Part shown: positions 1 to 64,000 of the stretch, in pieces | Layout of the letters: each line of letters begins with the position of its first letter | Numbering within the stretch: the first letter of the stretch is position 1 | Made by a program: the position numbers and the translations under genes | Notes under the pieces: model-generated | Seen by the model: only the letters and a program-made list of their open reading frames with translations | What the model was told of the DNA's origin: nothing | The model's database searches: none | Source of the DNA: Acidobacteriaceae bacterium | Lineage (GTDB): Bacteria; Acidobacteriota; Terriglobia; Terriglobales; Acidobacteriaceae | DNA: 64,000 nt | Assembly (NCBI GenBank): GCA_028283625.1 | Contig: JAPWKG010000016.1 | Coordinates: 1-64,000, forward strand | Direction: 5' to 3'

Positions 1-475
1 CCGGATCGAGCAGCACGTAGCGGTTATGCTTGCGCCCTACGATCTTCCGCAGCGGAGCTTTCTCCTCCAGCGCGACGCGGATGTTTTGATCCTCGCGTCT
101 CCGAGCGTCTTCCGACTGCAGCAATAGTTGCGCGCGCTGCACAGCGCTTGCAAGCTTATCCTTTTCGATCGGCTTCAGAAGATAAGCCAGTGCATTCGCC
201 TCAAAGGCGTCCAGCGCGTACTGATCGAAACCCGTCGCGAAGATCACCAGAGGAATGCGCGCGTTGTGCGGCAAAGAGCGCAGCACCGAAAAACCATCCA
301 TGCCCCCCATTTGGATATCGAGAAACAACAGGTCTGGCTGCAACGACTCCAGAAGCTCTACCGCTTCCAGACCGTTGGAGGCCTCACCCACAATGTTTAC
401 CTCCGGAAAATCCCGCAGCAGGCGGGTCAACCGGGATCGTGCTGCGCTTTCATCATCGACAATGAGCGTTCGCAT
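1..475 (-). CDS. LytTR-family response regulator (3' end cut by window edge)
   Basis: This is a DNA-binding response regulator that would be phosphorylated by the kinase encoded just upstream. The visible 158 residues hold a full receiver domain: the acidic pair D7-D8, the phospho-acceptor D53 in the context FLDIQM, and a conserved Lys in LLKP. The start of a LytTR DNA-binding domain (KIVGRKHNRYVLLDP) runs off the window at base 1. The ATG at 475 is five bases after the kinase stop codon, and its ribosome site (TAGGAG) lies inside the last kinase codons, so the pair is probably translationally coupled. The target genes cannot be seen. Confidence 0.93.
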   Translation of the reverse strand, partial: MRTLIVDDESAARSRLTRLLRDFPEVNIVGEASNGLEAVELLESLQPDLLFLDIQMGGMDGFSVLRSLPHNARIPLVIFATGFDQYALDAFEANALAYLLKPIEKDKLASAVQRAQLLLQSEDARRREDQNIRVALEEKAPLRKIVGRKHNRYVLLDP

Positions 476-480
476 CGTCT

Positions 481-2538
481 TCAACTCCTAATCAAAATAC
501 AGGCTTCCACACCTGCTGGATCGATTGCGTGCAACGAGAAGGAGGCACGCTCTCCAAACGCGGACGCAAGTCGCCGCCTTACATTGGAAAGTCCAAAGTG
601 TTCACGATCATCTTCCTGCGACGAACGCGTTGAGCCTTGCTGCAGACCGACGCCGTCATCCTGCACGCAGATCATGACGCCCTCCTGCGTTCGCGAAGCG
701 AGAATGCGAATCGCACCTCCTTCAAGACGCGCTCCGATGCCGTGCTTCAACGAGTTTTCAATCAGCGGTTGCAACAAGAGAACCGGCACCTGCAGTTCAT
801 GCAGCTCGGGATCAACCTCAAAGGAGATGCGCACCTTCTCTCCAAAACGAGCGCGCTCAATGTCGAGATAGTTTCGAGCGAACTCAATCTCTTCCCATAG
901 CGAGGTATACCGTCGCTCCGAGTTCGCCAGTACATAACGAAAGCTGCGTGCAAGACGCAGTGTCATCTCTTCAGCCTGCGACGGGTCTGAGACCGCAAGC
1001 TCGGCAATAGTGTTGAGCGAATTGAAGAGGAAATGCGGATTGATCTGCGCCTGTAGAGCACGCAGCTCAGCCTCAGCAATCTCCTGCCGCAGCGCCATCT
1101 CGCGCTTCTGTTTTTCAAAGCGTGCCAGCTCCGCGGCGAGCGCTTCAAACCGTGTCTCCACCTGCGAGACGGTACGCAACAGAAAAGCAATATCCGTCTG
1201 CAACAACGCAGGTCGATCCCTTCCGGTTCCGAGCGCGATCACATGACGCACAAGGCCTTCCTGAAACATCGGAATCAGGTACTCCGCGGCTGGAACCGTA
1301 AGCGATGCCGCAGGATCCTTCGGGTGCAACACGTACACACCGCCACCCACCAGAGACAACTCAGGATGCTTGCCCGGCACGTCCTGATGCGCCACAATCC
1401 TGATCGCATCCAGCCCCAGCGTTGAACGGAGGTACAGCGTCGTCAGCTGCAGAATCGAGCGTTCATCACTAAGCTCGATCAGCTGTCCCCAAAGCGCGCT
1501 CGATGCCGTGTAAAAATCCGGTTGCTCGAACAGCTCCTGCTCGATGAAGTGGTCGACTCGCTTATAGAGCCACGCTGCGCCAAAGACAATGGCCGCAGCC
1601 GTTGCCGTGCCCAGTAGCCCTAGCGCAAGCTGCACTCCCTGATGCGGCTCCAGGATCAAGCGGCCTGAGATCTTGTACAGCAGATACCAGAGAGTAAATC
1701 CGCTTAGCACCCACAAATACACGCGCACCACACGCTTAATCAGCACATCGATCCGCGGCAGATTCGAGAAGAGGAATAACGAACCAAGCACGATCAGCAT
1801 CCGCACAATCTCTGCGGTCGCGCTCATCAGAAACGGGTTCCGATGCGCGACATGTCTGGTCGCCGACGGAATCAACCCCAGAGGAATACCGGCCAGCCCA
1901 CCCGCCATACAGGCCAGAGAAAGCGTAAGACCGCGGCGACGAAGCTGAAATCCTCCGGACTGAACCGTCGTTACCGCTAACAACACCACAGCAACGATGC
2001 AGAACAGCGAAGGCGCTGCTATCGCCAGCAGGCGATAGCGAGTGAGAATCGCAAAGACGAAGAGTGCCCAGGTGATCGCGGCGTTGACCAGCATCGCCCA
2101 GAAAGCCCATTCTCTAAGCTTCTGCCGGCGCTGGACGGGGCCGTAATAGCGCAGCAGCACCAGAGGCGTCAGCACAATGGAAGAGAAGGTCAGAATCCAG
2201 GAGGCCGCTCCAGGATCTTCGCTGGCGATCTGGCCGGAAACAAACGCTGTAAACCGGCTGGTGCGCAGCAGGCTTGAAACCACCAGCAGCAGAATCAGGA
2301 AGACAAGGCCTCGCGGCACCTCCCTGCCCTTGCGTAACGACCACAGATACTGCAACTCGAACCCTGAAAGCAGCAGCCCCAGCACCACGCCCACGGCATG
2401 GAGCTGCAAGGACGTTGCACTCACGTGCCCAGGCGTCGACAGCGGGGAAATGGACTCCACAAGGATGCTGAAAGCGGTCACATGAATGAGTGTAAGGAGC
2501 ATTGGCCGCCAACGGCGAACTTCCGTACGCCTGCCCAC
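481..2538 (-). CDS. LytS/YehU-type membrane sensor histidine kinase
   Basis: This is a membrane histidine kinase that pairs with the LytTR regulator downstream. About nine hydrophobic segments fill roughly the first 330 residues. A GAF-like or linker region and a short coiled coil (EALAAELARFEKQKREM) follow. The His_kinase domain has the phosphorylatable H502 in NPHFLFNSLN, and a HATPase domain has the N-box PLIENSLKHG and the DDGVGL G-box. The family arrangement of 5-8 membrane spans plus His_kinase plus HATPase is typical of LytS/YpdA sensors. The start is uncertain: GTG at 2538 gives 685 residues, while an ATG at 2502 would still keep all membrane spans. The signal sensed is unknown. Confidence 0.93.
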   Translation of the reverse strand: MGRRTEVRRWRPMLLTLIHVTAFSILVESISPLSTPGHVSATSLQLHAVGVVLGLLLSGFELQYLWSLRKGREVPRGLVFLILLLVVSSLLRTSRFTAFVSGQIASEDPGAASWILTFSSIVLTPLVLLRYYGPVQRRQKLREWAFWAMLVNAAITWALFVFAILTRYRLLAIAAPSLFCIVAVVLLAVTTVQSGGFQLRRRGLTLSLACMAGGLAGIPLGLIPSATRHVAHRNPFLMSATAEIVRMLIVLGSLFLFSNLPRIDVLIKRVVRVYLWVLSGFTLWYLLYKISGRLILEPHQGVQLALGLLGTATAAAIVFGAAWLYKRVDHFIEQELFEQPDFYTASSALWGQLIELSDERSILQLTTLYLRSTLGLDAIRIVAHQDVPGKHPELSLVGGGVYVLHPKDPAASLTVPAAEYLIPMFQEGLVRHVIALGTGRDRPALLQTDIAFLLRTVSQVETRFEALAAELARFEKQKREMALRQEIAEAELRALQAQINPHFLFNSLNTIAELAVSDPSQAEEMTLRLARSFRYVLANSERRYTSLWEEIEFARNYLDIERARFGEKVRISFEVDPELHELQVPVLLLQPLIENSLKHGIGARLEGGAIRILASRTQEGVMICVQDDGVGLQQGSTRSSQEDDREHFGLSNVRRRLASAFGERASFSLHAIDPAGVEACILIRS

Positions 2539-2649
2539 GCGCTGGTCCAGCTCTGACCGCGCCGGTCAGTTTGGCGCTTCCATGCCTCGTTCGGAGACGC
2601 AAGATGAGTTTCGCGCAGCTCATTGCGCCCTAACTCCCGAGGAGCAGCA

Positions 2650-3375
2650 GTGCTCACCTATCAATACCTTGTCCTCCCTTACGTCCTTGCAATTTTTCTC
2701 TTTGGAGCCTGCGTTGCGCAGGCGCAGGAGAAAGCAGGCAGTGATTCGTCCGGCATGCAGCAACGGATGGCGCAACTGCAACAGGCAGCAGCTCACAACG
2801 AAGCACAGCTGCACACCTATCAATGGATTGAAAGCACCACCATTACGCTCAACGGCAAGAGCCGCCCTCCTCGCCAATCCGCCTGCAGCTTCGGAGCAGA
2901 CGGCAAGATGATCAAGGTTCCGATGACCGAGGACGTACCGCCTGAAGTCAGTGGCGGTCCGCTCAAAAGGCACATGATGGAAAAGAAAATTGCTGAAGCG
3001 CGGGAGGAAATGCAGCAGATTCAGCAGACAACCGCTCTATACCTTCCGCTTGACCATGCTGCGCTCCATAACGCGATGAGCAGCAAACCGCTCAGTCTTG
3101 AACACAACGGCCCCGGAGGAGACGCTGTCATCATCCACGACTACGCGAAACCCGGCGATCAGATACGTGTGAATCTCGACATCAAAACGATGCAGATTCT
3201 CAGCATCACGCTCTCAAGCTACCTCGATAACCCGCAGGACACGCTGGTTGCTCAGGTTGCCTTCGCCCGGTTGGACGACGGCACGGTGTATCCCAGCGTA
3301 ACCACCCTCACCGCAGCCCAACGCAAGATCTCGATCAGCACTTCAAGCTCTTACTTCACCAAGGTTGTTCACTAG
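2650..3375 (+). CDS. Secreted protein of unknown function
   Basis: I do not recognise this 241-residue protein. It starts with a hydrophobic signal segment (YLVLPYVLAIFLFGACVAQAQ), so it is probably exported to the periplasm. A Gln/Met-rich helical stretch follows, with a mixed alpha/beta region from about residue 60 onward. The GTG at 2650 is preferred because GAGGAG sits five bases before it; a TTG at 2623 in the same frame lacks such a site. It runs divergently from the kinase gene and lies 17 bases before the next secreted-protein gene, so the two are probably cotranscribed. Confidence 0.75.
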   Translation: MLTYQYLVLPYVLAIFLFGACVAQAQEKAGSDSSGMQQRMAQLQQAAAHNEAQLHTYQWIESTTITLNGKSRPPRQSACSFGADGKMIKVPMTEDVPPEVSGGPLKRHMMEKKIAEAREEMQQIQQTTALYLPLDHAALHNAMSSKPLSLEHNGPGGDAVIIHDYAKPGDQIRVNLDIKTMQILSITLSSYLDNPQDTLVAQVAFARLDDGTVYPSVTTLTAAQRKISISTSSSYFTKVVH

Positions 3376-3392
3376 AGAGAACCGGCCTCCCC

Positions 3393-4049
3393 ATGACTTT
3401 GTCTTTTTCCAATACCGTTCGCGTTCAAAAGCTGATTCTTGCAGCAGCCCTCACAGGTCTCTGCACACACGCCCACGCGCAGGTAGCGATTGCGGTTCGC
3501 ATCGCTCCGCCTGTCGTACCGGTATATGCACCTCCACCGGCTCCGGGCCCGGCCTATGTCTGGACCCCTGGCTACTGGGCCTATGCGGGCGGAGCCTACC
3601 GTTGGGTTTCCGGCTCTTGGGTGTTGGCTCCTTACCCCGGCGCACTCTGGACCCCCGGCTACTGGGCTCCCAGCGGGGGCGCTTACTTGTGGCATGCCGG
3701 CTACTGGGGCACCACCGTTGGCTATTATGGCGGCGTGAACTATGGCTTCGGCTATGCGGGCGTCGGCTTTACAGGCGGCCACTGGAGCGGCGGTCACTAC
3801 TATCACGCAGCTCCGCCGCCGCCTCATGGCTACTACGCTCCACACGGTGGTGGCGCACCGTACTATGGCGGGGGCTACTACCACGGTGGACACGGAGCAC
3901 CACCGCCCCACTCTGGCGGGGGCAACGGAGCCCCTCCACCTCACTCCGGCGGCGGGGGCGGTACGCCTCCCCCCAGCGGATCCGGCTCCAGCAATGGCTC
4001 CGGAGGCCCACCGCCCAGCGGATCTTCAGGAGGACAACCGCCTCACTAG
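3393..4049 (+). CDS. Secreted WxxGxW-repeat (YXWXGXW) protein, Gly/Pro/His-rich tail
   Basis: This is a 218-residue exported protein with a clear signal peptide ending near AHAQ (residue 29). Four W-x-x-G-x-W repeats follow (WTPGYW, WVSGSW, WTPGYW, WHAGYW, about residues 50-110). The C-terminal half is a low-complexity Gly/Tyr/His/Pro region with three PPPHSGGG-type units. Such BcpO-type repeat proteins are common in Acidobacteria and Proteobacteria and are thought to be envelope or surface proteins, but no biochemical role is established. A stem-loop terminator follows at 4068. Confidence 0.85.
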   Translation: MTLSFSNTVRVQKLILAAALTGLCTHAHAQVAIAVRIAPPVVPVYAPPPAPGPAYVWTPGYWAYAGGAYRWVSGSWVLAPYPGALWTPGYWAPSGGAYLWHAGYWGTTVGYYGGVNYGFGYAGVGFTGGHWSGGHYYHAAPPPPHGYYAPHGGGAPYYGGGYYHGGHGAPPPHSGGGNGAPPPHSGGGGGTPPPSGSGSSNGSGGPPPSGSSGGQPPH

Positions 4050-4067
4050 CGGCTCCTGAAACAAGTT

Positions 4068-4108
4068 GCTCGCGTAGCGGACTCCTCACCGCTACGCGAG
4101 CATTTTTT
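4068..4108 (+). terminator. Rho-independent terminator after the WxxGxW gene
   Basis: A 13-bp perfect stem (4068-4080 with 4089-4101) with an 8-base loop is followed by six T's. It ends the two-gene secreted-protein unit and separates it from the convergent gene at 4123. Confidence 0.9.
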
Positions 4109-4122
4109 CTTACACCGTCTTA

Positions 4123-6921
4123 CTAGCTATTTGCTTTCCGAGTCACAGAAACCCGGCGAGGAGTCGCCGTGGCCTTCACCGCTATTCGGAGAACTCCGTC
4201 TGCTTCCGGCTCCAGCTCCAGCGTCTGGTCAACCGACTCAATCGCATACTTGCCCTTCGGCAAGCCTGCAATCACGACGCGTCCGCTCTCCGCCGCCGTT
4301 GCTTCGAATTCAAGATCGAAGACGAAGCTCTGCGACTTAGGCGTCCAGATAACAACACGTTCGCGGGCAAAACGTGCACCGATCACTTCAAGATCGACAC
4401 GCTGCTCCTCTGTACGCAGATGCAGACGACGACGCACGCCATCTCGCGGCGTAATCTGCAGCACATCCTTTTCTTCCACCAGCTCACCGCCGAAGCAGAA
4501 GCGACCGAAGATAGCATCATCCGCAACCACAGTCGAAGCAGAACGCAATGCACCGCAATAGCCCAGATCCGTTTCCGAGGAGTAGTACCACGGCCCGCGA
4601 TGATGCGGCTGGCCCAGCCAGGTATGGCCATGCGACTCCGGCTCAAAGCCTCCGCCCGTTCCGCCATCATTGGCCTCGCCCGGGAACCAGTAGCCAAAGC
4701 CGGACTGGCTGGTGCCCGTATTCATCAAAGCCCATGTGCTCAGGTAGGAAGCATATCCCAGGCGCACAGTCGCGTCCGGCACAGCGGCCTCATGCAATGC
4801 GTGGTCCAGCACAGCCCACCCACCCATCTGCGACATATACGTCAGCGTGAACGCGTCTCCACCCTCAGCGCGATAATCCGAGCCATAGTAGTAGTACGCC
4901 TTCTCCACCACGCCACGGCAGAAGAGGTTCGCCCGCATCTGCGTCACCATGAACTTACGCAGAGCCGTCGGTGTTACCCCTGCAATATGCGGATGTTCAT
5001 AGGCATAACGCACAAGCGCTTCCGTTGATTCAAAACCGGTCGAGTCAAACGCATACTCTGAGCCGAAGAGGTTTGCTCCGCCTGTGACGAAGTACTTCAC
5101 CTTCTTCTCCCAGTGAATACGCAGTTCCTCCGCCTTCGCGTGCCAACCCACCCTATCCAGCTCTTCAATCAGCTGCGGAATCACAACCTCGTTGTAGAAG
5201 CCTGTTTCATACGCTTCCCAGTTGATGATTTCCTTGGGCACGGTAAACAACGCCAGCGCCGTTCCGTGTGCACGCTCCAGATACTCATCCCGCGTCATCT
5301 TCATCTTCAGCCCGGGATAATCGCGTGCCGTGCGGTACATCCCCCAGTACATCACAATGATGTGCGGATAGTCATACGGACGCCACATGTGCAGCTTGCC
5401 CTTCGGGCCCGGGTCCGGGCTATCGCGATTTTGCTTCCAATCGAGAATGCCGTAGATGCCATAGCTGTACGACTCCTGCGTGGTGCGCTGCAAACCGCCC
5501 CACACGAAGTGCTCAATGTAGTAATCCAACGCTTCCACCTGCGCCTGATCCGGATACTCCGCCAGCTTGCTGGCCAGATACGCAGGCTTGCTCAGCCCCG
5601 GATCATCACAGGTGACTTCGTAAATGCGCCAGCTCTTGATGCGGTCGTAGTTATCCGGCCCCAGCATCACCTGCGATTCCATATTCCACTCCGCGAGCAA
5701 GCCGTTGTACCACTTGCTCGCATCGCGGAACTGATGCTTGGCGATAAAGGCGCCGCGCTTGCGGATCAACGTCTCCAGCGGTTCGCACGCAAAGAACTCC
5801 AGCAGCGTCTTGCGGCCATCGGCCTGCTCCACCGTAATCAGGTTCTCTCCGAGATGCGAGAACTGGATGCGATACAAGTTGCGTCCGTTCTTCTCGCCAA
5901 GAGAGACGATCTTCGTCTCTTCAGGATGCTCGGCAATCAACCGCTCAATCTTGTCCTGCGAGCGAATCGCCAGGCAGGTTGAAAGATCTGTAGGCACCGT
6001 CATTCCCGGCGCTACATCCATATCAAGACCGCCGACCTCAACCAACCGCTGCCGGACCGATCCGTAATCCTTCGCCCAGGCCAGCTGGAAGCCATAGGTT
6101 TGTTCTGCCTTCTCGCTTCCTGCGGGAGCAAGCGTAAGGCTGGTATGCGGTTGACGCCAGGTACCACCTTCTTTCTTGACCGCTTCCCCTGCGGCAACCG
6201 AGTGCACATACGCGCGAAAGATCTGCGGCGTGGTCTTGGTCGGATGCGTGCGATCCCAAAACTCCAGATGCGTGTTGCGCTCCGGCGTCATCACCAGATA
6301 GGGGCCCACACTGTTGGAGCGCATCCAGAACAGGAAGGAGCCATTGCCGGAGACAAAGCTGTGCTTCAATACAGACGCCGTCGGCTTCTCCTTACCATCG
6401 AAGCTCGAATGCATCGGCAACGGCACCGCCAGGTCACCCACCTCGATGCTCTGTGAGGAAAGGTTGCGCAGCGAGATGCTCCAGCGCAGCGCGCTACCAT
6501 GCGGCTCCAACCGGACAATCACCTGCAGCGCCTTGCCCTGCTGATCCTGCGCAAGATACTCCGCAGCACAACCGCCATGGCTTGCCTGCTGCAGCTTTAC
6601 CTGAGCCGCGGAAAGCTGCGTCGAATCCAACGTTTGCCACTCACCCTCGGGGCGACGCCACTGCACCAGAACTTCACCCAGCTTCTGTCCGTTGGCAATA
6701 TAGTTCGTCGTGTACGCATCCCCTGCATAACGCAGGCTTGTCAACGCACCGCCGGCAGCGACCAGCAAAAACGGTGAGGTGGCCGAAGCCACCTCCGCCA
6801 GCGCTTTCACGCCGGCGCCGCTGGAGCTAAGCGCAAAAGCTGCGCCGCCCACCACAGGTCCCGTCAAAAAGGAGCGACGCGACAGCTTAGCCGTCGTCAT
6901 TTTGCTCAAAGAATCCTTCAT
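4123..6921 (-). CDS. Tat-exported DUF5695-like protein, candidate (alpha/alpha)6 glycosidase
   Basis: This 932-residue protein carries a twin-arginine signal (SRRSFLTG, residues 14-21) and so should be exported folded. An N-terminal beta-rich region (about 45-330) is followed by an alpha-helical barrel-like region with the signature Y-D-Y-P-H and, near residues 618-630, the acidic cluster FGSE...FDSTGFE. The same landmarks occur in the protein at 20051-22816, so the two are distant paralogs. From memory the family is DUF5695. The fold and context suggest a glycosidase, but no activity is established. It lies 14 bases downstream of the GH127 gene and is surely in its operon. In this locus it may remove a sugar from plant hydroxyproline-rich glycoprotein; that is inference. 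Confidence 0.8.
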   Translation of the reverse strand: MKDSLSKMTTAKLSRRSFLTGPVVGGAAFALSSSGAGVKALAEVASATSPFLLVAAGGALTSLRYAGDAYTTNYIANGQKLGEVLVQWRRPEGEWQTLDSTQLSAAQVKLQQASHGGCAAEYLAQDQQGKALQVIVRLEPHGSALRWSISLRNLSSQSIEVGDLAVPLPMHSSFDGKEKPTASVLKHSFVSGNGSFLFWMRSNSVGPYLVMTPERNTHLEFWDRTHPTKTTPQIFRAYVHSVAAGEAVKKEGGTWRQPHTSLTLAPAGSEKAEQTYGFQLAWAKDYGSVRQRLVEVGGLDMDVAPGMTVPTDLSTCLAIRSQDKIERLIAEHPEETKIVSLGEKNGRNLYRIQFSHLGENLITVEQADGRKTLLEFFACEPLETLIRKRGAFIAKHQFRDASKWYNGLLAEWNMESQVMLGPDNYDRIKSWRIYEVTCDDPGLSKPAYLASKLAEYPDQAQVEALDYYIEHFVWGGLQRTTQESYSYGIYGILDWKQNRDSPDPGPKGKLHMWRPYDYPHIIVMYWGMYRTARDYPGLKMKMTRDEYLERAHGTALALFTVPKEIINWEAYETGFYNEVVIPQLIEELDRVGWHAKAEELRIHWEKKVKYFVTGGANLFGSEYAFDSTGFESTEALVRYAYEHPHIAGVTPTALRKFMVTQMRANLFCRGVVEKAYYYYGSDYRAEGGDAFTLTYMSQMGGWAVLDHALHEAAVPDATVRLGYASYLSTWALMNTGTSQSGFGYWFPGEANDGGTGGGFEPESHGHTWLGQPHHRGPWYYSSETDLGYCGALRSASTVVADDAIFGRFCFGGELVEEKDVLQITPRDGVRRRLHLRTEEQRVDLEVIGARFARERVVIWTPKSQSFVFDLEFEATAAESGRVVIAGLPKGKYAIESVDQTLELEPEADGVLRIAVKATATPRRVSVTRKANS

Positions 6922-6935
6922 CCCTGCTCTCTTTC

Positions 6936-9338
6936 TTAAGCCTTTGGTTGTGCCGTTGCGGAGCTGGACGTCTCTCCCGGCTTTGCAGTAAATAAGCGAA
7001 CACCGAAGACCGGGCCTGCGGTCGAACGGTCATGCGGCAGGAAGCGAACCCGGATCGAGCTCTTGTTCTGCGTCAGCTCGGTTGGGATCACATACTCCAC
7101 ATCAAAGAACTTACCCGGGCGATCCTCATGCAGCTTCTGCGTTGCCAGCAGCACGTTGTCAACAAGAATGTCGAAGCTGCCGCCCCGCTCTCCGCCCCAG
7201 TACGTTGCCTGCAACACCAGCTGTCCCGGCTTGGTCTTCATCGAGAACTCGAAGTAGCCTCCCGAGCGTGCCTCGCGTCCCTGACGGCCGCGATACGTAT
7301 CCGGGTAGGACTGTTCCGAGGTCAGGTTGTGATCGCGCTCCGGCTGCATCTCGCCAAGGTGCATCACATCCACGGAGCGTGCCGCAATGTCACGCGCCTT
7401 CGCCTGTTCCGCAGCAAAGATCACCTCCTGCTGCTTCCATTCGCTCTCCGAGAAGCGGCTGAAGTACACCGCGCTACGACGCTGATACTGCGAGAAGAAC
7501 GGCACAAACGTCAGATCGGCAGGACGCACAATGCCGTTCGTTGCGTAAATGCCCTTCTTTTCATCGGTCGGCTTAAAGCTCTGCGTAAGGTTTTCGCCCA
7601 CCATCGCCGGATCATCGCTGTCCCACTTCTTCTCCACCGAACCCAGGTCTGCAGAAAGCACCATCGGCCCGCGCAGGAACGCAACGGTCTTCTCATCGCC
7701 CACCGTCGACTCCATACGAATCTGCAACGGCAGCGAGATGACAATCACATCTCCCTGCTTCCAGTGGCGGTGCAGAGCGGCATAACCCTTCTGCGGGGTA
7801 AAGCTTTCCGCCTTGCCATTGACCGTAATCTTGGCCTGCCCCTCGGCCCACTTGGGAATACGAAGCGCAATCGTAAAGCGGCCTGGCTTCTGCAACGAGG
7901 TCAGCGTCAAGCGTGACTCCGGCTCAAACGGATAGTTCGTCTCCAGCCGCAGCTTGGCCTCCCGCTCCTGCCAGCTTGCTTCCGATGCAATGTACAGGTT
8001 CACCAACAGCGTGTCGCCGCTCTGCCAGTAAATCGACTCACCATGCTTAGAGTGACTCTCCATTCCCGTGCCAACACAGCACCAGAACGCATCGTCATCA
8101 GTAGACGAGTAGCCTCGCTCAGCCGCGGTCAGCAGAGGCGTCATATAGGTGAAGCCTCCCGTCGAAGGATCCTGCGCGGCCATGACATGGTTCAGATGGG
8201 CGCGCTCATAATAGTCAAACCAGCTACCATCCGGCTGCCAGCTGTACAGATGGCGCGTCAGCTTCAACATGTTGTAGGTGTTGCAGTGCTCGCAGGTCTG
8301 CTCCGTAATATGCTGCGAAACCGTATCCGGCTCAGAGAAATACTCGCGATCAGCGTTGCCGCCGATGACGTAGCTGTGATGCTGCGTCACTGCAGTCCAG
8401 AAAAACTGCGCCGCATTACCCGGCGCAGGATCGCCGGTGATCTCGTGAATACGCGCCAGACCGATCAGCTTCGGGATCTGCGTATTCGCATGGAAGTTCG
8501 CAAGCTTATCCTGTCCGGCCTCCAGCGGGTCCAGAACACGGTGATCATAGATGCGCTGCGAAATCTTCAGCCAGCGCTCATTCTTCGTGCGCACATAGAG
8601 CTCGGCATAGCTTTCGTTCAACCCGCCGTACTCGCAGGAAAGCAGCTTCTGCATCTGCTCTTCGTTCAACGCATCGAACATATCCGCGAAATACGTCGCC
8701 AGACCGATCGCCACGTCCAGAGCCTGCTGGTTGCCCCATCCTTCGTTCACATCCAGCAAGCCTGCGAACACCTTGTGCACGGTATAGAGTGGGGACCACG
8801 AACCGTTGAGGTCAAATCCTCCGGAGTGGATATCCCCCTTCTTCACTTCGTCAAAGACCGTGATGCCGTCAACGATCTTGCCATCCTTCAGCTTGCGGCC
8901 AAGTGCACCGACGTAGCCGTTGCCGCGCGCCTTCTGTGCACGCGCCAACTCCACCACGATGTAGTCAGCCCGCTTGCGGCAATCATCATCACCGGTCTGC
9001 CAGTACATCTCCACCAGAGCCGTCATGTAATGGCCCAGCGAGTGACCTGCGATCGTGTCGTCTTCCCAGCCGCCGTAAATCTTGCCCTTGGGGGGAAGCC
9101 CCGCATACAGCATGAAGTTGTGCAGCAACCGATCCGCACTCAGGCGCAACAGGTACTGGCGATTTTTCTCCACGGCGGTGGCATACACCGAGGGCAGCAA
9201 CCGCACCGAGGACAACGGCAACGGCTCAGCTTTCAGCGGGATGCTGACGCCATGCTCAGCAAGAGCAACAGACGGAAGCGTAGCACTGGCCGCCACAGTG
9301 GCAGCCCCGAAAAGGAATTCACGGCGATTCGCACGCAT
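6936..9338 (-). CDS. GH127-type beta-L-arabinofuranosidase (DUF1680), Tat-exported
   Basis: The enzyme should release L-arabinofuranose from beta-linked arabino-oligosaccharides such as those on hydroxyproline in extensins. The 800 residues start with a Tat signal (RREFLFG). The family's metal site is visible: E350-x-C352 (EHCNTYNML) and the C420-C421 pair (FWCCVGTGM). This matches the spacing of the Zn-binding Glu, Cys, Cys, Cys of Bifidobacterium HypBA1, where one Cys is the nucleophile. GH146 has the same site, so the exact family is open. The ATG at 9338 is chosen over an upstream in-frame codon at 9416 because the signal peptide starts there and GAGG precedes it. A GntR-type palindrome lies 21 bases upstream. 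Confidence 0.9.
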   Translation of the reverse strand: MRANRREFLFGAATVAASATLPSVALAEHGVSIPLKAEPLPLSSVRLLPSVYATAVEKNRQYLLRLSADRLLHNFMLYAGLPPKGKIYGGWEDDTIAGHSLGHYMTALVEMYWQTGDDDCRKRADYIVVELARAQKARGNGYVGALGRKLKDGKIVDGITVFDEVKKGDIHSGGFDLNGSWSPLYTVHKVFAGLLDVNEGWGNQQALDVAIGLATYFADMFDALNEEQMQKLLSCEYGGLNESYAELYVRTKNERWLKISQRIYDHRVLDPLEAGQDKLANFHANTQIPKLIGLARIHEITGDPAPGNAAQFFWTAVTQHHSYVIGGNADREYFSEPDTVSQHITEQTCEHCNTYNMLKLTRHLYSWQPDGSWFDYYERAHLNHVMAAQDPSTGGFTYMTPLLTAAERGYSSTDDDAFWCCVGTGMESHSKHGESIYWQSGDTLLVNLYIASEASWQEREAKLRLETNYPFEPESRLTLTSLQKPGRFTIALRIPKWAEGQAKITVNGKAESFTPQKGYAALHRHWKQGDVIVISLPLQIRMESTVGDEKTVAFLRGPMVLSADLGSVEKKWDSDDPAMVGENLTQSFKPTDEKKGIYATNGIVRPADLTFVPFFSQYQRRSAVYFSRFSESEWKQQEVIFAAEQAKARDIAARSVDVMHLGEMQPERDHNLTSEQSYPDTYRGRQGREARSGGYFEFSMKTKPGQLVLQATYWGGERGGSFDILVDNVLLATQKLHEDRPGKFFDVEYVIPTELTQNKSSIRVRFLPHDRSTAGPVFGVRLFTAKPGETSSSATAQPKA

Positions 9339-9356
9339 AAAGGGGACCTCGCGAGA

Positions 9357-9370
9357 AGTGTATACAAATA
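9357..9370. promoter_or_regulatory. Predicted FCD-GntR operator (TGTATACA) in a divergent promoter region
   Basis: The perfect 8-bp palindrome TGTATACA (9359-9366) has an AAAT flank on one side. It lies between the divergent GH127 and DUF885 genes and would overlap a TATACA-type -10 element for GH127. The same motif recurs at 13580, 19985 and 30331, upstream of other genes of the island. A second small palindrome, ATACGTAT, follows at 9369-9376. Confidence 0.6.
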
Positions 9371-9432
9371 CGTATGCTATTGTGAAGCAGCGCTGCCAAT
9401 CTATGATTTGAGCCACGAAATCAGGAGTCGTT

Positions 9433-11183
9433 ATGCGGTTTCTTTGTCGTTTCTCCGCCTTTCTCTTAGCCTTCCCTACGCTTGGACATGCAGCTCATGC
9501 ACAGGCGCCTGTCATGCCCGACGTCATTCAGCGCTACAGCGCGGATCGTCAGGCACTGGAAGCGACCTACACGGTTCATTCCTCCGTCGCACGACTTAAC
9601 CGCCTCCAGAGCTTTGACGAAGAATCCCTGAAGTCGCTCAAGCAGCAGAACTTCAGCAGCTTTTCCAACTCCGATCAGCTGGACTATTTATTGCTGCAGA
9701 ATCTCCTGCAGGGCGACCTGCATGATCTGAGCCTCCAGCGCACGCAGCGCAAAGCGATGGAGCCCGTTCTCCCGTTCGCTCCTACTCTTGAGACGATCTT
9801 CGAGAAGAAGCGTCTGATGCAGCGCCCGGACGCCGAAGCGACCGCAAAGCAGCTCACCGAAATTACCGACACCATCACACGTGCCGAGCACGATCTGGAC
9901 CCCAAGAACACGGCCGGCAATCATGTGGTTGACCCCGTCACGGCCAACCGCGCCGTCGGTGCCGTCATGGATCTGCAAAGCAACCTTCACACCTGGTTTG
10001 ATCAGTACAACGGCTACGATCCTCAGTTCACCTGGTGGGATGTCGGCCCCTACCGCGACACGGACAAAGCGCTCAGCGGCTACATCGACTTTCTGAAGAA
10101 GAGCCTCATCGGCATTGCAGCCGACGACAAGACCACCATTATTGGTGACCCTGTCGGTCGTGATGCGCTGATGAAGGAACTTGCCGTCGAGCACATTCCC
10201 TACACCCCAGAAGAGCTCGTCGCCATCGCGCAGACCGAATACGACTGGTGCATGAAACAGATGCTGATCGCCTCCCACGAGATGGGCTACGGGGATGACT
10301 GGCACAAGGCCGTCGAGAAGGTAAAGACCATGCACGTCCCGCCGGGCGAGCAGCCGGACCTTATCCGCAAGCTTGTGCTGCAGGGCGATGAGTTTGTGAA
10401 AAAGAACGATCTGGTCACCGTGCCGCCTTTGGCCGAAGAGACCTGGCGCATGATCATGATGACGCCCGAGCGTCAGCTCGTGAATCCGTTCTTCACCGGC
10501 GGTGACGAGATCAGCGTCTCCTACCCGACCAACACGATGACCTACGCGCAGCGCGAGATGAGCATGCGCGGCAACAATATCCCCTTCGCTCATGCCACGG
10601 CTTTCCATGAGATGATCCCGGGACACTTCCTGCAGTACTACATTGCGCAGCGTTACCATCCCTATCGTCAGCCGTTTGAGACACCGTTCTGGGTTGAGGG
10701 CAACTCGCTCTGGTGGGAGATGCTCTTCTGGGATCGCGGCTTCGACAGCACCCCGGAAGAACGTGTCGGCGCCCTTGTCTGGCGCATGCACCGCTCCGCA
10801 CGCGTCATCTTCACCATGAACTTCCACCTCGGGAAGTGGACGCCGCAACAGTGCGTACAGTTCCTGATCGATGCGGTGGGCTTTGAGCCTGATAACGCAA
10901 CCGCTGAGGTACGCCGCTCCTTCGACGGCTCAGTAGGCCCGCTCTACCAGTGCGCCTACCTTATGGGTGGCCTGCAGTTCCGCGCCATGCACCACGAACT
11001 GGTCGACTCCCACAAGATGACCGACCGTGAGTTCCACGACACCATCCTGCAGCAAGGCGCCATGCCGCTTGCCCTACTGCGCGCTTCCATGGAACACGAG
11101 AAGCTGACACCGGACTACAACCCTCAGTGGAAGTTTTATGGTGAGCATCCCACCCATGCCCCACTGAACATATCGGAGATGAA

Positions 11184-11187
<4 letters not shown>
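9433..11187 (+). CDS. DUF885 family secreted metallohydrolase/peptidase-like protein
   Basis: This is a 584-residue protein with a signal peptide ending at AHAQ (residue 24). It belongs to the DUF885 family, whose members carry a gluzincin-like zinc motif. Here the motif is HEMIPGHFLQ, with H392 and E393 followed by GH. Substrates are not established for most members, though peptidase activity is expected. CAGGAG eight bases upstream supports the ATG. The stop codon overlaps the start of the S9 peptidase gene (ATGA), so the two are coupled. In this locus it could shorten peptides released from a proline-rich glycoprotein, which is inference from context. Confidence 0.85.
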
Positions 11188-13460
<2,273 letters not shown>

Positions 13461-13481
13461 ACAAAAGCTTTATGAATTTGG

Positions 13482-13519
13482 GCGTAACGCGTAGTCACGG
13501 ACGCGTTACGCTTTTTTTT
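13482..13519 (+). terminator. Rho-independent terminator after the S9 peptidase gene
   Basis: A 10-bp perfect stem GCGTAACGCG/CGCGTTACGC is followed by eight T's. It separates the peptidase unit from the TonB receptor promoter. Confidence 0.93.
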
Positions 13520-13579
13520 CGCCTTAAAATTAAAGCTGCGTGAAATGAATGCGTAATTATCGCTAAATCTGTATTGCAT

Positions 13580-13591
13580 TTTGTATACAAA
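13580..13591. promoter_or_regulatory. Predicted FCD-GntR operator upstream of the TonB receptor
   Basis: TTTGTATACAAA is a 12-bp perfect palindrome 135 bases before the receptor ATG. It is the best match of the four related sites in the window. The remaining leader (13592-13714) shows no other clear element. Confidence 0.65.
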
Positions 13592-13726
13592 TTCGGGATA
13601 CTTCCTTCATTCGTACCAAAGTTTAGTGGCACCCGGTTGATCGACAGTTCCTCTACATCCTGTGTTTCACGAGGAGATGCTTTATCGACCGGTGCTCCGC
13701 ATTTGATTTTTTTTGAAGGAGGCTGT

Positions 13727-16700
13727 ATGTCGGACTGTTTCCTAAGGAAACCTCTCGCAGGTGTTGTTGCAATAACACTCGCTGCCTGTAGTGGATCTGC
13801 GTTGTATGCCCAAGCAGGTTCTCAAGGCACTGTTGCCATCACGGTAACGGACCCCACGAACGCCGCTGTACCTGGCGCAACCCTTGTGCTCACTCAGATC
13901 AGCACCAACAAAGTACGCAAGAGCAAGACCGAAGGCAAAGGCACCTTCAACTTCGTAGGCCTCGATATCGGTACGTATCGCCTCGAAATTACTCACAAGG
14001 GCTTTGCGACAACCCTGATCGACACCATCGTCGTCCAGGCCTCGCAGACGACACCGGTAACAGCTCTCCTCAAAGTTGGCGACACCAGCGAAACCGTCAC
14101 GGTTGATGCCGTTACGACACCGCTGCTGGATACAACCTCCAATGCTCTCGGTTCAGTCATTGATCTGAAACAGATCGAAAACCTCCCCTTCGTGGGACGC
14201 GATCTCACCTCGCTGGCACGCCTAACCCCTGGATATACCGGTACAAACAGCGACGGTATCTTCAACGGTCAGCCACTTTCCAGCCAGGGCTCCAACATCG
14301 ATGGCGTCGTCGGCTCTTCTTCCCGCGGCAAGTACGACGGCAATATCGCACCGGCAGCATCGCCCCGTATTGAGAACATCTCGGAAATGGCCATCCAGAC
14401 TGACCAGATCGATCTCGATCAGGGCTTCGGTCAGGCTACGATGCAGGTGAACTATGTAACTCGTTCCGGCACGAATCAGTACCACGGACGAATTTATGTC
14501 GACGCCCAGAACAGCGGACTCGACGCCAATACATACGCCAATAATGCAAATGCGGTCCGTCGTCCGAAGCAAATCTATAACGACTTCGGCGGAAGCTTAG
14601 GCGGCCCGATTCTGCATGACAAGCTCTTCTTTTTTGCCAGCGTTTCTACGCGACGTGTACCTGGCACACCATCCGTCTCGAACAACATCTTCACCTCAAC
14701 GGCCCAGGCAGGTAACTTCTCTTACAACGGCAATACGGTCAATCTGTATGATCTCGCAGGAGCGGTTGGTGCGCCGACCACGATGAACGCCGCCATCGCA
14801 TCACAAATGGCACTCATCAACAAGTCGGTTGCCTCAGGGAGCATCGGAACATCTCTGGATCCTAACCTCCAAACAGTGAACTGGAATGTCCCGCAGCCTC
14901 AAGTTTTTTACTGGCCCACTTTGCGCATCGACTGGAACGCAACCCAGAAGCTGCACATGTATTTCTCGGGCAACATGAGCCAGGATACGGTCAACGGAGA
15001 ATATCCTCCCCCCTTCCCTGGAGCAGACTTCCTCAATCAGGACAGCGGCTACTTTACTCGCTCCATGACGGCTGGGTATGGGCTCGATTACGAAATTTCA
15101 CCCCGTATGGTGAATCAGTTCAAGGCTGGCTACCTGTACACCACCAGCTCCTTTGGAACCGGCGTACCTGCGCTCTATGCGCAGTACCCCACCATTTACT
15201 GGAACATGAGCAACGTCAGCAGTGTTGCGAATTACCAGATGTCGGGTCAGACATACGTTACCCCAAGCTCACACTTCTATCCGGTCATGAACCTCTCGGA
15301 CTCGATCTCCTGGCAGAAGGGCAGCCACTCGATCAAGTTTGGCGGCTCGTGGTCGCGTGAGCAGGATCATTACTACAACAACCCTTCGGGCTTCCCCAAC
15401 ATCAACCTCGGTCTGGTGGAAGGTGATCCCGCGTTCAATGCCTTTACCTCCTCAACCATGCCCGGTGCGACCTCGAACAACATCGCCGAGGCGCAGCAGA
15501 TGTACGCCGTACTCACAGGCCGTATTTCAGGAGTGAGCGGCAGCTATGCTTACTCCCAAAAGACCGGTAATTACCTCAACGGAATTGGCGTCTACGACCT
15601 CAATGAGTTGCAGCAACAGTGGGGCCTCTTTGCACAGGACTCCTGGCGAATCACCCCTTCGTTCACGCTCAACTACGGTATGCGCTGGGACTTCGTAGGC
15701 GATGATCACGATCTCACCAACGCCTATCACTCCATCACCGAAGCCAACATTCTCGGACCGTCGACCGGCCTCTTCAACCCCGGCTCACTGGGCGGCAATG
15801 CCAACCCGACGATCGATACCATCCCCCATGCTTACAGCCCCTGGAACAAGACACCCCAGCCCCAGGTAGGCTTTGCCTGGAACCCCCGCGGTGACAGCTT
15901 CGGCAAGATCTTCGGGAATGGCGACACCGTCATTCGTGGTGGTTTCAGCCTCAAGCGCTTTACGATGCCTGAGCAGTACTTCTGGAATAACGCCTCTTCT
16001 TACGGCGCGTTCTTCTTCCAGCAGTTCTACCTGAACGCCAACAACAGTGGCACCAAGGGAACTTATGCTCCAGGTTCGCTCTCTCTTGGGGACAACATGC
16101 CGGCCTACGGTCTTGCTCCTGCAAACTACATGCGTAGCGAAGCACAAAGTGACTTCACGTTCCTGAATTCGGTTGCTTTCGCAGGCATGGATAAGCACAT
16201 CCAACAGCCTTATACCGAATCCTGGAACCTTGGTGTGCAGCGCCGCTTCGGCAAGCGTGCACTCGAAGTACGCTACGACGGCAACCGCACCGTTCATCAG
16301 TGGGTTCCCATCGATCCGAACGAAGTCAATGTCTTTGAAAACGGCTTCCTTCAACAGTTCAAGAACGCGCAGGCGAACTTGGCTGCTAGCGGCGGAAAAA
16401 CCTTCAAAGGTGCCCTTCCCACTCCGGTCTTCGATACTGCTTTCGCAGGCGAAGGGACCGGGCAATACGGCAATCTGGCTGACTACGATAACGGCACCTT
16501 TACTACGATGCTCCAGAACGGCCAGGTCGGCTCCATGGCCTCAGTTCTCTCAGGCATTGCGGGTACAACCTCTTATTTCTGTAACCTCGTAGGTTCCTCC
16601 TTCGCACCGTGTGCAAACAACGCAGGCTACACAGGCGCAGGCGGTGGTTATCCCATCAATTACTTCCAGGCTAACCCGTTTGCGGCAGGCACCAGCACTT

Positions 16701-17518
16701 CGTTGATGAAGGCCTACGGCTACTCCAACTACAACTCGTTGCAGGTAGACTTCCGTCAGCAAAGCTGGCATGGTTGGACCTTCGATGCCAACTATACCTA
16801 CGGCAAGAACCTGGGTATTTCTTCCGCGCATGACTATACCGGCAGTGCCAGCAATCTCTACACACTCCGTAACTTCTCCAAGGGATACGGCCCTCTGGCA
16901 TTTGATTACCGTCACACGCTCCACTTCACCTCAACCTACGACCTTCCTATCGGCAAGGGACGTGCTTTCCTCTCAAACGGCGGCGTCCTGAGCAGCATTC
17001 TGGGTAACTGGACGATTGGATCGGTCATGAACATGATGAGCGGTGCACCTTCTCGTCTGACCGGCGGTAACGACACCTTCAACGATTACGGTGATGGTGG
17101 CATTGAGTTGAATGGGGTCACCTCCAAGCAGCTCCAACGCTCAATCAAGGTACAGCGAATCGCTGGTTCGCCCTACGCAACCCTGCTCGACAGAAAGTAT
17201 CTCGCGTCTACTGCTGGCAGCAATGGTTCGAATCAGCAATACATCAAACCCAATACGACTCCTGGCACCATCGGGCAAATCGTTTACCTCTACGGCCCCA
17301 AGGGTTTCTACCACGACATGTCGGTATCCAAGGCCTTCCCGATCCGCGATACCATTCAGTTCCGTCTTCAGGGTGAATTCCTGAACGCCTGGAATCACCC
17401 GGTATTCGGCTCTACGCGCGGCAGCTTTGATAGCGGTGTTCAGGATCCTGCGTTTGCCACCGGCAGCGTAACCAACACACCTCGTGTGATTGAAATCCGT
17501 GCCAACCTGGAGTTCTAA
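13727..17518 (+). CDS. TonB-dependent receptor, Oar-like, with carboxypeptidase-regulatory-like domain
   Basis: This is a 1263-residue outer-membrane importer. A signal peptide (residues 1-29, ending ALYAQ) is followed by a carboxypeptidase-like beta-sandwich (about 35-115; GTVAITVTDPTNAAVPGA). A plug region (about 125-300; NLPFVGRDLTSL) and a long beta-barrel ending in the terminal Phe of RANLEF follow. Such receptors are the expanded TonB class of Acidobacteria and usually import glycans or peptides. The ATG at 13727 has AAGGAGG just upstream; the in-frame codon at 13574 would precede the signal peptide by 51 residues and overlap the operator. Its position suggests uptake of glycopeptide fragments from the same substrate as its neighbours. 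Confidence 0.93.
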   Translation: MSDCFLRKPLAGVVAITLAACSGSALYAQAGSQGTVAITVTDPTNAAVPGATLVLTQISTNKVRKSKTEGKGTFNFVGLDIGTYRLEITHKGFATTLIDTIVVQASQTTPVTALLKVGDTSETVTVDAVTTPLLDTTSNALGSVIDLKQIENLPFVGRDLTSLARLTPGYTGTNSDGIFNGQPLSSQGSNIDGVVGSSSRGKYDGNIAPAASPRIENISEMAIQTDQIDLDQGFGQATMQVNYVTRSGTNQYHGRIYVDAQNSGLDANTYANNANAVRRPKQIYNDFGGSLGGPILHDKLFFFASVSTRRVPGTPSVSNNIFTSTAQAGNFSYNGNTVNLYDLAGAVGAPTTMNAAIASQMALINKSVASGSIGTSLDPNLQTVNWNVPQPQVFYWPTLRIDWNATQKLHMYFSGNMSQDTVNGEYPPPFPGADFLNQDSGYFTRSMTAGYGLDYEISPRMVNQFKAGYLYTTSSFGTGVPALYAQYPTIYWNMSNVSSVANYQMSGQTYVTPSSHFYPVMNLSDSISWQKGSHSIKFGGSWSREQDHYYNNPSGFPNINLGLVEGDPAFNAFTSSTMPGATSNNIAEAQQMYAVLTGRISGVSGSYAYSQKTGNYLNGIGVYDLNELQQQWGLFAQDSWRITPSFTLNYGMRWDFVGDDHDLTNAYHSITEANILGPSTGLFNPGSLGGNANPTIDTIPHAYSPWNKTPQPQVGFAWNPRGDSFGKIFGNGDTVIRGGFSLKRFTMPEQYFWNNASSYGAFFFQQFYLNANNSGTKGTYAPGSLSLGDNMPAYGLAPANYMRSEAQSDFTFLNSVAFAGMDKHIQQPYTESWNLGVQRRFGKRALEVRYDGNRTVHQWVPIDPNEVNVFENGFLQQFKNAQANLAASGGKTFKGALPTPVFDTAFAGEGTGQYGNLADYDNGTFTTMLQNGQVGSMASVLSGIAGTTSYFCNLVGSSFAPCANNAGYTGAGGGYPINYFQANPFAAGTSTSLMKAYGYSNYNSLQVDFRQQSWHGWTFDANYTYGKNLGISSAHDYTGSASNLYTLRNFSKGYGPLAFDYRHTLHFTSTYDLPIGKGRAFLSNGGVLSSILGNWTIGSVMNMMSGAPSRLTGGNDTFNDYGDGGIELNGVTSKQLQRSIKVQRIAGSPYATLLDRKYLASTAGSNGSNQQYIKPNTTPGTIGQIVYLYGPKGFYHDMSVSKAFPIRDTIQFRLQGEFLNAWNHPVFGSTRGSFDSGVQDPAFATGSVTNTPRVIEIRANLEF

Positions 17519-17530
17519 CTCCCACAACCG

Positions 17531-17574
17531 AACAAGAAAGCGGCCGGAGCAAATGCTCCGGCCGCTTTCTTGTT
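17531..17574 (+). terminator. Very long perfect stem-loop after the TonB receptor
   Basis: A 21-bp perfect inverted repeat (17531-17551 with 17554-17574) has only two bases between the arms and is T-rich on the 3' arm (TTTCTTGTT). It probably terminates the receptor mRNA and could also act on transcription from the other strand. Confidence 0.85.
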
Positions 17575-17624
17575 GCACCATACTCTTCAACATACTCAAC
17601 CGCTACAACAAGGAAGGTCCTTTT

Positions 17625-18362
17625 CTACCAGACCCCACGCTGTCCCTGCTGATGGATCACATCCGCAATACGCTCTGCGCCGTTCACCCAGTTCGCAATC
17701 AGAGCCTGCTCTGCGATCTCCGGCCGGCCCTCTCGAATCGCTTCGATGATCTGGTTATGCTCCGAAACCGCTACATACAATTGATCCAGGATGTTGCTTG
17801 CATAAAGCCGCCAGTAACGCTCGGTCTGCGGCTTCACCGCGTTATGCAGTAGCAGCAGCCGTGGTCCTGCACCAGCCTCCACAATCAAACGGTGAAACTG
17901 CATGTCCAGGTCGAAGATGCTTCGTCCATCCAACTTGCCTGTCTGGGCAATGTCGTTCAGCTCGCGATTAATGGGCGTGATGCTTTCTACAATCTCCAGA
18001 CGCTTCTCTTCCGAGAGCACTGCGGTGTTTGCCCCTGCAAGTCCTTCGATCCTGGAAACGATGGCATAGAGCTCGCGAGCATCTTCATGCGTCAGCGGAG
18101 CCACCATCATGCGTGAGTTCAGACGAGCTTTCTGCTCAATCACATAGCCTTCACGCTGCAACCACTGCAATGCGCTGCGCACAGGCGTCCGACTCATCCC
18201 GAGCTTACGGCTCAGCTCCGTCTCGATGATCCAGGCGCCTGGAGCCAGGTTGCCATGAACAATTAGCTGACGAATCTGCTGAAAGGCGAGATTAATACTG
18301 TTCCCGTGCTCAACCTGAGAGGACGGCTTACTACTCTGCGATTTTTTCGACGTTGGCGGCAT
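17625..18362 (-). CDS. GntR-family transcriptional regulator, FCD subfamily (likely regulator of the island)
   Basis: The 245-residue regulator has an N-terminal winged helix (about 25-90; AFQQIRQLIVHG, LSRKLGMSRTPVRSALQWLQ) and a helical FCD effector domain (about 100-235). The metal-binding positions D-x3-H (DMQFH) and the His of SEHNQ are visible. The third usual His aligns with Asn in IANWVNGA, so metal binding may be altered. FCD-GntR proteins bind short palindromes around TGT-AT-ACA, exactly the type found upstream of neighbouring operons, and sense sugar acids or amino acids. It probably responds to hydroxyproline or a pathway intermediate. The ATG at 18362 is used; a TTG four codons earlier is possible. 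Neither has a strong ribosome site. Confidence 0.9.
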   Translation of the reverse strand: MPPTSKKSQSSKPSSQVEHGNSINLAFQQIRQLIVHGNLAPGAWIIETELSRKLGMSRTPVRSALQWLQREGYVIEQKARLNSRMMVAPLTHEDARELYAIVSRIEGLAGANTAVLSEEKRLEIVESITPINRELNDIAQTGKLDGRSIFDLDMQFHRLIVEAGAGPRLLLLHNAVKPQTERYWRLYASNILDQLYVAVSEHNQIIEAIREGRPEIAEQALIANWVNGAERIADVIHQQGQRGVW

Positions 18363-18478
18363 AGAATTGCACAAGAATCTTAGTTATTCATCTTAGTGCA
18401 ACGCGTACTCGAATATGTGGAGAGAAACGGTCGCAGCCGTCTCCACCTTGATTACCCATACCGAATTTCGCCTACTCT

Positions 18479-19960
18479 CTACGCTGCTCTTCGGCGAAAG
18501 AGAAAGTAGACCGGGATACCGCACGCTACGATAACGAACCCTGGCCAGGTGGTAGCAGGCCGGTAAATAGCCAGGCAAAGCAGAATGCACGCTGCGCCGA
18601 CGATATAAACCAGCGGCGTCAGCGGGTAGAACGGCACCTTGTAGGGGCGCTCCAGATCAGGGCGCTTACGGCGCAGCACAATCACGCCGGCAATCGTCAG
18701 GATGTAGAAGAACAGCGCCGCGGCGATTACATAATCCAGCAAATCCCCATAGAGATTCCCATATCCCGTCTTAGGCGAATAGGTGTTCACCAGCAGCAGC
18801 CCAACCGACCAGAACGTCTGGAGCGCGAGCGACCACCCCGGAACACCATAACGGTTCACCTTCTGCGCCGAGCGCAGGAAGAGGCCATCCCGGGCCATGG
18901 CGTAGTACGCGCGAGCGCCTGCCAGAACCAGTCCGTTGATGCATCCAAAGGTAGAAATCACAATCGCCGCAGACATCAACGCGCCACCGTAGTGAGGCAT
19001 CACCGCACGCAGCATCGCGGTAGCAACACGATCCTGCGGAGCATTCGCCAGATCGTTGAAACTCAGCGTGCACAAGTAAATCAGGTTTACGAGCAGGTAA
19101 ATAACAACCACCAGCGTCGCACCCAGAATCAACGCACGCGGCAGCACCTTACGAGGCTCCTGCACCTCTTCTGAAGTAAACGCAACGTTGTGCCATGAAT
19201 CCGCCGAAAACAAAGAGCCAGACTGCGCGACACAAATCGCGATCAAGGGAGCAAGAAACGCAATCGCGGTAAAACTCTCCGGCGTGTGGGACATCGGATG
19301 CTGGCTAAAGAACTTGCTGTAATTCTCCACGATCGTTGCATGTCTTGCGCCGTAAATCCCCACCAGCATCAAGCCGACCAGTGAACCAATCTTCACCACC
19401 GTAAGCGTGTTCTGCACCCACTTGCCATAGCGCAGGCCAAACGCATTGGTCCCGCTCAAAAGCACAATCACCAGAATCGCAATCAGCTGTGCGGTGGAAA
19501 GGCTCACCGCATAATGCTCGCTGAAGTGGATCGGATGAATCAGGTAGTGATGTTCCGAAATCGAGGGAAAGAAGAATCCCAGGAAGCGCGCGAAAGCAAC
19601 AGCCACTGCAGCAATGCTTCCCGTCTGGATCACGGTAAAGAACGTCCAACCATACAGAAAACCCACGAGAGGCGAAAAACACTCGCGCAGGTAGCGGTAC
19701 ATACCACCGGCCTCTGGCAACGCAGAAGAAAGCTCACCATACGTGGCAGCAGCACCGATTGTAAGAATGCTCGTCAGTACCCAGGCGGCGATCAACCAAC
19801 CCGGGCTGCCAATCGTGCGAGACATCCCCGCAGGCACGATGAAGATGCCCGAGCCAATCATTCCGCCCATCACAATCATCGTGCAATCAAAAAGACCCAG
19901 CTGGCGAACAAGGTGCGGCTGCTTCTCCGATGAAGAGTGAACCGACGACTGCTTACCCAT
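18479..19960 (-). CDS. APC-superfamily amino acid permease, candidate hydroxyproline importer
   Basis: This is a 493-residue inner-membrane transporter with about twelve hydrophobic spans and the APC glycine-rich start (GGMIGSGIFIVPAG). Members exchange or import amino acids with protons. It starts 90 bases downstream of the second DUF5695-like gene, behind GAGGAG and a predicted GntR operator, and precedes the GntR gene by about 115 bases. Because the flanking operon breaks down 4-hydroxyproline, hydroxyproline or proline is the most likely substrate. The sequence alone does not show this. Confidence 0.88.
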   Translation of the reverse strand: MGKQSSVHSSSEKQPHLVRQLGLFDCTMIVMGGMIGSGIFIVPAGMSRTIGSPGWLIAAWVLTSILTIGAAATYGELSSALPEAGGMYRYLRECFSPLVGFLYGWTFFTVIQTGSIAAVAVAFARFLGFFFPSISEHHYLIHPIHFSEHYAVSLSTAQLIAILVIVLLSGTNAFGLRYGKWVQNTLTVVKIGSLVGLMLVGIYGARHATIVENYSKFFSQHPMSHTPESFTAIAFLAPLIAICVAQSGSLFSADSWHNVAFTSEEVQEPRKVLPRALILGATLVVVIYLLVNLIYLCTLSFNDLANAPQDRVATAMLRAVMPHYGGALMSAAIVISTFGCINGLVLAGARAYYAMARDGLFLRSAQKVNRYGVPGWSLALQTFWSVGLLLVNTYSPKTGYGNLYGDLLDYVIAAALFFYILTIAGVIVLRRKRPDLERPYKVPFYPLTPLVYIVGAACILLCLAIYRPATTWPGFVIVACGIPVYFLFRRRAA

Positions 19961-19984
19961 AAGACAGAACTCCTCAGGAGAGAC

Positions 19985-20030
19985 TCGTGTATACGAATGC
20001 CGGTTCTCTTCCAGGGAGAACCGGCATTCG
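19985..20030 (-). promoter_or_regulatory. 15-bp stem-loop overlapping a GntR-type operator
   Basis: A perfect 15-bp stem (19994-20008 with 20016-20030, 7-base loop) sits 20 bases after the DUF5695-like stop. It could stop or stabilise the long operon mRNA, although no T-run follows. Its distal arm ends inside TCGTGTATACGAAT (19985-19998), a GTATAC-centred copy of the island's operator, just upstream of the permease ATG. The element may therefore both end the upstream message and control the permease. Confidence 0.55.
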
Positions 20031-20050
20031 TTGTGATTGGTTTCGCTGGA

Positions 20051-22816
20051 TTAGTGCGAGAGAGGCATCAGGGTCAGCGTTGTAGCGTCTGTCGCCAGAT
20101 CGATCTCCGCATAGCTGCCTGCCTGCTTCGCACCCATCACAGAGTAGGTCTTGGCAGAAGGCGTGGTTGCCTGAACATGGATCCTTGCTTTCGCAACATA
20201 CTGCGTCGCCGGAGCCAGCGTCAGAGAGACCTTCCCTGTCTTTGGCTCATAGCTCGCCGAGTCGATCTGTCCCTCTTCCAGCGTGACCCACAAACCAGCA
20301 GGAGCAATAAACAAGCGGCTCCGCGAGCTATCCGTCACACGGATGGAGACACTGTCTGCATGATCCTGCACCGTTCCGCCGAAGCCCAGCCAACCGAAGC
20401 GAGGATCGTGCACCAGATACGTTCCTGTGTTCATCGCATGCCCGAAGAAGTTCGGACCATAATCCCCCGTGTACGGATCAAAGGCCATACGATCCGGATA
20501 CGAGTGGAACGCCGCAGAGGCAAAGCCCTTGCTATCAATGTTGGTCAGCGGCCCCATCACACCACCGTATCCCGCACGCAGCAGATACAGATCATCCGGA
20601 TGAGCACGATACGCCATAAGCAGCGGAATCGCGTTCAACCCGGAGCCATAATGGTGTAGCTGGCGTTCAATACGAGAATACTTGCCGCCATACAAGAAGT
20701 CCCAGAAGCGGCGCGCACTTCCGTTGTAGCCCCACGACGGCTCGACCGGCGTATAGGCAAGAATCGCATTGAGCGTTACTGTCGCCTTGTCCTTCATGCC
20801 AAAGTAGGCGGACCAATCGTAGACCTCTTCCTGTCCGGTAGAGTCCCAGGGCATCTCGCTACCGAAGGGATACTCCTCCGTCTGCCAATGGGAGGCGCGC
20901 TCGCGCATGAAGGCTTCCAAAGTATTTGCCTTGTCCGTCCAGCCTTCGGCCTTCAGATCCTCGAGCAGTTGTAGAAAGACTGTACCTTCCATCAAGCCAA
21001 ACTGCGTATAGTAAGGCGCCAGCGTCTTCATCGCCATGCTGGTTTCATACGCCTGATCCAGATACCACTGCCACGACTTCTCAGTGACCAGCCCCTGGCT
21101 ATTACGAGCTACATGATAAAGAGCCCAGTACGCTGCAACAACGTGCGGATAGTTATAGGTGCGTCCCAGATCGCTGGAGTCTTTCTTATTCCAGCTTGTC
21201 CAGTTCTTCCAGTTATAGGAAGGGTCGTAGTATCCAGCAGGCATCCCTTGCGGGTCGTAGTAGAAAAGGCTCTTGTGGACGCCATACTTCCCTTCACCGT
21301 CATTCTCCTGCAGGTGTCCCCACACAGTCTCATTCACGAAGCGTTCGAGTTTGGCGACCTCTTCTTTGTTCGGCTGCAGCTCTTCCTTCATCGCTGCGGC
21401 AAGGTAAGACCCTGCACCGCCCTCATCGGAAAGCCCGGCAATCCATACGCGCGGCTCCTGCGTCAGAATTTTTCCTGCCTCGTCGTCATAGCTCATGATC
21501 GAAGGCGAACGATGGAACGGATCATTCTTGTCGTCGAACCATTGCTCATGGAAGAGAAAGCTCCCCATATCGGCAACCGTCTGGGTTTCGGCCTTGATCG
21601 TGCGATAGGCAATGCTCTGCACCGTTCCATCGGCGTACGTCACCTTGATGCGCGCGCGCCCAAAGGTAGCGCCCTGTAACGTGTAAGCATGCCAGTCGTG
21701 ATCCGCTGCAGCGCCGTCATCGTGAATCTTCACGGCGCCTTCCGGCTCACTCTTGATCGTGCTTACCGGCGCACCATAGCGCAGGAACAAGCGCGCCGGA
21801 GTATCCTGCGGCAAAACATATCCCGGAACACCAACCGCTACCGGACGATGATGCTCACTCAGCGTTGCTTCAACATCGCGCACCGAAGGAGCAACCAGTA
21901 CCTGCAGACCATACTGCACGCTTTGTCCCGGAGCCAGCACCTCTTCCGTCGCAGGATTCCACTCCTCTGGCGTCTTCCCCGTTGTCTTCTTCCAATCCGT
22001 CTCGGCAAAGCCTCCCGAATGGATCATCCAGTCGTACGAGCCTTCGTAGGTCATGCCGCGCGGCGTAGGATCGTTGAGCAACTCGCCGCTACCCGTCTCA
22101 CGATTGCGATGATCCAGAATCGGCTTCCATGCCTCAAACGGCGTGTGTCCATCCGGCACCAGAAGCAGTACAGGCCCCGTTCCCTGCAGCCGAACAACCT
22201 GCACGTACCCCGCATCTTCGCCGATGTACGGGTCGTAGAAGCTGCACTGCTTATACGCCTGTTCCAGCGTGCGATCGTTCATGTTGTTATTGAAGACCAT
22301 CGGAATTCCCAGGCCGCCAATATGTACAGGCTTGTCGCTTTTGTTAAGCAAGGTGTAGCTCAAACGCAGTCCGGCAGGCGTCACCTCCCATGACCGCATC
22401 ACCTCCAGCGGAGTATCTCCGGGAAGCGTGGGTGCGAGGTTGGCAACGAAGTGCTTCTCATCGACCCGTGTTACCTGCACCGGCTTGCGGCGGTACGCTG
22501 TCGAGTAATCCTTCCACTCCGTCTCGCCCTCTGAGCGAAGACGAAGGTCGAGATCGCCAAGGTGATAGAACGTATCCGCCGAGCGCTCTTTCAGACGATC
22601 GCCCTGCGTGTAATCAAAGCTCGGATCAGCCGTGGTCGTCAGCTTCGCCACGGTGCCGGACGAGCGCAGCAGGCTCAGCGAAAGCATGGAACCTCGCAGC
22701 GTCACAGACCCTTGCTCCAGCATAGGACCTGGGGGCAAAGCCTTCGGGGCCTGCGCAGAAAGCATCTGACAGCAGGTCAATAGAGCGGTAGAAGCAGCGA
22801 TACGACCAAACAACAT
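20051..22816 (-). CDS. Secreted DUF5695-like protein (second paralog), candidate glycosidase
   Basis: The protein is 921 residues long with an N-terminal signal peptide (residues 1-22, ending LSAQ) rather than a Tat signal. It shares landmarks with the protein at 4123-6921: Y-N-Y-P-H-V followed by an AYWALYHVAR helix, and the acidic cluster FGSE..WDSTGQEE near residue 650. Overall identity looks low, so the two may act on different linkages. A beta-rich N-terminal half and a helical C-terminal half suggest a carbohydrate-active enzyme. It is the last gene of the hydroxyproline operon, 25 bases after the GH27 gene. The function is inferred from context only. Confidence 0.8.
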   Translation of the reverse strand: MLFGRIAASTALLTCCQMLSAQAPKALPPGPMLEQGSVTLRGSMLSLSLLRSSGTVAKLTTTADPSFDYTQGDRLKERSADTFYHLGDLDLRLRSEGETEWKDYSTAYRRKPVQVTRVDEKHFVANLAPTLPGDTPLEVMRSWEVTPAGLRLSYTLLNKSDKPVHIGGLGIPMVFNNNMNDRTLEQAYKQCSFYDPYIGEDAGYVQVVRLQGTGPVLLLVPDGHTPFEAWKPILDHRNRETGSGELLNDPTPRGMTYEGSYDWMIHSGGFAETDWKKTTGKTPEEWNPATEEVLAPGQSVQYGLQVLVAPSVRDVEATLSEHHRPVAVGVPGYVLPQDTPARLFLRYGAPVSTIKSEPEGAVKIHDDGAAADHDWHAYTLQGATFGRARIKVTYADGTVQSIAYRTIKAETQTVADMGSFLFHEQWFDDKNDPFHRSPSIMSYDDEAGKILTQEPRVWIAGLSDEGGAGSYLAAAMKEELQPNKEEVAKLERFVNETVWGHLQENDGEGKYGVHKSLFYYDPQGMPAGYYDPSYNWKNWTSWNKKDSSDLGRTYNYPHVVAAYWALYHVARNSQGLVTEKSWQWYLDQAYETSMAMKTLAPYYTQFGLMEGTVFLQLLEDLKAEGWTDKANTLEAFMRERASHWQTEEYPFGSEMPWDSTGQEEVYDWSAYFGMKDKATVTLNAILAYTPVEPSWGYNGSARRFWDFLYGGKYSRIERQLHHYGSGLNAIPLLMAYRAHPDDLYLLRAGYGGVMGPLTNIDSKGFASAAFHSYPDRMAFDPYTGDYGPNFFGHAMNTGTYLVHDPRFGWLGFGGTVQDHADSVSIRVTDSSRSRLFIAPAGLWVTLEEGQIDSASYEPKTGKVSLTLAPATQYVAKARIHVQATTPSAKTYSVMGAKQAGSYAEIDLATDATTLTLMPLSH

Positions 22817-22841
22817 AACAAGACTCCGGGAAACGTAGAAA

Positions 22842-24035
22842 CTAACGGCTCAGGCGTAGAAGCACAACGCTGTGCGGACGCAGTGTTGTGTGAAAGCTCC
22901 CAACGATCGGATCCAGATCACGATGTGCCCACAGATCGCGCGCCTTCACAGGCTCTGTCGCCCCATAGCCGAGCTTGCTCATGGGAACATCGAAATCAAG
23001 CGGCATACGCCAGCGGCTGAAAATCGCAACCGCAAGGCTGCCATCGGCGAGCGGCTTACTCCACACCTCCAAAGGCCCTTCGGTGTAAACGCGATCGCCC
23101 TGGTGGCCCGCAGCATCCTGATCCACCGCAATCACTTCGCGGTTCATCAGAATCGTCTTCGTCTCCTCGCTCATCTTCGCAAGATCGTTGCCTGCAAGCA
23201 GCGGCGCCGCCAGCATCGCCCACAGCGTCATGTGCGAGATGTACTCATCCTTGCTCATGCCACCGTTGCCCACTTCCAGCATGTCAGGATCATTCCAATG
23301 CCCGGGGCCAGCAAACTTCGCAAGCCCGGCCTGCGAAAATCCGATCTTCTCCATCGAAGCATAGCTATCTTCAATGTCGCCGGTCGTACGCCATAAGCTG
23401 CCGCCGGTCTCCGCGCCCCAGCGCCATACCGCCTCCCAACCGTACTGGCAGAGCGAAAGCACAATCGGGCGCCCTGCTGCCTGCAGCGCGTCATGCATCG
23501 TCGTGTAGACCTGCAGCATCACCTGCTGAGCTTTGGCATGGTCATCGCCAGCCTGGTCCTTAAGATTCTTCGTATAGGAGCAGAGGTCGTACTTCAGATA
23601 ATCGACACCCCACTTCGCATACATCTCGGCATCCTGCTTCTCATGGCCTAGAGAGCCTTCATATCCTGCGCAGGTCTTTGCGCCCGGGGAAGAGTAGATG
23701 CCCAGCTTCAGTCCCCTGCTGTGCACGTAATCGGCCAGCGCTTTCATATCGGGAAATTTCTTGTTGGGATGAATGTATCCCTGCGCGTCGCGCTGCCCTT
23801 CCCACGTATCGTCGATGTTGACGTAGACATAACCAGCATCGCGCATTCCGCTGGAGACCAACGCATCCGCAGCCGCGCGAACATCCTTGTCCGTTACATG
23901 CTCGGCAAAGTGGTTCCAGCTATTCCAACCCATCGGTGGCGTGGGGGCCGGCGTGCTCTGAGCCTGCATCACCGGCGCAAACAGCGAAAGGATAATTGCC
24001 AGGCCACTGCCCGACATTAAGGTTGCAAGCTTCAT
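22842..24035 (-). CDS. GH27 alpha-galactosidase, secreted
   Basis: This 397-residue enzyme should hydrolyse terminal alpha-linked galactose with retention. A signal peptide (about 1-26, ending VMQAQ) is followed by the GH27 barrel start TPPMGWNSWN. The nucleophile D150 (YLKYDLCSY) and the acid/base D220 (WRTTGDIED) are both present, as is the WNDPDML motif. The C-terminal beta domain is complete. The ATG at 24035 is chosen over a TTG two codons upstream. It lies between the aldehyde dehydrogenase and DUF5695 genes of the hydroxyproline operon. Extensin serines carry single alpha-galactose units, so this enzyme fits a hydroxyproline-rich glycoprotein substrate; plant galactomannan or raffinose sugars are alternatives. 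Confidence 0.93.
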   Translation of the reverse strand: MKLATLMSGSGLAIILSLFAPVMQAQSTPAPTPPMGWNSWNHFAEHVTDKDVRAAADALVSSGMRDAGYVYVNIDDTWEGQRDAQGYIHPNKKFPDMKALADYVHSRGLKLGIYSSPGAKTCAGYEGSLGHEKQDAEMYAKWGVDYLKYDLCSYTKNLKDQAGDDHAKAQQVMLQVYTTMHDALQAAGRPIVLSLCQYGWEAVWRWGAETGGSLWRTTGDIEDSYASMEKIGFSQAGLAKFAGPGHWNDPDMLEVGNGGMSKDEYISHMTLWAMLAAPLLAGNDLAKMSEETKTILMNREVIAVDQDAAGHQGDRVYTEGPLEVWSKPLADGSLAVAIFSRWRMPLDFDVPMSKLGYGATEPVKARDLWAHRDLDPIVGSFHTTLRPHSVVLLRLSR

Positions 24036-24091
24036 CACCAAACCCCGCGGATGGAATTTCTTTACTGCAGAAGCAAAGCCTTGCCGTACAA

Positions 24092-24127
24092 CACTGCGCC
24101 GAGGATGACTCCATCCCCGGCGCAGTG
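24092..24127 (-). promoter_or_regulatory. Intercistronic stem-loop between aldehyde dehydrogenase and alpha-galactosidase genes
   Basis: CACTGCGCCG pairs with CGGCGCAGTG (10 bp), with an inner GGATG/CATCC stem. It lies 12 bases after the dehydrogenase stop and has no T-run. It may stabilise the upstream message, or partly terminate so that the glycosidase genes are expressed less than the catabolic genes. Confidence 0.55.
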
Positions 24128-24138
24128 AGTAGTTGAAT

Positions 24139-25740
24139 TTACTTGGACTCTACAACGTGAGAACCAGACTCCAGCTTGCCGTTCCACAAACGATAGATAC
24201 CCAGCTCATTGCGATCGCGCAGCTCAGGCGGCAGCGCAAACTGCGGTAGTCCCTGATACGCCACCGGGCGCACAAAACGGAAGATCGCCTGGCTTCCAAC
24301 CGAAGTCGAGCGCCCGTCCGAAGTCGCAGGATAGGGTCCGCCATGCACCATCGCATGGTTCACTTCAACCCCCGTTGGGAACGCATTCACAATCAGTCGT
24401 CCAACCTTGGTTTCCAGTACATGCAGCAGGTCTGCATACTGCACCAGATCTTCCTCCGTAGCAAATACCGTTGCCGTCAGGTGGCCTTCCAGAGCCTGCG
24501 CAGCCTGCATCATCTGCGCTGCCGCGCCGCAATGTACCAGCAGCGTTACCGGCCCAAAGATCTCTTCTGAGAGCGAGTGATCCGTAAGGAACGCCTCTGC
24601 CTTCACCTCAAGCAATGTACCCTGCGCCGCAAAGCCAGCTCCCGCCTCCGTGCCGACAGAAGTAGCCAGAGAGCTCTTCGCCGAAACCGAGCGATCGAAC
24701 ACCTTCGCAATGCCTTCCGTCAGCAGATTGAACGAAGGGCTCTGCGTCACACTGGCGCGCAGTGTTTTGGTAAAGTCTGCGGCCAGCGCTTCTTCCACGA
24801 ACACCATTCCTGGCTTCGTGCAGAACTGTCCTCCGCCAAGCGTGAACGACTGATGCAGGCCTGTCGCCAGCGCCTCGCTCTTTTCCTTCAACGCTCCCGG
24901 CAGAACAAAGACCGGGTTCGTGCTGCCCATCTCGGCATAAACCGGAATCGGCTCCTTGCGCGAAGAGGCAAGGTCCATCAGCGCGCGTCCGCCGCGGAAC
25001 GATCCCGTAAATCCAACCGCCTTCACCGCCGGGTGCTGCACCAGACGCGCACCCACTTCGTGGCCTTCATCAAAGAGCAGCGAGAAGGTGCCCGCAGGAA
25101 AGCCAACCAGCTGCACCGCAGCGTTAATAATCTGCGCCACCAGCTCACCCGTACCAGGGTGCGCTGGATGCGCTTTCACAATCACAGGATTTCCCGCAGC
25201 CAGCGCAGAGGCCGTATCGCCACCTGCCACAGAAAATGCCAGCGGGAAGTTGCTTGCTCCGAAGACCACTACCGGGCCCAGCGGGCGAAGCATGGAACGA
25301 ATATCCGGCTTGGGCGGTGTGCGCATGGGGTCAGCGGTATCAATCCGCGCATTCACCCACGAGCCATCTTCCAGAACACCGGCAAACAAACGCAGCTGTC
25401 CGCTCGTGCGGGCAACCTCTCCCGTCAAACGCGGGCGCGGCAACGCTGTTTCCTGATTCGCGCGAACAATCAGTTGCTCGGCTGCGGCATCAATGCCATC
25501 CGCAATCGCACGCAACAACTTTGCACGTTCCATACCAGAGCTACGCGCGAACAGAGGCGCAGCTTCTACAGCGCCTGCCACGGCACGCTCAACGTCAGCG
25601 GCTGAAGCCGAAAAATACTCCGGCTCCAGCTTGCCGCCATCGGCAGGGGAATAGCCGTGGAAGCTGTTGCTGCCGCTCTCGGCCAAAGCTCCAGCTATCC
25701 ACGAACGACCATGCAACTTCTCCACGGCTACACTTGCCAT
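24139..25740 (-). CDS. 2-oxoglutarate semialdehyde dehydrogenase (NADP-type ALDH)
   Basis: This catalyses the last step of hydroxyproline catabolism, oxidising 2,5-dioxopentanoate to 2-oxoglutarate in the cytoplasm. The 533-residue ALDH shows the nucleotide-binding region (FGASNFPLAF, IVKAHPAHPGT), the catalytic Glu in YAEMGSTNP and the catalytic Cys in GGQFCTKPG. These variant motifs are typical of the ketoglutarate semialdehyde dehydrogenase subgroup rather than of general ALDHs. It starts 15 bases after the deaminase gene, whose product is its substrate. No membrane or signal segment is present. Confidence 0.92.
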   Translation of the reverse strand: MASVAVEKLHGRSWIAGALAESGSNSFHGYSPADGGKLEPEYFSASAADVERAVAGAVEAAPLFARSSGMERAKLLRAIADGIDAAAEQLIVRANQETALPRPRLTGEVARTSGQLRLFAGVLEDGSWVNARIDTADPMRTPPKPDIRSMLRPLGPVVVFGASNFPLAFSVAGGDTASALAAGNPVIVKAHPAHPGTGELVAQIINAAVQLVGFPAGTFSLLFDEGHEVGARLVQHPAVKAVGFTGSFRGGRALMDLASSRKEPIPVYAEMGSTNPVFVLPGALKEKSEALATGLHQSFTLGGGQFCTKPGMVFVEEALAADFTKTLRASVTQSPSFNLLTEGIAKVFDRSVSAKSSLATSVGTEAGAGFAAQGTLLEVKAEAFLTDHSLSEEIFGPVTLLVHCGAAAQMMQAAQALEGHLTATVFATEEDLVQYADLLHVLETKVGRLIVNAFPTGVEVNHAMVHGGPYPATSDGRSTSVGSQAIFRFVRPVAYQGLPQFALPPELRDRNELGIYRLWNGKLESGSHVVESK

Positions 25741-25755
25741 TTCACTTCTCCTTAC

Positions 25756-26676
25756 TTACACACCCGGAAACGGGGTCGACGTTACAGTGGGACGGTTCTT
25801 CAGAGCCTTGGAAAGCACAGCCTTCGTCTCTTCCAGCTCCGCACCCGTGATCTCAAGACGCGGTGCACGTACGGTAGCAGAACCCGTACCGGTCTCACCC
25901 TGCACCCACTTGATCAGCTGTACGAACTTCGGCACGGTGTCCAGACGGAGCAGCGGCAGGAACCAGTGATACAGCTCATAGGCTTCCTTACGCTTGCCTG
26001 CCAGCGCGAGCTCGAACAGCTCCACCGACTCCTTCGGGAACGCGTTCACCAAGCCAGCAACCCAACCCGTAGCACCCGCGTCCACAGCCTCAACCAGAAC
26101 ATCGTCCACACCGACGAAGATCTTCAGACGATCACCCAGCAGCTCACGGATGTGCGATACGCGACGAACATCCGCGCTCGACTCCTTGACCGCCTTCAGG
26201 TTCTCGAACTCGCCTGCCAGCTCGGCAATCTGCCAGGGCTGGAAGTCGGTCTTGTACGCAATCGGGTTGTTGTAGAGCATGCAGGGCAGCTTCGTCGCTT
26301 CCATGATGGCCACAACATGCGCCTTCATATCGCGCCAGTCTGCGGTGTACACATACGGCGGAAGCACCATCAGGCCGCTGCAACCTGCAGCCTCGGCATC
26401 CTTTGCCAGCTGCACAGCACCCTTGGTCGAAAGAGCGGAGATCGAAGCAACTACCGGCGTGCCGGTCTTCTCGGAAGCCTTGACGGCCGTCTTGAGAATG
26501 GCCACCTTCTCATCGTGCTCCAGCGTTGCGCCTTCGCCCAACGAGCCGAGCATCACCAGGCCCTTGCAGCCGTTTGCAAGCAGCCATTCGCAGTGCTTGG
26601 CCAGAAAAGCGTGATCGACGTCAAGGTTCGCGTCGAAAGGGGTCGTCATTGCAGGCATTACGCCAAACCAGTTCAT
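25756..26676 (-). CDS. DapA-family deaminase (pyrroline-4-hydroxy-2-carboxylate deaminase)
   Basis: The 306-residue TIM-barrel lyase of the DHDPS/NAL superfamily has the Schiff-base lysine K164 (KAVKES) and the catalytic Tyr135 (LYNNP). In hydroxyproline operons this family member removes ammonia and water from the dehydrogenase product to give 2,5-dioxopentanoate. The start codon overlaps the stop of the dehydrogenase alpha gene (ATGA), and the ALDH gene follows directly, so the order matches the pathway. Other DapA-like activities are possible in principle, but context makes this one by far the best call. Confidence 0.9.
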   Translation of the reverse strand: MNWFGVMPAMTTPFDANLDVDHAFLAKHCEWLLANGCKGLVMLGSLGEGATLEHDEKVAILKTAVKASEKTGTPVVASISALSTKGAVQLAKDAEAAGCSGLMVLPPYVYTADWRDMKAHVVAIMEATKLPCMLYNNPIAYKTDFQPWQIAELAGEFENLKAVKESSADVRRVSHIRELLGDRLKIFVGVDDVLVEAVDAGATGWVAGLVNAFPKESVELFELALAGKRKEAYELYHWFLPLLRLDTVPKFVQLIKWVQGETGTGSATVRAPRLEITGAELEETKAVLSKALKNRPTVTSTPFPGV

Positions 26677-27998
26677 TGAATCTCCTGTAGTGCAGCAGAG
26701 TTAGAGTCAGTTCGAAGTTGCGGCTCAGAGCTAAGAGCCGAAATAGGGAGCGGAAAGATGGGAGGACGCACCGAAGCGTTCTTCCATCCGAAAAGTGCTT
26801 CGACCGCGGGACCGCAAACACGTCCCTGGCAGGGGCCCATACCGCAACGCTTCTGCAGCTTGGCATCCGTCCAGGTGTTTTGCCCGTCGGCCAGCGCCTT
26901 AAGATCGCCGTAACAAACGTCTTCGCAACGGCAAACAATCGTGTCCTTGGCGGCCATCTGCAGCACTTCTGTTCGAAGCCGGAACGCTTTCTCCATCGCG
27001 GCGCCAAAGCCACGCTCTGAGGCAACGCGCGCGGACAGCTTCTGCGCCTGCGCCGTAAGACCGATCGCCATCAGACCAGCAGCTTCCCCCTGCAGCAGCG
27101 CAGCATCCACACCGGCTACCCCTGTGGGCTCTCCTGCGCAGAAGACGTGCTCTACGCTCGTACGCTGCAGCGCATCAACACGCACGCAACCGTCTTCAAG
27201 CGCGCAGCCCAGCAGCGCAGGCAGCTCAATGTTCGGTACCAGATGGAAGCCGCAGGCAAGTAGATCGCAGTCCACCTCCCAGCGGCGCTTGCCATCGGTA
27301 AACTCAACCTTTTCCAGCTGGCCTGCGCCATACGCTGCCACCGGCCAGCTTCCTGTGCGATATGCAACACCGCGCAGCGAAGAGCGCAGAGAAAGACCTT
27401 GCAGAATCTTGCCCGGCCGCTTCAGTAACGCGGTGGCAAAGGAGACCAGCTGCGAGAGAGGAGCCTGCTCGCAGATCGACAGCACCTTCGCGCCGTCCTC
27501 CTGCAGATGCGCCGCAATGGCCATCAACAACGGCCCCGTCCCAGCAACTGCAACGCGCTTGCCGCGCACATCGTAACCGTTGCGCACGAGCGCCTGCAGA
27601 CCACCTGCGCCAAAGACACCCGGCAACGTCCAGCCTGGGAAAGGAAGAAAACGTTCCCGCGCTCCGGTTGCAAGAATCAGCTTGTCATAGGCAAAGCGCT
27701 CGCCAACATTCTCCGCGTCGTTCCACGTTTCGAGCACGCCTTGCGCAAGCGCAGCCACAACACGGCGGCCGTGAAACAGCGTCGCACCGCTGGCAACAAA
27801 CTTCCCCGTCTGCGCCTGCCGGGCAGCATCGGGCTTATGCTCATCGTCGTTCCATCCGCGCCGCCAGATCTGTCCACCTGCAGCCGGGTTCTCATCCAGA
27901 ACGGCAACACGATGCCCACCCTGCGACGCCGCAGCGGCTGCAGCCATACCGGCCGGGCCCGCACCCACAATCAAAACATCCCAGTGCTGGCTGCTCAT
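26673..27998 (-). CDS. D-hydroxyproline dehydrogenase alpha-type subunit (FAD, BFD-like Fe-S domain)
   Basis: This 441-residue flavoprotein has an N-terminal dinucleotide fold (GAGPAGMAAAAAA, LDENPAAGG), a central NAD-binding-like fold and, from about residue 360, a BFD-like cysteine domain (CRCEDVC...CGMGPCQGRVC). This layout matches the alpha subunit of three-part D-hydroxyproline dehydrogenases and opine/octopine oxidases. It overlaps both neighbours by 4 bases: the small 2Fe-2S gene upstream and the deaminase gene downstream. The electron acceptor is unknown. Confidence 0.88.
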   Translation of the reverse strand: MSSQHWDVLIVGAGPAGMAAAAAASQGGHRVAVLDENPAAGGQIWRRGWNDDEHKPDAARQAQTGKFVASGATLFHGRRVVAALAQGVLETWNDAENVGERFAYDKLILATGARERFLPFPGWTLPGVFGAGGLQALVRNGYDVRGKRVAVAGTGPLLMAIAAHLQEDGAKVLSICEQAPLSQLVSFATALLKRPGKILQGLSLRSSLRGVAYRTGSWPVAAYGAGQLEKVEFTDGKRRWEVDCDLLACGFHLVPNIELPALLGCALEDGCVRVDALQRTSVEHVFCAGEPTGVAGVDAALLQGEAAGLMAIGLTAQAQKLSARVASERGFGAAMEKAFRLRTEVLQMAAKDTIVCRCEDVCYGDLKALADGQNTWTDAKLQKRCGMGPCQGRVCGPAVEALFGWKNASVRPPIFPLPISALSSEPQLRTDSNSAALQEIQ

Positions 27999-28249
27999 TG
28001 CATCGTCTCCACAACCATGCCTTCACGGCATGGAATCTGACACGTCCGCCGGTGTGCCACGCCATCGATCACAGCACGGCATTCAAAACAAATCCCCATG
28101 CCGCACAGCGCCGTACGCGGTTGCCCTGTCACCGAGCTTCTGCACGGCGCGTTGCTCTGCAGCAACGCGGCACTCACCATCGCACCGGCTGGAACCGTCA
28201 CAGGCATGCCGTTCACTTGCACGAGAACTTCTTTCCGCTTCTCAGGCAT
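27995..28249 (-). CDS. D-hydroxyproline dehydrogenase gamma-type subunit (small 2Fe-2S protein)
   Basis: This is an 84-residue ferredoxin-like subunit (Fer2_4 type). It has cysteines in an N-terminal C-R-S-S context and in the run CGMGICFECRAV, plus a later RTCQIPC that together would bind a 2Fe-2S cluster. It would pass electrons between the flavin subunits. The ATG at 28249 is chosen because a longer reading frame to 28420 would lie wholly inside the beta-subunit gene. It overlaps the beta gene by 8 bases and the alpha gene by 4, consistent with a fixed subunit ratio. Confidence 0.88.
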   Translation of the reverse strand: MPEKRKEVLVQVNGMPVTVPAGAMVSAALLQSNAPCRSSVTGQPRTALCGMGICFECRAVIDGVAHRRTCQIPCREGMVVETMQ

Positions 28250-29363
28250 GCGCAGACTCTCCTCGAAACACATGGGCAGGCAAAAACGGATCGCGATCAA
28301 TCGCAGACTCACGCTGCAAGAGATGATCCGCAAGCAATCGAGCCGCAGCCGGTGAGTTCGTAATACCGAGCCCTTCAAAGCCCATCGCAAGAAACACCGT
28401 GGGGTCAGGCGTTGGTCCAATCAACGGCAGCTTGTTCGGCGTTGCCGCGCGAAATCCGGTCCAAACGCGGATCGCGGAGAGATCGCGAATGCGTGGCATG
28501 TACTCACACGCCCGGTCAATCATCTGCTTCAAAATCTTGTTATCGACATCGTGCTCGGCGTCGCCGTACTGACGCGAAGAACCGATCAGCAGCTGCCCGG
28601 TCTGGCGCGGCTGCACGTTGAATGCAACCGAGTCGGCCGTAAGCTTATGCGCACTCTTCAAGTAGCCAAGCTCTACGAGCTGGTGATGTACAAACCCCGG
28701 GTAGCGATCCGTAATTACAAGGTGTCCCTTGCGCGGCTGCACCGTAATCCACGGCACAAGGCTCGTATCAACCCCGGTTGCAATCACGATGGAGCCGGCA
28801 GAAAGCGCACTGCCATCCTGCAAGCGAACGATACCCTTTGCCGCCTCCACAGGACGAACGCCGCGGATCAGCTTTGCGCCCAGAGCAATCGCCTCATCCA
28901 GAAAGTAGCGTGCAGCAGCCGGCGGATACACAACCGCATCCTCAGGCACTAATAGTCCACCTGCGAGCCCTTTGCGCAGCTCCGGCTCAGCCTGCGCCAG
29001 CGCTTTCTCATCGAGCACCTGCGAGGACACACCGATGCTTGTATAGGTCGCCTGCTTGGCATAAACCTCCTGCATCTCCTCCCCGTCTGCGGCAACCCAA
29101 AGCGTTCCACGCTGCTCATACTCCACCGAATCGGGAAGCGCGGCACGCATCTTCTGCCACAGCTCGCGCCCGTAACGCGAAAGCGCAAGCTGTGCAGGCG
29201 AATCATCCATCACAACAACATGTCCCATACCCGCAGCGCTGGCCGCGCCACCCGGCACACGAGGCTCAACCACGCCTACGCGCAAGCCCGCACGCGCGCA
29301 CTCCATCGCGCAGGCAGCTCCAACAATCCCAGCACCGAGTATCAGGACATCAAAGTGTTGCAT
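28242..29363 (-). CDS. D-hydroxyproline dehydrogenase beta-type subunit (DAO-fold FAD oxidoreductase)
   Basis: This 373-residue flavoprotein of the D-amino-acid oxidase/sarcosine oxidase family has a GxGxxG start (ILGAGIVGAACAMECA) and a C-terminal FAD motif (LAMGFEGLGITNSPAAARLLAD). It probably holds the site that oxidises cis-4-hydroxy-D-proline to the pyrroline carboxylate. Its ATG shares one base with the stop codon of the epimerase gene (TAATG), so the enzyme that makes its substrate is translated immediately before it. It forms a cluster with the gamma and alpha subunits downstream. Confidence 0.9.
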   Translation of the reverse strand: MQHFDVLILGAGIVGAACAMECARAGLRVGVVEPRVPGGAASAAGMGHVVVMDDSPAQLALSRYGRELWQKMRAALPDSVEYEQRGTLWVAADGEEMQEVYAKQATYTSIGVSSQVLDEKALAQAEPELRKGLAGGLLVPEDAVVYPPAAARYFLDEAIALGAKLIRGVRPVEAAKGIVRLQDGSALSAGSIVIATGVDTSLVPWITVQPRKGHLVITDRYPGFVHHQLVELGYLKSAHKLTADSVAFNVQPRQTGQLLIGSSRQYGDAEHDVDNKILKQMIDRACEYMPRIRDLSAIRVWTGFRAATPNKLPLIGPTPDPTVFLAMGFEGLGITNSPAAARLLADHLLQRESAIDRDPFLPAHVFRGESAHA

Positions 29364-30313
29364 TAGTACAAAATCCCGCCTCTGAACGGATCAGTCTCAT
29401 CAAACAACAGCGTCGACTCGCCCGTAATCCAGGCCTTTCCCTGAATCGTCGGCAGTACACGATCGCCTACACCCTGCACCGTACCCACGAAATGCGTGCC
29501 GAGAATACTTTCCTGGCGCCACTGCTGGCCAACCTTCAGCACGCCGTCCGCATACAGGCATGCCATCTTCGCGCTCGTGCCCGTACCGCACGGCGAGCGA
29601 TCAAACGACGCCCCGGGGCACAGCACAAAGTTGCGGCTCGAGTTCTCCGCATGAACAGGCTTGCCGAAGAGCTCAATGTGATCGATGTACGCACCATCAG
29701 CACCCGTAACACCTGCACGCGCCAGACTCTCGCGGATCGCGTGCGATACCTGAACCAGCTGATGACGATTTGCCAGCGTCAACTCGAACGGATGCGTACC
29801 AATCAGAAAGAACCAGTTCCCACCCCAGGCGATATCGCCCGTAAAGGTACCGAAGCCAGGAACCTCAACCGGAACCGCGCTCTTATAGCGATAGCTCTCT
29901 ACGTTGCGCACGCGCACCGAGCCGTCATCAAGCAGCTCGGCTTCCACAATACCCACCGGCGTCTCAATCTTGTGACGCCCCGGCTGCAATCTGCCCAAAT
30001 GCGCCAACGTCCGCACAACACCGATCGTGCCATGCCCACACATGCCCAGGTAACCGATGTCATTAAAGAAGATGACTCCGGTCACACACTCACGGTCCAC
30101 CGGCTCACACAACAATGCACCGACAACCACCTCAGAACCGCGCGGCTCACAGCAAACACCGGCGCGAAACGAGTCAAACTGGCTGCGGAAAATCTCCAGC
30201 CGTTCCTGCATACTGCCTGATCCGAGATCAGGGCCTCCCTCGACCACAACACGGGTCGGCTCACCCTCGGTATGCGAATCAATCACCCTTGCAGTACGGC
30301 ACTCTGTCGGCAT
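29363..30313 (-). CDS. 4-hydroxyproline epimerase (proline racemase family)
   Basis: The enzyme converts trans-4-hydroxy-L-proline to cis-4-hydroxy-D-proline, the first committed step of the pathway. The 316-residue protein has both catalytic cysteines, C92 (MCGHGTIG) and C242 (DRSPCGTGTSA), together with H94 and D238. A Cys/Cys pair marks racemases and epimerases; the trans-3-hydroxyproline dehydratases of the same family have Thr at the second position. It is the first gene of an eight-gene minus-strand run. No ribosome site is visible: a TACAAT -10 element lies only six bases upstream, so the transcript may be leaderless. Confidence 0.93.
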   Translation of the reverse strand: MPTECRTARVIDSHTEGEPTRVVVEGGPDLGSGSMQERLEIFRSQFDSFRAGVCCEPRGSEVVVGALLCEPVDRECVTGVIFFNDIGYLGMCGHGTIGVVRTLAHLGRLQPGRHKIETPVGIVEAELLDDGSVRVRNVESYRYKSAVPVEVPGFGTFTGDIAWGGNWFFLIGTHPFELTLANRHQLVQVSHAIRESLARAGVTGADGAYIDHIELFGKPVHAENSSRNFVLCPGASFDRSPCGTGTSAKMACLYADGVLKVGQQWRQESILGTHFVGTVQGVGDRVLPTIQGKAWITGESTLLFDETDPFRGGILY

Positions 30314-30319
30314 GGGGCA

Positions 30320-30344
30320 ATTGTAGACTAATTTGGATACAAAT
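30320..30344 (-). promoter_or_regulatory. Promoter and GntR-type operator of the hydroxyproline operon
   Basis: A TACAAT -10 element (30320-30325, minus strand) sits six bases before the epimerase ATG. Immediately upstream, ATTTGGATACAAAT (30331-30344) is a near-perfect 14-bp palindrome differing by one base from the consensus of the other island operators. It lies in the core promoter, where a bound repressor would block transcription. No convincing -35 is seen. Confidence 0.6.
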
Positions 30345-30551
30345 GAGAATCAGTTTCTTGCTACGGTTTCATAAATTCTGAAATCAAGTGCTTTATCGGA
30401 ACTTTCCACGGTTTGTTCTCAGTGGAATTGGCTAACAATCAGACCGTAAGAGCATCCAGTCCCTGCCCGCTTCCCTCATCGGGCGGATCACGTGACGAGC
30501 GCGCACATAGCAACGGCAAACCGCACCCTTTGCGAGAAAAACTACACACGC

Positions 30552-30580
30552 TTGACGGACGATAATAATTATCGTTCAAT
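30552..30580 (+). promoter_or_regulatory. perR promoter with embedded PerR/Fur-type box
   Basis: A TTGACG -35 (30552-30557) and TTCAAT -10 (30575-30580) are spaced by 17 bases. The spacer is filled by the 17-bp perfect palindrome ACGATAATAATTATCGT (30559-30575), a 7-1-7 PerR/Fur-type box. This strongly suggests that the regulator gene behind it represses itself. The upstream stretch 30345-30551 shows nothing else I can name. Confidence 0.8.
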
Positions 30581-30588
30581 AGCAATTG

Positions 30589-31023
30589 ATGGAAATGGCC
30601 ACAGACATCTTTCGCGATCTATGCCAGAAGCATGGCATCGCAATGACGCACCAGCGACAGGTGCTCTTCGAAACGCTGCAATCGATGTATGGCCATCCGT
30701 CGCCTGAAGACGTCTACGTGCGGGTGAAAGAAAAAGTACCCGCCATTTCGCTCGCTACGGTGTACAAGAACATCCATCTTTTTGTGGATAGCGGGCTCCT
30801 ACGCGAGGTGAGCGTGCATCATGGCACGCTGCGGGTGGAAACAAATCAGCACCCTCACCATCACCTCATCTGCTCTGAGTGCAACCAGATTACGGACATC
30901 GATCAAGGGGAACTTGGATTTACCCCAGGCCGGACAAAACTGGCAAACGGGTTCAAAGTAGAGCGTTACGCTGTGGACGTCATCGGCATTTGCCCACAGT
31001 GCCAGGCAAAACAAACGAATTAG
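30589..31023 (+). CDS. perR: Fur-family peroxide-sensing repressor, PerR-like
   Basis: The 144-residue regulator has a winged-helix DNA-binding half (about 1-85; TVYKNIHLFVDSGLL) and a metal-binding dimer domain. Two structural-zinc pairs are present, C95-x2-C98 and C135-x2-C138, together with H36, the His run at 89-92 and Asp residues at 103/105 that can form the regulatory metal site. PerR proteins sense hydrogen peroxide by oxidation of these histidines and control peroxidase genes. The peroxidase genes ahpC and ahpD follow directly, and a PerR box lies in the promoter. The ATG at 30589 is eight bases after the -10 and lacks a ribosome site, so translation may be leaderless. Confidence 0.92.
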   Translation: MEMATDIFRDLCQKHGIAMTHQRQVLFETLQSMYGHPSPEDVYVRVKEKVPAISLATVYKNIHLFVDSGLLREVSVHHGTLRVETNQHPHHHLICSECNQITDIDQGELGFTPGRTKLANGFKVERYAVDVIGICPQCQAKQTN

Positions 31024-31124
31024 CAACACGGTTTCTCGATATGTTCCTTCCGGTGGCTCATCGAACGCGATGAATCGCACGGGCAATCTTTTCTCAAAAT
31101 CACATTTTTCCAAGGAGTAAGTAC

Positions 31125-31661
31125 ATGCTGCAGATTGGCGATCAGTTCCCCGAGTTTTCCCTGTTGGCTACCGTCAGCCGCGACAACGCAAAGGCCTTTG
31201 AAACCATCACCAACGCCTCCTACGAAGGAAAGTGGAAGCTTTATTTCTTTTGGCCCAAGGACTTCACCTTTGTTTGTCCGACCGAGATTGCAGGCTTCGG
31301 CAAGCTGAACCAGGACTTCCAGGACCGCGACTGCCAGATCCTCGGTGGCTCGATCGACTCCGAGTTTGTTCACCTCGCATGGCGCAACAACCACGACGAC
31401 CTCAAGGACCTCCCCTTCCCGATGCTCGCCGACGTCAAGCGTGAGCTTTGCGGCCAGCTCGGCATCCTCGATGAAAAGAGCGGTGTTGCTCAGCGCGCCA
31501 CCTTCCTCGTCGACCCGAACAACGAGATCCAGTTCATCTACGTCACCGCAGGCTCCGTAGGCCGCAACCCGCAGGAAGTTCTGCGCGTCCTCGATGCTCT
31601 GCAGACCGACGAGCTCTGCCCCTGCAACTGGCAGAAGGGCGAAGAGACCCTTAGCGTCTAA
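31125..31661 (+). CDS. ahpC: Alkyl hydroperoxide reductase, peroxiredoxin AhpC
   Basis: This 178-residue cytoplasmic peroxiredoxin reduces hydrogen peroxide and organic peroxides. The peroxidatic C51 lies in FTFVCPTE, and the C-terminal C165-P-C167 provides the resolving cysteine. The sequence closely resembles the AhpD-dependent AhpC of mycobacteria (FFWPKDFTFVCPTEIA, DELCPCNW) rather than the AhpF-dependent enterobacterial form, which fits the ahpD gene downstream. A good ribosome site (AAGGAG) precedes the ATG. It lies 101 bases after perR, probably on the same message. Confidence 0.96.
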   Translation: MLQIGDQFPEFSLLATVSRDNAKAFETITNASYEGKWKLYFFWPKDFTFVCPTEIAGFGKLNQDFQDRDCQILGGSIDSEFVHLAWRNNHDDLKDLPFPMLADVKRELCGQLGILDEKSGVAQRATFLVDPNNEIQFIYVTAGSVGRNPQEVLRVLDALQTDELCPCNWQKGEETLSV

Positions 31662-31805
31662 CCTCCACGCGTCAAACGCTCTCGCAGCTTGCGTTTGAAT
31701 GCCTTGTCTTCCGTGCGAGCAAAGTCGCCCCTGTTTCTTGCGCAGCGCCAGCAATCTGGCCTGCTTTGACACAGCGGCTTTCACAGCCGCGGAAGGGAAC
31801 TACTG

Positions 31806-32351
31806 ATGTCTCTGGATACCCTGATCAACACACTTCCCGGCTATGCGAAGGACCTGAAGCTCAACTTCTCCTCACTCGTCCGCCAGAACACCGAGCTGAC
31901 AGCCCAGCAGCTCTGGGGCACCATTGTGGCCTCCGCCATTGCAACGCGCAACGCCGAGCTTACCGCCGCAGCCATCACCGAAGCTGCGACCGTGCTCTCG
32001 CCCGAAGCGCTTGAGGCCACCAAAGCAGCCGCGGCCATCATGGGGATGAACAACATCTACTACCGCTTCCATCACCTGACCGACAACCCGAAGTACGCTA
32101 CGCTTCCCGCACGCCTGCGCATGAACGCCCTGCGCGGACACAACGTGGACCACAACGACTTCGAGCTCTGGTGCCTGGCGGTTTCCGCCGTCAACGCCTG
32201 CGGCAAGTGCGTCGCCTCGCACGAGAACGTGCTGCGTCAAAAGGGTGTGAGCGAAGAGCTCGTCAACGCCGCCATCCGCGTCACCTCCATCATTCACGCC
32301 ATCGGCGTTGTGCTCGACAGCGAAAAGGCGATCCCTACCGTTACCGCATAA
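31806..32351 (+). CDS. ahpD: Alkylhydroperoxidase AhpD, reductant for AhpC
   Basis: This is a 181-residue all-helical protein of the carboxymuconolactone-decarboxylase/AhpD family. The thioredoxin-like redox pair C132-x2-C135 is followed by H139 (ACGKCVASHE), with E120 completing the proton relay. It would reduce AhpC, itself being recharged by a lipoyl protein in the known mycobacterial system. It is the last gene of the perR-ahpC-ahpD unit, 144 bases after ahpC, and is closed by a strong terminator. Confidence 0.96.
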   Translation: MSLDTLINTLPGYAKDLKLNFSSLVRQNTELTAQQLWGTIVASAIATRNAELTAAAITEAATVLSPEALEATKAAAAIMGMNNIYYRFHHLTDNPKYATLPARLRMNALRGHNVDHNDFELWCLAVSAVNACGKCVASHENVLRQKGVSEELVNAAIRVTSIIHAIGVVLDSEKAIPTVTA

Positions 32352-32366
32352 CTGTGGCAACAAAAG

Positions 32367-32404
32367 AAAACGCGGAGCAAGAGAACCCTCTTGCTCCGCG
32401 TTTT
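32367..32404 (+). terminator. Rho-independent terminator after ahpD
   Basis: A 17-bp perfect stem (32367-32383 with 32388-32404), four-base loop and T-run close the peroxide-defence unit. The A-run on the 5' side would let it work on the opposite strand too. Confidence 0.93.
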
Positions 32405-32421
32405 TATCTTCCAGTGACGCG

Positions 32422-32730
32422 TTAGTCCAGATCGAACTCGCGCAGCGGCTTACCGCTCAGCGGAGACTCTTTGGCCTTCTTCACCGCTTCGGCAAAACGC
32501 TTTTCCATCAAGTCATCCTTATTCTTTTCCGCCTGCATCGACTGCGCAAACAGAGAGTCACGACGCGCGTCCTGTTCTTTGAGAGCGCGAGCCGCGGCGC
32601 CAAGATCCTCAAACGTACGCTTGCGCGGTGCAGCGGTGTGCGAAAGAACAGAACGGCTCACCGGGTCAATCTTCAACATGCCGCCGCACTCGGGGCACAT
32701 CACTTCAAACGGTTGATCACTCAGTCCCAT
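32422..32730 (-). CDS. Small hypothetical protein with one CPECGG zinc-knuckle
   Basis: This 102-residue protein is not recognised. It begins with a half zinc-ribbon (CPECGG, residues 12-17) and a short beta segment, then becomes a highly charged helical region (about 40-85) likely to form a coiled coil. Only one Cys pair is present, so metal binding would need a dimer or be absent. GAGGAG eight bases before the ATG supports the start. It lies 24 bases after the superinfection-immunity-like gene, perhaps in the same unit. Confidence 0.7.
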   Translation of the reverse strand: MGLSDQPFEVMCPECGGMLKIDPVSRSVLSHTAAPRKRTFEDLGAAARALKEQDARRDSLFAQSMQAEKNKDDLMEKRFAEAVKKAKESPLSGKPLREFDLD

Positions 32731-32754
32731 CGCACAAACTCCTCGACGGACATT

Positions 32755-32991
32755 TTAGTATCGACGCCACCCCTGTGGCGCATACCCTGCGTAAGCAAAA
32801 CTCTGATACCGCGGAGCGCAGCGGAAGGCCAGAACCAAAGCGACCACCCAGCCAATGACCGTCCAGCCGAGAAAGAGGTTCAGCAGAAAGATACCGACCT
32901 TATGTTGTGAGTCTCGCAGCAACGCCACAATGGTCGGCAGAAAGTGAATCGCTCCAAATGGCAGCAGGCAAAGTGCAAACAGAACGTGCAT
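32755..32991 (-). CDS. Superinfection-immunity-like small membrane protein
   Basis: This is a 78-residue protein with two hydrophobic helices. The second has the family signature GWTVIGWVVALVLAF (Imm_superinfect, named after phage T4 Imm, which blocks entry of DNA from related phages). Many bacterial chromosomes carry such genes without a demonstrated function. The ATG at 32991 has GAGG seven bases upstream; the longer frame to 33111 would overlap bshC. No other phage genes are nearby. Confidence 0.8.
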   Translation of the reverse strand: MHVLFALCLLPFGAIHFLPTIVALLRDSQHKVGIFLLNLFLGWTVIGWVVALVLAFRCAPRYQSFAYAGYAPQGWRRY

Positions 32992-33080
32992 GACAAACAC
33001 CTCGCAAGAAGGTACGCAGCAGTCTGCAAAAAGTTCCAGCACGCTGCCTGACCCGGTACTCAATCCGTCGGGTGTTTCTG

Positions 33081-34715
33081 CTAGAGGTAAAGCACTCGAT
33101 GCCCCGGACACTCCAGCCCGGCAAACTCCACCAAAGACGCCACCAGTGCAGACGCGTCCTCCTTGGCGAGGAACCAGATTCCTCCCAGGACGCGCTCCTG
33201 CAGGTGCCCCTCCGGCAGAAGATGCAGCAACATCGCCGTAGCATGCTTACGAAGAGAAGCTTCCTTCTGCAGCTCAAACTGCGCCATTAACCGGCGCAGC
33301 CGATTCATCTGGTAACGCATTTTGCTGGCGCTCACTCCGGCAGCCTTACCCAGCTCAGGATTCAACGTGTCGGCATAGGTGGTCAGCGCGGCAAGCTCTT
33401 CTTCCATTGCATTGCCCACCGCTGCAAGCTTTCGCTTTGCCTCAATCGGCATCGCACGCGCGCCAAGCCGCAACGCAAGCGCATCCACGTTGCCTGCCTG
33501 CCATACCTGCTCCAGCGAAACCTCATGCTGGGCCAACAGCGCCGCGATAGAAGGCTCCACCAACGTAGCCGAAAGACGCGGCAGCACCGGGGTAATCCGC
33601 CCCAGCAGCTTCTCGAACACCACGGCTGACTGGGCAAAGTACGCCACCTCTGCCGGGCCACCGATATATGCCGCCGTCGGGAAAATCGTGTCCTGAAAGA
33701 TCGGGCGCAGCAGAGCATTCGGGCTCACACGCTCCGGGGTCTTTTCCAGAATCTCCAGCAGCTGTGCGGTCGTAAAGCTCTTAGCACCGGCCTTCCAAAG
33801 GCCATCCGGCAAACGCTTCAACGCCTGGCGGGCTCCGCTCTCTTCCTCCAGAAGAAACAGCAGCGACTGTCCTGCGGTCACCAGCACCTGCGCATGGTAG
33901 CCCAGCGACTCCAGCTCAGCCGTGCGCGCAAGCAGCAACGCCTCAAGCGACTCAGCCTCTTCAATGGCTCCACGCAGCGCCTTCGCGCCCAGCGCATGGA
34001 AAGCACGCGAAGCTGCATCCAGAACAATCAGTCCCGTACCGGCAAAAATCTTTGTAAGAAAACGAGCGAATGCGGAAGATAGCGTCTCGCCGGCAGCATA
34101 ACTCTGCTCCAGCACCTCGGACAGCGGCCCCCAGGCGAACAGCTCGCAGGCTCGCTCCACCGTGGCCGACAAGGTGTCCGCGCGATCAATCTTCAAACCG
34201 CCTACCGGAACCGGACGCTCGCTGCTCAATCCCAGGGAAAGCGTCTCCACCTCGGTCTTGGTCAGCAACGCGAGCTGGTCAACCTCTGCCAGATCGTGAT
34301 CCTCGCTCGCCAACCAGAAAACCGGTACATGCTCCCGGCCGCTGGCTTCAGTGGCATCTTTTGCCTTGCGGATCGCGGTCGCGGCCTTCAGCACCGTCAG
34401 CAGAGGCCCACCAAAGAGCCCGACCTGCTGCCCTGTAATGACCGCTGCGGCCCCGGCGCGCAGTTTTTCCACACTCGCCAATACCGCAGCATCTGCTCCA
34501 AAGCTCTCGGACTGCGTCTTCAGCGCGTCGGCCAACCGCGTTGCGTGCTCGGCGGAAACGCTGGGAGAATCCTTCGCCCAATCGTTGCGAAAAGGCTTGG
34601 CTGGATACCAGCGCAACAGAGCTTCACGCCTGTCTTCAGGCGCGCCTTCGCAAAACGCGCGAAAGAGCGCGCTCGTCCCCGGCAGCGTCGAAATGGACAG
34701 ACATTCAGCGTTCAT
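33081..34715 (-). CDS. bshC: Bacillithiol biosynthesis cysteine-adding enzyme BshC
   Basis: This 544-residue enzyme would add cysteine to glucosaminyl-malate, the last step of bacillithiol synthesis. Diagnostic stretches are VITGQQVGLFGGPLLTV (about residues 92-108) and PVFWLASEDHD, followed by a long helical C-terminal region (about 440-520). The length fits the family. No other bsh gene is adjacent, but a PIG-L deacetylase at 58623 is a candidate for the preceding step. It runs divergently from the Nudix gene. Confidence 0.93.
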   Translation of the reverse strand: MNAECLSISTLPGTSALFRAFCEGAPEDRREALLRWYPAKPFRNDWAKDSPSVSAEHATRLADALKTQSESFGADAAVLASVEKLRAGAAAVITGQQVGLFGGPLLTVLKAATAIRKAKDATEASGREHVPVFWLASEDHDLAEVDQLALLTKTEVETLSLGLSSERPVPVGGLKIDRADTLSATVERACELFAWGPLSEVLEQSYAAGETLSSAFARFLTKIFAGTGLIVLDAASRAFHALGAKALRGAIEEAESLEALLLARTAELESLGYHAQVLVTAGQSLLFLLEEESGARQALKRLPDGLWKAGAKSFTTAQLLEILEKTPERVSPNALLRPIFQDTIFPTAAYIGGPAEVAYFAQSAVVFEKLLGRITPVLPRLSATLVEPSIAALLAQHEVSLEQVWQAGNVDALALRLGARAMPIEAKRKLAAVGNAMEEELAALTTYADTLNPELGKAAGVSASKMRYQMNRLRRLMAQFELQKEASLRKHATAMLLHLLPEGHLQERVLGGIWFLAKEDASALVASLVEFAGLECPGHRVLYL

Positions 34716-34822
34716 CGTTTACCAGTTTCTCACCTTGACCCCAGTTTTGGATGCACTCCGGCTCGCTCCGATGCGAACATTTCGATGAACGCCGAAAGAA
34801 TTCCTCCTATACGGTAGTGTTT

Positions 34823-35509
34823 ATGGCTACTCAGAAGAAGAACGCCGCAAAGAAAACCGCCGTGAAGTCCACCGTCAAAAAGTCCACCGCGACCGCCAAA
34901 ACGTCAAAGGTTGCTGCGGTCAAAAAGCCTCTCCCCGGCAAGGCGCTGCGCGGCAAGGCCAAGGTGCTCAACTCGCAAACCGTGTACCAGGGCAAAGTCT
35001 TCTGGGTAACACGCGACGAAGTGAAAGAACCGGGTGAGGTCCACGCAACGCGTGACGTCATTCGCCATAACGGCTCCGTGGTCATCCTCGCCGTCGACAC
35101 GAAAACCAACCCCAAAGATCCCGGCATCCTGCTGATCCGTCAGTATCGCCACGCCGCAGAGTCCTTCCTGCTTGAGCTGCCCGCCGGCCGCATCGAAAAA
35201 GGCGAAAAGCTGATCCCGGCAGGCAAGCGCGAGTTGATTGAAGAAACCGGCTACCGCGCGAAAAAGTGGTCCATCCACACCAAGTACTGGGCAAGCCCCG
35301 GCTTTCTTTCCGAAGCCATGCACATCCTGCTCGCTGAGGACCTCACGCTCGGCGCCGCAGCCCCTGAAGACGATGAGCGCATCGAGCTCCACATGACGCC
35401 ACTTTCCGAAGTCCTGCGCATGATCCACGAGGGCAAGATTCACGACGGTAAAACGCTCATCGGTGTCCTTTTATACGCCTCCCTGCGCAACACCAAGACC
35501 CGCCGTTAG
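34823..35509 (+). CDS. Nudix hydrolase (ADP-ribose pyrophosphatase type) with Lys/Ala-rich N-terminal tail
   Basis: This 228-residue protein has a C-terminal Nudix domain (about 50-215) with the Nudix box in the order G-x5-E-x7-RELIEETGY, as in ADP-ribose/nucleotide-sugar pyrophosphatases. Residues 1-47 are almost only Lys, Ala, Thr, Ser and Val, like histone H1 or AlgP tails, and unusual for this family. The ATG at 34823 is chosen because the earlier in-frame codon at 34751 would add an implausible leader. A TATACG element nine bases upstream and the lack of a ribosome site hint at a leaderless start. Confidence 0.88.
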   Translation: MATQKKNAAKKTAVKSTVKKSTATAKTSKVAAVKKPLPGKALRGKAKVLNSQTVYQGKVFWVTRDEVKEPGEVHATRDVIRHNGSVVILAVDTKTNPKDPGILLIRQYRHAAESFLLELPAGRIEKGEKLIPAGKRELIEETGYRAKKWSIHTKYWASPGFLSEAMHILLAEDLTLGAAAPEDDERIELHMTPLSEVLRMIHEGKIHDGKTLIGVLLYASLRNTKTRR

Positions 35510-35586
35510 GTTTTACCGTAAGGCGAAAACGAATCTGCAACGGCTCACATCTCCGTAGCGGTTTCTCCTCGTCCATTCAGAAGGGG

Positions 35587-35613
35587 AGGCCGCTGCCCTC
35601 GCAGCACCGGCCT
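35587..35613 (+). promoter_or_regulatory. Stem-loop in the cold-shock gene leader
   Basis: AGGCCG pairs with CGGCCT around an inner CTGC/GCAG stem with a CCTC loop, 32 bases before the cold-shock ATG. Cold-shock mRNAs often have structured leaders that respond to temperature. Whether this one does is not visible. Confidence 0.4.
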
Positions 35614-35645
35614 GCCACTTTGCACGACGGGACAGAACGACAGCA

Positions 35646-35861
35646 ATGGCACAGTACAAAGGCACCGTAAAGTGGTTCAACAACGCGAAGGGGTACGGCT
35701 TCCTGGGCCGTGACGGCGGACCGGACGTCTTCGTTCACTACAGCTCGATTCAGGCCGAAGGCTATCGCGGTCTCAAAGAAGGCGACGAAGTCGAGTTCGA
35801 AATCATTCAGGGCACAAAGGGACCGCAGGCCGACATGGTCACCATCCTCAAACAGGCCTAG
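35646..35861 (+). CDS. Cold-shock domain protein (CspA family)
   Basis: This is a 71-residue single-domain OB-fold protein that binds single-stranded RNA and DNA and keeps mRNA unfolded. Both RNA-binding motifs are present: [11 protein letters not shown] (RNP1, residues 15-25) and VFVHYSSI (RNP2, about 28-35). The length is normal for the family. The leader is about 135 bases with a stem-loop. It is followed closely by polX. Confidence 0.97.
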
Positions 35862-35966
35862 CCCTCTCTCCACAGCGTTTCTCAGCAGGCCCGGTTGCCG
35901 TCATCCTACAATCACAGGGTGCGCGGTAACCGGGCCTCTGTCTGCCTGCCCCGCACGAAAGACCGC

Positions 35967-37805
35967 ATGGACAACATCACGATCGCTCGCCTCTTAGACG
36001 AAACCGCAGCGCTGCTCGAAATCGACGGCGCAGACCCCTTCCGCATCCGCTCGTACCGGCGCGCAGCTGAGGCCGTCGAGCAGCAGACGCTCTCGCTCGC
36101 CGAGCTCGCCGCTCCCGAAGCCGATCCCAAGGCTCTGCTGTCCATCGCAGGCATCGGCAAAGGCATGGCCGCCAACATTCGTGATCTCGTCGCCACCGGC
36201 ACCATGCCCATGCGGGATGAGCTGCTGAGCAAGTATCGCCCTTCCATGCTCGAGCTGCTGAAGCTGCCCGGCATGGGGCCCAAGACCGTTGCGATGCTCT
36301 ACTCCGCCACGGGCATCGCCGATATCGACGCTCTGGAGGAAGCCGCCAAGCGCGGCGACCTGCTCTCTCTCCCGCGCATGGGGCAGAAGTTCACCGACAA
36401 GCTTCTCAAAGGCATCGAGGATCATCGTCGCAACGCCTCACGCTTCCGCATCGACGTCGCGCGCGACCACGCCGAGCGTATCGCTGCGCTCATCCGCCAG
36501 TTCCCCGGCATCGAAACCATCACTCCCGCCGGCTCGCTGCGGCGCGGGAAAGAGTCCGTAGGCGACCTCGATCTACTCGTCACCGGCCCGGCCTGCGAGT
36601 CCAGCGTCGTCGCCTCGGCGGTGGAGCATGTCGCCACACTGCCCCTCATCGATAAGCTCCTGGCACGCGGGCAAAACAAGGTGAGCTTTACCCTGCGCAA
36701 CGGCCTGCAGGTAGACGTACGCTTGCTGCCGCGCGCCAGCTACGGCGCCGCACTGCAGTACTTCACCGGCTCCAAGCACCACAACGTTGCCCTGCGCCAG
36801 CGCGCCATCAAACGCGGCCTCACCCTCAGCGAGTACGCCCTCATGCGGCTCGAAGACAACGCCATCGTCGCCGCCGCCACCGAGGAGGAGATCTACAACG
36901 CGCTCGAGCTCGACTACATCGCTCCCGAGTTGCGTGAAAACAGTGGAGAGATCGACGCCGCTGCCCGTCATGAACTGCCCAGGCTCATCACCCTCCACGA
37001 CGTACGCGGCGATCTTCACATGCACACCACCGAGTCCGATGGAGTTAACTCCATTCGCCAGATGGCCGAAGCCGCCATCGAACGTGGCCTCGACTACATC
37101 GCCATCACCGATCACTCCAAGCTTCTCTCCATGACCGGCGGCATGGACGACAAGCGCGCTCTCGCACACGCCGCACGCATCCGCGCAGAAAGCGACCGGC
37201 TCGCAGAAGAGTTTGCCGAGCAACGCGGCCCCCAGTGGGCGCGCTATCGCAGGCTGCTCGCAGAAGGAGCGCAGGATCTCGTCGAACCCGGCATCCCATT
37301 CCGCATCCTCGCCGGCTGCGAGTGCGACATCCTGCTCGACGGCACGCTCGATCTCGAAGACGACACGATGGCGCAACTCGACGTGCTCATCGCCAGCATT
37401 CACTCCGGCTTCAACCAAACACCGGAAGAGGTCACCGAACGCATTCTGCGTGCCTGCGAAAACCCGTACGTGCAGATTCTCGGACACCCCACAGGCCGCA
37501 AGGTACTCAAGCGGGATCCCTATAAGGTCGACGTCAGCAAAATGCTCACCGCCGCCGCACGCTACGGCATCGCCGTCGAACACAACTCGGCACCGGAACG
37601 TACGGATCTCTCCGATCTCCATCTGAGGCAGGCCAAGGAGCTCGGCTGCAAACTCATCGTCAACACCGACGCTCATGCCGTGGAGGAGTTCACGCGCCTG
37701 GAGTACGGCATCGTGCAACTGCGCCGCGCCTGGCTCTCAGCCGCCGACCTGATCAACACGCAACCGGTCGAAGCCTTCCTGGCTTCGCTCCGTCCGCGCC
37801 CCTGA
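35967..37805 (+). CDS. polX: DNA polymerase X with C-terminal PHP 3'-5' exonuclease
   Basis: This is a 612-residue repair enzyme. An N-terminal 8-kDa-type and helix-hairpin-helix region (about 1-170; LKLPGMGPKTVAML) precedes the family-X polymerase core, where metal-binding aspartates lie in GDLDLLV and QVDVRLL. A C-terminal PHP domain begins at DLHMHTTESDG, with further His/Asp ligands in ITDHSKL, GHPTGR and NTDAH. Bacterial PolX fills short gaps in base-excision repair, and the PHP domain supplies exonuclease and AP-endonuclease activity. The ATG at 35967 is used; the in-frame codon at 35895 adds an unlikely basic leader. Confidence 0.95.
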   Translation: MDNITIARLLDETAALLEIDGADPFRIRSYRRAAEAVEQQTLSLAELAAPEADPKALLSIAGIGKGMAANIRDLVATGTMPMRDELLSKYRPSMLELLKLPGMGPKTVAMLYSATGIADIDALEEAAKRGDLLSLPRMGQKFTDKLLKGIEDHRRNASRFRIDVARDHAERIAALIRQFPGIETITPAGSLRRGKESVGDLDLLVTGPACESSVVASAVEHVATLPLIDKLLARGQNKVSFTLRNGLQVDVRLLPRASYGAALQYFTGSKHHNVALRQRAIKRGLTLSEYALMRLEDNAIVAAATEEEIYNALELDYIAPELRENSGEIDAAARHELPRLITLHDVRGDLHMHTTESDGVNSIRQMAEAAIERGLDYIAITDHSKLLSMTGGMDDKRALAHAARIRAESDRLAEEFAEQRGPQWARYRRLLAEGAQDLVEPGIPFRILAGCECDILLDGTLDLEDDTMAQLDVLIASIHSGFNQTPEEVTERILRACENPYVQILGHPTGRKVLKRDPYKVDVSKMLTAAARYGIAVEHNSAPERTDLSDLHLRQAKELGCKLIVNTDAHAVEEFTRLEYGIVQLRRAWLSAADLINTQPVEAFLASLRPRP

Positions 37806-37838
37806 CGCTTCAACGCTCAAAACCACCTGGAAGGATTG

Positions 37839-38414
37839 ATGGCAGAACTTTCTCTCGCACCCGAACCCAACCGCTCGCCGCTCAAGGCGCTCGTGATCGC
37901 CGCCTGCGTGCTCGTCCTCGTAGCTCTTGCGATCTTCTTCCTCAACCCGCGCAAAGTCTCGGAGCTCACCGTCACCCAGGCGGAGGTCTTCGCACCCCAC
38001 ACCCGCATGAACTCAATGCAGCTCAACACAGGCATGCGCGTACTCGGCACCACGCCCGAAGAGCGCGACGACCTCTACATCGTCGCCACCGTCAAGCTCG
38101 AAAACAAGCTCCGCCTGCCCATCTACTACTCCTGGGCGGAGGCAAAGCTGGTCGATCCCACAGACGCCGAAGCCCAGGCGAACCTGATCACAGGCAGCGA
38201 TCTCACCAACCTTGAGACAAGTTTCCCGAACCTCAAGCCGCTACTGCCGCACCCCTTGCATGACGGCGACGAAGCCGCTCCCGGCCAGACGCTGCAAGGC
38301 CAGGTGCTCTTCCTCTTCCCCCGCCTCAACGCCGACCAGTGGAAGAGCCGCAAGCGCGCCACGCTCACCCTCAATCTCGCGCATCAGGACCCGCAAACCA
38401 CCACCATCCCCTAG
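37839..38414 (+). CDS. Membrane-anchored protein of unknown function
   Basis: This 191-residue protein has one transmembrane helix (about 18-36; ALVIAACVLVLVALAIFFL) near a short cytoplasmic N-terminus, followed by an extracytoplasmic beta-rich domain of about 150 residues (DLYIVATVKLENKLRLPIYY). The pattern resembles FxLYD/DUF4352-like accessory domains, but I cannot assign it. GGAAGGA precedes the ATG at 37839. It follows polX by 33 bases and is closed by a terminator. Confidence 0.75.
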   Translation: MAELSLAPEPNRSPLKALVIAACVLVLVALAIFFLNPRKVSELTVTQAEVFAPHTRMNSMQLNTGMRVLGTTPEERDDLYIVATVKLENKLRLPIYYSWAEAKLVDPTDAEAQANLITGSDLTNLETSFPNLKPLLPHPLHDGDEAAPGQTLQGQVLFLFPRLNADQWKSRKRATLTLNLAHQDPQTTTIP

Positions 38415-38426
38415 CCGCAACGCACA

Positions 38427-38470
38427 AAGACCGCGGGCATAGCTGAGACGCTATGCCCGCGGTCTTGTTT
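38427..38470 (+). terminator. Terminator between convergent genes
   Basis: A 16-bp perfect stem (38427-38442 with 38451-38466) with an 8-base loop is followed by GTTT. It can serve the membrane-protein gene on the plus strand and, in reverse, the glutathione peroxidase gene. Confidence 0.85.
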
Positions 38471-38490
38471 ACGACAACACCAGTACAGCG

Positions 38491-39051
38491 TTACTTTGCC
38501 AGCTCGGCCTCTACCGCCTGCACCAAACGCGCATCGCTCGGAGCAACGCTGGAGCAGAAACGCGCAACAACCTCGCCCTTCTTGCTCACCAGAAACTTCT
38601 CGAAGTTCCACAACACTTCAGGGCGCGGACGCGGCGCAGGCAGATCGTTGGACGCGGCAAACTGCGAAAGCTTCGCACGCAGGCTGCCGTCATCGCCAAT
38701 CGCCTCCGGCTGCGCTTCCGTCAACGCCTCATAGAGCGCACACTTCTCCGGCCCGGTTACCGCAACCTTCTCGAACATCGGAAAGTTCACGCCATAGGTA
38801 ATCGAGCAGAAGCGCTGAATCTCAGCATTGGTCCCCGGCTCCTGCTGGCCGAAGTCGTTGGCCGGAAATCCCAGCACCGCAAAGCCCTGCGTCTTGAACT
38901 GCTTGTACAGCGTCTCCAAAGCTTCGTACTGCGGCGTAAAGCCGCATTTGGACGCCACATTGACTACCAGCAGCACCTTGCCCGCATACTCTCCAAGCGA
39001 GCTTGCCTGCCCCGCAATCGTCTTCACCGGAATGCTCTGAATCTTCGACAT
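38491..39051 (-). CDS. Glutathione peroxidase family protein (Cys type)
   Basis: The 186-residue thioredoxin-fold peroxidase has the catalytic C36 in NVASKCGFTP and the family motifs FPANDFGQQEPG and WNFEKFLV. Bacterial members use Cys in place of selenocysteine and are usually recharged by thioredoxin rather than glutathione. The ATG at 39051 has a GGAAG site; the longer frame to 39093 adds an unlikely leader. It is probably a cytoplasmic lipid- or hydrogen-peroxide peroxidase. Confidence 0.94.
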   Translation of the reverse strand: MSKIQSIPVKTIAGQASSLGEYAGKVLLVVNVASKCGFTPQYEALETLYKQFKTQGFAVLGFPANDFGQQEPGTNAEIQRFCSITYGVNFPMFEKVAVTGPEKCALYEALTEAQPEAIGDDGSLRAKLSQFAASNDLPAPRPRPEVLWNFEKFLVSKKGEVVARFCSSVAPSDARLVQAVEAELAK

Positions 39052-39157
39052 GTCTTCCAGTCTAACGGCCTCAGACGTTCGATAAACGGCCACCCTTGAC
39101 AGTCAGGCGTATCCTTAGAAACGGTGCGCTTTGCGCAGCCGAGGTATTTGCGAGGCC

Positions 39158-41029
39158 ATGAGCTTCTTTGATTTGATTTTAGGAAAACCGCTAGCCACAA
39201 GTGCGGAGCACGACGAGCACATCAGCGTAGCGGCCGGTATCCCCATCTTCGGTTTGGACGGCCTCACCAGCGCCGCCTATGGCCCCGAGCAGGCGATGTA
39301 TCTTCTCATTCCTCTCGGCATGGCTGGGGTACAGCAGCATCTCTTGCCCATCTTTGCGGCGATCCTGTGCCTGCTGGTTGTTCTGTACTTCTCTTACCGC
39401 CAAACCATTGAGGCGTACCCCAATGGCGGCGGCTCCTTCACGGTGGCCACCGAAAATCTGGGCAACGGTGCCGGCCTTCTGGCCGCATCCGCTCTGATGA
39501 TCGATTACATTCTCACCGCGGCCGTCGGCATCTCTGCCGGCGTGACGGCACTGGTCAGCGCATGGCCTTCACTGCATCCGCACCAGCTCCTTCTCTGTCT
39601 GCTCGTGTTGGCGATCATTGTGATCATCAACCTGCGCGGCATGAAGGAGTCCGCCTTCGTCTTTATGGTGCCGACCTTCCTCTTCGTCGGCACTCTGGGC
39701 ACAACGGTCCTCGTCGGTGTGGTGCACGCTCTGCTGGCAGGCGGTCATCCTGTACCGGTCACACCGCCTCCGCCACCGTCGCCCATCATGGAGACGCTGA
39801 CCTTTTGGTTGTTGCTCAAGGCCTTCGCTTCAGGCTGCGCCGCCATGACCGGCGTTGAAGCCGTCTCCAACGGCGTACCCGCCTTCAAAGAACCTCGCTC
39901 CAAGAAAGCCAATGCAGCACTCACGATCATCATCGCCATGCTGATCGTCCTGCTCGCCGGCCTCTCCTACGTCGCCAAGGCTTACGGCGTTACCGCCATG
40001 GACCCCGACACCGCAGGCCACGCGTATCAGAGCGTTCTTTCCATCCAGGTAGCAGCGGTCTTCGGACGCGGCTGGTTCTACTTCCTCACCATGGGTTCCG
40101 TGCTGGCCGCTCTCTCCTTCTCGGCCAATACAGCCTTTGCAGACTTCCCCCGCATGGCTCGCTCCATCGCCATGAAGGATTATCTGCCGCACGTCTTCCT
40201 GCTGCGCGGACGCCGCCTGCTCTTCTCGCACGGCATCTACGCGCTCACCGGCTTCACCGCGCTTCTACTCATCATCTTCGACGGTGTTACCGACAAGCTG
40301 ATCCCGCTGTACGCTATCGGCGCCTTCCTGGCCTTCACGCTGTCCCAGGCCGGCATGGTCCGTCACTGGCTTCATAACCGCGATCAAAAAGGCTGGCGCA
40401 CCAAGCTCTTCCTGAACGGCCTCGGCGCAACCGCCACCGGCGTAACGCTGCTCGTTGTTCTGGTGGCAAAGTTCACCGCAGGTGCATGGATCACGGCCTT
40501 GCTTGTGCCCATGATCATCCTGCTGATGCTCGCGGTAAAGCGTCACTACCGTCGCGTCAAGCTGGAGACCGCTGACCCCACGCCGTTGCGGCTCACCGGC
40601 CTTGAGCCTCCCATCGTCGTCATCCCCATGGCACGCTGGGACAAGATCGGCGAAAAGGCATTGCGCTTCGGCATGCTCATGGGCGACATGGTCAAAGTCG
40701 TCCACATCCATGACGAAGAAGGCGACACCATCACCGCCGTCTGGGACAAGATGGTGCTGGCTCCCATCCTCGAAGCCAACCGCGTCGAGCCCGAGCTGGT
40801 CACAGTGCAGAGCACCTACCGCACCATCATTTCGCCGCTGATGGACTACATCCTGAAGCTTGAGGATGAAAACCCCGGCCGCAAAGTCGCAGTCCTGCTC
40901 CCTGAGCTCGTCGTGCGTCACTGGTGGGAGAACTTCCTACACAACCAGCGCGTGCAGATCCTCAAGCTACTCCTGCTCCTCAAGGGCAACCAGAGAATTG
41001 TCGTCGTGAACATTCCCTGGTATCTCTAA
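39158..41029 (+). CDS. APC-superfamily permease, KimA-like, with C-terminal UspA-like domain
   Basis: This is a 623-residue transporter with about twelve membrane spans (residues 25-470) and a cytoplasmic C-terminal domain (about 485-623; PPIVVIPMARWDKIGEKALRF). The start (LGKPL...EHDEHISVAAGIPIFGLDGLTSAAYGPEQ) and the two-part layout resemble KimA/YdaO proton-potassium symporters, in which the C-terminal domain can be regulated by cyclic di-AMP. An amino acid substrate cannot be excluded. The ATG at 39158 is chosen over an in-frame codon at 39131. A terminator follows. Confidence 0.85.
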   Translation: MSFFDLILGKPLATSAEHDEHISVAAGIPIFGLDGLTSAAYGPEQAMYLLIPLGMAGVQQHLLPIFAAILCLLVVLYFSYRQTIEAYPNGGGSFTVATENLGNGAGLLAASALMIDYILTAAVGISAGVTALVSAWPSLHPHQLLLCLLVLAIIVIINLRGMKESAFVFMVPTFLFVGTLGTTVLVGVVHALLAGGHPVPVTPPPPPSPIMETLTFWLLLKAFASGCAAMTGVEAVSNGVPAFKEPRSKKANAALTIIIAMLIVLLAGLSYVAKAYGVTAMDPDTAGHAYQSVLSIQVAAVFGRGWFYFLTMGSVLAALSFSANTAFADFPRMARSIAMKDYLPHVFLLRGRRLLFSHGIYALTGFTALLLIIFDGVTDKLIPLYAIGAFLAFTLSQAGMVRHWLHNRDQKGWRTKLFLNGLGATATGVTLLVVLVAKFTAGAWITALLVPMIILLMLAVKRHYRRVKLETADPTPLRLTGLEPPIVVIPMARWDKIGEKALRFGMLMGDMVKVVHIHDEEGDTITAVWDKMVLAPILEANRVEPELVTVQSTYRTIISPLMDYILKLEDENPGRKVAVLLPELVVRHWWENFLHNQRVQILKLLLLLKGNQRIVVVNIPWYL

Positions 41030-41055
41030 CGCATTCGCGACATCGATCCACACAG

Positions 41056-41080
41056 AAAAGCCGCCTACGGGCGGCTTTTT
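41056..41080 (+). terminator. Rho-independent terminator after the KimA-like permease
   Basis: The stem AAAAGCCGCC/GGCGGCTTTT has a four-base loop and a T-run. It lies between convergent genes. Confidence 0.93.
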
Positions 41081-41088
41081 CTTTCCTC

Positions 41089-42249
41089 TTATGCCAGAGC
41101 CCGCAGTCGTTTTACCGCCGCGGAGACAATCTCAATCGCTCGGTCGATCTCCTCCTCCTTCGTCTCGCGCGACAAAGAAAGCCGTAGACTTGCTCTCGCC
41201 TCTCGCACACTCAGCCCCATAGCCACCAGCACATGCGAAGGTTCGGTCGCGCCGGACATGCACGCCGCTCCAAAGCTCGCGGAAACCCCTTGCATATCGA
41301 GCGCGATCAACAGCGGCTCAGCATCCACTCCGGCAAAACGCAGGTTCGTCGTATTCGCTACACGACGCGCTGCAGACGCATTCACCACCACGTCTTCCGT
41401 TCTGTTTAGAATTCCCTGCTCAAGCCGGTCGCGCAAACGCTCCAACGCCAACGCAGCATCGCTGTCCAGCCAGCTCATCGCAAGCTCGGCTGCTTTGCCC
41501 AACGCCACAACCCCGGGCACGTTCTCCGTGCCTGCGCGACGTTGCCTCTCCTGTGGGCCACCAAACTGCAGCGGCTGCAACGCCACCCCCTTGCGCACAA
41601 ACAACGCGCCCGTACCCTGTGGCGCGTACATCTTATGTCCGGAGAGCGAAAGCAGATCGACGTTCTTAAACTCACCGCTCATATCCAACGGCAGCTTCGC
41701 CGCGGCCTGCACCGCATCTGTATGCATCAGCACACCGTGCTCCCGTGCGATGCGTGCAATCTTGCCCACAGGCTGAACCGCGCCTGTTTCGTTATTGGCC
41801 AGCATCACGGAGATCAGCCTTGTCTCTGGTCGCAGTGCAGACGCAACCGCCTCCGCCGTCACCACGCCCTCCGCGTTTGCCGGAAGATACGTCACCGCAA
41901 CACCGCGCTTCTCCAGCGCTTCGGCCGCATACAGCACGGCGTGGTGCTCTATCTGCGTAGTGATCAGGTGCGCACTCTCGCCACGATCGACATACGGCTC
42001 CAGCACGCCGCGCAACGCAAGGTTATCGCTCTCCGTCCCACCCGAGGTAAAGACAATCTCCTTCGCAGCGGCATGCAACAGCCGCGCAACCGACTCGCGC
42101 GCCTTCTCCACCGCAGAGCGCGTGCGCTGCCCTGCCGCATGCGCAGAGCTGGGATTACCCCCCTGAGCGGCAAAGTACGGCAGCATCGCCTCTATCACCT
42201 CCGGCAGCACAGGCGTCGTTGCGTTCGCGTCCAGGTCAATCCGTTTCAT
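41089..42249 (-). CDS. Cysteine desulfurase (NifS/IscS class V aminotransferase)
   Basis: This 386-residue PLP enzyme takes sulfur from cysteine for Fe-S clusters or thiolation. PLP-site residues are visible: H102 (IEHHAV), D178 (HTDAVQ) and the Schiff-base K206 (SLSGHKMYAPQG). The mobile-loop C330 lies in GAACMSGATEP, where the persulfide forms. No scaffold gene (iscU or sufU) is next to it, so its route (Isc, Suf or tRNA thiolation) is open. Confidence 0.94.
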   Translation of the reverse strand: MKRIDLDANATTPVLPEVIEAMLPYFAAQGGNPSSAHAAGQRTRSAVEKARESVARLLHAAAKEIVFTSGGTESDNLALRGVLEPYVDRGESAHLITTQIEHHAVLYAAEALEKRGVAVTYLPANAEGVVTAEAVASALRPETRLISVMLANNETGAVQPVGKIARIAREHGVLMHTDAVQAAAKLPLDMSGEFKNVDLLSLSGHKMYAPQGTGALFVRKGVALQPLQFGGPQERQRRAGTENVPGVVALGKAAELAMSWLDSDAALALERLRDRLEQGILNRTEDVVVNASAARRVANTTNLRFAGVDAEPLLIALDMQGVSASFGAACMSGATEPSHVLVAMGLSVREARASLRLSLSRETKEEEIDRAIEIVSAAVKRLRALA

Positions 42250-42280
42250 ACACCCATCCTACGACGCCCCTTCGCAGCCA

Positions 42281-42318
42281 AAACAAAGCGTCCCCGGAGA
42301 CAAAGCTCCGGGGACGCT
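42281..42318 (-). terminator. Terminator after the citrate synthase gene
   Basis: The 12-bp stem GCGTCCCCGGAG/CTCCGGGGACGC has a six-base loop. On the minus strand it is followed by TTTGTTTTGG. Confidence 0.88.
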
Positions 42319-42341
42319 CGCAAGACGGCTGCTGCCTGATT

Positions 42342-43499
42342 TTACGCCTTCGGCTTCGACCAGTCCTTCACCTTCGAGGTACGTTGTGCCACCGGCACAT
42401 ACGGAGCCGGATACGCCGGGCCCGTGTAATCCGCACGCGGACGAATCAGGCGGTTGTCATCATGCTGCTCGATCACATGCGCGCACCAGCCCGCGATACG
42501 GCTGACAGCAAAGATCGGCGTAAAGAGATCGATGTCGATCCCGAGCGTCGTATAGGTTGACGCGGAGTAGAAGTCCACATTCGCATTCAGCTTCTTCTCG
42601 TCCTTGACGAAGAGCTCAATCTTGCGCGACATCTCATACCACTTCGGATTGGCATCCTTCCCAAGGTCCTCTGACATGCGGCGCAGATGCGTCGCGCGCG
42701 GATCTTCCGTCGTGTAAACACGATGACCAAAGCCGGAGATCTTCTCTTTATTGGCCAACATGCCACGCACGTGTTCCACCGGATCGGTACCGGCGCGCTC
42801 AATGTCATACAGAAGATGCATCACCGCTTCGTTGGCACCGCCATGCAATGGCCCCTTCAGCGCACCGATCGCGCCGGTAATGGCAGAGTGCATATCGCTC
42901 AGCGTCGCTGCAATCACGCGCGCCGCAAAGGTCGAAGCATTCAGCTCATGGTCCGCATGCAGAATCAGTGCCACATCCAGCGCCTTGGTTGCGGTCTCGC
43001 TCGGCTTCACGCCGTTCAGCATCCACAGGAAGTTCGCCGCGTGCGAGAGCGAGGTGTCCGGCGTGATGATCTCCTTGCCCTTGCGAATGCGATCGAAGAT
43101 CGCCACAATCATCGCAATCTGCGCTGTCAGACGGAAGCTCTTGCGCACATTCGCCGTGTGCAGCACAGACTTCTCATCGGCGTCATAGATCGAGAGCAGC
43201 GAAACCGTCGTACGCAGCACCTCCATCGGAGAAGCTGTGCGCGGCACGCTCTTCAAAAACTCGATCACATCATCAGGAAGCTGACGTGCCGCCGCAAGCT
43301 GGTGCGAAAAATCCTTCAGCTCCGCTGCCGTTGGCAACGCATTGTTCCAGAGAAGAAACGTAATCTCTTCAAACGACGACTTCTGTGCCAGCTCATGGAT
43401 ATCGATCCCGCGGTAGGAAAGAATGCCTTTCGCTCCGTCGATGAAACAAATGGATGACTCATTAGCGATGACATCCTGCAAACCCTTAGGCGTGTTCAT
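42342..43499 (-). CDS. gltA: Citrate synthase
   Basis: This 385-residue enzyme condenses oxaloacetate and acetyl-CoA as the first step of the TCA cycle. Active-site stretches are clear: the His of PLHGGANEAV, the His of GFGHRVYTTEDPRA, and the Asp of NANVDFYSA. The length and DGAKGILSYRGIDI start match the short Gram-positive-type (type I, 2-methylcitrate-synthase-like) enzymes, so propionyl-CoA could also be used. No methylcitrate genes are nearby. The ATG at 43499 is used. The hydroxyproline operon delivers 2-oxoglutarate into the same cycle. Confidence 0.94.
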   Translation of the reverse strand: MNTPKGLQDVIANESSICFIDGAKGILSYRGIDIHELAQKSSFEEITFLLWNNALPTAAELKDFSHQLAAARQLPDDVIEFLKSVPRTASPMEVLRTTVSLLSIYDADEKSVLHTANVRKSFRLTAQIAMIVAIFDRIRKGKEIITPDTSLSHAANFLWMLNGVKPSETATKALDVALILHADHELNASTFAARVIAATLSDMHSAITGAIGALKGPLHGGANEAVMHLLYDIERAGTDPVEHVRGMLANKEKISGFGHRVYTTEDPRATHLRRMSEDLGKDANPKWYEMSRKIELFVKDEKKLNANVDFYSASTYTTLGIDIDLFTPIFAVSRIAGWCAHVIEQHDDNRLIRPRADYTGPAYPAPYVPVAQRTSKVKDWSKPKA

Positions 43500-43586
43500 A
43501 CGAAAAAGACGCTCCCCGCGCGGAGTTCCGCGCAACGGTGAAATTATCGGTGCGTGTTTGAGCCCTTGTCACTCACCCATGAACGG

Positions 43587-44582
43587 TTATCGGCCGCCCT
43601 GTGCGAGTGACGAACCGTGTGGCGCAAAAAGTGCTAAGTCCACCGGTGGCCGCTTCTCTTCTAGTAAATCAGCAATTGCGCAGGCCGTCGCCGGAGCCAG
43701 CAAAATCCCGTTGCGGAAATGTCCGCACGCGACCCACTGCCGCTCTTCCTGCTCCAGCTTTCCGATCACCGGCAGCTCGCCCGGCACAGCTGGCCTGAAC
43801 CCCACCCACGTCTCCACAAGCTCGGCCTCGCGAATCTCTGGCAGCAGCCGCGCCGCGTACTCCCGCAACCACTCCAGCGACTCCTCCTGCACGCTCGTGT
43901 CAAAGCCGGCATCCTCAACCGTTGCTCCAATCAACGCCGTTCCGGCCTGCTCGCCAAACTGCCGTGGAGCAATGTAGACGCCTGCTTCGCGCACCACCGT
44001 ATCGCTCTCCAGACGCACACGCATCATCTGTCCCTTGCGCGGCTTTGCATTGCAGGCCAACGCAGACCACGCGCCCATGGCATGCACCACCTGCGCACCC
44101 TGCACGCTCTCGCCGTCTTCGGAAACCACGCGCAGCCCCGCCGGCTCCTGCACAACCTCCGCCACCGCAAACCCGCGCCGCACAGGAATCTGCAACGCCT
44201 CGACCGCAGACTCCAACCCACGCATCACATCGCGAGGATTCACCGACTGCTCCACCAGGTTCATCGTCGTCCCATCTGCAAGAAACTGCAGCGTCTTATT
44301 GGTCTGATACGGAATCGTCTGCGCGCTCAGCGACCGCAAACGATCCAGATAGCCGTCATACAACTCGCGGCTCCAGCGTGAAAGCTTGTGCAGTACCTCG
44401 GGATTATGCGGATCATCCGCAGCCAGCATTCCCGCTGCGGCCCAGGACGCCTGCCCCAACGTTCGGCTTCCGGCCTCGGCTTTTTCCACAACGCAGACGT
44501 GAGCACCGCGTGACTGCAACTCCACCGCAAGCGATAAACCCATGATTCCAGCACCACATATCACCACATCCGCATCTGGCAT
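43587..44582 (-). CDS. thiO: Glycine oxidase ThiO (DAO-family FAD enzyme)
   Basis: This 331-residue flavoprotein has a dinucleotide-binding start (VVICGAGIMGLSLAVELQSRG) and the ThiO-type sequence GQASWAAAGMLAADDP. It likely oxidises glycine to iminoglycine for the thiazole ring of thiamine. The C-terminal FAD motif CGHFRNGILLAPATACAIAD is complete. AAGGAAA before the ATG at 44582 supports this start over ones at 44603-44606. No other thi gene is nearby, so a general small D-amino-acid oxidase role is possible. Confidence 0.85.
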   Translation of the reverse strand: MPDADVVICGAGIMGLSLAVELQSRGAHVCVVEKAEAGSRTLGQASWAAAGMLAADDPHNPEVLHKLSRWSRELYDGYLDRLRSLSAQTIPYQTNKTLQFLADGTTMNLVEQSVNPRDVMRGLESAVEALQIPVRRGFAVAEVVQEPAGLRVVSEDGESVQGAQVVHAMGAWSALACNAKPRKGQMMRVRLESDTVVREAGVYIAPRQFGEQAGTALIGATVEDAGFDTSVQEESLEWLREYAARLLPEIREAELVETWVGFRPAVPGELPVIGKLEQEERQWVACGHFRNGILLAPATACAIADLLEEKRPPVDLALFAPHGSSLAQGGR

Positions 44583-44720
44583 CTTGTTTCCTTTTTCTAG
44601 CATCACAATTCCTTGGGCCTCTAACTATGGCTGCGTCTCCCATTGTAGGTTTCGCACGTCTTCGATAGGGAGCCTGTACCCTAATGGACAGGTTCGGCAA
44701 CCGTAAGGAGTATTCACCGC

Positions 44721-45563
44721 ATGGCGGAAATTCGTGAAACAGTCGTAGAACAAAAGACCCCCGGCTGGCTGGCGCCAATCGCGGTGCTCGGCGTCATCCT
44801 TGGCTTTGGCTCGCTCATCTGGTCACTCGTGCTCCAGAACAAGTTGACGGAGGCCAACCGTAACCTCGTCACTGCAACGGCACAGAACACGGCACTTTCC
44901 GAAAAAATTGAAGACACCAACGAGCGCCTGAAGGCACAGGGCCAGGCACTCGGTCAGTCCATGGGACTCACCCAGAAGCAGCTCGACGATCGCTCCAATC
45001 AGTTGCTCATGGCCCAGAAGCAGGCTGAGATCAGCCAGCAGCATCTTGCACGCGAGCAGGCCGCAACGGAGAAGCGCGTCGGCGATGTTCAAAACGACGT
45101 TTCCAGCGTGAAGACCGACGTCTCCGGCGTGAAGAACGATGTTGCCACCACACAGGCCGATCTGGCCAACACCAAATCGCAGCTCACACGCGTTGTCGGC
45201 GATCAGGGTGTCATGAGCGGCCTCATCGCCACCAACCATGATGAGCTCGAAGAGCTCAAGCGCATGGGCGACCGCAACTACTACGAATTCACCCTGCACA
45301 AGGGCGATGCACCGCAGAACGTCGGCACCATCAAGCTGCAGCTGAAGAAGGTGGACACCAAGCGCTCCAAGTTCAACCTCGTGGTGAACTCCGACGATCG
45401 CAGCATCGAGAAGAAGGATAAGAACCTCGACGAGCCAGTCCAGTTCTACTCCGGCAAGACGCCGATGCTCTATGAAATCGTCGTCAACAGCATCGGTAAG
45501 AACACCGTGAGCGGCTATCTCAGCACACCGAAGAGTGCGCCCGCGCCGATCGCGGTTCCCTAA
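44721..45563 (+). CDS. Membrane-anchored coiled-coil protein of unknown function
   Basis: This 280-residue protein has a short cytoplasmic start and one transmembrane helix (about 15-37; WLAPIAVLGVILGFGSLIWSLV). A long coiled coil follows (about 38-180) with heptad-like repeats VSSVKTDVSGVKNDV, ending in a compact beta domain (about 190-270). AAGGAG precedes the ATG. The build suggests an extracytoplasmic scaffold or tether, but I cannot name a family. A strong terminator follows. Confidence 0.78.
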   Translation: MAEIRETVVEQKTPGWLAPIAVLGVILGFGSLIWSLVLQNKLTEANRNLVTATAQNTALSEKIEDTNERLKAQGQALGQSMGLTQKQLDDRSNQLLMAQKQAEISQQHLAREQAATEKRVGDVQNDVSSVKTDVSGVKNDVATTQADLANTKSQLTRVVGDQGVMSGLIATNHDELEELKRMGDRNYYEFTLHKGDAPQNVGTIKLQLKKVDTKRSKFNLVVNSDDRSIEKKDKNLDEPVQFYSGKTPMLYEIVVNSIGKNTVSGYLSTPKSAPAPIAVP

Positions 45564-45588
45564 GCAAGCCCCATCGAACAACACCAAC

Positions 45589-45634
45589 AACGCTCTGGCC
45601 GCCTCTTGCACTCAAGAAGCGGCCAGAGCGTTTT
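45589..45634 (+). terminator. Terminator after the coiled-coil gene
   Basis: A 14-bp perfect stem AACGCTCTGGCCGC/GCGGCCAGAGCGTT with a partly paired 16-base loop is followed by TTTTA. Confidence 0.88.
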
Positions 45635-45703
45635 ATGCGTATGCTGAAAAGACGAACGCCAGCACGTACAGTTCGAACCACCGGAGAGGATACAGTCCCG
45701 AAG

Positions 45704-47572
45704 ATGCATCGTATGCCGCTTACTCTTGCAACACTTGCCATGATCACCGTGCCTGCCTTTGCGCAGCAGCCCGTGCGCATCACGGCAGATTTCACCGACG
45801 CACCACGCCGCCTGTACCACGCAGAGATTGATCTTCCTGCCAAGGCTGGCGAAAACGTCTACACCACGCCGGAGTGGATTCCTGGAAACCATCGTCCGAC
45901 CGGACCAGTGGAGAACATCACAGGCGTCGTCTTTACGGCAAACGGCAAGACGCTCACCTGGCGGCGCGACGATGTCGACCTCTACGCCTTCCATGTCGAC
46001 GTTCCCTCAGGCGTAACCACCATCCACGCGCACCTGGACTGCATCGAATCCGAACACCGCTCCGATCATCTCGCCATGCTCGAGTGGGAAAAGCTGCTGC
46101 TCTATCCCGCACACAAGCCCGTACGCGAAATCCCCGTCATTCCCACCGTGATCGTTCCCGCCGGCTGGGGCATCGGCACCGCGCTGACGCCGGTCAAGCC
46201 TTTCGACGCCAACACCAAGCCCGGCGGCACCGTTGCCTACAAAGAAACCAACGTCGAACAGCTGGAAGACTCTCCAGTTCTCACCGGGGAATACTTCCAC
46301 GAGTTCACGCTTGCGCCGGAGATCTCTCCCAGGCATTACATCGATATCGCATCCGATGAGCCGGAAGACACCAACCTCACCCCGGCCACCGTTACCGAGA
46401 TCAACAACCTCGTGCGCGAAGCCTCTGCAGCCTACAGCTCGCATCATTACAACGAGTATCACTTCCTCCTGACGCTCTCGGATGTAGCCGGCGGCGAAGG
46501 TCTCGAGCACGGTCAGTCTTCTGACAACGGCATCGGAGAAAAGGGCTTCGCCAACCCGGTCATGAAGATCGCCGAAGCCGACCTGCTCGCCCACGAGTTC
46601 ACCCACTCCTGGAACGGGAAGTACCGTCGCCCCGATCATCTCTATCAGCCTGACTTCGCGACCATGCAGCAGGGCGAGCTGCTTTGGGTGTACGAAGGCA
46701 TGACCCAGTACATGGGCAACGTGCTCGCAGCCCGCTCTGGCCTCAAGACCCAGGAACAGTATCGCGACATGCTCGCCATGTCCGCCGCGCAGCTTGAGTA
46801 CAAGAGCGGACGCCTGTGGCGCTCCACCGACGACACCGCCATCGCCGCCAGCGTCCTTCGTGGACACGACGCAACCTGGGCCAACTGGCGCCGCGGACAG
46901 GACTACTACCAGGAAGGCGAACTGCTCTGGCTTGACGTGGATACGCTCATCCGCCAGCTCACCAACGATCAGAAATCGATCGCGGACTTCCACAAGCTCT
47001 TCCTCGCCAAGGGAGGCAACACCGGTCCGGAGATCGTCACCTACAACCGTGAAGAGATCATCAAAGACCTCAACACCGTTGCTCCGTACGACTGGGCCAA
47101 GTTCCTGCATGAGCGTGTCGATCTCATCAACCCACACGCCGACCTCGACGGCATCGAACGCGGTGGGTACAAGCTTGTCTTCAAGGACGAGCCCTCCGCC
47201 ACCGAACAAAAGTTCGTCGGCCTTCGCGGCGGTCCCAGCTACTGGTACTCGCTCGGCATCTCCGTGCGGAGCGACGGCACGCTCAGTGACGTTCGTTGGG
47301 GAAGTCCGGCTGACAAGGCTAAGCTTGCTCCAGGACAGAAGATCCTTGCAGTCAACGGTCACGTCCTCGGAAGCAATGCTCTGCTCGATGCGATCAATGC
47401 ATCCAAAGGAACGCAGAAGCCCATCACGCTTCTCGTACAATCGCAGGACACCATCACCGCCTACACGCTCGATTACCACGACGGCCAGCGCTACGCTGTT
47501 CTCGAACGCGATAACTCCAAGAAGGATTATCTCGACGAGATCACAACGCCTCTGGTTAAGACCAGCAAGTAA
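45704..47572 (+). CDS. Secreted M61 family metallopeptidase with PDZ domain
   Basis: This 622-residue exported glycyl-aminopeptidase-type enzyme has a signal peptide (about 1-20, ending AFAQ), an N-terminal beta domain, and a gluzincin core with H297-E298-F-T-H301 (LLAHEFTHSWNGKYRRP). A C-terminal PDZ domain (about 510-600; SPADKAKLAPGQKILAVNG) could recognise substrates. M61 enzymes release N-terminal Gly or Ala from peptides. The ATG at 45704 is chosen, with another at 45713; the in-frame codon at 45635 overlaps the upstream terminator. Confidence 0.93.
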   Translation: MHRMPLTLATLAMITVPAFAQQPVRITADFTDAPRRLYHAEIDLPAKAGENVYTTPEWIPGNHRPTGPVENITGVVFTANGKTLTWRRDDVDLYAFHVDVPSGVTTIHAHLDCIESEHRSDHLAMLEWEKLLLYPAHKPVREIPVIPTVIVPAGWGIGTALTPVKPFDANTKPGGTVAYKETNVEQLEDSPVLTGEYFHEFTLAPEISPRHYIDIASDEPEDTNLTPATVTEINNLVREASAAYSSHHYNEYHFLLTLSDVAGGEGLEHGQSSDNGIGEKGFANPVMKIAEADLLAHEFTHSWNGKYRRPDHLYQPDFATMQQGELLWVYEGMTQYMGNVLAARSGLKTQEQYRDMLAMSAAQLEYKSGRLWRSTDDTAIAASVLRGHDATWANWRRGQDYYQEGELLWLDVDTLIRQLTNDQKSIADFHKLFLAKGGNTGPEIVTYNREEIIKDLNTVAPYDWAKFLHERVDLINPHADLDGIERGGYKLVFKDEPSATEQKFVGLRGGPSYWYSLGISVRSDGTLSDVRWGSPADKAKLAPGQKILAVNGHVLGSNALLDAINASKGTQKPITLLVQSQDTITAYTLDYHDGQRYAVLERDNSKKDYLDEITTPLVKTSK

Positions 47573-47590
47573 GCAAACCCACACTCCGCA

Positions 47591-47633
47591 AACAGCAGAA
47601 GGGGCGCGAAGATTTCGCGCCCCTTCTGCTGTT
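47591..47633 (+). terminator. Long stem-loop between convergent genes
   Basis: A 20-bp perfect stem (47591-47610 with 47614-47633) has a three-base loop. No T-run follows, but it is placed as a bidirectional terminator for the M61 and cobA genes. Confidence 0.8.
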
Positions 47634-47662
47634 CTCAATCAAGCGGACTTCTCGACGAAACC

Positions 47663-48460
47663 TCAGCGTTTGTCCGTGAGCGATTCGAATGCTTCCCTCA
47701 ACGGAAGCTCCAGCGTCTCGACGGCTTCTCCATCGAGCAACGGCGCCATCGCACGTCCAATCATCAGCATCAGCGGTGCCGGTCCGCAGGAGAGCTCATC
47801 CAGATCCTGCAGCGCGCATGCGGCAACCTGCTGCTCCGGCCGCGCCGCATGAGAGATTGCCGCACACGGCATATCGCTGGCCACGCCCGCCGCACGAAGC
47901 TCTTCCGCAATGCGCGCGGTATCCCGGCCCGGCATATACATGACCAACGTTGCATCCTCCGGCAGGCTCCCTGTCCACACCGGGGCAGACGTCTTGCCTT
48001 CTGCATGATGTCCCGTTGCAAAAATCAGCTTCGAGGCGCTCTTACGATCCGTCAGCGGCAGCGCCAGTGCAGCTCCCGCAGCCAATGCGGCTGTAACACC
48101 GGGAACAATCTCAAACGCAATCCCCGCCGCCCGCAGCGCCGCAAGCTCTTCCCCCGCACGGCCGAAGATCAACGGATCTCCCGACTTCAGACGCACTACA
48201 GACTGTCCCGCTTTTGCCGACTCGATCATCAGCGCATGAATACCGGCCTGCGTAATGCGCGGCCGTCCGCAACGCTTCCCCACACTCGTCACAAGGGCGT
48301 GACGGTGCACCAGCGCCAGCACCTCATCGGTCACCAGGTCGTCATGAAACACCACATCCGCGCTCTCCAACAAACGCAGCGCGCGCAGCGTCAATAGCTC
48401 GGGATCTCCCGGCCCTGCGCCGACAAGATAGACCGTTCCCTTTTGCGCCGTAGTGCTCAT
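47663..48460 (-). CDS. cobA: Uroporphyrinogen-III C-methyltransferase (SUMT)
   Basis: This 265-residue enzyme adds two methyl groups from SAM to uroporphyrinogen III, giving precorrin-2, the precursor of siroheme. Family motifs are present: VYLVGAGPGDPELLTLRA at the start, VVRLKSGDPLIFGRAGEE, and EIVPGVTAALAA. It overlaps the dehydrogenase/ferrochelatase gene by four bases. Together the two replace the fused CysG protein, and they supply siroheme to the reductase at the head of the operon. Confidence 0.95.
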   Translation of the reverse strand: MSTTAQKGTVYLVGAGPGDPELLTLRALRLLESADVVFHDDLVTDEVLALVHRHALVTSVGKRCGRPRITQAGIHALMIESAKAGQSVVRLKSGDPLIFGRAGEELAALRAAGIAFEIVPGVTAALAAGAALALPLTDRKSASKLIFATGHHAEGKTSAPVWTGSLPEDATLVMYMPGRDTARIAEELRAAGVASDMPCAAISHAARPEQQVAACALQDLDELSCGPAPLMLMIGRAMAPLLDGEAVETLELPLREAFESLTDKR

Positions 48461-49116
48461 GCCCTTACATCGTCCTTCTTGGCGGCAGCCACGTAGCCAT
48501 GCTCACGCATATGCTGCTGTGCACGAACACGCGAAGGGCACTCGGCAAAGCCGCACACCTCACGCGAGGCCAGTTCATGCAGCAGCTCTCTGCGCGGCTC
48601 GCCGATCGGCTCCACCGCCGTCACCTCACGGCGCAAACGCCCCAGCTCCATCAACCATTCGCCAAGATCGAGCGGTAACGCAGCATTCAGTTCCTTCCGT
48701 AAACGCATCGACAACGCAGGCGACTCCCCTGCGGTTGAAATCGCGATCTGCAGCTCGCCACGCTTCACAATCGACGGGAAATAGAAGTCGCAAAACGGAG
48801 GATCATCCACCGCGTTGCACAAAACGTTCTTTGCGGAAGCCTCATGAAATACCGCGCGATTCACCTCCGGCGTAGCCGTCGCGGCCACACACAGAAACGC
48901 GCCCGCAAGATCGCCCTCGGCATACTCGCGCTGCTCCCACACAATCTCGCCTGCTTCCGCCCAGGCCTGCACACGCGGCAAAGCCTCCGGCGCAATCACG
49001 CGCACGGAAGCTTCCGCATTCAGCAGGCTTTCGATCTTCGACTCCGCGATACGACCCGCACCAACCACCACGCAGGGCCGCGCCGTGAGCTTCAGAAACA
49101 TCGGAAACAAACTCAT
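48457..49116 (-). CDS. Precorrin-2 dehydrogenase/sirohydrochlorin ferrochelatase (CysG N-terminal/Met8 type)
   Basis: This 219-residue bifunctional enzyme makes siroheme from precorrin-2. It starts with a dinucleotide-binding fold (FLKLTARPCVVVGAGRIAESKI) and has the NAVDDPPFCDFYFPS and ISTAGESPALSMRLRKEL stretches typical of CysG-N/Met8. It begins seven bases after the sulfite-reductase stop and overlaps cobA, so the three genes form one operon. Confidence 0.94.
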   Translation of the reverse strand: MSLFPMFLKLTARPCVVVGAGRIAESKIESLLNAEASVRVIAPEALPRVQAWAEAGEIVWEQREYAEGDLAGAFLCVAATATPEVNRAVFHEASAKNVLCNAVDDPPFCDFYFPSIVKRGELQIAISTAGESPALSMRLRKELNAALPLDLGEWLMELGRLRREVTAVEPIGEPRRELLHELASREVCGFAECPSRVRAQQHMREHGYVAAAKKDDVRA

Positions 49117-49123
49117 ATCGTCC

Positions 49124-50860
49124 TTACGCGCTGGGCAGCGCTTCCTTCTTCGTCATGTCGCGCTCTACCGCCGCAACCTCTGCCCCGTTCAACTGTGTGC
49201 GAAGCTCATCATCGCTCGTACGGCGGAAGTAGCTGCGCAGGGACTCACCATCACCACGGCCCTTCAGATAACCACGCAACAGGCGCTCAATGGCCTCCGG
49301 GCAATCCGTCGCCGCAGCGCGGTAGCCTATCTGCCGCGCAATCCCTGCATACTCTCCACCCACCGAGCCGCCGACCATGAAGTAGAACGCGTCCACCATC
49401 ACGCCATCCTTCTTGATCTTCTTGCCTTCGAGGCCGATATCTGCAATCCATCCCTGTCCGCACGAGTTCGTGCAGCCGGTCACATGCAGGCGGAACTGCT
49501 GATCGAACTCCGGTAACCGCTCTTCCAGCTCGCTCACCAGCCACTTGTTGAACGCCTTCGTCTCCGTAATGGCAAGCTTGCAGAACTCCGTGCCCGTGCA
49601 AGCCACCGCACCGCGGTAGAACGACTTCGGCTCCACCTGGAAGCCCGTCTTGCTCACACCCTCAACCACCGCCTGCACGTTCGCACTCGGAATGTTCACA
49701 AGAATCACGTTCTGACCAATGGTGGTGCGCACCTCGCCGTTACCGTACTTCTCCGCGAGCTCTGCAAACGCAAGCATCTGCTCAGGGTTCATACGGCCGT
49801 TGATCACCGTCACGCCCACCGAGTTCAGCCCGGCTTCCTTCTGCGGGTTCACGCCAACGTGATCGCGATACAGATCACCTGCCTCAGCGCCTTCCGGCTG
49901 CGGGTCGAACTTGTAGCCCAGGCGTTCCTCAATCGCTGTCAGCATCGACTCAGCCGTCCAGCCATGCTTCATGAAGAGGTACTTGATGCGCGCGCGCCCG
50001 CGGTTCTCACGCAGCACGTCCTGCTCGCGGTAGATCTCGCATACAGCCTTTACCGCATCAAACGCCTTGTCCTGCGGGATGAACGCGTTCATGCGCACCG
50101 AGATGTGCGGCTCAGTCGACAGCCCGCCGCCAATGCGCAGCGAGTAGCCGATCTCTTCCTTACCGTCCTTCACGCGCTTTAGCGCGGTCAGAGCCACGTC
50201 GTTGATCTCCGGGTACGAGCACCAGATCGGGCAGCCCGTCACCGTGATCTTGAACTTACGCGGCAGGTTCACAAACTCCGGATTGCCCGTCAGCTCGGCG
50301 CTGATCTTGTTCGCCAGCGGCGAAGCATCGAGCAACTCATGGCCATCGAGACCCGCCATCGGGCAGCCCGTCACGTTACGCACCACGTCGCCGCAAGCAC
50401 CCTTCGGTGAAAGTCCGATCGCGGTAAGGCGCTCCACAATCTCCGGCAACGATTCGATCGTCAACCAATGCAGCTGAATGCACTGGCGCGTCGTCACGTC
50501 CGCAATGCCGCGCGCGTGCTTCTGTGTAATGTCCGCAATCTCGCGAAGCTGCGAGCTCGTCAGCTTTCCGTTCACAATGCCGATACGCATCATGAAGTAG
50601 TCGCTCACCAGACCTTCGCCGCCCTTACCGCCGGTCACACCCACGCCATCGCCCTGGGTGTAGATACCCCACCACTTGAAGTAGGTGCCGCTCCAGTCAG
50701 CCGCGACGCTTTCGCGTCCCTGCTTGGAGTAGCCCACCACATCGTCCCAGCTCTCCCAGGGGTTCTTCTCACGCTTCAGCCGCTCGACCTTCTGCGCCTT
50801 TGTTTCCTTCACCACCGCGGGTGCCGCTGCGCTCGTCGAGTTTCCAGTTTCATCAGCCAA
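49124..50860 (-). CDS. Siroheme-dependent sulfite (or nitrite) reductase
   Basis: This 578-residue ferredoxin-type reductase carries siroheme and a 4Fe-4S cluster. The cluster ligands are in ACTGTEFC (C-x5-C) and GCTNSCG (C-x3-C), within two repeated ferrite-reductase halves. Nitrite and sulfite reductases look alike, but a leader ORF with three Cys codons just upstream favours sulfite reduction for cysteine synthesis. The start is set at TTG 50860 because GGAG lies seven bases before it. A longer frame to 50962 would run through the terminator hairpin and give a 34-residue extension unlike the family. Confidence 0.92.
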   Translation of the reverse strand: MADETGNSTSAAAPAVVKETKAQKVERLKREKNPWESWDDVVGYSKQGRESVAADWSGTYFKWWGIYTQGDGVGVTGGKGGEGLVSDYFMMRIGIVNGKLTSSQLREIADITQKHARGIADVTTRQCIQLHWLTIESLPEIVERLTAIGLSPKGACGDVVRNVTGCPMAGLDGHELLDASPLANKISAELTGNPEFVNLPRKFKITVTGCPIWCSYPEINDVALTALKRVKDGKEEIGYSLRIGGGLSTEPHISVRMNAFIPQDKAFDAVKAVCEIYREQDVLRENRGRARIKYLFMKHGWTAESMLTAIEERLGYKFDPQPEGAEAGDLYRDHVGVNPQKEAGLNSVGVTVINGRMNPEQMLAFAELAEKYGNGEVRTTIGQNVILVNIPSANVQAVVEGVSKTGFQVEPKSFYRGAVACTGTEFCKLAITETKAFNKWLVSELEERLPEFDQQFRLHVTGCTNSCGQGWIADIGLEGKKIKKDGVMVDAFYFMVGGSVGGEYAGIARQIGYRAAATDCPEAIERLLRGYLKGRGDGESLRSYFRRTSDDELRTQLNGAEVAAVERDMTKKEALPSA

Positions 50861-50900
50861 GGTGCGTCTCCATATGCCACGAAAATTTTTCACCGCAAAA

Positions 50901-50929
50901 ATCAAAAGCCCACGAATCATTTCGTGGGC
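50901..50929 (-). promoter_or_regulatory. Terminator-like hairpin in the reductase leader (attenuator)
   Basis: On the minus strand GCCCACGAA/TTCGTGGGC forms a 9-bp stem with an ATGA loop, followed by TTTTGATTTTTG. It lies between the Cys-codon leader ORF and the reductase start. The 5' arm CCACGAAA can alternatively pair with TTTCGTGG just upstream of the reductase ribosome site, so two exclusive folds exist. A further hairpin (CGCCTC/GAGGCG, 50977-50995) directly follows the Cys codons. Confidence 0.7.
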
Positions 50930-50980
50930 GCTCAGGGAGTAGAAGCTTCTTTCCGGCAGCAAACACGCCGCCGCTTCGCC

Positions 50981-51031
50981 TCAATCCCCGAGGCGCGAAC
51001 AACAACACGAGTTGGCGTGTTCGCGGTGCAT
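50981..51031 (-). CDS. Leader peptide with three consecutive Cys codons
   Basis: The 16-codon ORF encodes MHREHANSCCCSRLGD and ends in TGA. Residues 9-11 are all Cys, each as TGT. No ribosome site precedes the ATG. A TAAACT element (51040-51045) ends eight bases upstream, so transcription may start at or within two bases of the ATG (leaderless). Polycysteine leader ORFs that sense cysteine are known upstream of sulfur-assimilation operons in mycobacteria. Here the ORF sits about 120 bases before a sulfite-reductase gene with a terminator hairpin in between. The peptide itself is unlikely to have a function. Confidence 0.72.
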   Translation of the reverse strand: MHREHANSCCCSRLGD

Positions 51032-51112
51032 TACGTTCAAGTTTACACCACGTTTTCGCGAGGCTGGCCCCTTCGCCGTCACGCTCGCCCCCGTTCGCCC
51101 TCGCAGGCAAAC

Positions 51113-51146
51113 AGAAAAGGGATGCGGCATAGCGCATCCCTTTTCT
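51113..51146 (-). terminator. Terminator after the LuxR-type regulator gene
   Basis: A 14-bp perfect stem (51113-51126 with 51133-51146), six-base loop and CTTTTCT tail, 17 bases after the stop at 51164. It separates the regulator unit from the sulfite-reductase leader, so the leader must have its own promoter in 51032-51112. Confidence 0.9.
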
Positions 51147-51163
51147 CCCGAAACCTTCGCTTC

Positions 51164-51928
51164 CTACAGCTTCGCGCGCAACGGCATCCCCGGATCGGCA
51201 TACTGCAGCTCAGCGGCCTGCGTCTCATTACGCAGAATCTGATGGTGCAGACAGTAGAGCGCCAGCTCCAGACGATCGCTCACGCCGAGCTTGTCATATA
51301 CCTTGCGCAGGTAGTTCTTGATCACCTGTTCGGTCGTGCCGATCTGGTAGGCGATCTCCTTGTTCCGCATACCACGCGTAATGCAGGCAATGATCGCCAA
51401 CTCTTTCTCGCTCAGCTTCGGTTGCGTGCGCGGGTTGGTCAGCGCCGCGGCCTGTGCACGATAGGCGTCAATCACCCAGGAGATCGACTGGTTATCAATC
51501 CATGTCTCTCCCGCAGCAATCTTGCGTACGCACTTGATCAGCAGGTCTGGCGTAATCGAACGCGGCACCACGCCACGAACGCCGCGCCGGTACAGTTCGA
51601 CCGTATTGCTCTCATCGCTTTCGCTCACCTGAACAATCAACTTGGCATCCGGCGCACGGCGCACAAACTCCGGAATCGCATCGACCGTGCCCGCAATCAA
51701 CTGCCCTTCCAGCAGCACGATATCCGTGGGGAAACGCTGCAACGCGGCGTACAGATTCTCCAGCGTCTCTGCCTGCGCAACCACGCGAATGTCGTCTTCA
51801 AGAGCAAAAATCTTGCGAATGCCGACCCGATAGATCGCCTGCGAATCCGCAAGGATGACGCGTATCTGGCCTTCTGAAGGAGTACCACTGACTTCTGTTG
51901 TGTTGTCTAATTCTTCGTCGAAACTCAT
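51164..51928 (-). CDS. NarL/LuxR-type response regulator with degenerate receiver
   Basis: The 254-residue DNA-binding regulator has a receiver-like domain (about 22-140) and a LuxR helix-turn-helix (about 178-235; LSEKELAIIACITRG, QVIKNYLRKVYDKLGV). The phospho-acceptor Asp is replaced by Glu (E74 in IVLLEGQL), the first of the usual acidic pair is Ala (LADSQ), and the conserved Lys is replaced (VVPRSI). The protein is therefore probably not switched by ordinary phosphorylation. The Glu may mimic the active state. It overlaps the PilZ gene by four bases. Its targets are unknown. Confidence 0.9.
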   Translation of the reverse strand: MSFDEELDNTTEVSGTPSEGQIRVILADSQAIYRVGIRKIFALEDDIRVVAQAETLENLYAALQRFPTDIVLLEGQLIAGTVDAIPEFVRRAPDAKLIVQVSESDESNTVELYRRGVRGVVPRSITPDLLIKCVRKIAAGETWIDNQSISWVIDAYRAQAAALTNPRTQPKLSEKELAIIACITRGMRNKEIAYQIGTTEQVIKNYLRKVYDKLGVSDRLELALYCLHHQILRNETQAAELQYADPGMPLRAKL

Positions 51929-52260
51929 ACCTGCTCAGCTTTCAGGGAATATTCGTCGATCACCGCAGCCGCTACGGTCAGGCCATTCTCCGCACGATGC
52001 CGCACGATCCGTCCAACGCAACTGACTACAACATCTCCCGTGCCACCCATGACATCCGCCGGCATATTGATCCGGAAACGTATCACCGTATCAACCGGAG
52101 GAAGCTCTTCCCCGATAAACAGCACACCGTTTGCAGACACATCGCGGGTCACCGCCCGATACTCTCGCCCGTCAGCGTTCAACGTCACGGCAAGATGCAG
52201 GGGAAAACGAACAGAAGCACGTACCGGTTCGTTATCCGTAACAGCTTGGCTAGGGTTCAT
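51925..52260 (-). CDS. PilZ domain protein
   Basis: This 111-residue single-domain protein is related to cyclic di-GMP receptors. The second PilZ motif is clear (DVSANGVLF), but the N-terminal R-x3-R motif is only partly present (RASVRFPLHL). Cyclic di-GMP binding is therefore uncertain. Its stop overlaps the start of the LuxR-type regulator gene, implying a joint role in a cell-surface or motility response. Confidence 0.85.
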   Translation of the reverse strand: MNPSQAVTDNEPVRASVRFPLHLAVTLNADGREYRAVTRDVSANGVLFIGEELPPVDTVIRFRINMPADVMGGTGDVVVSCVGRIVRHRAENGLTVAAAVIDEYSLKAEQV

Positions 52261-52355
52261 CTTCCATCCTCGAAACCTGAGAATCTCAACCGCGTTCTTT
52301 CAGGCTCTCGGGAGTAATTCTATTGTAACTACCACCGGTTACCGCACCGACTTTA

Positions 52356-52631
52356 GTGGAGTTTTTCGCTGGAGACTTCGCCTTTTCCCAACTCGGGCAC
52401 GCCTCGCCGGGATTCCAGGCCTTCTGCCCTGCTTCAGAACAGATCCTGGCTCAATCTCCACCACGCTCCACAAAAAGCTCTTACGACCTCGGTGCCGCCG
52501 ACTGCGTTACCTTCTATCCCGACCGCCAGGAAAAAACTCAGCTTCTATCGGTATGGGACGCGTTTGCACGACAAAAGATGTACTTCCCCAGGCAAAAGCA
52601 GGGCCGCGCGGCGCATATCCGCGATAACTAG
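52356..52631 (+). CDS. Possible small hypothetical protein
   Basis: A GTG-started frame of 91 codons fills most of the 367-base gap between the PilZ gene and the esterase-like gene. Its amino acid make-up looks protein-like (DCVTFYPDRQEKTQLL near residues 49-64), but I recognise no family and see no ribosome site. It overlaps the convergent gene's stop by four bases. The rest of the gap (52261-52355) shows nothing definite. Confidence 0.3.
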   Translation: MEFFAGDFAFSQLGHASPGFQAFCPASEQILAQSPPRSTKSSYDLGAADCVTFYPDRQEKTQLLSVWDAFARQKMYFPRQKQGRAAHIRDN

Positions 52632-53344
52632 AGATAAATCTGCACCATACGCTGCCACCACGGCCAGCCGGACTCCGCCTGCTCCCCCCAGAGATCCAGC
52701 CGCACCGGAATGCCCTTGGAGCGCATCACTCCGGCCAGCGCCTCATTTTCCTTACGTACCGCGTCCCTTGCCCCAGCGGCCAGCACGAAACTGCTGCGCC
52801 GCAACTGCTCCAGATAGGCCTGCTCCCGAGCGCCGGGCAAATAATCCAGCGGCAGATTAAAGTAACTCGCGTCCTCGTAGTGGCCGCCCAGCAACCCTGC
52901 CTGCTTCAGGTCGAAGATGCCACTCATCGACAACGCGCTTGAAAAAAGCTGCGGATGCTTCAGCGCAAGATTAACCGCCCGATAGCCGCCAGCCGCGCAT
53001 CCTGCGGTCGAAAGCCGGGGGCGCCGATTCTTACTTCGTATCAAAGGCACCACATCCTCTAGAACGTACCGCTCATAACGCACCTCGGCTCGAGGACGAA
53101 GCTCCGGCGCCAGCTCCTGGCTCCACCACCCCTCGACCTCACCTTCATCAAGGCAAAAGAGCTGCAAACGGCCATGCTCCAGCTTTTCGCCGAGCGCCTT
53201 CACCATCCCGCGATCTTCAAAGTCATAGAACCGCCCACCGGCTACCGGAAAAACCACGACCGGAACCCCATCATGCCCAAAAACCAGCAACTCCATCTCC
53301 CGGCTCAGGTCCTTCGACCACCAGCGGTGATATTCGCGGTTCAT
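52628..53344 (-). CDS. Esterase-family alpha/beta-hydrolase fold protein lacking catalytic Ser and His
   Basis: This 238-residue cytoplasmic protein belongs to the esterase-like family that starts MNREYHRWW and ends WPWWQRM. In relatives I remember, the nucleophile elbow is G-C-S-x-G-G-Y and a His precedes the D-W-P-W-W motif. Here the elbow reads G-C-A-A-G-G-Y (codon GCG for Ala) and the His position reads Ser (AESGWPWW), while an Asp in GARD is kept. The protein is otherwise intact, so it looks like a pseudoenzyme. The ATG at 53344 has GAGG upstream; the longer frame to 53524 is a GC-rich artefact. Confidence 0.82.
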   Translation of the reverse strand: MNREYHRWWSKDLSREMELLVFGHDGVPVVVFPVAGGRFYDFEDRGMVKALGEKLEHGRLQLFCLDEGEVEGWWSQELAPELRPRAEVRYERYVLEDVVPLIRSKNRRPRLSTAGCAAGGYRAVNLALKHPQLFSSALSMSGIFDLKQAGLLGGHYEDASYFNLPLDYLPGAREQAYLEQLRRSSFVLAAGARDAVRKENEALAGVMRSKGIPVRLDLWGEQAESGWPWWQRMVQIYL

Positions 53345-53540
53345 ATGGAACGCCTCACAAAACGGCTGCACTGCCTGTAACATCTGAGCGCAAAGACCCC
53401 CTCCCGGGTTGCGCTGCCCCTCTCCCGGAGCCCTTCCCGGAACACCCGGCTCCGTGCCCAGGCCCGGCTCTCGCAGCAATCCACAGCCCGCCCGCCCTCT
53501 CACCTCACTCCCGTTTCCGGGCAAATAAAGGGAATTCGGC
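53345..53540. other. Non-coding stretch before the rpsP promoter
   Basis: This part of the 330-base gap between the esterase-like gene and rpsP is C-rich and has short CTCCCGG and CCCGG repeats. I see no ORF, RNA or clear promoter for the minus-strand gene. The rpsP promoter follows at 53541. Confidence 0.4.
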
Positions 53541-53569
53541 TTGCCCCAACCCTGAAAATCCGCGATAAT
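53541..53569 (+). promoter_or_regulatory. Promoter of the rpsP-khpA-rimM-trmD-rplS operon
   Basis: TTGCCC (53541-53546) and GATAAT (53564-53569) are spaced by exactly 17 bases, a good housekeeping-sigma promoter. It gives a leader of about 100 bases before rpsP. Confidence 0.72.
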
Positions 53570-53674
53570 AAGTCGTTCGGACTATCTGCGTCCGCCCGGT
53601 GTGTCGATTAGCGTCCACGCCGAGCGTGTCAACCCTGAACAACCAAGTTTCTGTACTTTGAGAGGATTTTCCCT

Positions 53675-53938
53675 GTGTTGATGATTCGTTTGGCGCGTGT
53701 TGGCGCCCGCAAGCAGCCTCAGTACCGCGTCGTTGTCATCGAAAAGGACCGTGCTCGCAACGGCCGTTCGATCGAAGTGGTCGGCACCTACAACCCCCGC
53801 ACCAACCCGGCTTCCGTTCTGCTGAAGACCGACCGCATCGCTTACTGGACCGCTAAGGGCGCTCAGATGTCGGACACCGTTGCCAAGCTGGCCTCCAAGT
53901 ACGTTCCGGCTGAAGCGACCGAAACCGCTGCCGCCTAA
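53675..53938 (+). CDS. rpsP: 30S ribosomal protein S16
   Basis: This 87-residue ribosomal protein has the typical start MIRLARVGARKQPQYRVVV and the VVGTYNP motif. The GTG at 53675 is favoured by AGAGG nine bases upstream; an ATG two codons later (53681) is the alternative. It is the first gene of the operon, followed by a 270-base gap before khpA that contains a small hairpin (TCTCCT/AGGAGA, 54063-54078). Confidence 0.96.
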   Translation: MLMIRLARVGARKQPQYRVVVIEKDRARNGRSIEVVGTYNPRTNPASVLLKTDRIAYWTAKGAQMSDTVAKLASKYVPAEATETAAA

Positions 53939-54208
53939 GGTAACGTTCCCTGAGTAACTGGGATACTGCACACCGGAGGACCGTCACGTGTCCAAAGATT
54001 TGGCCATGTGCACGGCTCCCTCGGGTATGCTTTTCCTCAGAAAGTATTGTCCCTGAACAGGTTCTCCTAAACAGGAGATTCCGCGTCTTACTCTGGTAGA
54101 GGACTTCCCTTTACGAGCGTCGCGTGGAGGATGGGGCTCTCTTCACTCGCCATTTCCGTCCCATTTTGGGAAAATGTTCCGGGTGCAACTTTTCCTCTGA
54201 GGTGCCAG

Positions 54209-54517
54209 TTGAACGAAGCGGTAGATTCCACCATGGGCGTGAACGGCGTCAACGCTATGAAGTCGTTGATGACAGACGTAGCCCGCGCGCTTGTCGATGA
54301 TTCGGATGCCGTCCGAATTGATGTATTCGATGAGAACGACACCACCGTGCTACGCCTGTTCGTTGCTCCGGACGATGTCGGCAAGATTATCGGGAAACAG
54401 GGCCGCACGGCCCGCTCGCTGCGCACCATCCTTTCGGCTGCCAGCATGAAGCTGCAACATCGTTTCGCTCTCGACATCGTTGAGGCCGACGACATGGAGC
54501 TCGACGAAGGCGAGTAA
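54209..54517 (+). CDS. khpA: KH-domain RNA-binding protein KhpA
   Basis: This small cytoplasmic RNA-binding protein has one KH domain with the G-x-x-G loop in VGKIIGKQGRTARSLRTIL. KhpA works with KhpB in many bacteria and affects cell division and small-RNA biology. A TTG start at 54209 gives 102 residues and has GAGG six bases upstream. ATG codons at 54233 and 54257 would give lengths closer to the usual 75-85. It sits between rpsP and rimM, its usual place. Confidence 0.9.
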   Translation: MNEAVDSTMGVNGVNAMKSLMTDVARALVDDSDAVRIDVFDENDTTVLRLFVAPDDVGKIIGKQGRTARSLRTILSAASMKLQHRFALDIVEADDMELDEGE

Positions 54518-54609
54518 CCTCCCTTCGCAACGCAAGACAACCGGTCAGGACAGGCTCTCGCCACGCGAGGGCCTTTTCTCATGCCCGCTCTGCCCTACAC
54601 TAGGAAGCT

Positions 54610-55191
54610 GTGACCAACGCCGCTCAATCCGAATGGTTTGCCATCGCTCAGCTGCTGCGCTCTCAAGGCCGCCGCGGCGAGCTTCTGGCCGAACCCCTGA
54701 CCGATCTGGACGTCTTTCATGACGGCCGCGAGGTTTTTCTGGTTTCCTCCGGCGAGCCAACCGCCTCCACCCCGGCGCGCCTGCTCGAAGCCCACTTCTT
54801 CCCCACCGGCCGCAACGCCGGCCGTATCGTGCTCAAGCTCTCCGGATCGGAATCCATCACCGACGCCGAAGCGCTCGAAGGCCAACACCTCTTCATCCCG
54901 GCCAGCTCCCTGCCTGCCCTGGAAGAGGGCACCTGGTTCGTGCGCGATCTCATCGGCTCCACGCTCTTTGACCGAGGCAACGCCGCTGGCACCATCGTCG
55001 ACATCCAGTTCCCCGTCGGCAGCGATGGCCGCCGCCTGGAAGACGCGCCCTCCCTGCTTGAGGTCGAGACCGCGCCCGACACCGAGACCGTGCTGATCCC
55101 GCTCGTACTCGCCTGGATCGAATCCGTAGACGCGGAAGCCCGCGCAGTCCGCATGAACCTTCCCGACGGCCTGCTGGCCACCGAGGCCTGA
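54610..55191 (+). CDS. rimM: Ribosome maturation factor RimM
   Basis: This 193-residue assembly factor helps mature the 30S head and binds S19. An N-terminal RimM barrel (FAIAQLLRSQGRRGELLAEP) and a C-terminal PRC-barrel domain (TWFVRDLIGSTLFD, VLIPLVLAWIESVD) are present. The start is GTG with AGGAAG before it. It lies three bases before trmD, an order conserved in most bacteria. Confidence 0.94.
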   Translation: MTNAAQSEWFAIAQLLRSQGRRGELLAEPLTDLDVFHDGREVFLVSSGEPTASTPARLLEAHFFPTGRNAGRIVLKLSGSESITDAEALEGQHLFIPASSLPALEEGTWFVRDLIGSTLFDRGNAAGTIVDIQFPVGSDGRRLEDAPSLLEVETAPDTETVLIPLVLAWIESVDAEARAVRMNLPDGLLATEA

Positions 55192-55194
55192 GTC

Positions 55195-56022
55195 ATGCGC
55201 TTCGATATTCTCACCATCTTCCCGCGCTTCTTTGACGACATCTTCGCGCACGGCGTCCTGCAGCGAGCCCTGCGCAACGGCCTCGCGGAAGCACACACCC
55301 ACGATCTTCGGCACTTTACCCATGACCGCCACAAGACCGTGGATGACCGCCCCTTCGGCGGCGGCGAGGGCATGGTGCTCAAAGCACAACCCATCCTCGA
55401 AGCCGCGGCAGCGCTCGGCATCACCCCCAAGGCCGAGCGCGATCCCCGGCGCGAGACGGTGATCCTTCTTTCCGCCTCCGGCAAGCGCTTCACCCAGCCC
55501 ATTGCCCGCCGTCTCAGCCAGCTTCAGCGCGTCACCCTCATCTGTGGCCGTTATGAAGGCGTCGACGAGCGCATCAGCCAGCTGCTTTGCGACGAAGAGC
55601 TCTCCATCGGAGACTACGTCCTGACCGGCGGCGAGCTGCCCGCAGCCATCCTCCTCGACGCCACCGTACGCCTGCTCCCCGGCGTGCTCGGCCACGAGGA
55701 CTCCAACAAGTACGAGAGCTTCGGCGACGCCGACGAAGGCGGCCTGCACAACGACACCGACGGCGTTCCCCGCTCCACCCACGGCTCCGGCGGGCTCCTC
55801 GATTACCCCCACTACACCCGCCCCGCTGACCTCGCCGGCGTCGCCATTCCTCCCGTGCTCACCGGCGGCGACCACCTCGCCATCCGACGCTGGCGCCGCG
55901 AGGCCGCCTTGGAAAAAACCGCGCGCAATCGACCCGAGCTGCTGCAAAAGGCCGAGCTCTCCGAGCGCGACCGCGAGCATTTAGCACAGCTCGGCTTCGA
56001 GCTCGAAAAGAACGCTCTGTAA
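55195..56022 (+). CDS. trmD: tRNA (guanine37-N1)-methyltransferase TrmD
   Basis: This 275-residue knotted SPOUT methyltransferase makes m1G37 in tRNAs and so prevents frameshifting. Diagnostic motifs are [37 protein letters not shown] and [13 protein letters not shown]. The C-terminal domain contains [15 protein letters not shown]. It directly follows rimM. Confidence 0.97.
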
Positions 56023-56090
56023 AACAAGGAACAAAATCAGTAACCCGTGGTACACTAGACCCTGCGACTTCTAAGCAAGGAATCCGTACC

Positions 56091-56447
56091 ATGTCCATCA
56101 ATCCGATCATGCAGAAGCTGGCCGAAAAGCTCCAGCGCACCGATCTTCCGGAATTCGGCCCCGGCGACACCGTTCGCGTGCAGGTCAAGATTAAGGAAGG
56201 CGAAAAAGAGCGTCTCCAGGCTTTCGAAGGCCTGGTTATCGCCTGCCGCAAGGGCCCCCAAGGCTCTTTCACCGTTCGTAAGATGAGCTTCGGCCAGGGT
56301 GTCGAGCGCATCTTCCCGTACAACTCCAAGGTAGTCGACCGCGTTGAAAAGATTCGTTCTTTCCGCGTTCGTCGCGCAAAGCTCTTCTACATCCGTGCTC
56401 TGCGTGGCAAGGCTGCCCGTCTGCGTGAGGTTGACCGCAAGGCCTAG
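56091..56447 (+). CDS. rplS: 50S ribosomal protein L19
   Basis: This 118-residue ribosomal protein at the 30S-50S interface contains [19 protein letters not shown] and the C-terminal [20 protein letters not shown]. It is the last gene of the operon, followed by a strong terminator. Confidence 0.97.
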
Positions 56448-56468
56448 TCTTACGCCGTACCAAGCCAA

Positions 56469-56506
56469 AAAGAGCGAGGGCACCCCACCGGGTGCCCTCG
56501 CTCTTT
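56469..56506. terminator. Bidirectional terminator after rplS
   Basis: A 17-bp perfect stem (56469-56485 with 56490-56506) with a four-base loop and an A-run/T-run on either side. It serves rplS on the plus strand and the gene at 56532 on the minus strand. Confidence 0.92.
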
Positions 56507-56531
56507 GCTCTTCAGGCCTCGTTTCCAGCCG

Positions 56532-57596
56532 CTACTGCGAACTCCCTGTCGGCTTCGGCGCTTCAGCCGCAGCGCTGCTTGCCTGCTTCTTCTCCGCGGC
56601 CTCAGCCTGCTCTATCGGGACGCACGGCTGCTCTGGCGCCGCCTCGCCGGGAAGCGCTACCGGAGCAGGCATCCTCATCTGCCCCTGCGGACAAGCCGCG
56701 AGCAACATCTTCGGCTTCAGACTGACCGGCGTAGGCGGCGGCGCCACAAGGCCACTGAGCTTCTCATTGGCTTTGCTGCCCGGCCACACATACGGCGCCT
56801 TCGTCGCCACACCGTACCCCACCTCCGGATACCGCGACGGAAGCTGGAACTCACGATTCACCAGCACATAGGCCGACACCGGCTTCTTGCCAGCCAGCAG
56901 GTGCTTATCGCTACCGATCTGCAACGTATGTTCGTCTGCCCGCACCGTCAGCGTCGCGCCTTCAAACGCATTCTTCTGCTCACGCGACCCCGGAAACTCC
57001 TGGCTGGAAACCATCGTCACCCCAATACCCGGCACAAAAAGGTAGAGGAAGTGGAAGTCGGCGATGTCGTAGTTCAGCTCCGCCTTGCCGATCACACCAT
57101 CCACCGTAAACGTGCCCCGAGCAATCGAAAGCGGTGTTGTCTTGGGCGGCTTCACCTTCTTGGCATGCAGCTTCTTGCCGTGCTGGTCATAGCCCAGCTC
57201 TTCAGCTGTCTGGAAGACCGGCTTCCCGTTGGCATCGAAGACCGGGTGCCCTTCCTTATCGCGCTGCTGTTGCACCGGAGGGTTGAACATCGGCTTGCCC
57301 TCAGGATCGAGCTGCTGCTTGCCCTCCTCATCCAGAATCGGCGTGGCCGGCAGCACGATAATCTCCGTCGGCCCGGTATACGGCACCTTTTCCTTATGGA
57401 AGAGGCTTCCCTTCTTCGCAGGCTCGTTCTGTCCAGCCGCCTTGGCACTCTCTCCGCCGGCCTGCTGCTGTGCGGTCGACGCGGAAGGCGCTGCCGCCGC
57501 CGTATCGCTCTGTTGAGCCTGTGCTCCCGTGCCCAGCGCCAACCCCATCACGCTCACGCAGCACCAAGTCCACGAGTGCAAACGCATCCTAGCCAT
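56532..57596 (-). CDS. Secreted protein of unknown function, low-complexity flanks
   Basis: This 354-residue protein has a signal peptide (about 1-28, ending GAQAQ), an Ala/Gln-rich linker, and a region of short repeats naming the pattern D-x-x-G-K-P-x-F (residues about 85-140). A folded beta-rich domain (about 155-290) and an Ala/Pro/Glu-rich tail follow. I do not recognise the family. The ATG at 57596 has AGGAGAGG upstream; the longer frame to 57839 overlaps the divergent rnhB leader. Confidence 0.75.
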   Translation of the reverse strand: MARMRLHSWTWCCVSVMGLALGTGAQAQQSDTAAAAPSASTAQQQAGGESAKAAGQNEPAKKGSLFHKEKVPYTGPTEIIVLPATPILDEEGKQQLDPEGKPMFNPPVQQQRDKEGHPVFDANGKPVFQTAEELGYDQHGKKLHAKKVKPPKTTPLSIARGTFTVDGVIGKAELNYDIADFHFLYLFVPGIGVTMVSSQEFPGSREQKNAFEGATLTVRADEHTLQIGSDKHLLAGKKPVSAYVLVNREFQLPSRYPEVGYGVATKAPYVWPGSKANEKLSGLVAPPPTPVSLKPKMLLAACPQGQMRMPAPVALPGEAAPEQPCVPIEQAEAAEKKQASSAAAEAPKPTGSSQ

Positions 57597-57783
57597 CTCT
57601 TGCCTCTCCTGAGAACTGTCCCATTTTGATTCAGTGATAGCTGCAGCATAGTGCAGAATCTCCAAACTTCGACTCCCACTTTTGTGCGCTCCGCGGCATT
57701 GCTTCCGGGGCTTTCGGTCTGAAATCTGGCTAAACTGGAAGAAGCCCTCACCGCAGCTCCGCGCTGCGTCGGCGTTTTGCCTC

Positions 57784-58557
57784 ATGTCAACGCTCTTCCG
57801 TATTCCGCAACCCTCCGGCGTCACCAAAGCGACCGCCAAGCAGAAGATGCTGAAACAGCTGGTCTGCTCGAATGCTCCGGAAGAGGCTCTTCGCTACCAC
57901 GGCTACCGTCATATCGCGGGCGTCGACGAAGTCGGCCGCGGCGCTCTCTTCGGCCCGGTGGTCGCCGCCGCGGTCATTCTGCCGGAAAAGGTCGACGAGC
58001 TGGAGCAGATGGGGCTCACCGACTCCAAGCAGCTCGACCAGCAGCAGCGCGAAACACTCGACACCAGGATCCGCTCCATGGCGCTCGCCTTTGCCGTCGC
58101 CGAGGTCGACGCCAGCACCATCGACCGCATCAACATCTACCAGGCCTCACGCCTGGCCATGCTGCAGGCGGTCAACGCGCTCAGCCTATCTCCCGATCAC
58201 CTGATCCTGGACGCCATGCTCATCGACCACCCCTGCGCCCAGACCAAGCTCTACTACGGCGACGCTCTCTGCCTCTCCATCGCCGCCGCCTCGGTCGTCG
58301 CCAAGGTCTACCGCGACGCGCTGATGTGCGAGGCCGACAAGCTGCACCCTGCCTACGGTCTGGCCGCGCACAAAGGCTATGCCACCCCGGCACACCGTAA
58401 AGCGCTCCGCACGTTCGGCCCTACGCCGCTGCACCGGCGCAGCTTCGCCCCCGTCGCGGCGCTGTACGCGCAGAACGAACACGCCGCTCAACCTAAAGGC
58501 CTCTTTCCCGACCCGATCGCCCCGAAGGGTACGTCCCGGGAGCCTGCCGCTTCATAA
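57784..58557 (+). CDS. rnhB: Ribonuclease HII
   Basis: This 257-residue enzyme cuts RNA in RNA-DNA hybrids and removes single ribonucleotides. Catalytic residues lie in GVDEVGRGALFGPVV, LTDSKQL and the LILDAML region, with the conserved SIAAASVVAKVYRD helix. The ATG at 57784 gives an N-terminus about 40 residues longer than a minimal RNase HII, and the tail after residue 230 is also extended and rich in Pro/Ala. It is divergent from the secreted-protein gene. Confidence 0.94.
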   Translation: MSTLFRIPQPSGVTKATAKQKMLKQLVCSNAPEEALRYHGYRHIAGVDEVGRGALFGPVVAAAVILPEKVDELEQMGLTDSKQLDQQQRETLDTRIRSMALAFAVAEVDASTIDRINIYQASRLAMLQAVNALSLSPDHLILDAMLIDHPCAQTKLYYGDALCLSIAAASVVAKVYRDALMCEADKLHPAYGLAAHKGYATPAHRKALRTFGPTPLHRRSFAPVAALYAQNEHAAQPKGLFPDPIAPKGTSREPAAS

Positions 58558-58622
58558 CGTCTTCCTCTCCACCGCGTTCCCGGATAGCATCGAAATAGAA
58601 CGGTCCCACCCCGCAATCACGT

Positions 58623-59357
58623 ATGAGTTTTCGAGTACTTTGCATCTGCGCCCATCCTGACGACGAATGCTTTGCCTTCGGCGGAGCCCTTTCCCTCGCC
58701 GTGCAACGCGGCGCAGAAACCTACGTTCTCTGCGCCACCGACGGTCAGGCGGCCACCAACCGCGGCAGCTCCAGCTCTGGAAAAGAGCTCGGGCAGATTC
58801 GCCGTGCCGAGTTTGAAGCCTCCTGCAACGTGCTCAGGACCAGTGGGCATGAGCTGCTCGACTACCAGGACGCTCAGCTTGAGTTCGAGCCTCTCTCCGC
58901 CATCGCGCAAAAGCTCGTCACCCGCATTCGCGCCATCCGCCCCCACATCATCCTCACCTTCGGCGGCGACGGCGCCTTGAACACCCATCCCGACCACACC
59001 TCCATCTCTGCGGCCACCACCGCGGCCTTCCACTGGGCCGGCCACCCCCGCCGCTTCCCTCAGTCCGGGGAGCTGTGGCAGCCGCAGCGGCTCTTCTACC
59101 TCTCCGGCAGTCAGGTTCTTCCCGACCGCCACGCTCCGCTGCTCGCGCCCTGGACTCTCGCGCTCGACGTTTCCTCCGTTGTCGAGATCAAGATGGAAGC
59201 CTTCCGGCAGCACGTCTCGCAGGCGCCCGTCATGGCCTCCACGCAGGAGTACTTCAAACAGCACGGCAGCTTTGAGCACTACACCCTGGCCGCCAGCTCT
59301 GTTCCCCAACCGGCACGCCAGTCCTCCGATCTCTTTGAAGGCGTAGCCGAGCTCTAG
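58623..59357 (+). CDS. PIG-L family N-acetyl-sugar deacetylase (possible bacillithiol BshB)
   Basis: This 244-residue zinc deacetylase has the AHPDDE motif (A10-E15) and the second metal His in THPDHTSI. Members remove acetyl from GlcNAc-type substrates, including GlcNAc-malate in bacillithiol synthesis (BshB), mycothiol precursors and lipids. Because bshC is present in the window, a BshB role is plausible, but the sequence alone does not decide it. It follows rnhB by 65 bases and ends in a terminator. Confidence 0.88.
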   Translation: MSFRVLCICAHPDDECFAFGGALSLAVQRGAETYVLCATDGQAATNRGSSSSGKELGQIRRAEFEASCNVLRTSGHELLDYQDAQLEFEPLSAIAQKLVTRIRAIRPHIILTFGGDGALNTHPDHTSISAATTAAFHWAGHPRRFPQSGELWQPQRLFYLSGSQVLPDRHAPLLAPWTLALDVSSVVEIKMEAFRQHVSQAPVMASTQEYFKQHGSFEHYTLAASSVPQPARQSSDLFEGVAEL

Positions 59358-59373
59358 CCCTCGCGTCCAAACG

Positions 59374-59407
59374 CACAACGGCGCATCCATCGGGATGCGC
59401 CGTTGTG
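59374..59407 (+). terminator. Terminator after the PIG-L gene
   Basis: The 15-bp perfect stem CACAACGGCGCATCC/GGATGCGCCGTTGTG has a four-base loop and a weak TCTTCC tail. It lies between convergent genes. Confidence 0.82.
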
Positions 59408-59422
59408 TCTTCCGGTGCCGGG

Positions 59423-61708
59423 TTATCGCAATTGAAACTCCGGGGCTCCCATCACCAGCGCCGTCAGCAGATTCAGCGTATTCACGGCATCGCCATCCTT
59501 GGCCTGCGCAAGCTGGTTGGCGATCAGTCCGTTTGTCTGTCCCGAGACCGGCGTTCCAATCATCGTTCCTTCCAGTACGCGCAGCGTCACCTGCGCTCCC
59601 GCCGAAGGCAGATCTCTCCGGGCTCCCGTCTCGCCGGAGAGCGGGCCCCAGGCAACCTGCTTGGCCTCCGCCCGGTCTCCTGCGCCGGACGAAGCCCTCA
59701 TCCCCTGCAGCGGCACAGTGCTCGACCGCGTCATCAGCCCCATCGCCAGCAGCCGTGGCGCGTCGAACCGCTGCCCCGGATAATGCCCCGTCGTGAGCGC
59801 ATAGGCAAAGTTCAACCTGTCCACCAGCGCGTTCGAGCTCATCCACTGAGCCGCCGTCAGGTAGTAGCCCGTCGGCTCCAGCTTCGTATAAAGCGGTTCT
59901 CCCAGATCGCGCAACGTATTGCTCATCTGCGCCGGATTCTGCGGCTCGGTCGCCGTCGAACGGAACGCAGACGCCAGAAACTCTTCCGGTGTCTTCACCT
60001 TGTTGTGAAAGTACTGGTGAGCGTTGAACTCCGGTGAGTGAGCCAGCGTCAACAGCATCGCGCGAACGTCGCCGCCTGTGCTCAGGTACGTCTTCTCCAG
60101 CCGCGCCACCACCGAAGCCGGAGGGTCGTCCGCCACAAAGTACTGCGCCATCAACCACGAGATGAAGTGCGCCGTCCTGGGGCTTTCGGCAAGAATCTTC
60201 AACGCCGCCACACCCTGCTTCATACTCTCCGGAGTTGCCGGCTGCTCGGCATACCCGGGAACCTCCGGTCCAAAGGTCACCGCCGGCATCGCGCCGTTCA
60301 ATCGGCTCACCGTACCGTTCTCCTCGATGCGATAGCCCAGCCAGAACTTCGGCCCCGGTTCATGCCGCTTCGGGTCAAAAGTAAATCCGCCTCCCTGCCC
60401 GACACGCTGCACCGTCCATCCCGTCAGAATCGCCGACAGCGCCGTCACATCGCCTTGCGTGTAGCCGCCGTTGACGCTCAGCGTATGCAGCTCCATCACC
60501 TCGCGGCCGTAGTTCTCATTCAGACCGCGCGTACCCTTCCTGGCCCCCGGCTTCTTCGGGTCCACGCCATTGGCCTGCGAGTCCGGCCCGATCGAAAGCC
60601 AGTTATCCAGATACACCATCATCGCGGGAGACTCCGCCGTAGCCAGCAGCAGATCGCTAAACTTCCCCAGCGCATGCGGCCGAATCACCTCGCGCTCATA
60701 GGAGCTCGTGTACCACTGATCCGAGTCCTTCGGCATATACACATTGAAGTGGTTGAACCAGAAGTTCGTCATCACCTCTTCAAGCTGTCTGTTGGAGAGC
60801 ACATCCCGCAGCACGCGCGCCTGCGACAGCTCCTCGCGCAGCAGCGAGGCGGTATTGCCATCCCGTCCCATCTCCTGAAAGATCTCGCGTTCGCGCGGGG
60901 AAAAGCCGTTCATCAACAAAGTGCGTTGGTCGTTGCTCAGATTCCCGTTCGCCGTCAGCACAATTCGCTCTTCGATCGGCATCTGCACCAGAGCGTGCAG
61001 GCGTTCATTCTTCGGCAGCACAATCAACGGCCCGGCCAGCTGACGAGCCTCAGCCCGATCCCTCTGCTGCTGCTCGCTCTTCTCCGCATCGCTGAGCTGC
61101 GGCCGCGGAACAACGCTTCCATCCGCGTTCTTCTTCTCCTGCTTCGCCTCTTCCTTGGCGACCTGCACCTCATACAGCGCGTTCAGCAACGGCTCCGCAG
61201 GATAGGGCACCCGCCCCTCTTTCACCGCCAGAACCTGTCCCCGATCCGGAAACGCCACCGTCGCCTCCGCCGCACTCATCTTCACCGACGGAAGCTCCGC
61301 CAACCGGCGCTCCAGCCCATCGTCCTTGATCTGTGCAGGCTGCAGTTGCTGCTGCAACCACGCCTCCGTTCCCATCGCCAGCACCGCGTCCACATCTCCG
61401 GGCCGTGCGCCGTAGGCAAAGCGATTCAGCAACTGCACCGCGCGATCGCGCTCACCCAGCGGAGTCAAACTTCCGCTCTTCGGCGGCTTCGGAGGAAACA
61501 CCCTTCGCGCCTTGCCGGCAAATGCCCTGGAGGTCCGCTGCTGCTCGGGCGACGGAGTCTCTGTGACCTTGCTCTGCGCCGGCTCGGCCTGCATGGAAGC
61601 GGCCTGCTTTGCCTCAACCTGCTCTGCCTTGACCTGCAGCGGCGCGCTCACAGCCCAGCCCGGCACCGGCGCAAGCAGCACGGACACCCACAGTACAGAT
61701 CGCCTCAT
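59423..61708 (-). CDS. DUF1800 family protein, secreted
   Basis: This 761-residue exported protein has a signal peptide (about 1-20) and a low-complexity Gln/Glu/Lys linker to about residue 60. The DUF1800 domain follows, with the landmarks LLNRFAYGARPGDVDAVLAMG near its start, FNHFNVY, LNENYGREVMELHTL and ALTTGHYPGQ. The function is not established. In many bacteria the next gene encodes a DUF1501 (Tat-exported sulfatase-like) partner; none is seen here. The ATG at 61708 is chosen with GAGGTGAG upstream. Confidence 0.88.
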   Translation of the reverse strand: MRRSVLWVSVLLAPVPGWAVSAPLQVKAEQVEAKQAASMQAEPAQSKVTETPSPEQQRTSRAFAGKARRVFPPKPPKSGSLTPLGERDRAVQLLNRFAYGARPGDVDAVLAMGTEAWLQQQLQPAQIKDDGLERRLAELPSVKMSAAEATVAFPDRGQVLAVKEGRVPYPAEPLLNALYEVQVAKEEAKQEKKNADGSVVPRPQLSDAEKSEQQQRDRAEARQLAGPLIVLPKNERLHALVQMPIEERIVLTANGNLSNDQRTLLMNGFSPREREIFQEMGRDGNTASLLREELSQARVLRDVLSNRQLEEVMTNFWFNHFNVYMPKDSDQWYTSSYEREVIRPHALGKFSDLLLATAESPAMMVYLDNWLSIGPDSQANGVDPKKPGARKGTRGLNENYGREVMELHTLSVNGGYTQGDVTALSAILTGWTVQRVGQGGGFTFDPKRHEPGPKFWLGYRIEENGTVSRLNGAMPAVTFGPEVPGYAEQPATPESMKQGVAALKILAESPRTAHFISWLMAQYFVADDPPASVVARLEKTYLSTGGDVRAMLLTLAHSPEFNAHQYFHNKVKTPEEFLASAFRSTATEPQNPAQMSNTLRDLGEPLYTKLEPTGYYLTAAQWMSSNALVDRLNFAYALTTGHYPGQRFDAPRLLAMGLMTRSSTVPLQGMRASSGAGDRAEAKQVAWGPLSGETGARRDLPSAGAQVTLRVLEGTMIGTPVSGQTNGLIANQLAQAKDGDAVNTLNLLTALVMGAPEFQLR

Positions 61709-61795
61709 GGCCACACTCACCTCGCGGAGAAACTCTCTTCCCCCATCATGTGACCCCACGCGTTCCTGTGAAGTTGCGTCCGGAAACGAGAATTT

Positions 61796-62497
61796 TCAGG
61801 CCGTACGGAACACCGGTGCAGCCTTCTTCCGGCGCTGGCGCGCCCACCACAAAAGCCGTGCCAGCAGCAGCACCGCCAGAACCGCCGTCACCTTCCACGG
61901 CTCGCGCACCCCGGCCTTGACCAGCCACCAGAAGTGCACCACCGCCGCAAACGCCGCCACATAGACCATCCGGTGCAGCTTCTGCCACCGCTTACCGCCC
62001 ATCCAGCGCAACACCCGCTGCGGGCTGGTGACCGCCAACGCCAACAGCAGCACCCAGGCCAGCAGGCCCACCTGGATAAACCGGCGCTTCAGCACGTCAT
62101 CCCACATCGACGGCCAGACCAAGGCCAGCTGATGGAACGGCTCGCCCCAATGCCCGGCCTTCAGCCCGTCCATCGCACTCGGCACGTCATAGCCGGAGAA
62201 CAGGAAGACATACACCAGCAAATGCAGCGTGGCGTAGAAGAACGAGTACAGGCCCACCATGCGCCGCAGCCGGATCAGCCATGCCAACTTCGGCGACAAC
62301 CGTCGCACCGGCGTAATCGCCAGATCCAGCAGCAGAATCCAAAGCGCCCAATCGCCGGTAAAGTGCGTCAGGAACTGCACCGGATCAGCCAACGCCACGA
62401 GCGTCCCCGCTCGATACATCATCACCAGCTTCATAAACGGAAGCAGGCAAAGCCCATGCACCAGTACCTTCAACCACGGGATCGCTTTCGACGGCAT
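61796..62497 (-). CDS. msrQ: MsrQ, heme-binding membrane partner of MsrP
   Basis: This 233-residue protein with about six membrane spans belongs to the ferric-reductase-like family. It passes electrons from the quinone pool or flavins to MsrP. Heme-ligand histidines are found in FFYATLHLLVYVF and KLHRMVYVAAFAAVVHFWW. The ATG at 62497 is used; the longer frame to 62536 adds 13 residues. It lies 73 bases after msrP in the same direction. Confidence 0.92.
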   Translation of the reverse strand: MPSKAIPWLKVLVHGLCLLPFMKLVMMYRAGTLVALADPVQFLTHFTGDWALWILLLDLAITPVRRLSPKLAWLIRLRRMVGLYSFFYATLHLLVYVFLFSGYDVPSAMDGLKAGHWGEPFHQLALVWPSMWDDVLKRRFIQVGLLAWVLLLALAVTSPQRVLRWMGGKRWQKLHRMVYVAAFAAVVHFWWLVKAGVREPWKVTAVLAVLLLARLLWWARQRRKKAAPVFRTA

Positions 62498-62570
62498 TCG
62501 GCTCCGTTCCTGCGCAACGTCGCTTTCCAAAAACAAAGAAGCTGCGCCAGAAACGACGCCCGCGCGGCAC

Positions 62571-63524
62571 TTAGTAGTATTTCTTCAGGTCCATACCAGC
62601 ATAGAGTCCCGCGACTTCATTGCCGTAGCCATTGAACGGCTGCGTTGGAATCGTCCTCGGGAACAGGCTGTTGCTTGAGTCTAACCTGCGCTCATGCGCC
62701 TGCGACCACCGCGGATGATCCACATACGGATTCACGTTCGAGTAAAACCCATACTCCTGCGGCGCCAGATCATTCCACGTCGTCGAAGGCTGCTTATCGG
62801 TGAACCGGATCTTCACAATCGACTTCGCGCTCTTGAAGCCATACTTCCACGGCACAATCACGCGCACCGGAGCGCCCTGCTGGTTGGCCAGCGTCTCGCC
62901 ATAGCTGCCAAAGGTCAGCAGCGTCAGCGGATGCATCGCCTCGTCCATCCGCAGCCCCTCGGAGTACGGCCAGTCATAGCCTCCAGGAAGCTGCATCTCC
63001 TGCCTGTCGGCCAGTGAGAGAAACTGCACATACTTGGCGCTCGGCAACGGCTCCACGGTCTTCACCAGCTCCGCCAGAGAATAGCCGTCCCAGGGAATGA
63101 CCATCGACCACGCCTCCACGCAGCGGAAGCGGTACACCCGTTGCTCCATCGGCCTAAGCTTCATCACCGCATCCAGATCCAGCGTCTGCGGCTTCTTCAC
63201 AAGCCCTTCCACCCGGATCGTCCAGGGTCGCGTGCGAAACTTCTTTGCATTCGCCGCCGGGTCGCTCTTCGAGGTGCCGAACTCGTAGAAGTTGTTGTAG
63301 CTCTGCGCCTTGGCCTGTGGTGTCACCGTTTCATTCACCACATACTTGTTGTTTTCCGTCACGTTCAGCTTGTCGAACGCCCAGGCTTCCGTCGGCAACA
63401 ACGCCGCACCGGCTACCGCGCCCAAACCGGCCAACAGCTCGCGACGCGAACGCTGAAAAGCGCGCAGCGTCTCCTTCGGCGTAATCTCGCTCGAAGCAAT
63501 CTCTTTCGCCCTTCGGATCAGCAT
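62571..63524 (-). CDS. msrP: MsrP, periplasmic methionine sulfoxide reductase catalytic subunit
   Basis: This 317-residue molybdopterin enzyme repairs oxidised methionines in periplasmic proteins. A Tat signal (RSRRELLAG, about residues 25-33) precedes the sulfite-oxidase-like fold. The Mo-ligating Cys is in [18 protein letters not shown]. Other conserved parts are [19 protein letters not shown] and the C-terminal GMDLKKYY. With msrQ downstream it forms the MsrPQ system, which is separate from the cytoplasmic peroxide defences at 30589-32351. Confidence 0.95.
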
Positions 63525-63611
63525 CTCGCCTCCCTCACGCCGGCCAACAGCGTTCCTGCTACGTTACTTCGACGATTAGATGAGCACAACAGCACCAAAG
63601 CAGCACAGGCT

Positions 63612-64000
63612 TCATTGCCCGTCCTTGCGTTTGCGCAGCAAAAACACGATCGTCCCCGCCAGCGAGACCACCCCGGCTAAAGCCAGCTCCCGCTTGAAGT
63701 TCGGGCGGCTGAAAACAATGTAGCCAAAGCCCACCAGCGCCAGCAAGGGCGGCAGAGGGTATAGCCACATCCGAAACGGCCGCACCAGCTCCGGCTTCCT
63801 CTTCCTCCACAGCATGACCCCTGCGTGCTGCATACCGAACTGCAACACGATGCGCAGCACCACCAGCGCCGCAATCACATCCGACAGCGAGAGAAAGCAG
63901 CACGCCATCGCCATGGCCGCCAGCGAAAGCAACGACACGAGCGGGAAACCTCCCCGGCGATCCAGCCGTGCAAACGCCCGCAGAAAGTTCCCATCGCTCG
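63612..64000 (-). CDS. APC-superfamily amino acid permease (5' part beyond the window)
   Basis: The C-terminal 128 residues of a membrane transporter are visible, read on from the window's right edge (SDGNFLRAFARLDRRGG, then at least three hydrophobic spans). The cytoplasmic loop WRKRKPELVRPFRMWLYP is typical of APC amino acid permeases. An internal ATG or GTG near 63938 is not the true start because the frame is open to base 64000. The substrate cannot be told from this part. Confidence 0.88.
   Translation of the reverse strand, partial: SDGNFLRAFARLDRRGGFPLVSLLSLAAMAMACCFLSLSDVIAALVVLRIVLQFGMQHAGVMLWRKRKPELVRPFRMWLYPLPPLLALVGFGYIVFSRPNFKRELALAGVVSLAGTIVFLLRKRKDGQ

What the first reader, a model, noticed from the sequence alone, without database searches (positions are those of the whole stretch)
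4123..30344. Candidate utilisation locus for plant hydroxyproline-rich glycoprotein (extensin type)
Seen: a beta-L-arabinofuranosidase-type GH127 with intact Zn site, a GH27 alpha-galactosidase with both catalytic Asp, two DUF5695-like exported proteins, a prolyl-oligopeptidase-type S9 peptidase, a DUF885 hydrolase, an Oar-like TonB receptor, an amino acid permease, an FCD-GntR regulator, and the complete epimerase to 2-oxoglutarate hydroxyproline pathway in one island. Known: extensins carry beta-L-arabinofuranosides on hydroxyproline and single alpha-galactose on serine, and Bifidobacterium HypBA1 (GH127) acts on hydroxyproline-linked arabinosides. Inference: this island strips the sugars, cuts the peptide, imports hydroxyproline and burns it, using both the glycan and the backbone amino acid of one plant polymer.
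Basis: partly seen in the sequence, partly recalled or inferred. Interest (0 to 1): 0.88.

Follow-up and report, generated by a model that had tools for sequence, protein, structure and literature searches.

The report
Locus for eating plant wall glycoproteins
A soil bacterium of the Granulicella group carries one island of genes that looks built to strip the sugars off hydroxyproline-rich plant wall proteins, cut them up and use the hydroxyproline, and similar islands recur in unrelated bacteria together with a protein family of unknown function.

Summary
Every gene class named is present between 4123 and 30313, with catalytic residues intact. One correction: the "GH127" protein is closest to solved GH146-type enzymes, not to HypBA1; two published GH146 enzymes remove Araf-β-Hyp.

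The island is a real unit. It is collinear in strain ZG23-2. A palindrome, TTTGTATACAAA, lies upstream of the hydroxyproline operon, the TonB receptor and the GH146/DUF885 divergent pair, and nowhere else in the window.

DUF5695 is the linking family. Among 80 DUF5695 loci from several phyla, 24 carry hydroxyproline-pathway genes, 46 arabinofuranosidase-type genes and 29 the peptidases; 20 control stretches carry none. Two Mucilaginibacter loci join the hydroxyproline pathway, DUF5695, a GH27-like gene and araBDA. DUF5695 is predicted to be a remote relative of polysaccharide lyase family PL27.

Not shown: extensin rather than another hydroxyproline-rich glycoprotein, any enzyme activity, or arabinose use here. 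The 85% complete own genome shows no araA, no close araB and no such GH43.

The parts
4123..6921 (-). DUF5695 protein 'a', Tat-type N terminus (SRRSFL)
   Evidence: PF18951 194 bits; ortholog beside the GH146 gene in ZG23-2
6936..9338 (-). GH127-clan beta-L-arabinofuranosidase, GH146-type by closest solved structure; Zn ligands E376, C378, C446, C447; Tat-type start near 9338 (ORF called to 9416)
9357..9368 (+). candidate operator (AGTGTATACAAA, 2 mismatches) between the divergent GH146 and DUF885 genes
9433..11187 (+). DUF885 protein, export-type N terminus, HEMIPGH motif; probable peptidase or hydrolase
11184..13460 (+). S9 prolyl-oligopeptidase/DPP-type peptidase, export-type N terminus
13580..13591 (.). 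candidate operator TTTGTATACAAA (perfect) upstream of the TonB receptor
13727..17518 (+). Oar-type TonB-dependent receptor (ORF called from 13574)
17625..18374 (-). FCD-GntR regulator
   Evidence: homologs in the fetched loci of 13 same-genus relatives
18479..19960 (-). amino acid permease (APC family), candidate Hyp importer
20051..22816 (-). DUF5695 protein 'b', export-type N terminus; predicted beta-sandwich, (alpha/alpha)6 barrel, beta-sandwich; remote PL27 relative
22842..24041 (-). GH27 alpha-galactosidase-type enzyme, export-type N terminus; D152 and D222
24139..25740 (-). aldehyde dehydrogenase, probable 2-oxoglutarate semialdehyde dehydrogenase; C307
25756..26676 (-). DHDPS-family protein, probable pyrroline-4-hydroxy-2-carboxylate deaminase; K164
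26673..27998 (-). FAD/BFD oxidoreductase subunit of D-hydroxyproline dehydrogenase
27995..28249 (-). small [2Fe-2S] ferredoxin-like subunit
   Evidence: Cys pattern in sequence; homologs between DAO and FAD subunit in several relatives
28242..29363 (-). DAO-type catalytic subunit of D-hydroxyproline dehydrogenase
29363..30313 (-). 4-hydroxyproline epimerase, C92 and C242
   Evidence: NF052296 431 bits (cut-off 450), PF05544 336 bits
30332..30343 (+). candidate operator TTTGGATACAAA, 19 bp upstream of the epimerase start

Best explanation
The island (4123-30343) is a co-regulated catabolic locus for arabinosylated hydroxyproline-rich plant glycoproteins. Proposed course: exported glycosidases (GH146-type beta-L-arabinofuranosidase, GH27 alpha-galactosidase, two DUF5695 enzymes) strip O-glycans; an exported S9 peptidase and a DUF885 protein cut the Hyp-rich peptide; the Oar-type TonB receptor and the amino acid permease bring fragments and hydroxyproline in; epimerase, three-subunit D-Hyp dehydrogenase, deaminase and semialdehyde dehydrogenase turn hydroxyproline into 2-oxoglutarate; the FCD-GntR protein controls the units through TTTGTATACAAA-type operators. 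Shown: gene content, conserved catalytic residues, collinearity, recurrent linkage across phyla, shared upstream motif, predicted fold of DUF5695. Inferred: substrate, localisation, import route, regulator-motif pairing, all activities.
For: Gene content and residues. ZG23-2 is collinear from epimerase to DUF5695a, and the 20 kb outside its epimerase gave no match to the window queries used. In the same genus 8 of 12 epimerase loci have glycosidases within 20 kb, and DUF5695b tracks the epimerase: 9 of 10 genomes with it, 4 of 18 without it have a full-length epimerase, Fisher p 0.001. Across phyla, of 80 DUF5695 loci 24 have Hyp-pathway genes, 46 arabinofuranosidase-type genes, 29 peptidases, and 19 have both Hyp genes and a glycan-side partner, DUF5695a and F16 included; 20 control stretches have none of these. 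In 32 of the 80 genomes checked, 28 hold exactly one racemase/epimerase gene, and in 18 it lies within 25 kb of DUF5695b. Two near-identical Mucilaginibacter loci, L132/L133, put Hyp genes, DUF885, DUF5695b, araB, araD, a GH27-like gene and araA in one run. Motif: three window matches, all at island promoters, 0.5 expected; relatives 25 matches against 6.2 expected from single-base shuffles and 2 for the reversed motif, 16 at starts of island-type genes.
Against: Own genome shows no araA, no close araB and no such GH43, though 15% may be missing. No GH121 was identified. DUF5695's nearest solved fold is a lyase acting on arabinogalactan protein, which would fit another glycan. 14 of 80 DUF5695 loci have none of the partner genes and 56 of 80 no Hyp gene in reach; only 44 of 80 have full flanks. 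In 10 of 28 genomes the single epimerase gene is not near DUF5695b. Most Hyp operons outside the genus stand alone; G016 has only a 26% GH127-clan match nearby, not counted. The motif lies before the epimerase in only one same-genus relative (G015), 7 of 19 relative stretches have no match at all, and genome-wide the pattern is no commoner than its reversed control. No activity or expression data.
Confidence: 0.73

Rival explanations
1. The target is arabinogalactan protein: DUF5695 is a PL27-like lyase or glycosidase acting on uronic-acid-bearing type II arabinogalactan, GH146 removes beta1,3-Araf and GH27 removes alpha-Gal or beta-Arap caps; hydroxyproline comes from the AGP backbone.
For: DUF5695b's best solved match is PL27 BACCELL_00875, a Rha-GlcA lyase on gum arabic AGP. 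A bifidobacterial GH146 acts on beta1,3-Araf of AGP (PMC10850190, passages). AGP is also hydroxyproline-rich.
Against: Of 13 further families recurring in at least 4 of the 80 loci, the 10 scanned with Pfam show no GH88/GH105, rhamnose, glucuronate or galactanase family (three not scanned). Where sugar genes are linked they are araB with araA, araD or a fucose-isomerase-type gene (5 of 80 loci). Identity to PL27 is only 16-17%.
Confidence: 0.25
2. Two neighbouring loci: a hydroxyproline operon for free or collagen-derived hydroxyproline, and a separate pectin/arabinan utilisation cluster (GH146, DUF5695) that happens to adjoin it.
For: BT0349, the nearest characterised GH146, sits in a rhamnogalacturonan-I locus (PMC10850190, passages). 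Hyp operons without glycosidases are common outside the genus. The relatives' GH43 is nearest to an arabinofuranosidase/xylosidase structure.
Against: Recurrent linkage in several phyla in different gene orders, shared upstream motif, collinearity in ZG23-2, a proline-type peptidase inside the island.
Confidence: 0.15
3. The glycosidases mainly uncover the peptide: the cell lives on hydroxyproline and galactose and leaves arabinose to others. (Compatible with the main explanation; odds not additive.)
For: No araA, close araB or such GH43 in the own genome. Of 9 same-genus relatives with a full-length epimerase, 5 gave no araA match (G004, G008, G013, G015, G016).
Against: 15% of the genome may be missing; other arabinose routes were not searched; araA was found in the other 4 of those 9 (G002, G009, G012, G017), and G002 and G022 carry araB and araA inside the island.
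Confidence: 0.35

Closest known systems
Xanthomonas euvesicatoria xehypAA/xehypBA2/xehypBA1 genes (PMC6085000, passages)
   Same: GH43 plus GH146 enzymes for Hyp-arabinosides of extensin, with a predicted prolyl-oligopeptidase gene beside xehypAA
   Different: there a GH121 takes off the disaccharide; no hydroxyproline catabolic genes, DUF5695 or GH27 are named in the passages seen, and the peptidase gene is described as a pseudogene
Bifidobacterium longum HypBA1/HypBA2/HypAA system (PMC7263609 abstract in listing; PMC10850190 passages)
   Same: enzymatic removal of beta-L-arabinofuranosides from hydroxyproline-rich glycoprotein
   Different: described as a route to arabinose; the window enzyme is GH146-type, and the island adds peptidases and hydroxyproline catabolism
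PL27 L-rhamnose-alpha-1,4-D-glucuronate lyase BACCELL_00875 (5nok/5no8)
   Same: fold of DUF5695b: N-terminal beta-sandwich and (alpha/alpha)6 barrel; TM 0.81-0.83 by target, profile E 8.6e-5
   Different: 16-17% identity; DUF5695b has an extra C-terminal beta-sandwich; activity unknown
Bacterial trans-4-hydroxy-L-proline pathway (epimerase, D-Hyp dehydrogenase, deaminase, semialdehyde dehydrogenase; recalled)
   Same: complete set in one operon
   Different: here joined to glycosidases and a peptidase
Latescibacteria prediction of extensin degradation (PMC4454575, passages)
   Same: GH127 assigned to extensin in an uncultured bacterium
   Different: no hydroxyproline pathway or linked locus in the passages seen

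Membership tests
GH127 (HypBA1 type) | closest to HypBA1 among solved enzymes | tested here: not met
   HypBA1 3wkw E 2.5e-12 against 5opj/6yqh 4.2e-137 and 8k7x 9e-52
GH146 | Zn site Glu-Cys3, and GH146 as nearest solved relative over the full length | tested here: met
   E376, C378, C446, C447; alignment over 67-593 and 632-809; that these entries are GH146 is recalled, supported by passages; no tree against CAZy members was built
GH27 alpha-galactosidase | both catalytic Asp and nearest relative an alpha-galactosidase | tested here: met
   D152, D222; 1uas 2.5e-97 against 1.8e-33 and 3e-34 for the GH27 beta-L-arabinopyranosidase
4-hydroxyproline epimerase | two catalytic Cys; scores over the curated cut-off | tested here: inconclusive
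   C92 and C242 present; NF052296 431 bits, cut-off 450; the Mucilaginibacter homolog L133 passes its own model, 605 over 376
4-hydroxyproline catabolic pathway | epimerase, dehydrogenase, deaminase and semialdehyde dehydrogenase together | tested here: met
   family-level matches in one operon, same set in relatives; the single enzyme functions are inferred
PL27 | fold | tested here: met
   Foldseek E 2.4e-29 and 7.6e-29, model pLDDT 88.3
PL27 | catalytic residues and lyase activity on Rha-GlcA | not testable with these tools
   the PL27 structure paper is not held
Extensin-degrading arabinoside system (HypAA/HypBA2/HypBA1) | GH43 and GH121 present | tested here: not met
   no match to the relatives' GH43 in the own genome; that GH43 family is in 6 same-genus genomes; no GH121 identified, but not searched by its own model

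The most novel reading that the evidence does not exclude
DUF5695 is an unassigned carbohydrate-active enzyme family, sharing the PL27 fold, that attacks the glycans of hydroxyproline-rich glycoproteins, perhaps as a hydrolase of Hyp-O-arabinosides doing the job of GH121. It marks a utilisation system found in Acidobacteriota, Bacteroidota and Alphaproteobacteria in which one locus harvests sugar, peptide and hydroxyproline from the same plant wall protein.
Probability: 0.45. Interest if true: 0.82.

Novelty: new variant of a known kind. Interest (0 to 1): 0.72.

Why it matters
In the papers seen here, bacterial attack on plant structural glycoproteins is described as sugar removal, at most with a predicted peptidase gene beside it. 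Here sugar removal, proteolysis and hydroxyproline catabolism are tied into one locus whose parts recur together across phyla. It gives a testable function to DUF5695, a name that only one paper in the held library uses, and to another family without any Pfam or PDB match (F16), and it points to a soil route for carbon and nitrogen locked in the hydroxyproline of plant walls.

Tried and rejected
GH121-like role for F16 (783 aa, Tat-type N terminus, in 12 of 80 DUF5695 loci): no Pfam, no PDB match alone or as profile, no similarity to the DUF5695 profile, structure model too poor to use, pLDDT 57.5, so no fold search was made with it.

Chance proximity: rejected by the 20 control stretches (10 of the 32 genomes, places chosen by me at round coordinates, not drawn at random) and because only 5 of the 82 GH27 matches with E at or below 1e-100 listed (hand count) lie within 20 kb of a full epimerase match (a sixth, in G003, lies beside an epimerase fragment), so ordinary GH27 genes are not near epimerases. 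The binomial value 2.7e-25 was computed for 16 or more of 28 under a flat 1% assumption; the genomes are related, so it is only a scale.

Plasmid origin: no plasmid match for 28242-30313 in 'near' mode; nothing else was searched in that collection. No clear GC break at the island edges in 2-kb steps.

The neighbourhood count used window genes only; the GH43, F16, GH31 and larger GH127-clan queries were added from then on. The 80 loci are the best-scoring of 565 or more relatives, so they are not a random sample. Only 32 of the 80 genomes were searched whole, chosen by me, mostly isolates or long contigs. Operator search is post hoc: motif found in window plus ZG23-2 intergenic stretches, then counted in 19 stretches from 14 same-genus relatives that had no part in its discovery.
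Full report
WHAT IS THERE. The window is bases 1-64000 of contig 25 of a 3.0 Mb, 31-contig assembly, 84.8% complete. The nearest relatives found by DUF5695 bear names such as Granulicella, Terriglobus and Acidobacteriaceae bacterium ZG23-2. All gene classes of the finding are present with catalytic residues intact. GH27, DUF5695b, DUF885 and S9 begin with hydrophobic export-type segments; DUF5695a and the GH127-clan protein carry twin-arginine motifs (read by eye; no signal-peptide program was run). The GH127-clan protein matches the solved entries 5opj/6yqh/8qf8 at 4.2e-137 (BT0349, GH146, by recall) and 8k7x at 9e-52, and HypBA1 only at 2.5e-12. This does not weaken the hydroxyproline link: per passages of PMC10850190, the GH146 enzymes XeHypBA1 and Bll4HypBA1 act on Araf-beta1-Hyp, while BT0349 acts on arabinan-derived sugars and Bll3HypBA1 on beta1,3-Araf of AGP.

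THE ISLAND IS A UNIT. Strain ZG23-2 (L101, L183) has the same genes in the same order and relative direction from epimerase to DUF5695a at 64-83% identity (a partial DUF885 match reaches 90%); only the small ferredoxin-like ORF gave no separate match. The 20 kb beyond its epimerase gave no match to the window queries used (E up to 1e-10). Among 60 relatives plus the own genome, 29 of 61 have an epimerase-family match. Of 23 loci inspected, 12 are same-genus with a full-length epimerase, and 8 of these have GH27, DUF5695 and/or GH127-clan genes within 20 kb (G002, G004, G009, G013, G015, G017, G020, G022). In G008 and G023 the glycosidase genes lie on other short contigs together with GntR and DUF885, in G008 also S9 and a second DHDPS gene; in G012 they lie on a 13 kb contig without these. 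G016 has only a 26% GH127-clan match and was not counted. Of the 11 loci outside the genus, 10 have no window-type glycosidase in reach; G050 has a partial GH127-clan gene at its contig edge, and four of the 11 lie on contigs of about 10 kb or less. DUF5695b occurs in 10 of 28 same-genus genomes; 9 of these 10 have a full epimerase (the tenth, G003, a fragment) against 4 of the other 18 (Fisher p 0.001).

EXTRA PARTS IN RELATIVES. Same-genus loci add a GH43 (6 genomes), a GH127-clan enzyme of about 960 residues with an F5/8 domain (5 genomes), a GH31 (3 same-genus genomes), and F16, a family without Pfam or PDB match (5 genomes); Pfam was run on one member of each. G002 and G022 (G022 contig 5 has the length of the Granulicella mallensis X5P3 contig of L092) have the Hyp operon, TonB receptors, GH27, DUF5695b and a, GH43, permease, araB, araA and the larger GH127-clan gene in one stretch.

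ACROSS PHYLA. A DUF5695 alignment gave 565 or more relatives, of which the best 80 loci were fetched: by record titles mostly Acidobacteriota and Bacteroidota, with Alphaproteobacteria and a few others. By tblastn with window and same-genus queries (E up to 1e-12), 24 of 80 have Hyp-pathway genes (21 the epimerase), 46 arabinofuranosidase-type genes (GH127-clan or GH43, weak matches included), 29 S9 or DUF885, 19 both Hyp genes and a glycan-side partner (GH127-clan, GH27, GH43, DUF5695a or F16), and 14 none of these; only 44 of 80 have full 10 kb flanks. Of 21 epimerase hits 20 show the Cys-Cys pair and one, truncated, the second Cys only. In 32 of the 80 genomes searched whole, 28 have exactly one racemase/epimerase gene and 4 have none; it lies within 25 kb of DUF5695b in 18 (11 seen, 5, 2 by coordinates with contig lengths checked) and farther off or on another contig in 10. 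Twenty 20-kb control stretches from 10 of these genomes hold no Hyp gene, no GH127-clan, GH27 or GH43, no S9 and no DUF885, only four TonB, one permease and one GH31 match. In Mucilaginibacter L132 and L133, which are nearly identical, one run reads deaminase, semialdehyde dehydrogenase, epimerase (605 bits, cut-off 376), D-amino acid dehydrogenase, DUF885, DUF5695b, a small ORF, araB, araD, a GH27-like gene (25-26% identity, not scanned by Pfam), araA, a sodium symporter and an AraR-type regulator (family scans on L133). Arabinose and hydroxyproline are thus handled side by side, as Hyp-arabinosides would require. araB with an isomerase gene was found in 5 of the 80 loci (L092, L112, L132, L133, L139; in L112 the isomerase is of the fucose-isomerase type).

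REGULATION. TTTGTATACAAA with up to 2 mismatches occurs three times in the window: at 30332 (19 bp before the epimerase), 13580 (before the TonB receptor) and 9357 (between the divergent GH146 and DUF885 genes); 0.5 expected, 1 of 100 shuffles reached three. In the whole assembly TTGKATACAA has three sites, two of them in the island; the reversed control pattern has 2 forward and 5 reverse matches, so the pattern is not enriched genome-wide, only placed at the island. The motif was found post hoc, but in 19 stretches from 14 same-genus relatives there are 25 matches against 6.2 in single-base shuffles and 2 for the reversed motif, and 16 of the 25 sit within -150 to +400 of starts of island-type genes: epimerase, GH127-clan, S9/DUF885, GH27/TonB, DUF5695b/GH43, DUF5695a, GH31. 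Against this: 7 of the 19 stretches have no match, and only one relative (G015) has it at the epimerase. Pairing it with the FCD-GntR protein is inference.

DUF5695. The AlphaFold2 model (pLDDT 88.3, pTM 0.90) is a beta-sandwich, an (alpha/alpha)6 barrel and a second beta-sandwich. The top PDB matches are the two entries of PL27 BACCELL_00875, TM 0.81-0.83 by target, 16-17% identity, far ahead of GH94 phosphorylases; the profile also finds it, E 8.6e-5, as three weak stretches. In that weak alignment R552, N555, Y556, E654, H722 and Y723 face identical residues of PL27 and D658 faces Glu; whether they are the catalytic ones could not be checked. Since PL27 acts on Rha-GlcA of gum arabic (passages of PMC8377490) while the linked genes point to arabinose, both a hydrolase and a lyase reading stay open.

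LIMITS. The own genome shows no araA, only a 26% FGGY match for araB and no such GH43. Nothing here measures activity, localisation or expression. 'Extensin' is the best single guess for the substrate but not separated from other arabinosylated hydroxyproline-rich proteins. Confidence in the main reading was lowered slightly, from 0.75 to 0.73, when the patchy motif conservation was added.

LITERATURE. Of ten searches of the held library, those aimed at this point listed no title or abstract that joins hydroxyproline catabolism with extensin deglycosylation; 'hydroxyproline epimerase' with 'extensin' gave 0 papers. Two papers (PMC5928203, PMC11062476) and one (PMC8397452) hold all the terms and were seen only as listings, so they are not excluded. 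The library holds open-licence papers only. Passages were read in PMC4454575, PMC6085000, PMC10850190, PMC8377490 and PMC8406133; no paper was read whole.

Noticed in passing
L097:5829-8174, L098:12881-15226, L106:4960-7350 and others: F16: a family of about 783 aa with Tat-type N terminus and no Pfam or PDB match, in 12 of 80 DUF5695 loci; strongly conserved acidic and Trp motifs suggest an unassigned glycoside hydrolase.
   Followed up: partly
L132 and L133, about 3041-21574: Mucilaginibacter locus that runs hydroxyproline genes, DUF5695, araB, araD, a GH27-like gene and araA together: a good culturable test case.
   Followed up: partly
window 33081-34715: Bacillithiol biosynthesis protein BshC just outside the island.
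   Followed up: no
window 481-2538: Sensor histidine kinase (PF06580) outside the island; no relation to the island tested.
   Followed up: no
window 3365-4126 and 2623-3375: ORFs without Pfam match next to the island edge; the 3365 ORF is rich in Arg, Ser and Leu and may be a spurious reading frame.
   Followed up: no
G000:C31:13725-13734: The only TTGKATACAA site in the assembly outside the island; may mark another unit of the same regulon.
   Followed up: no
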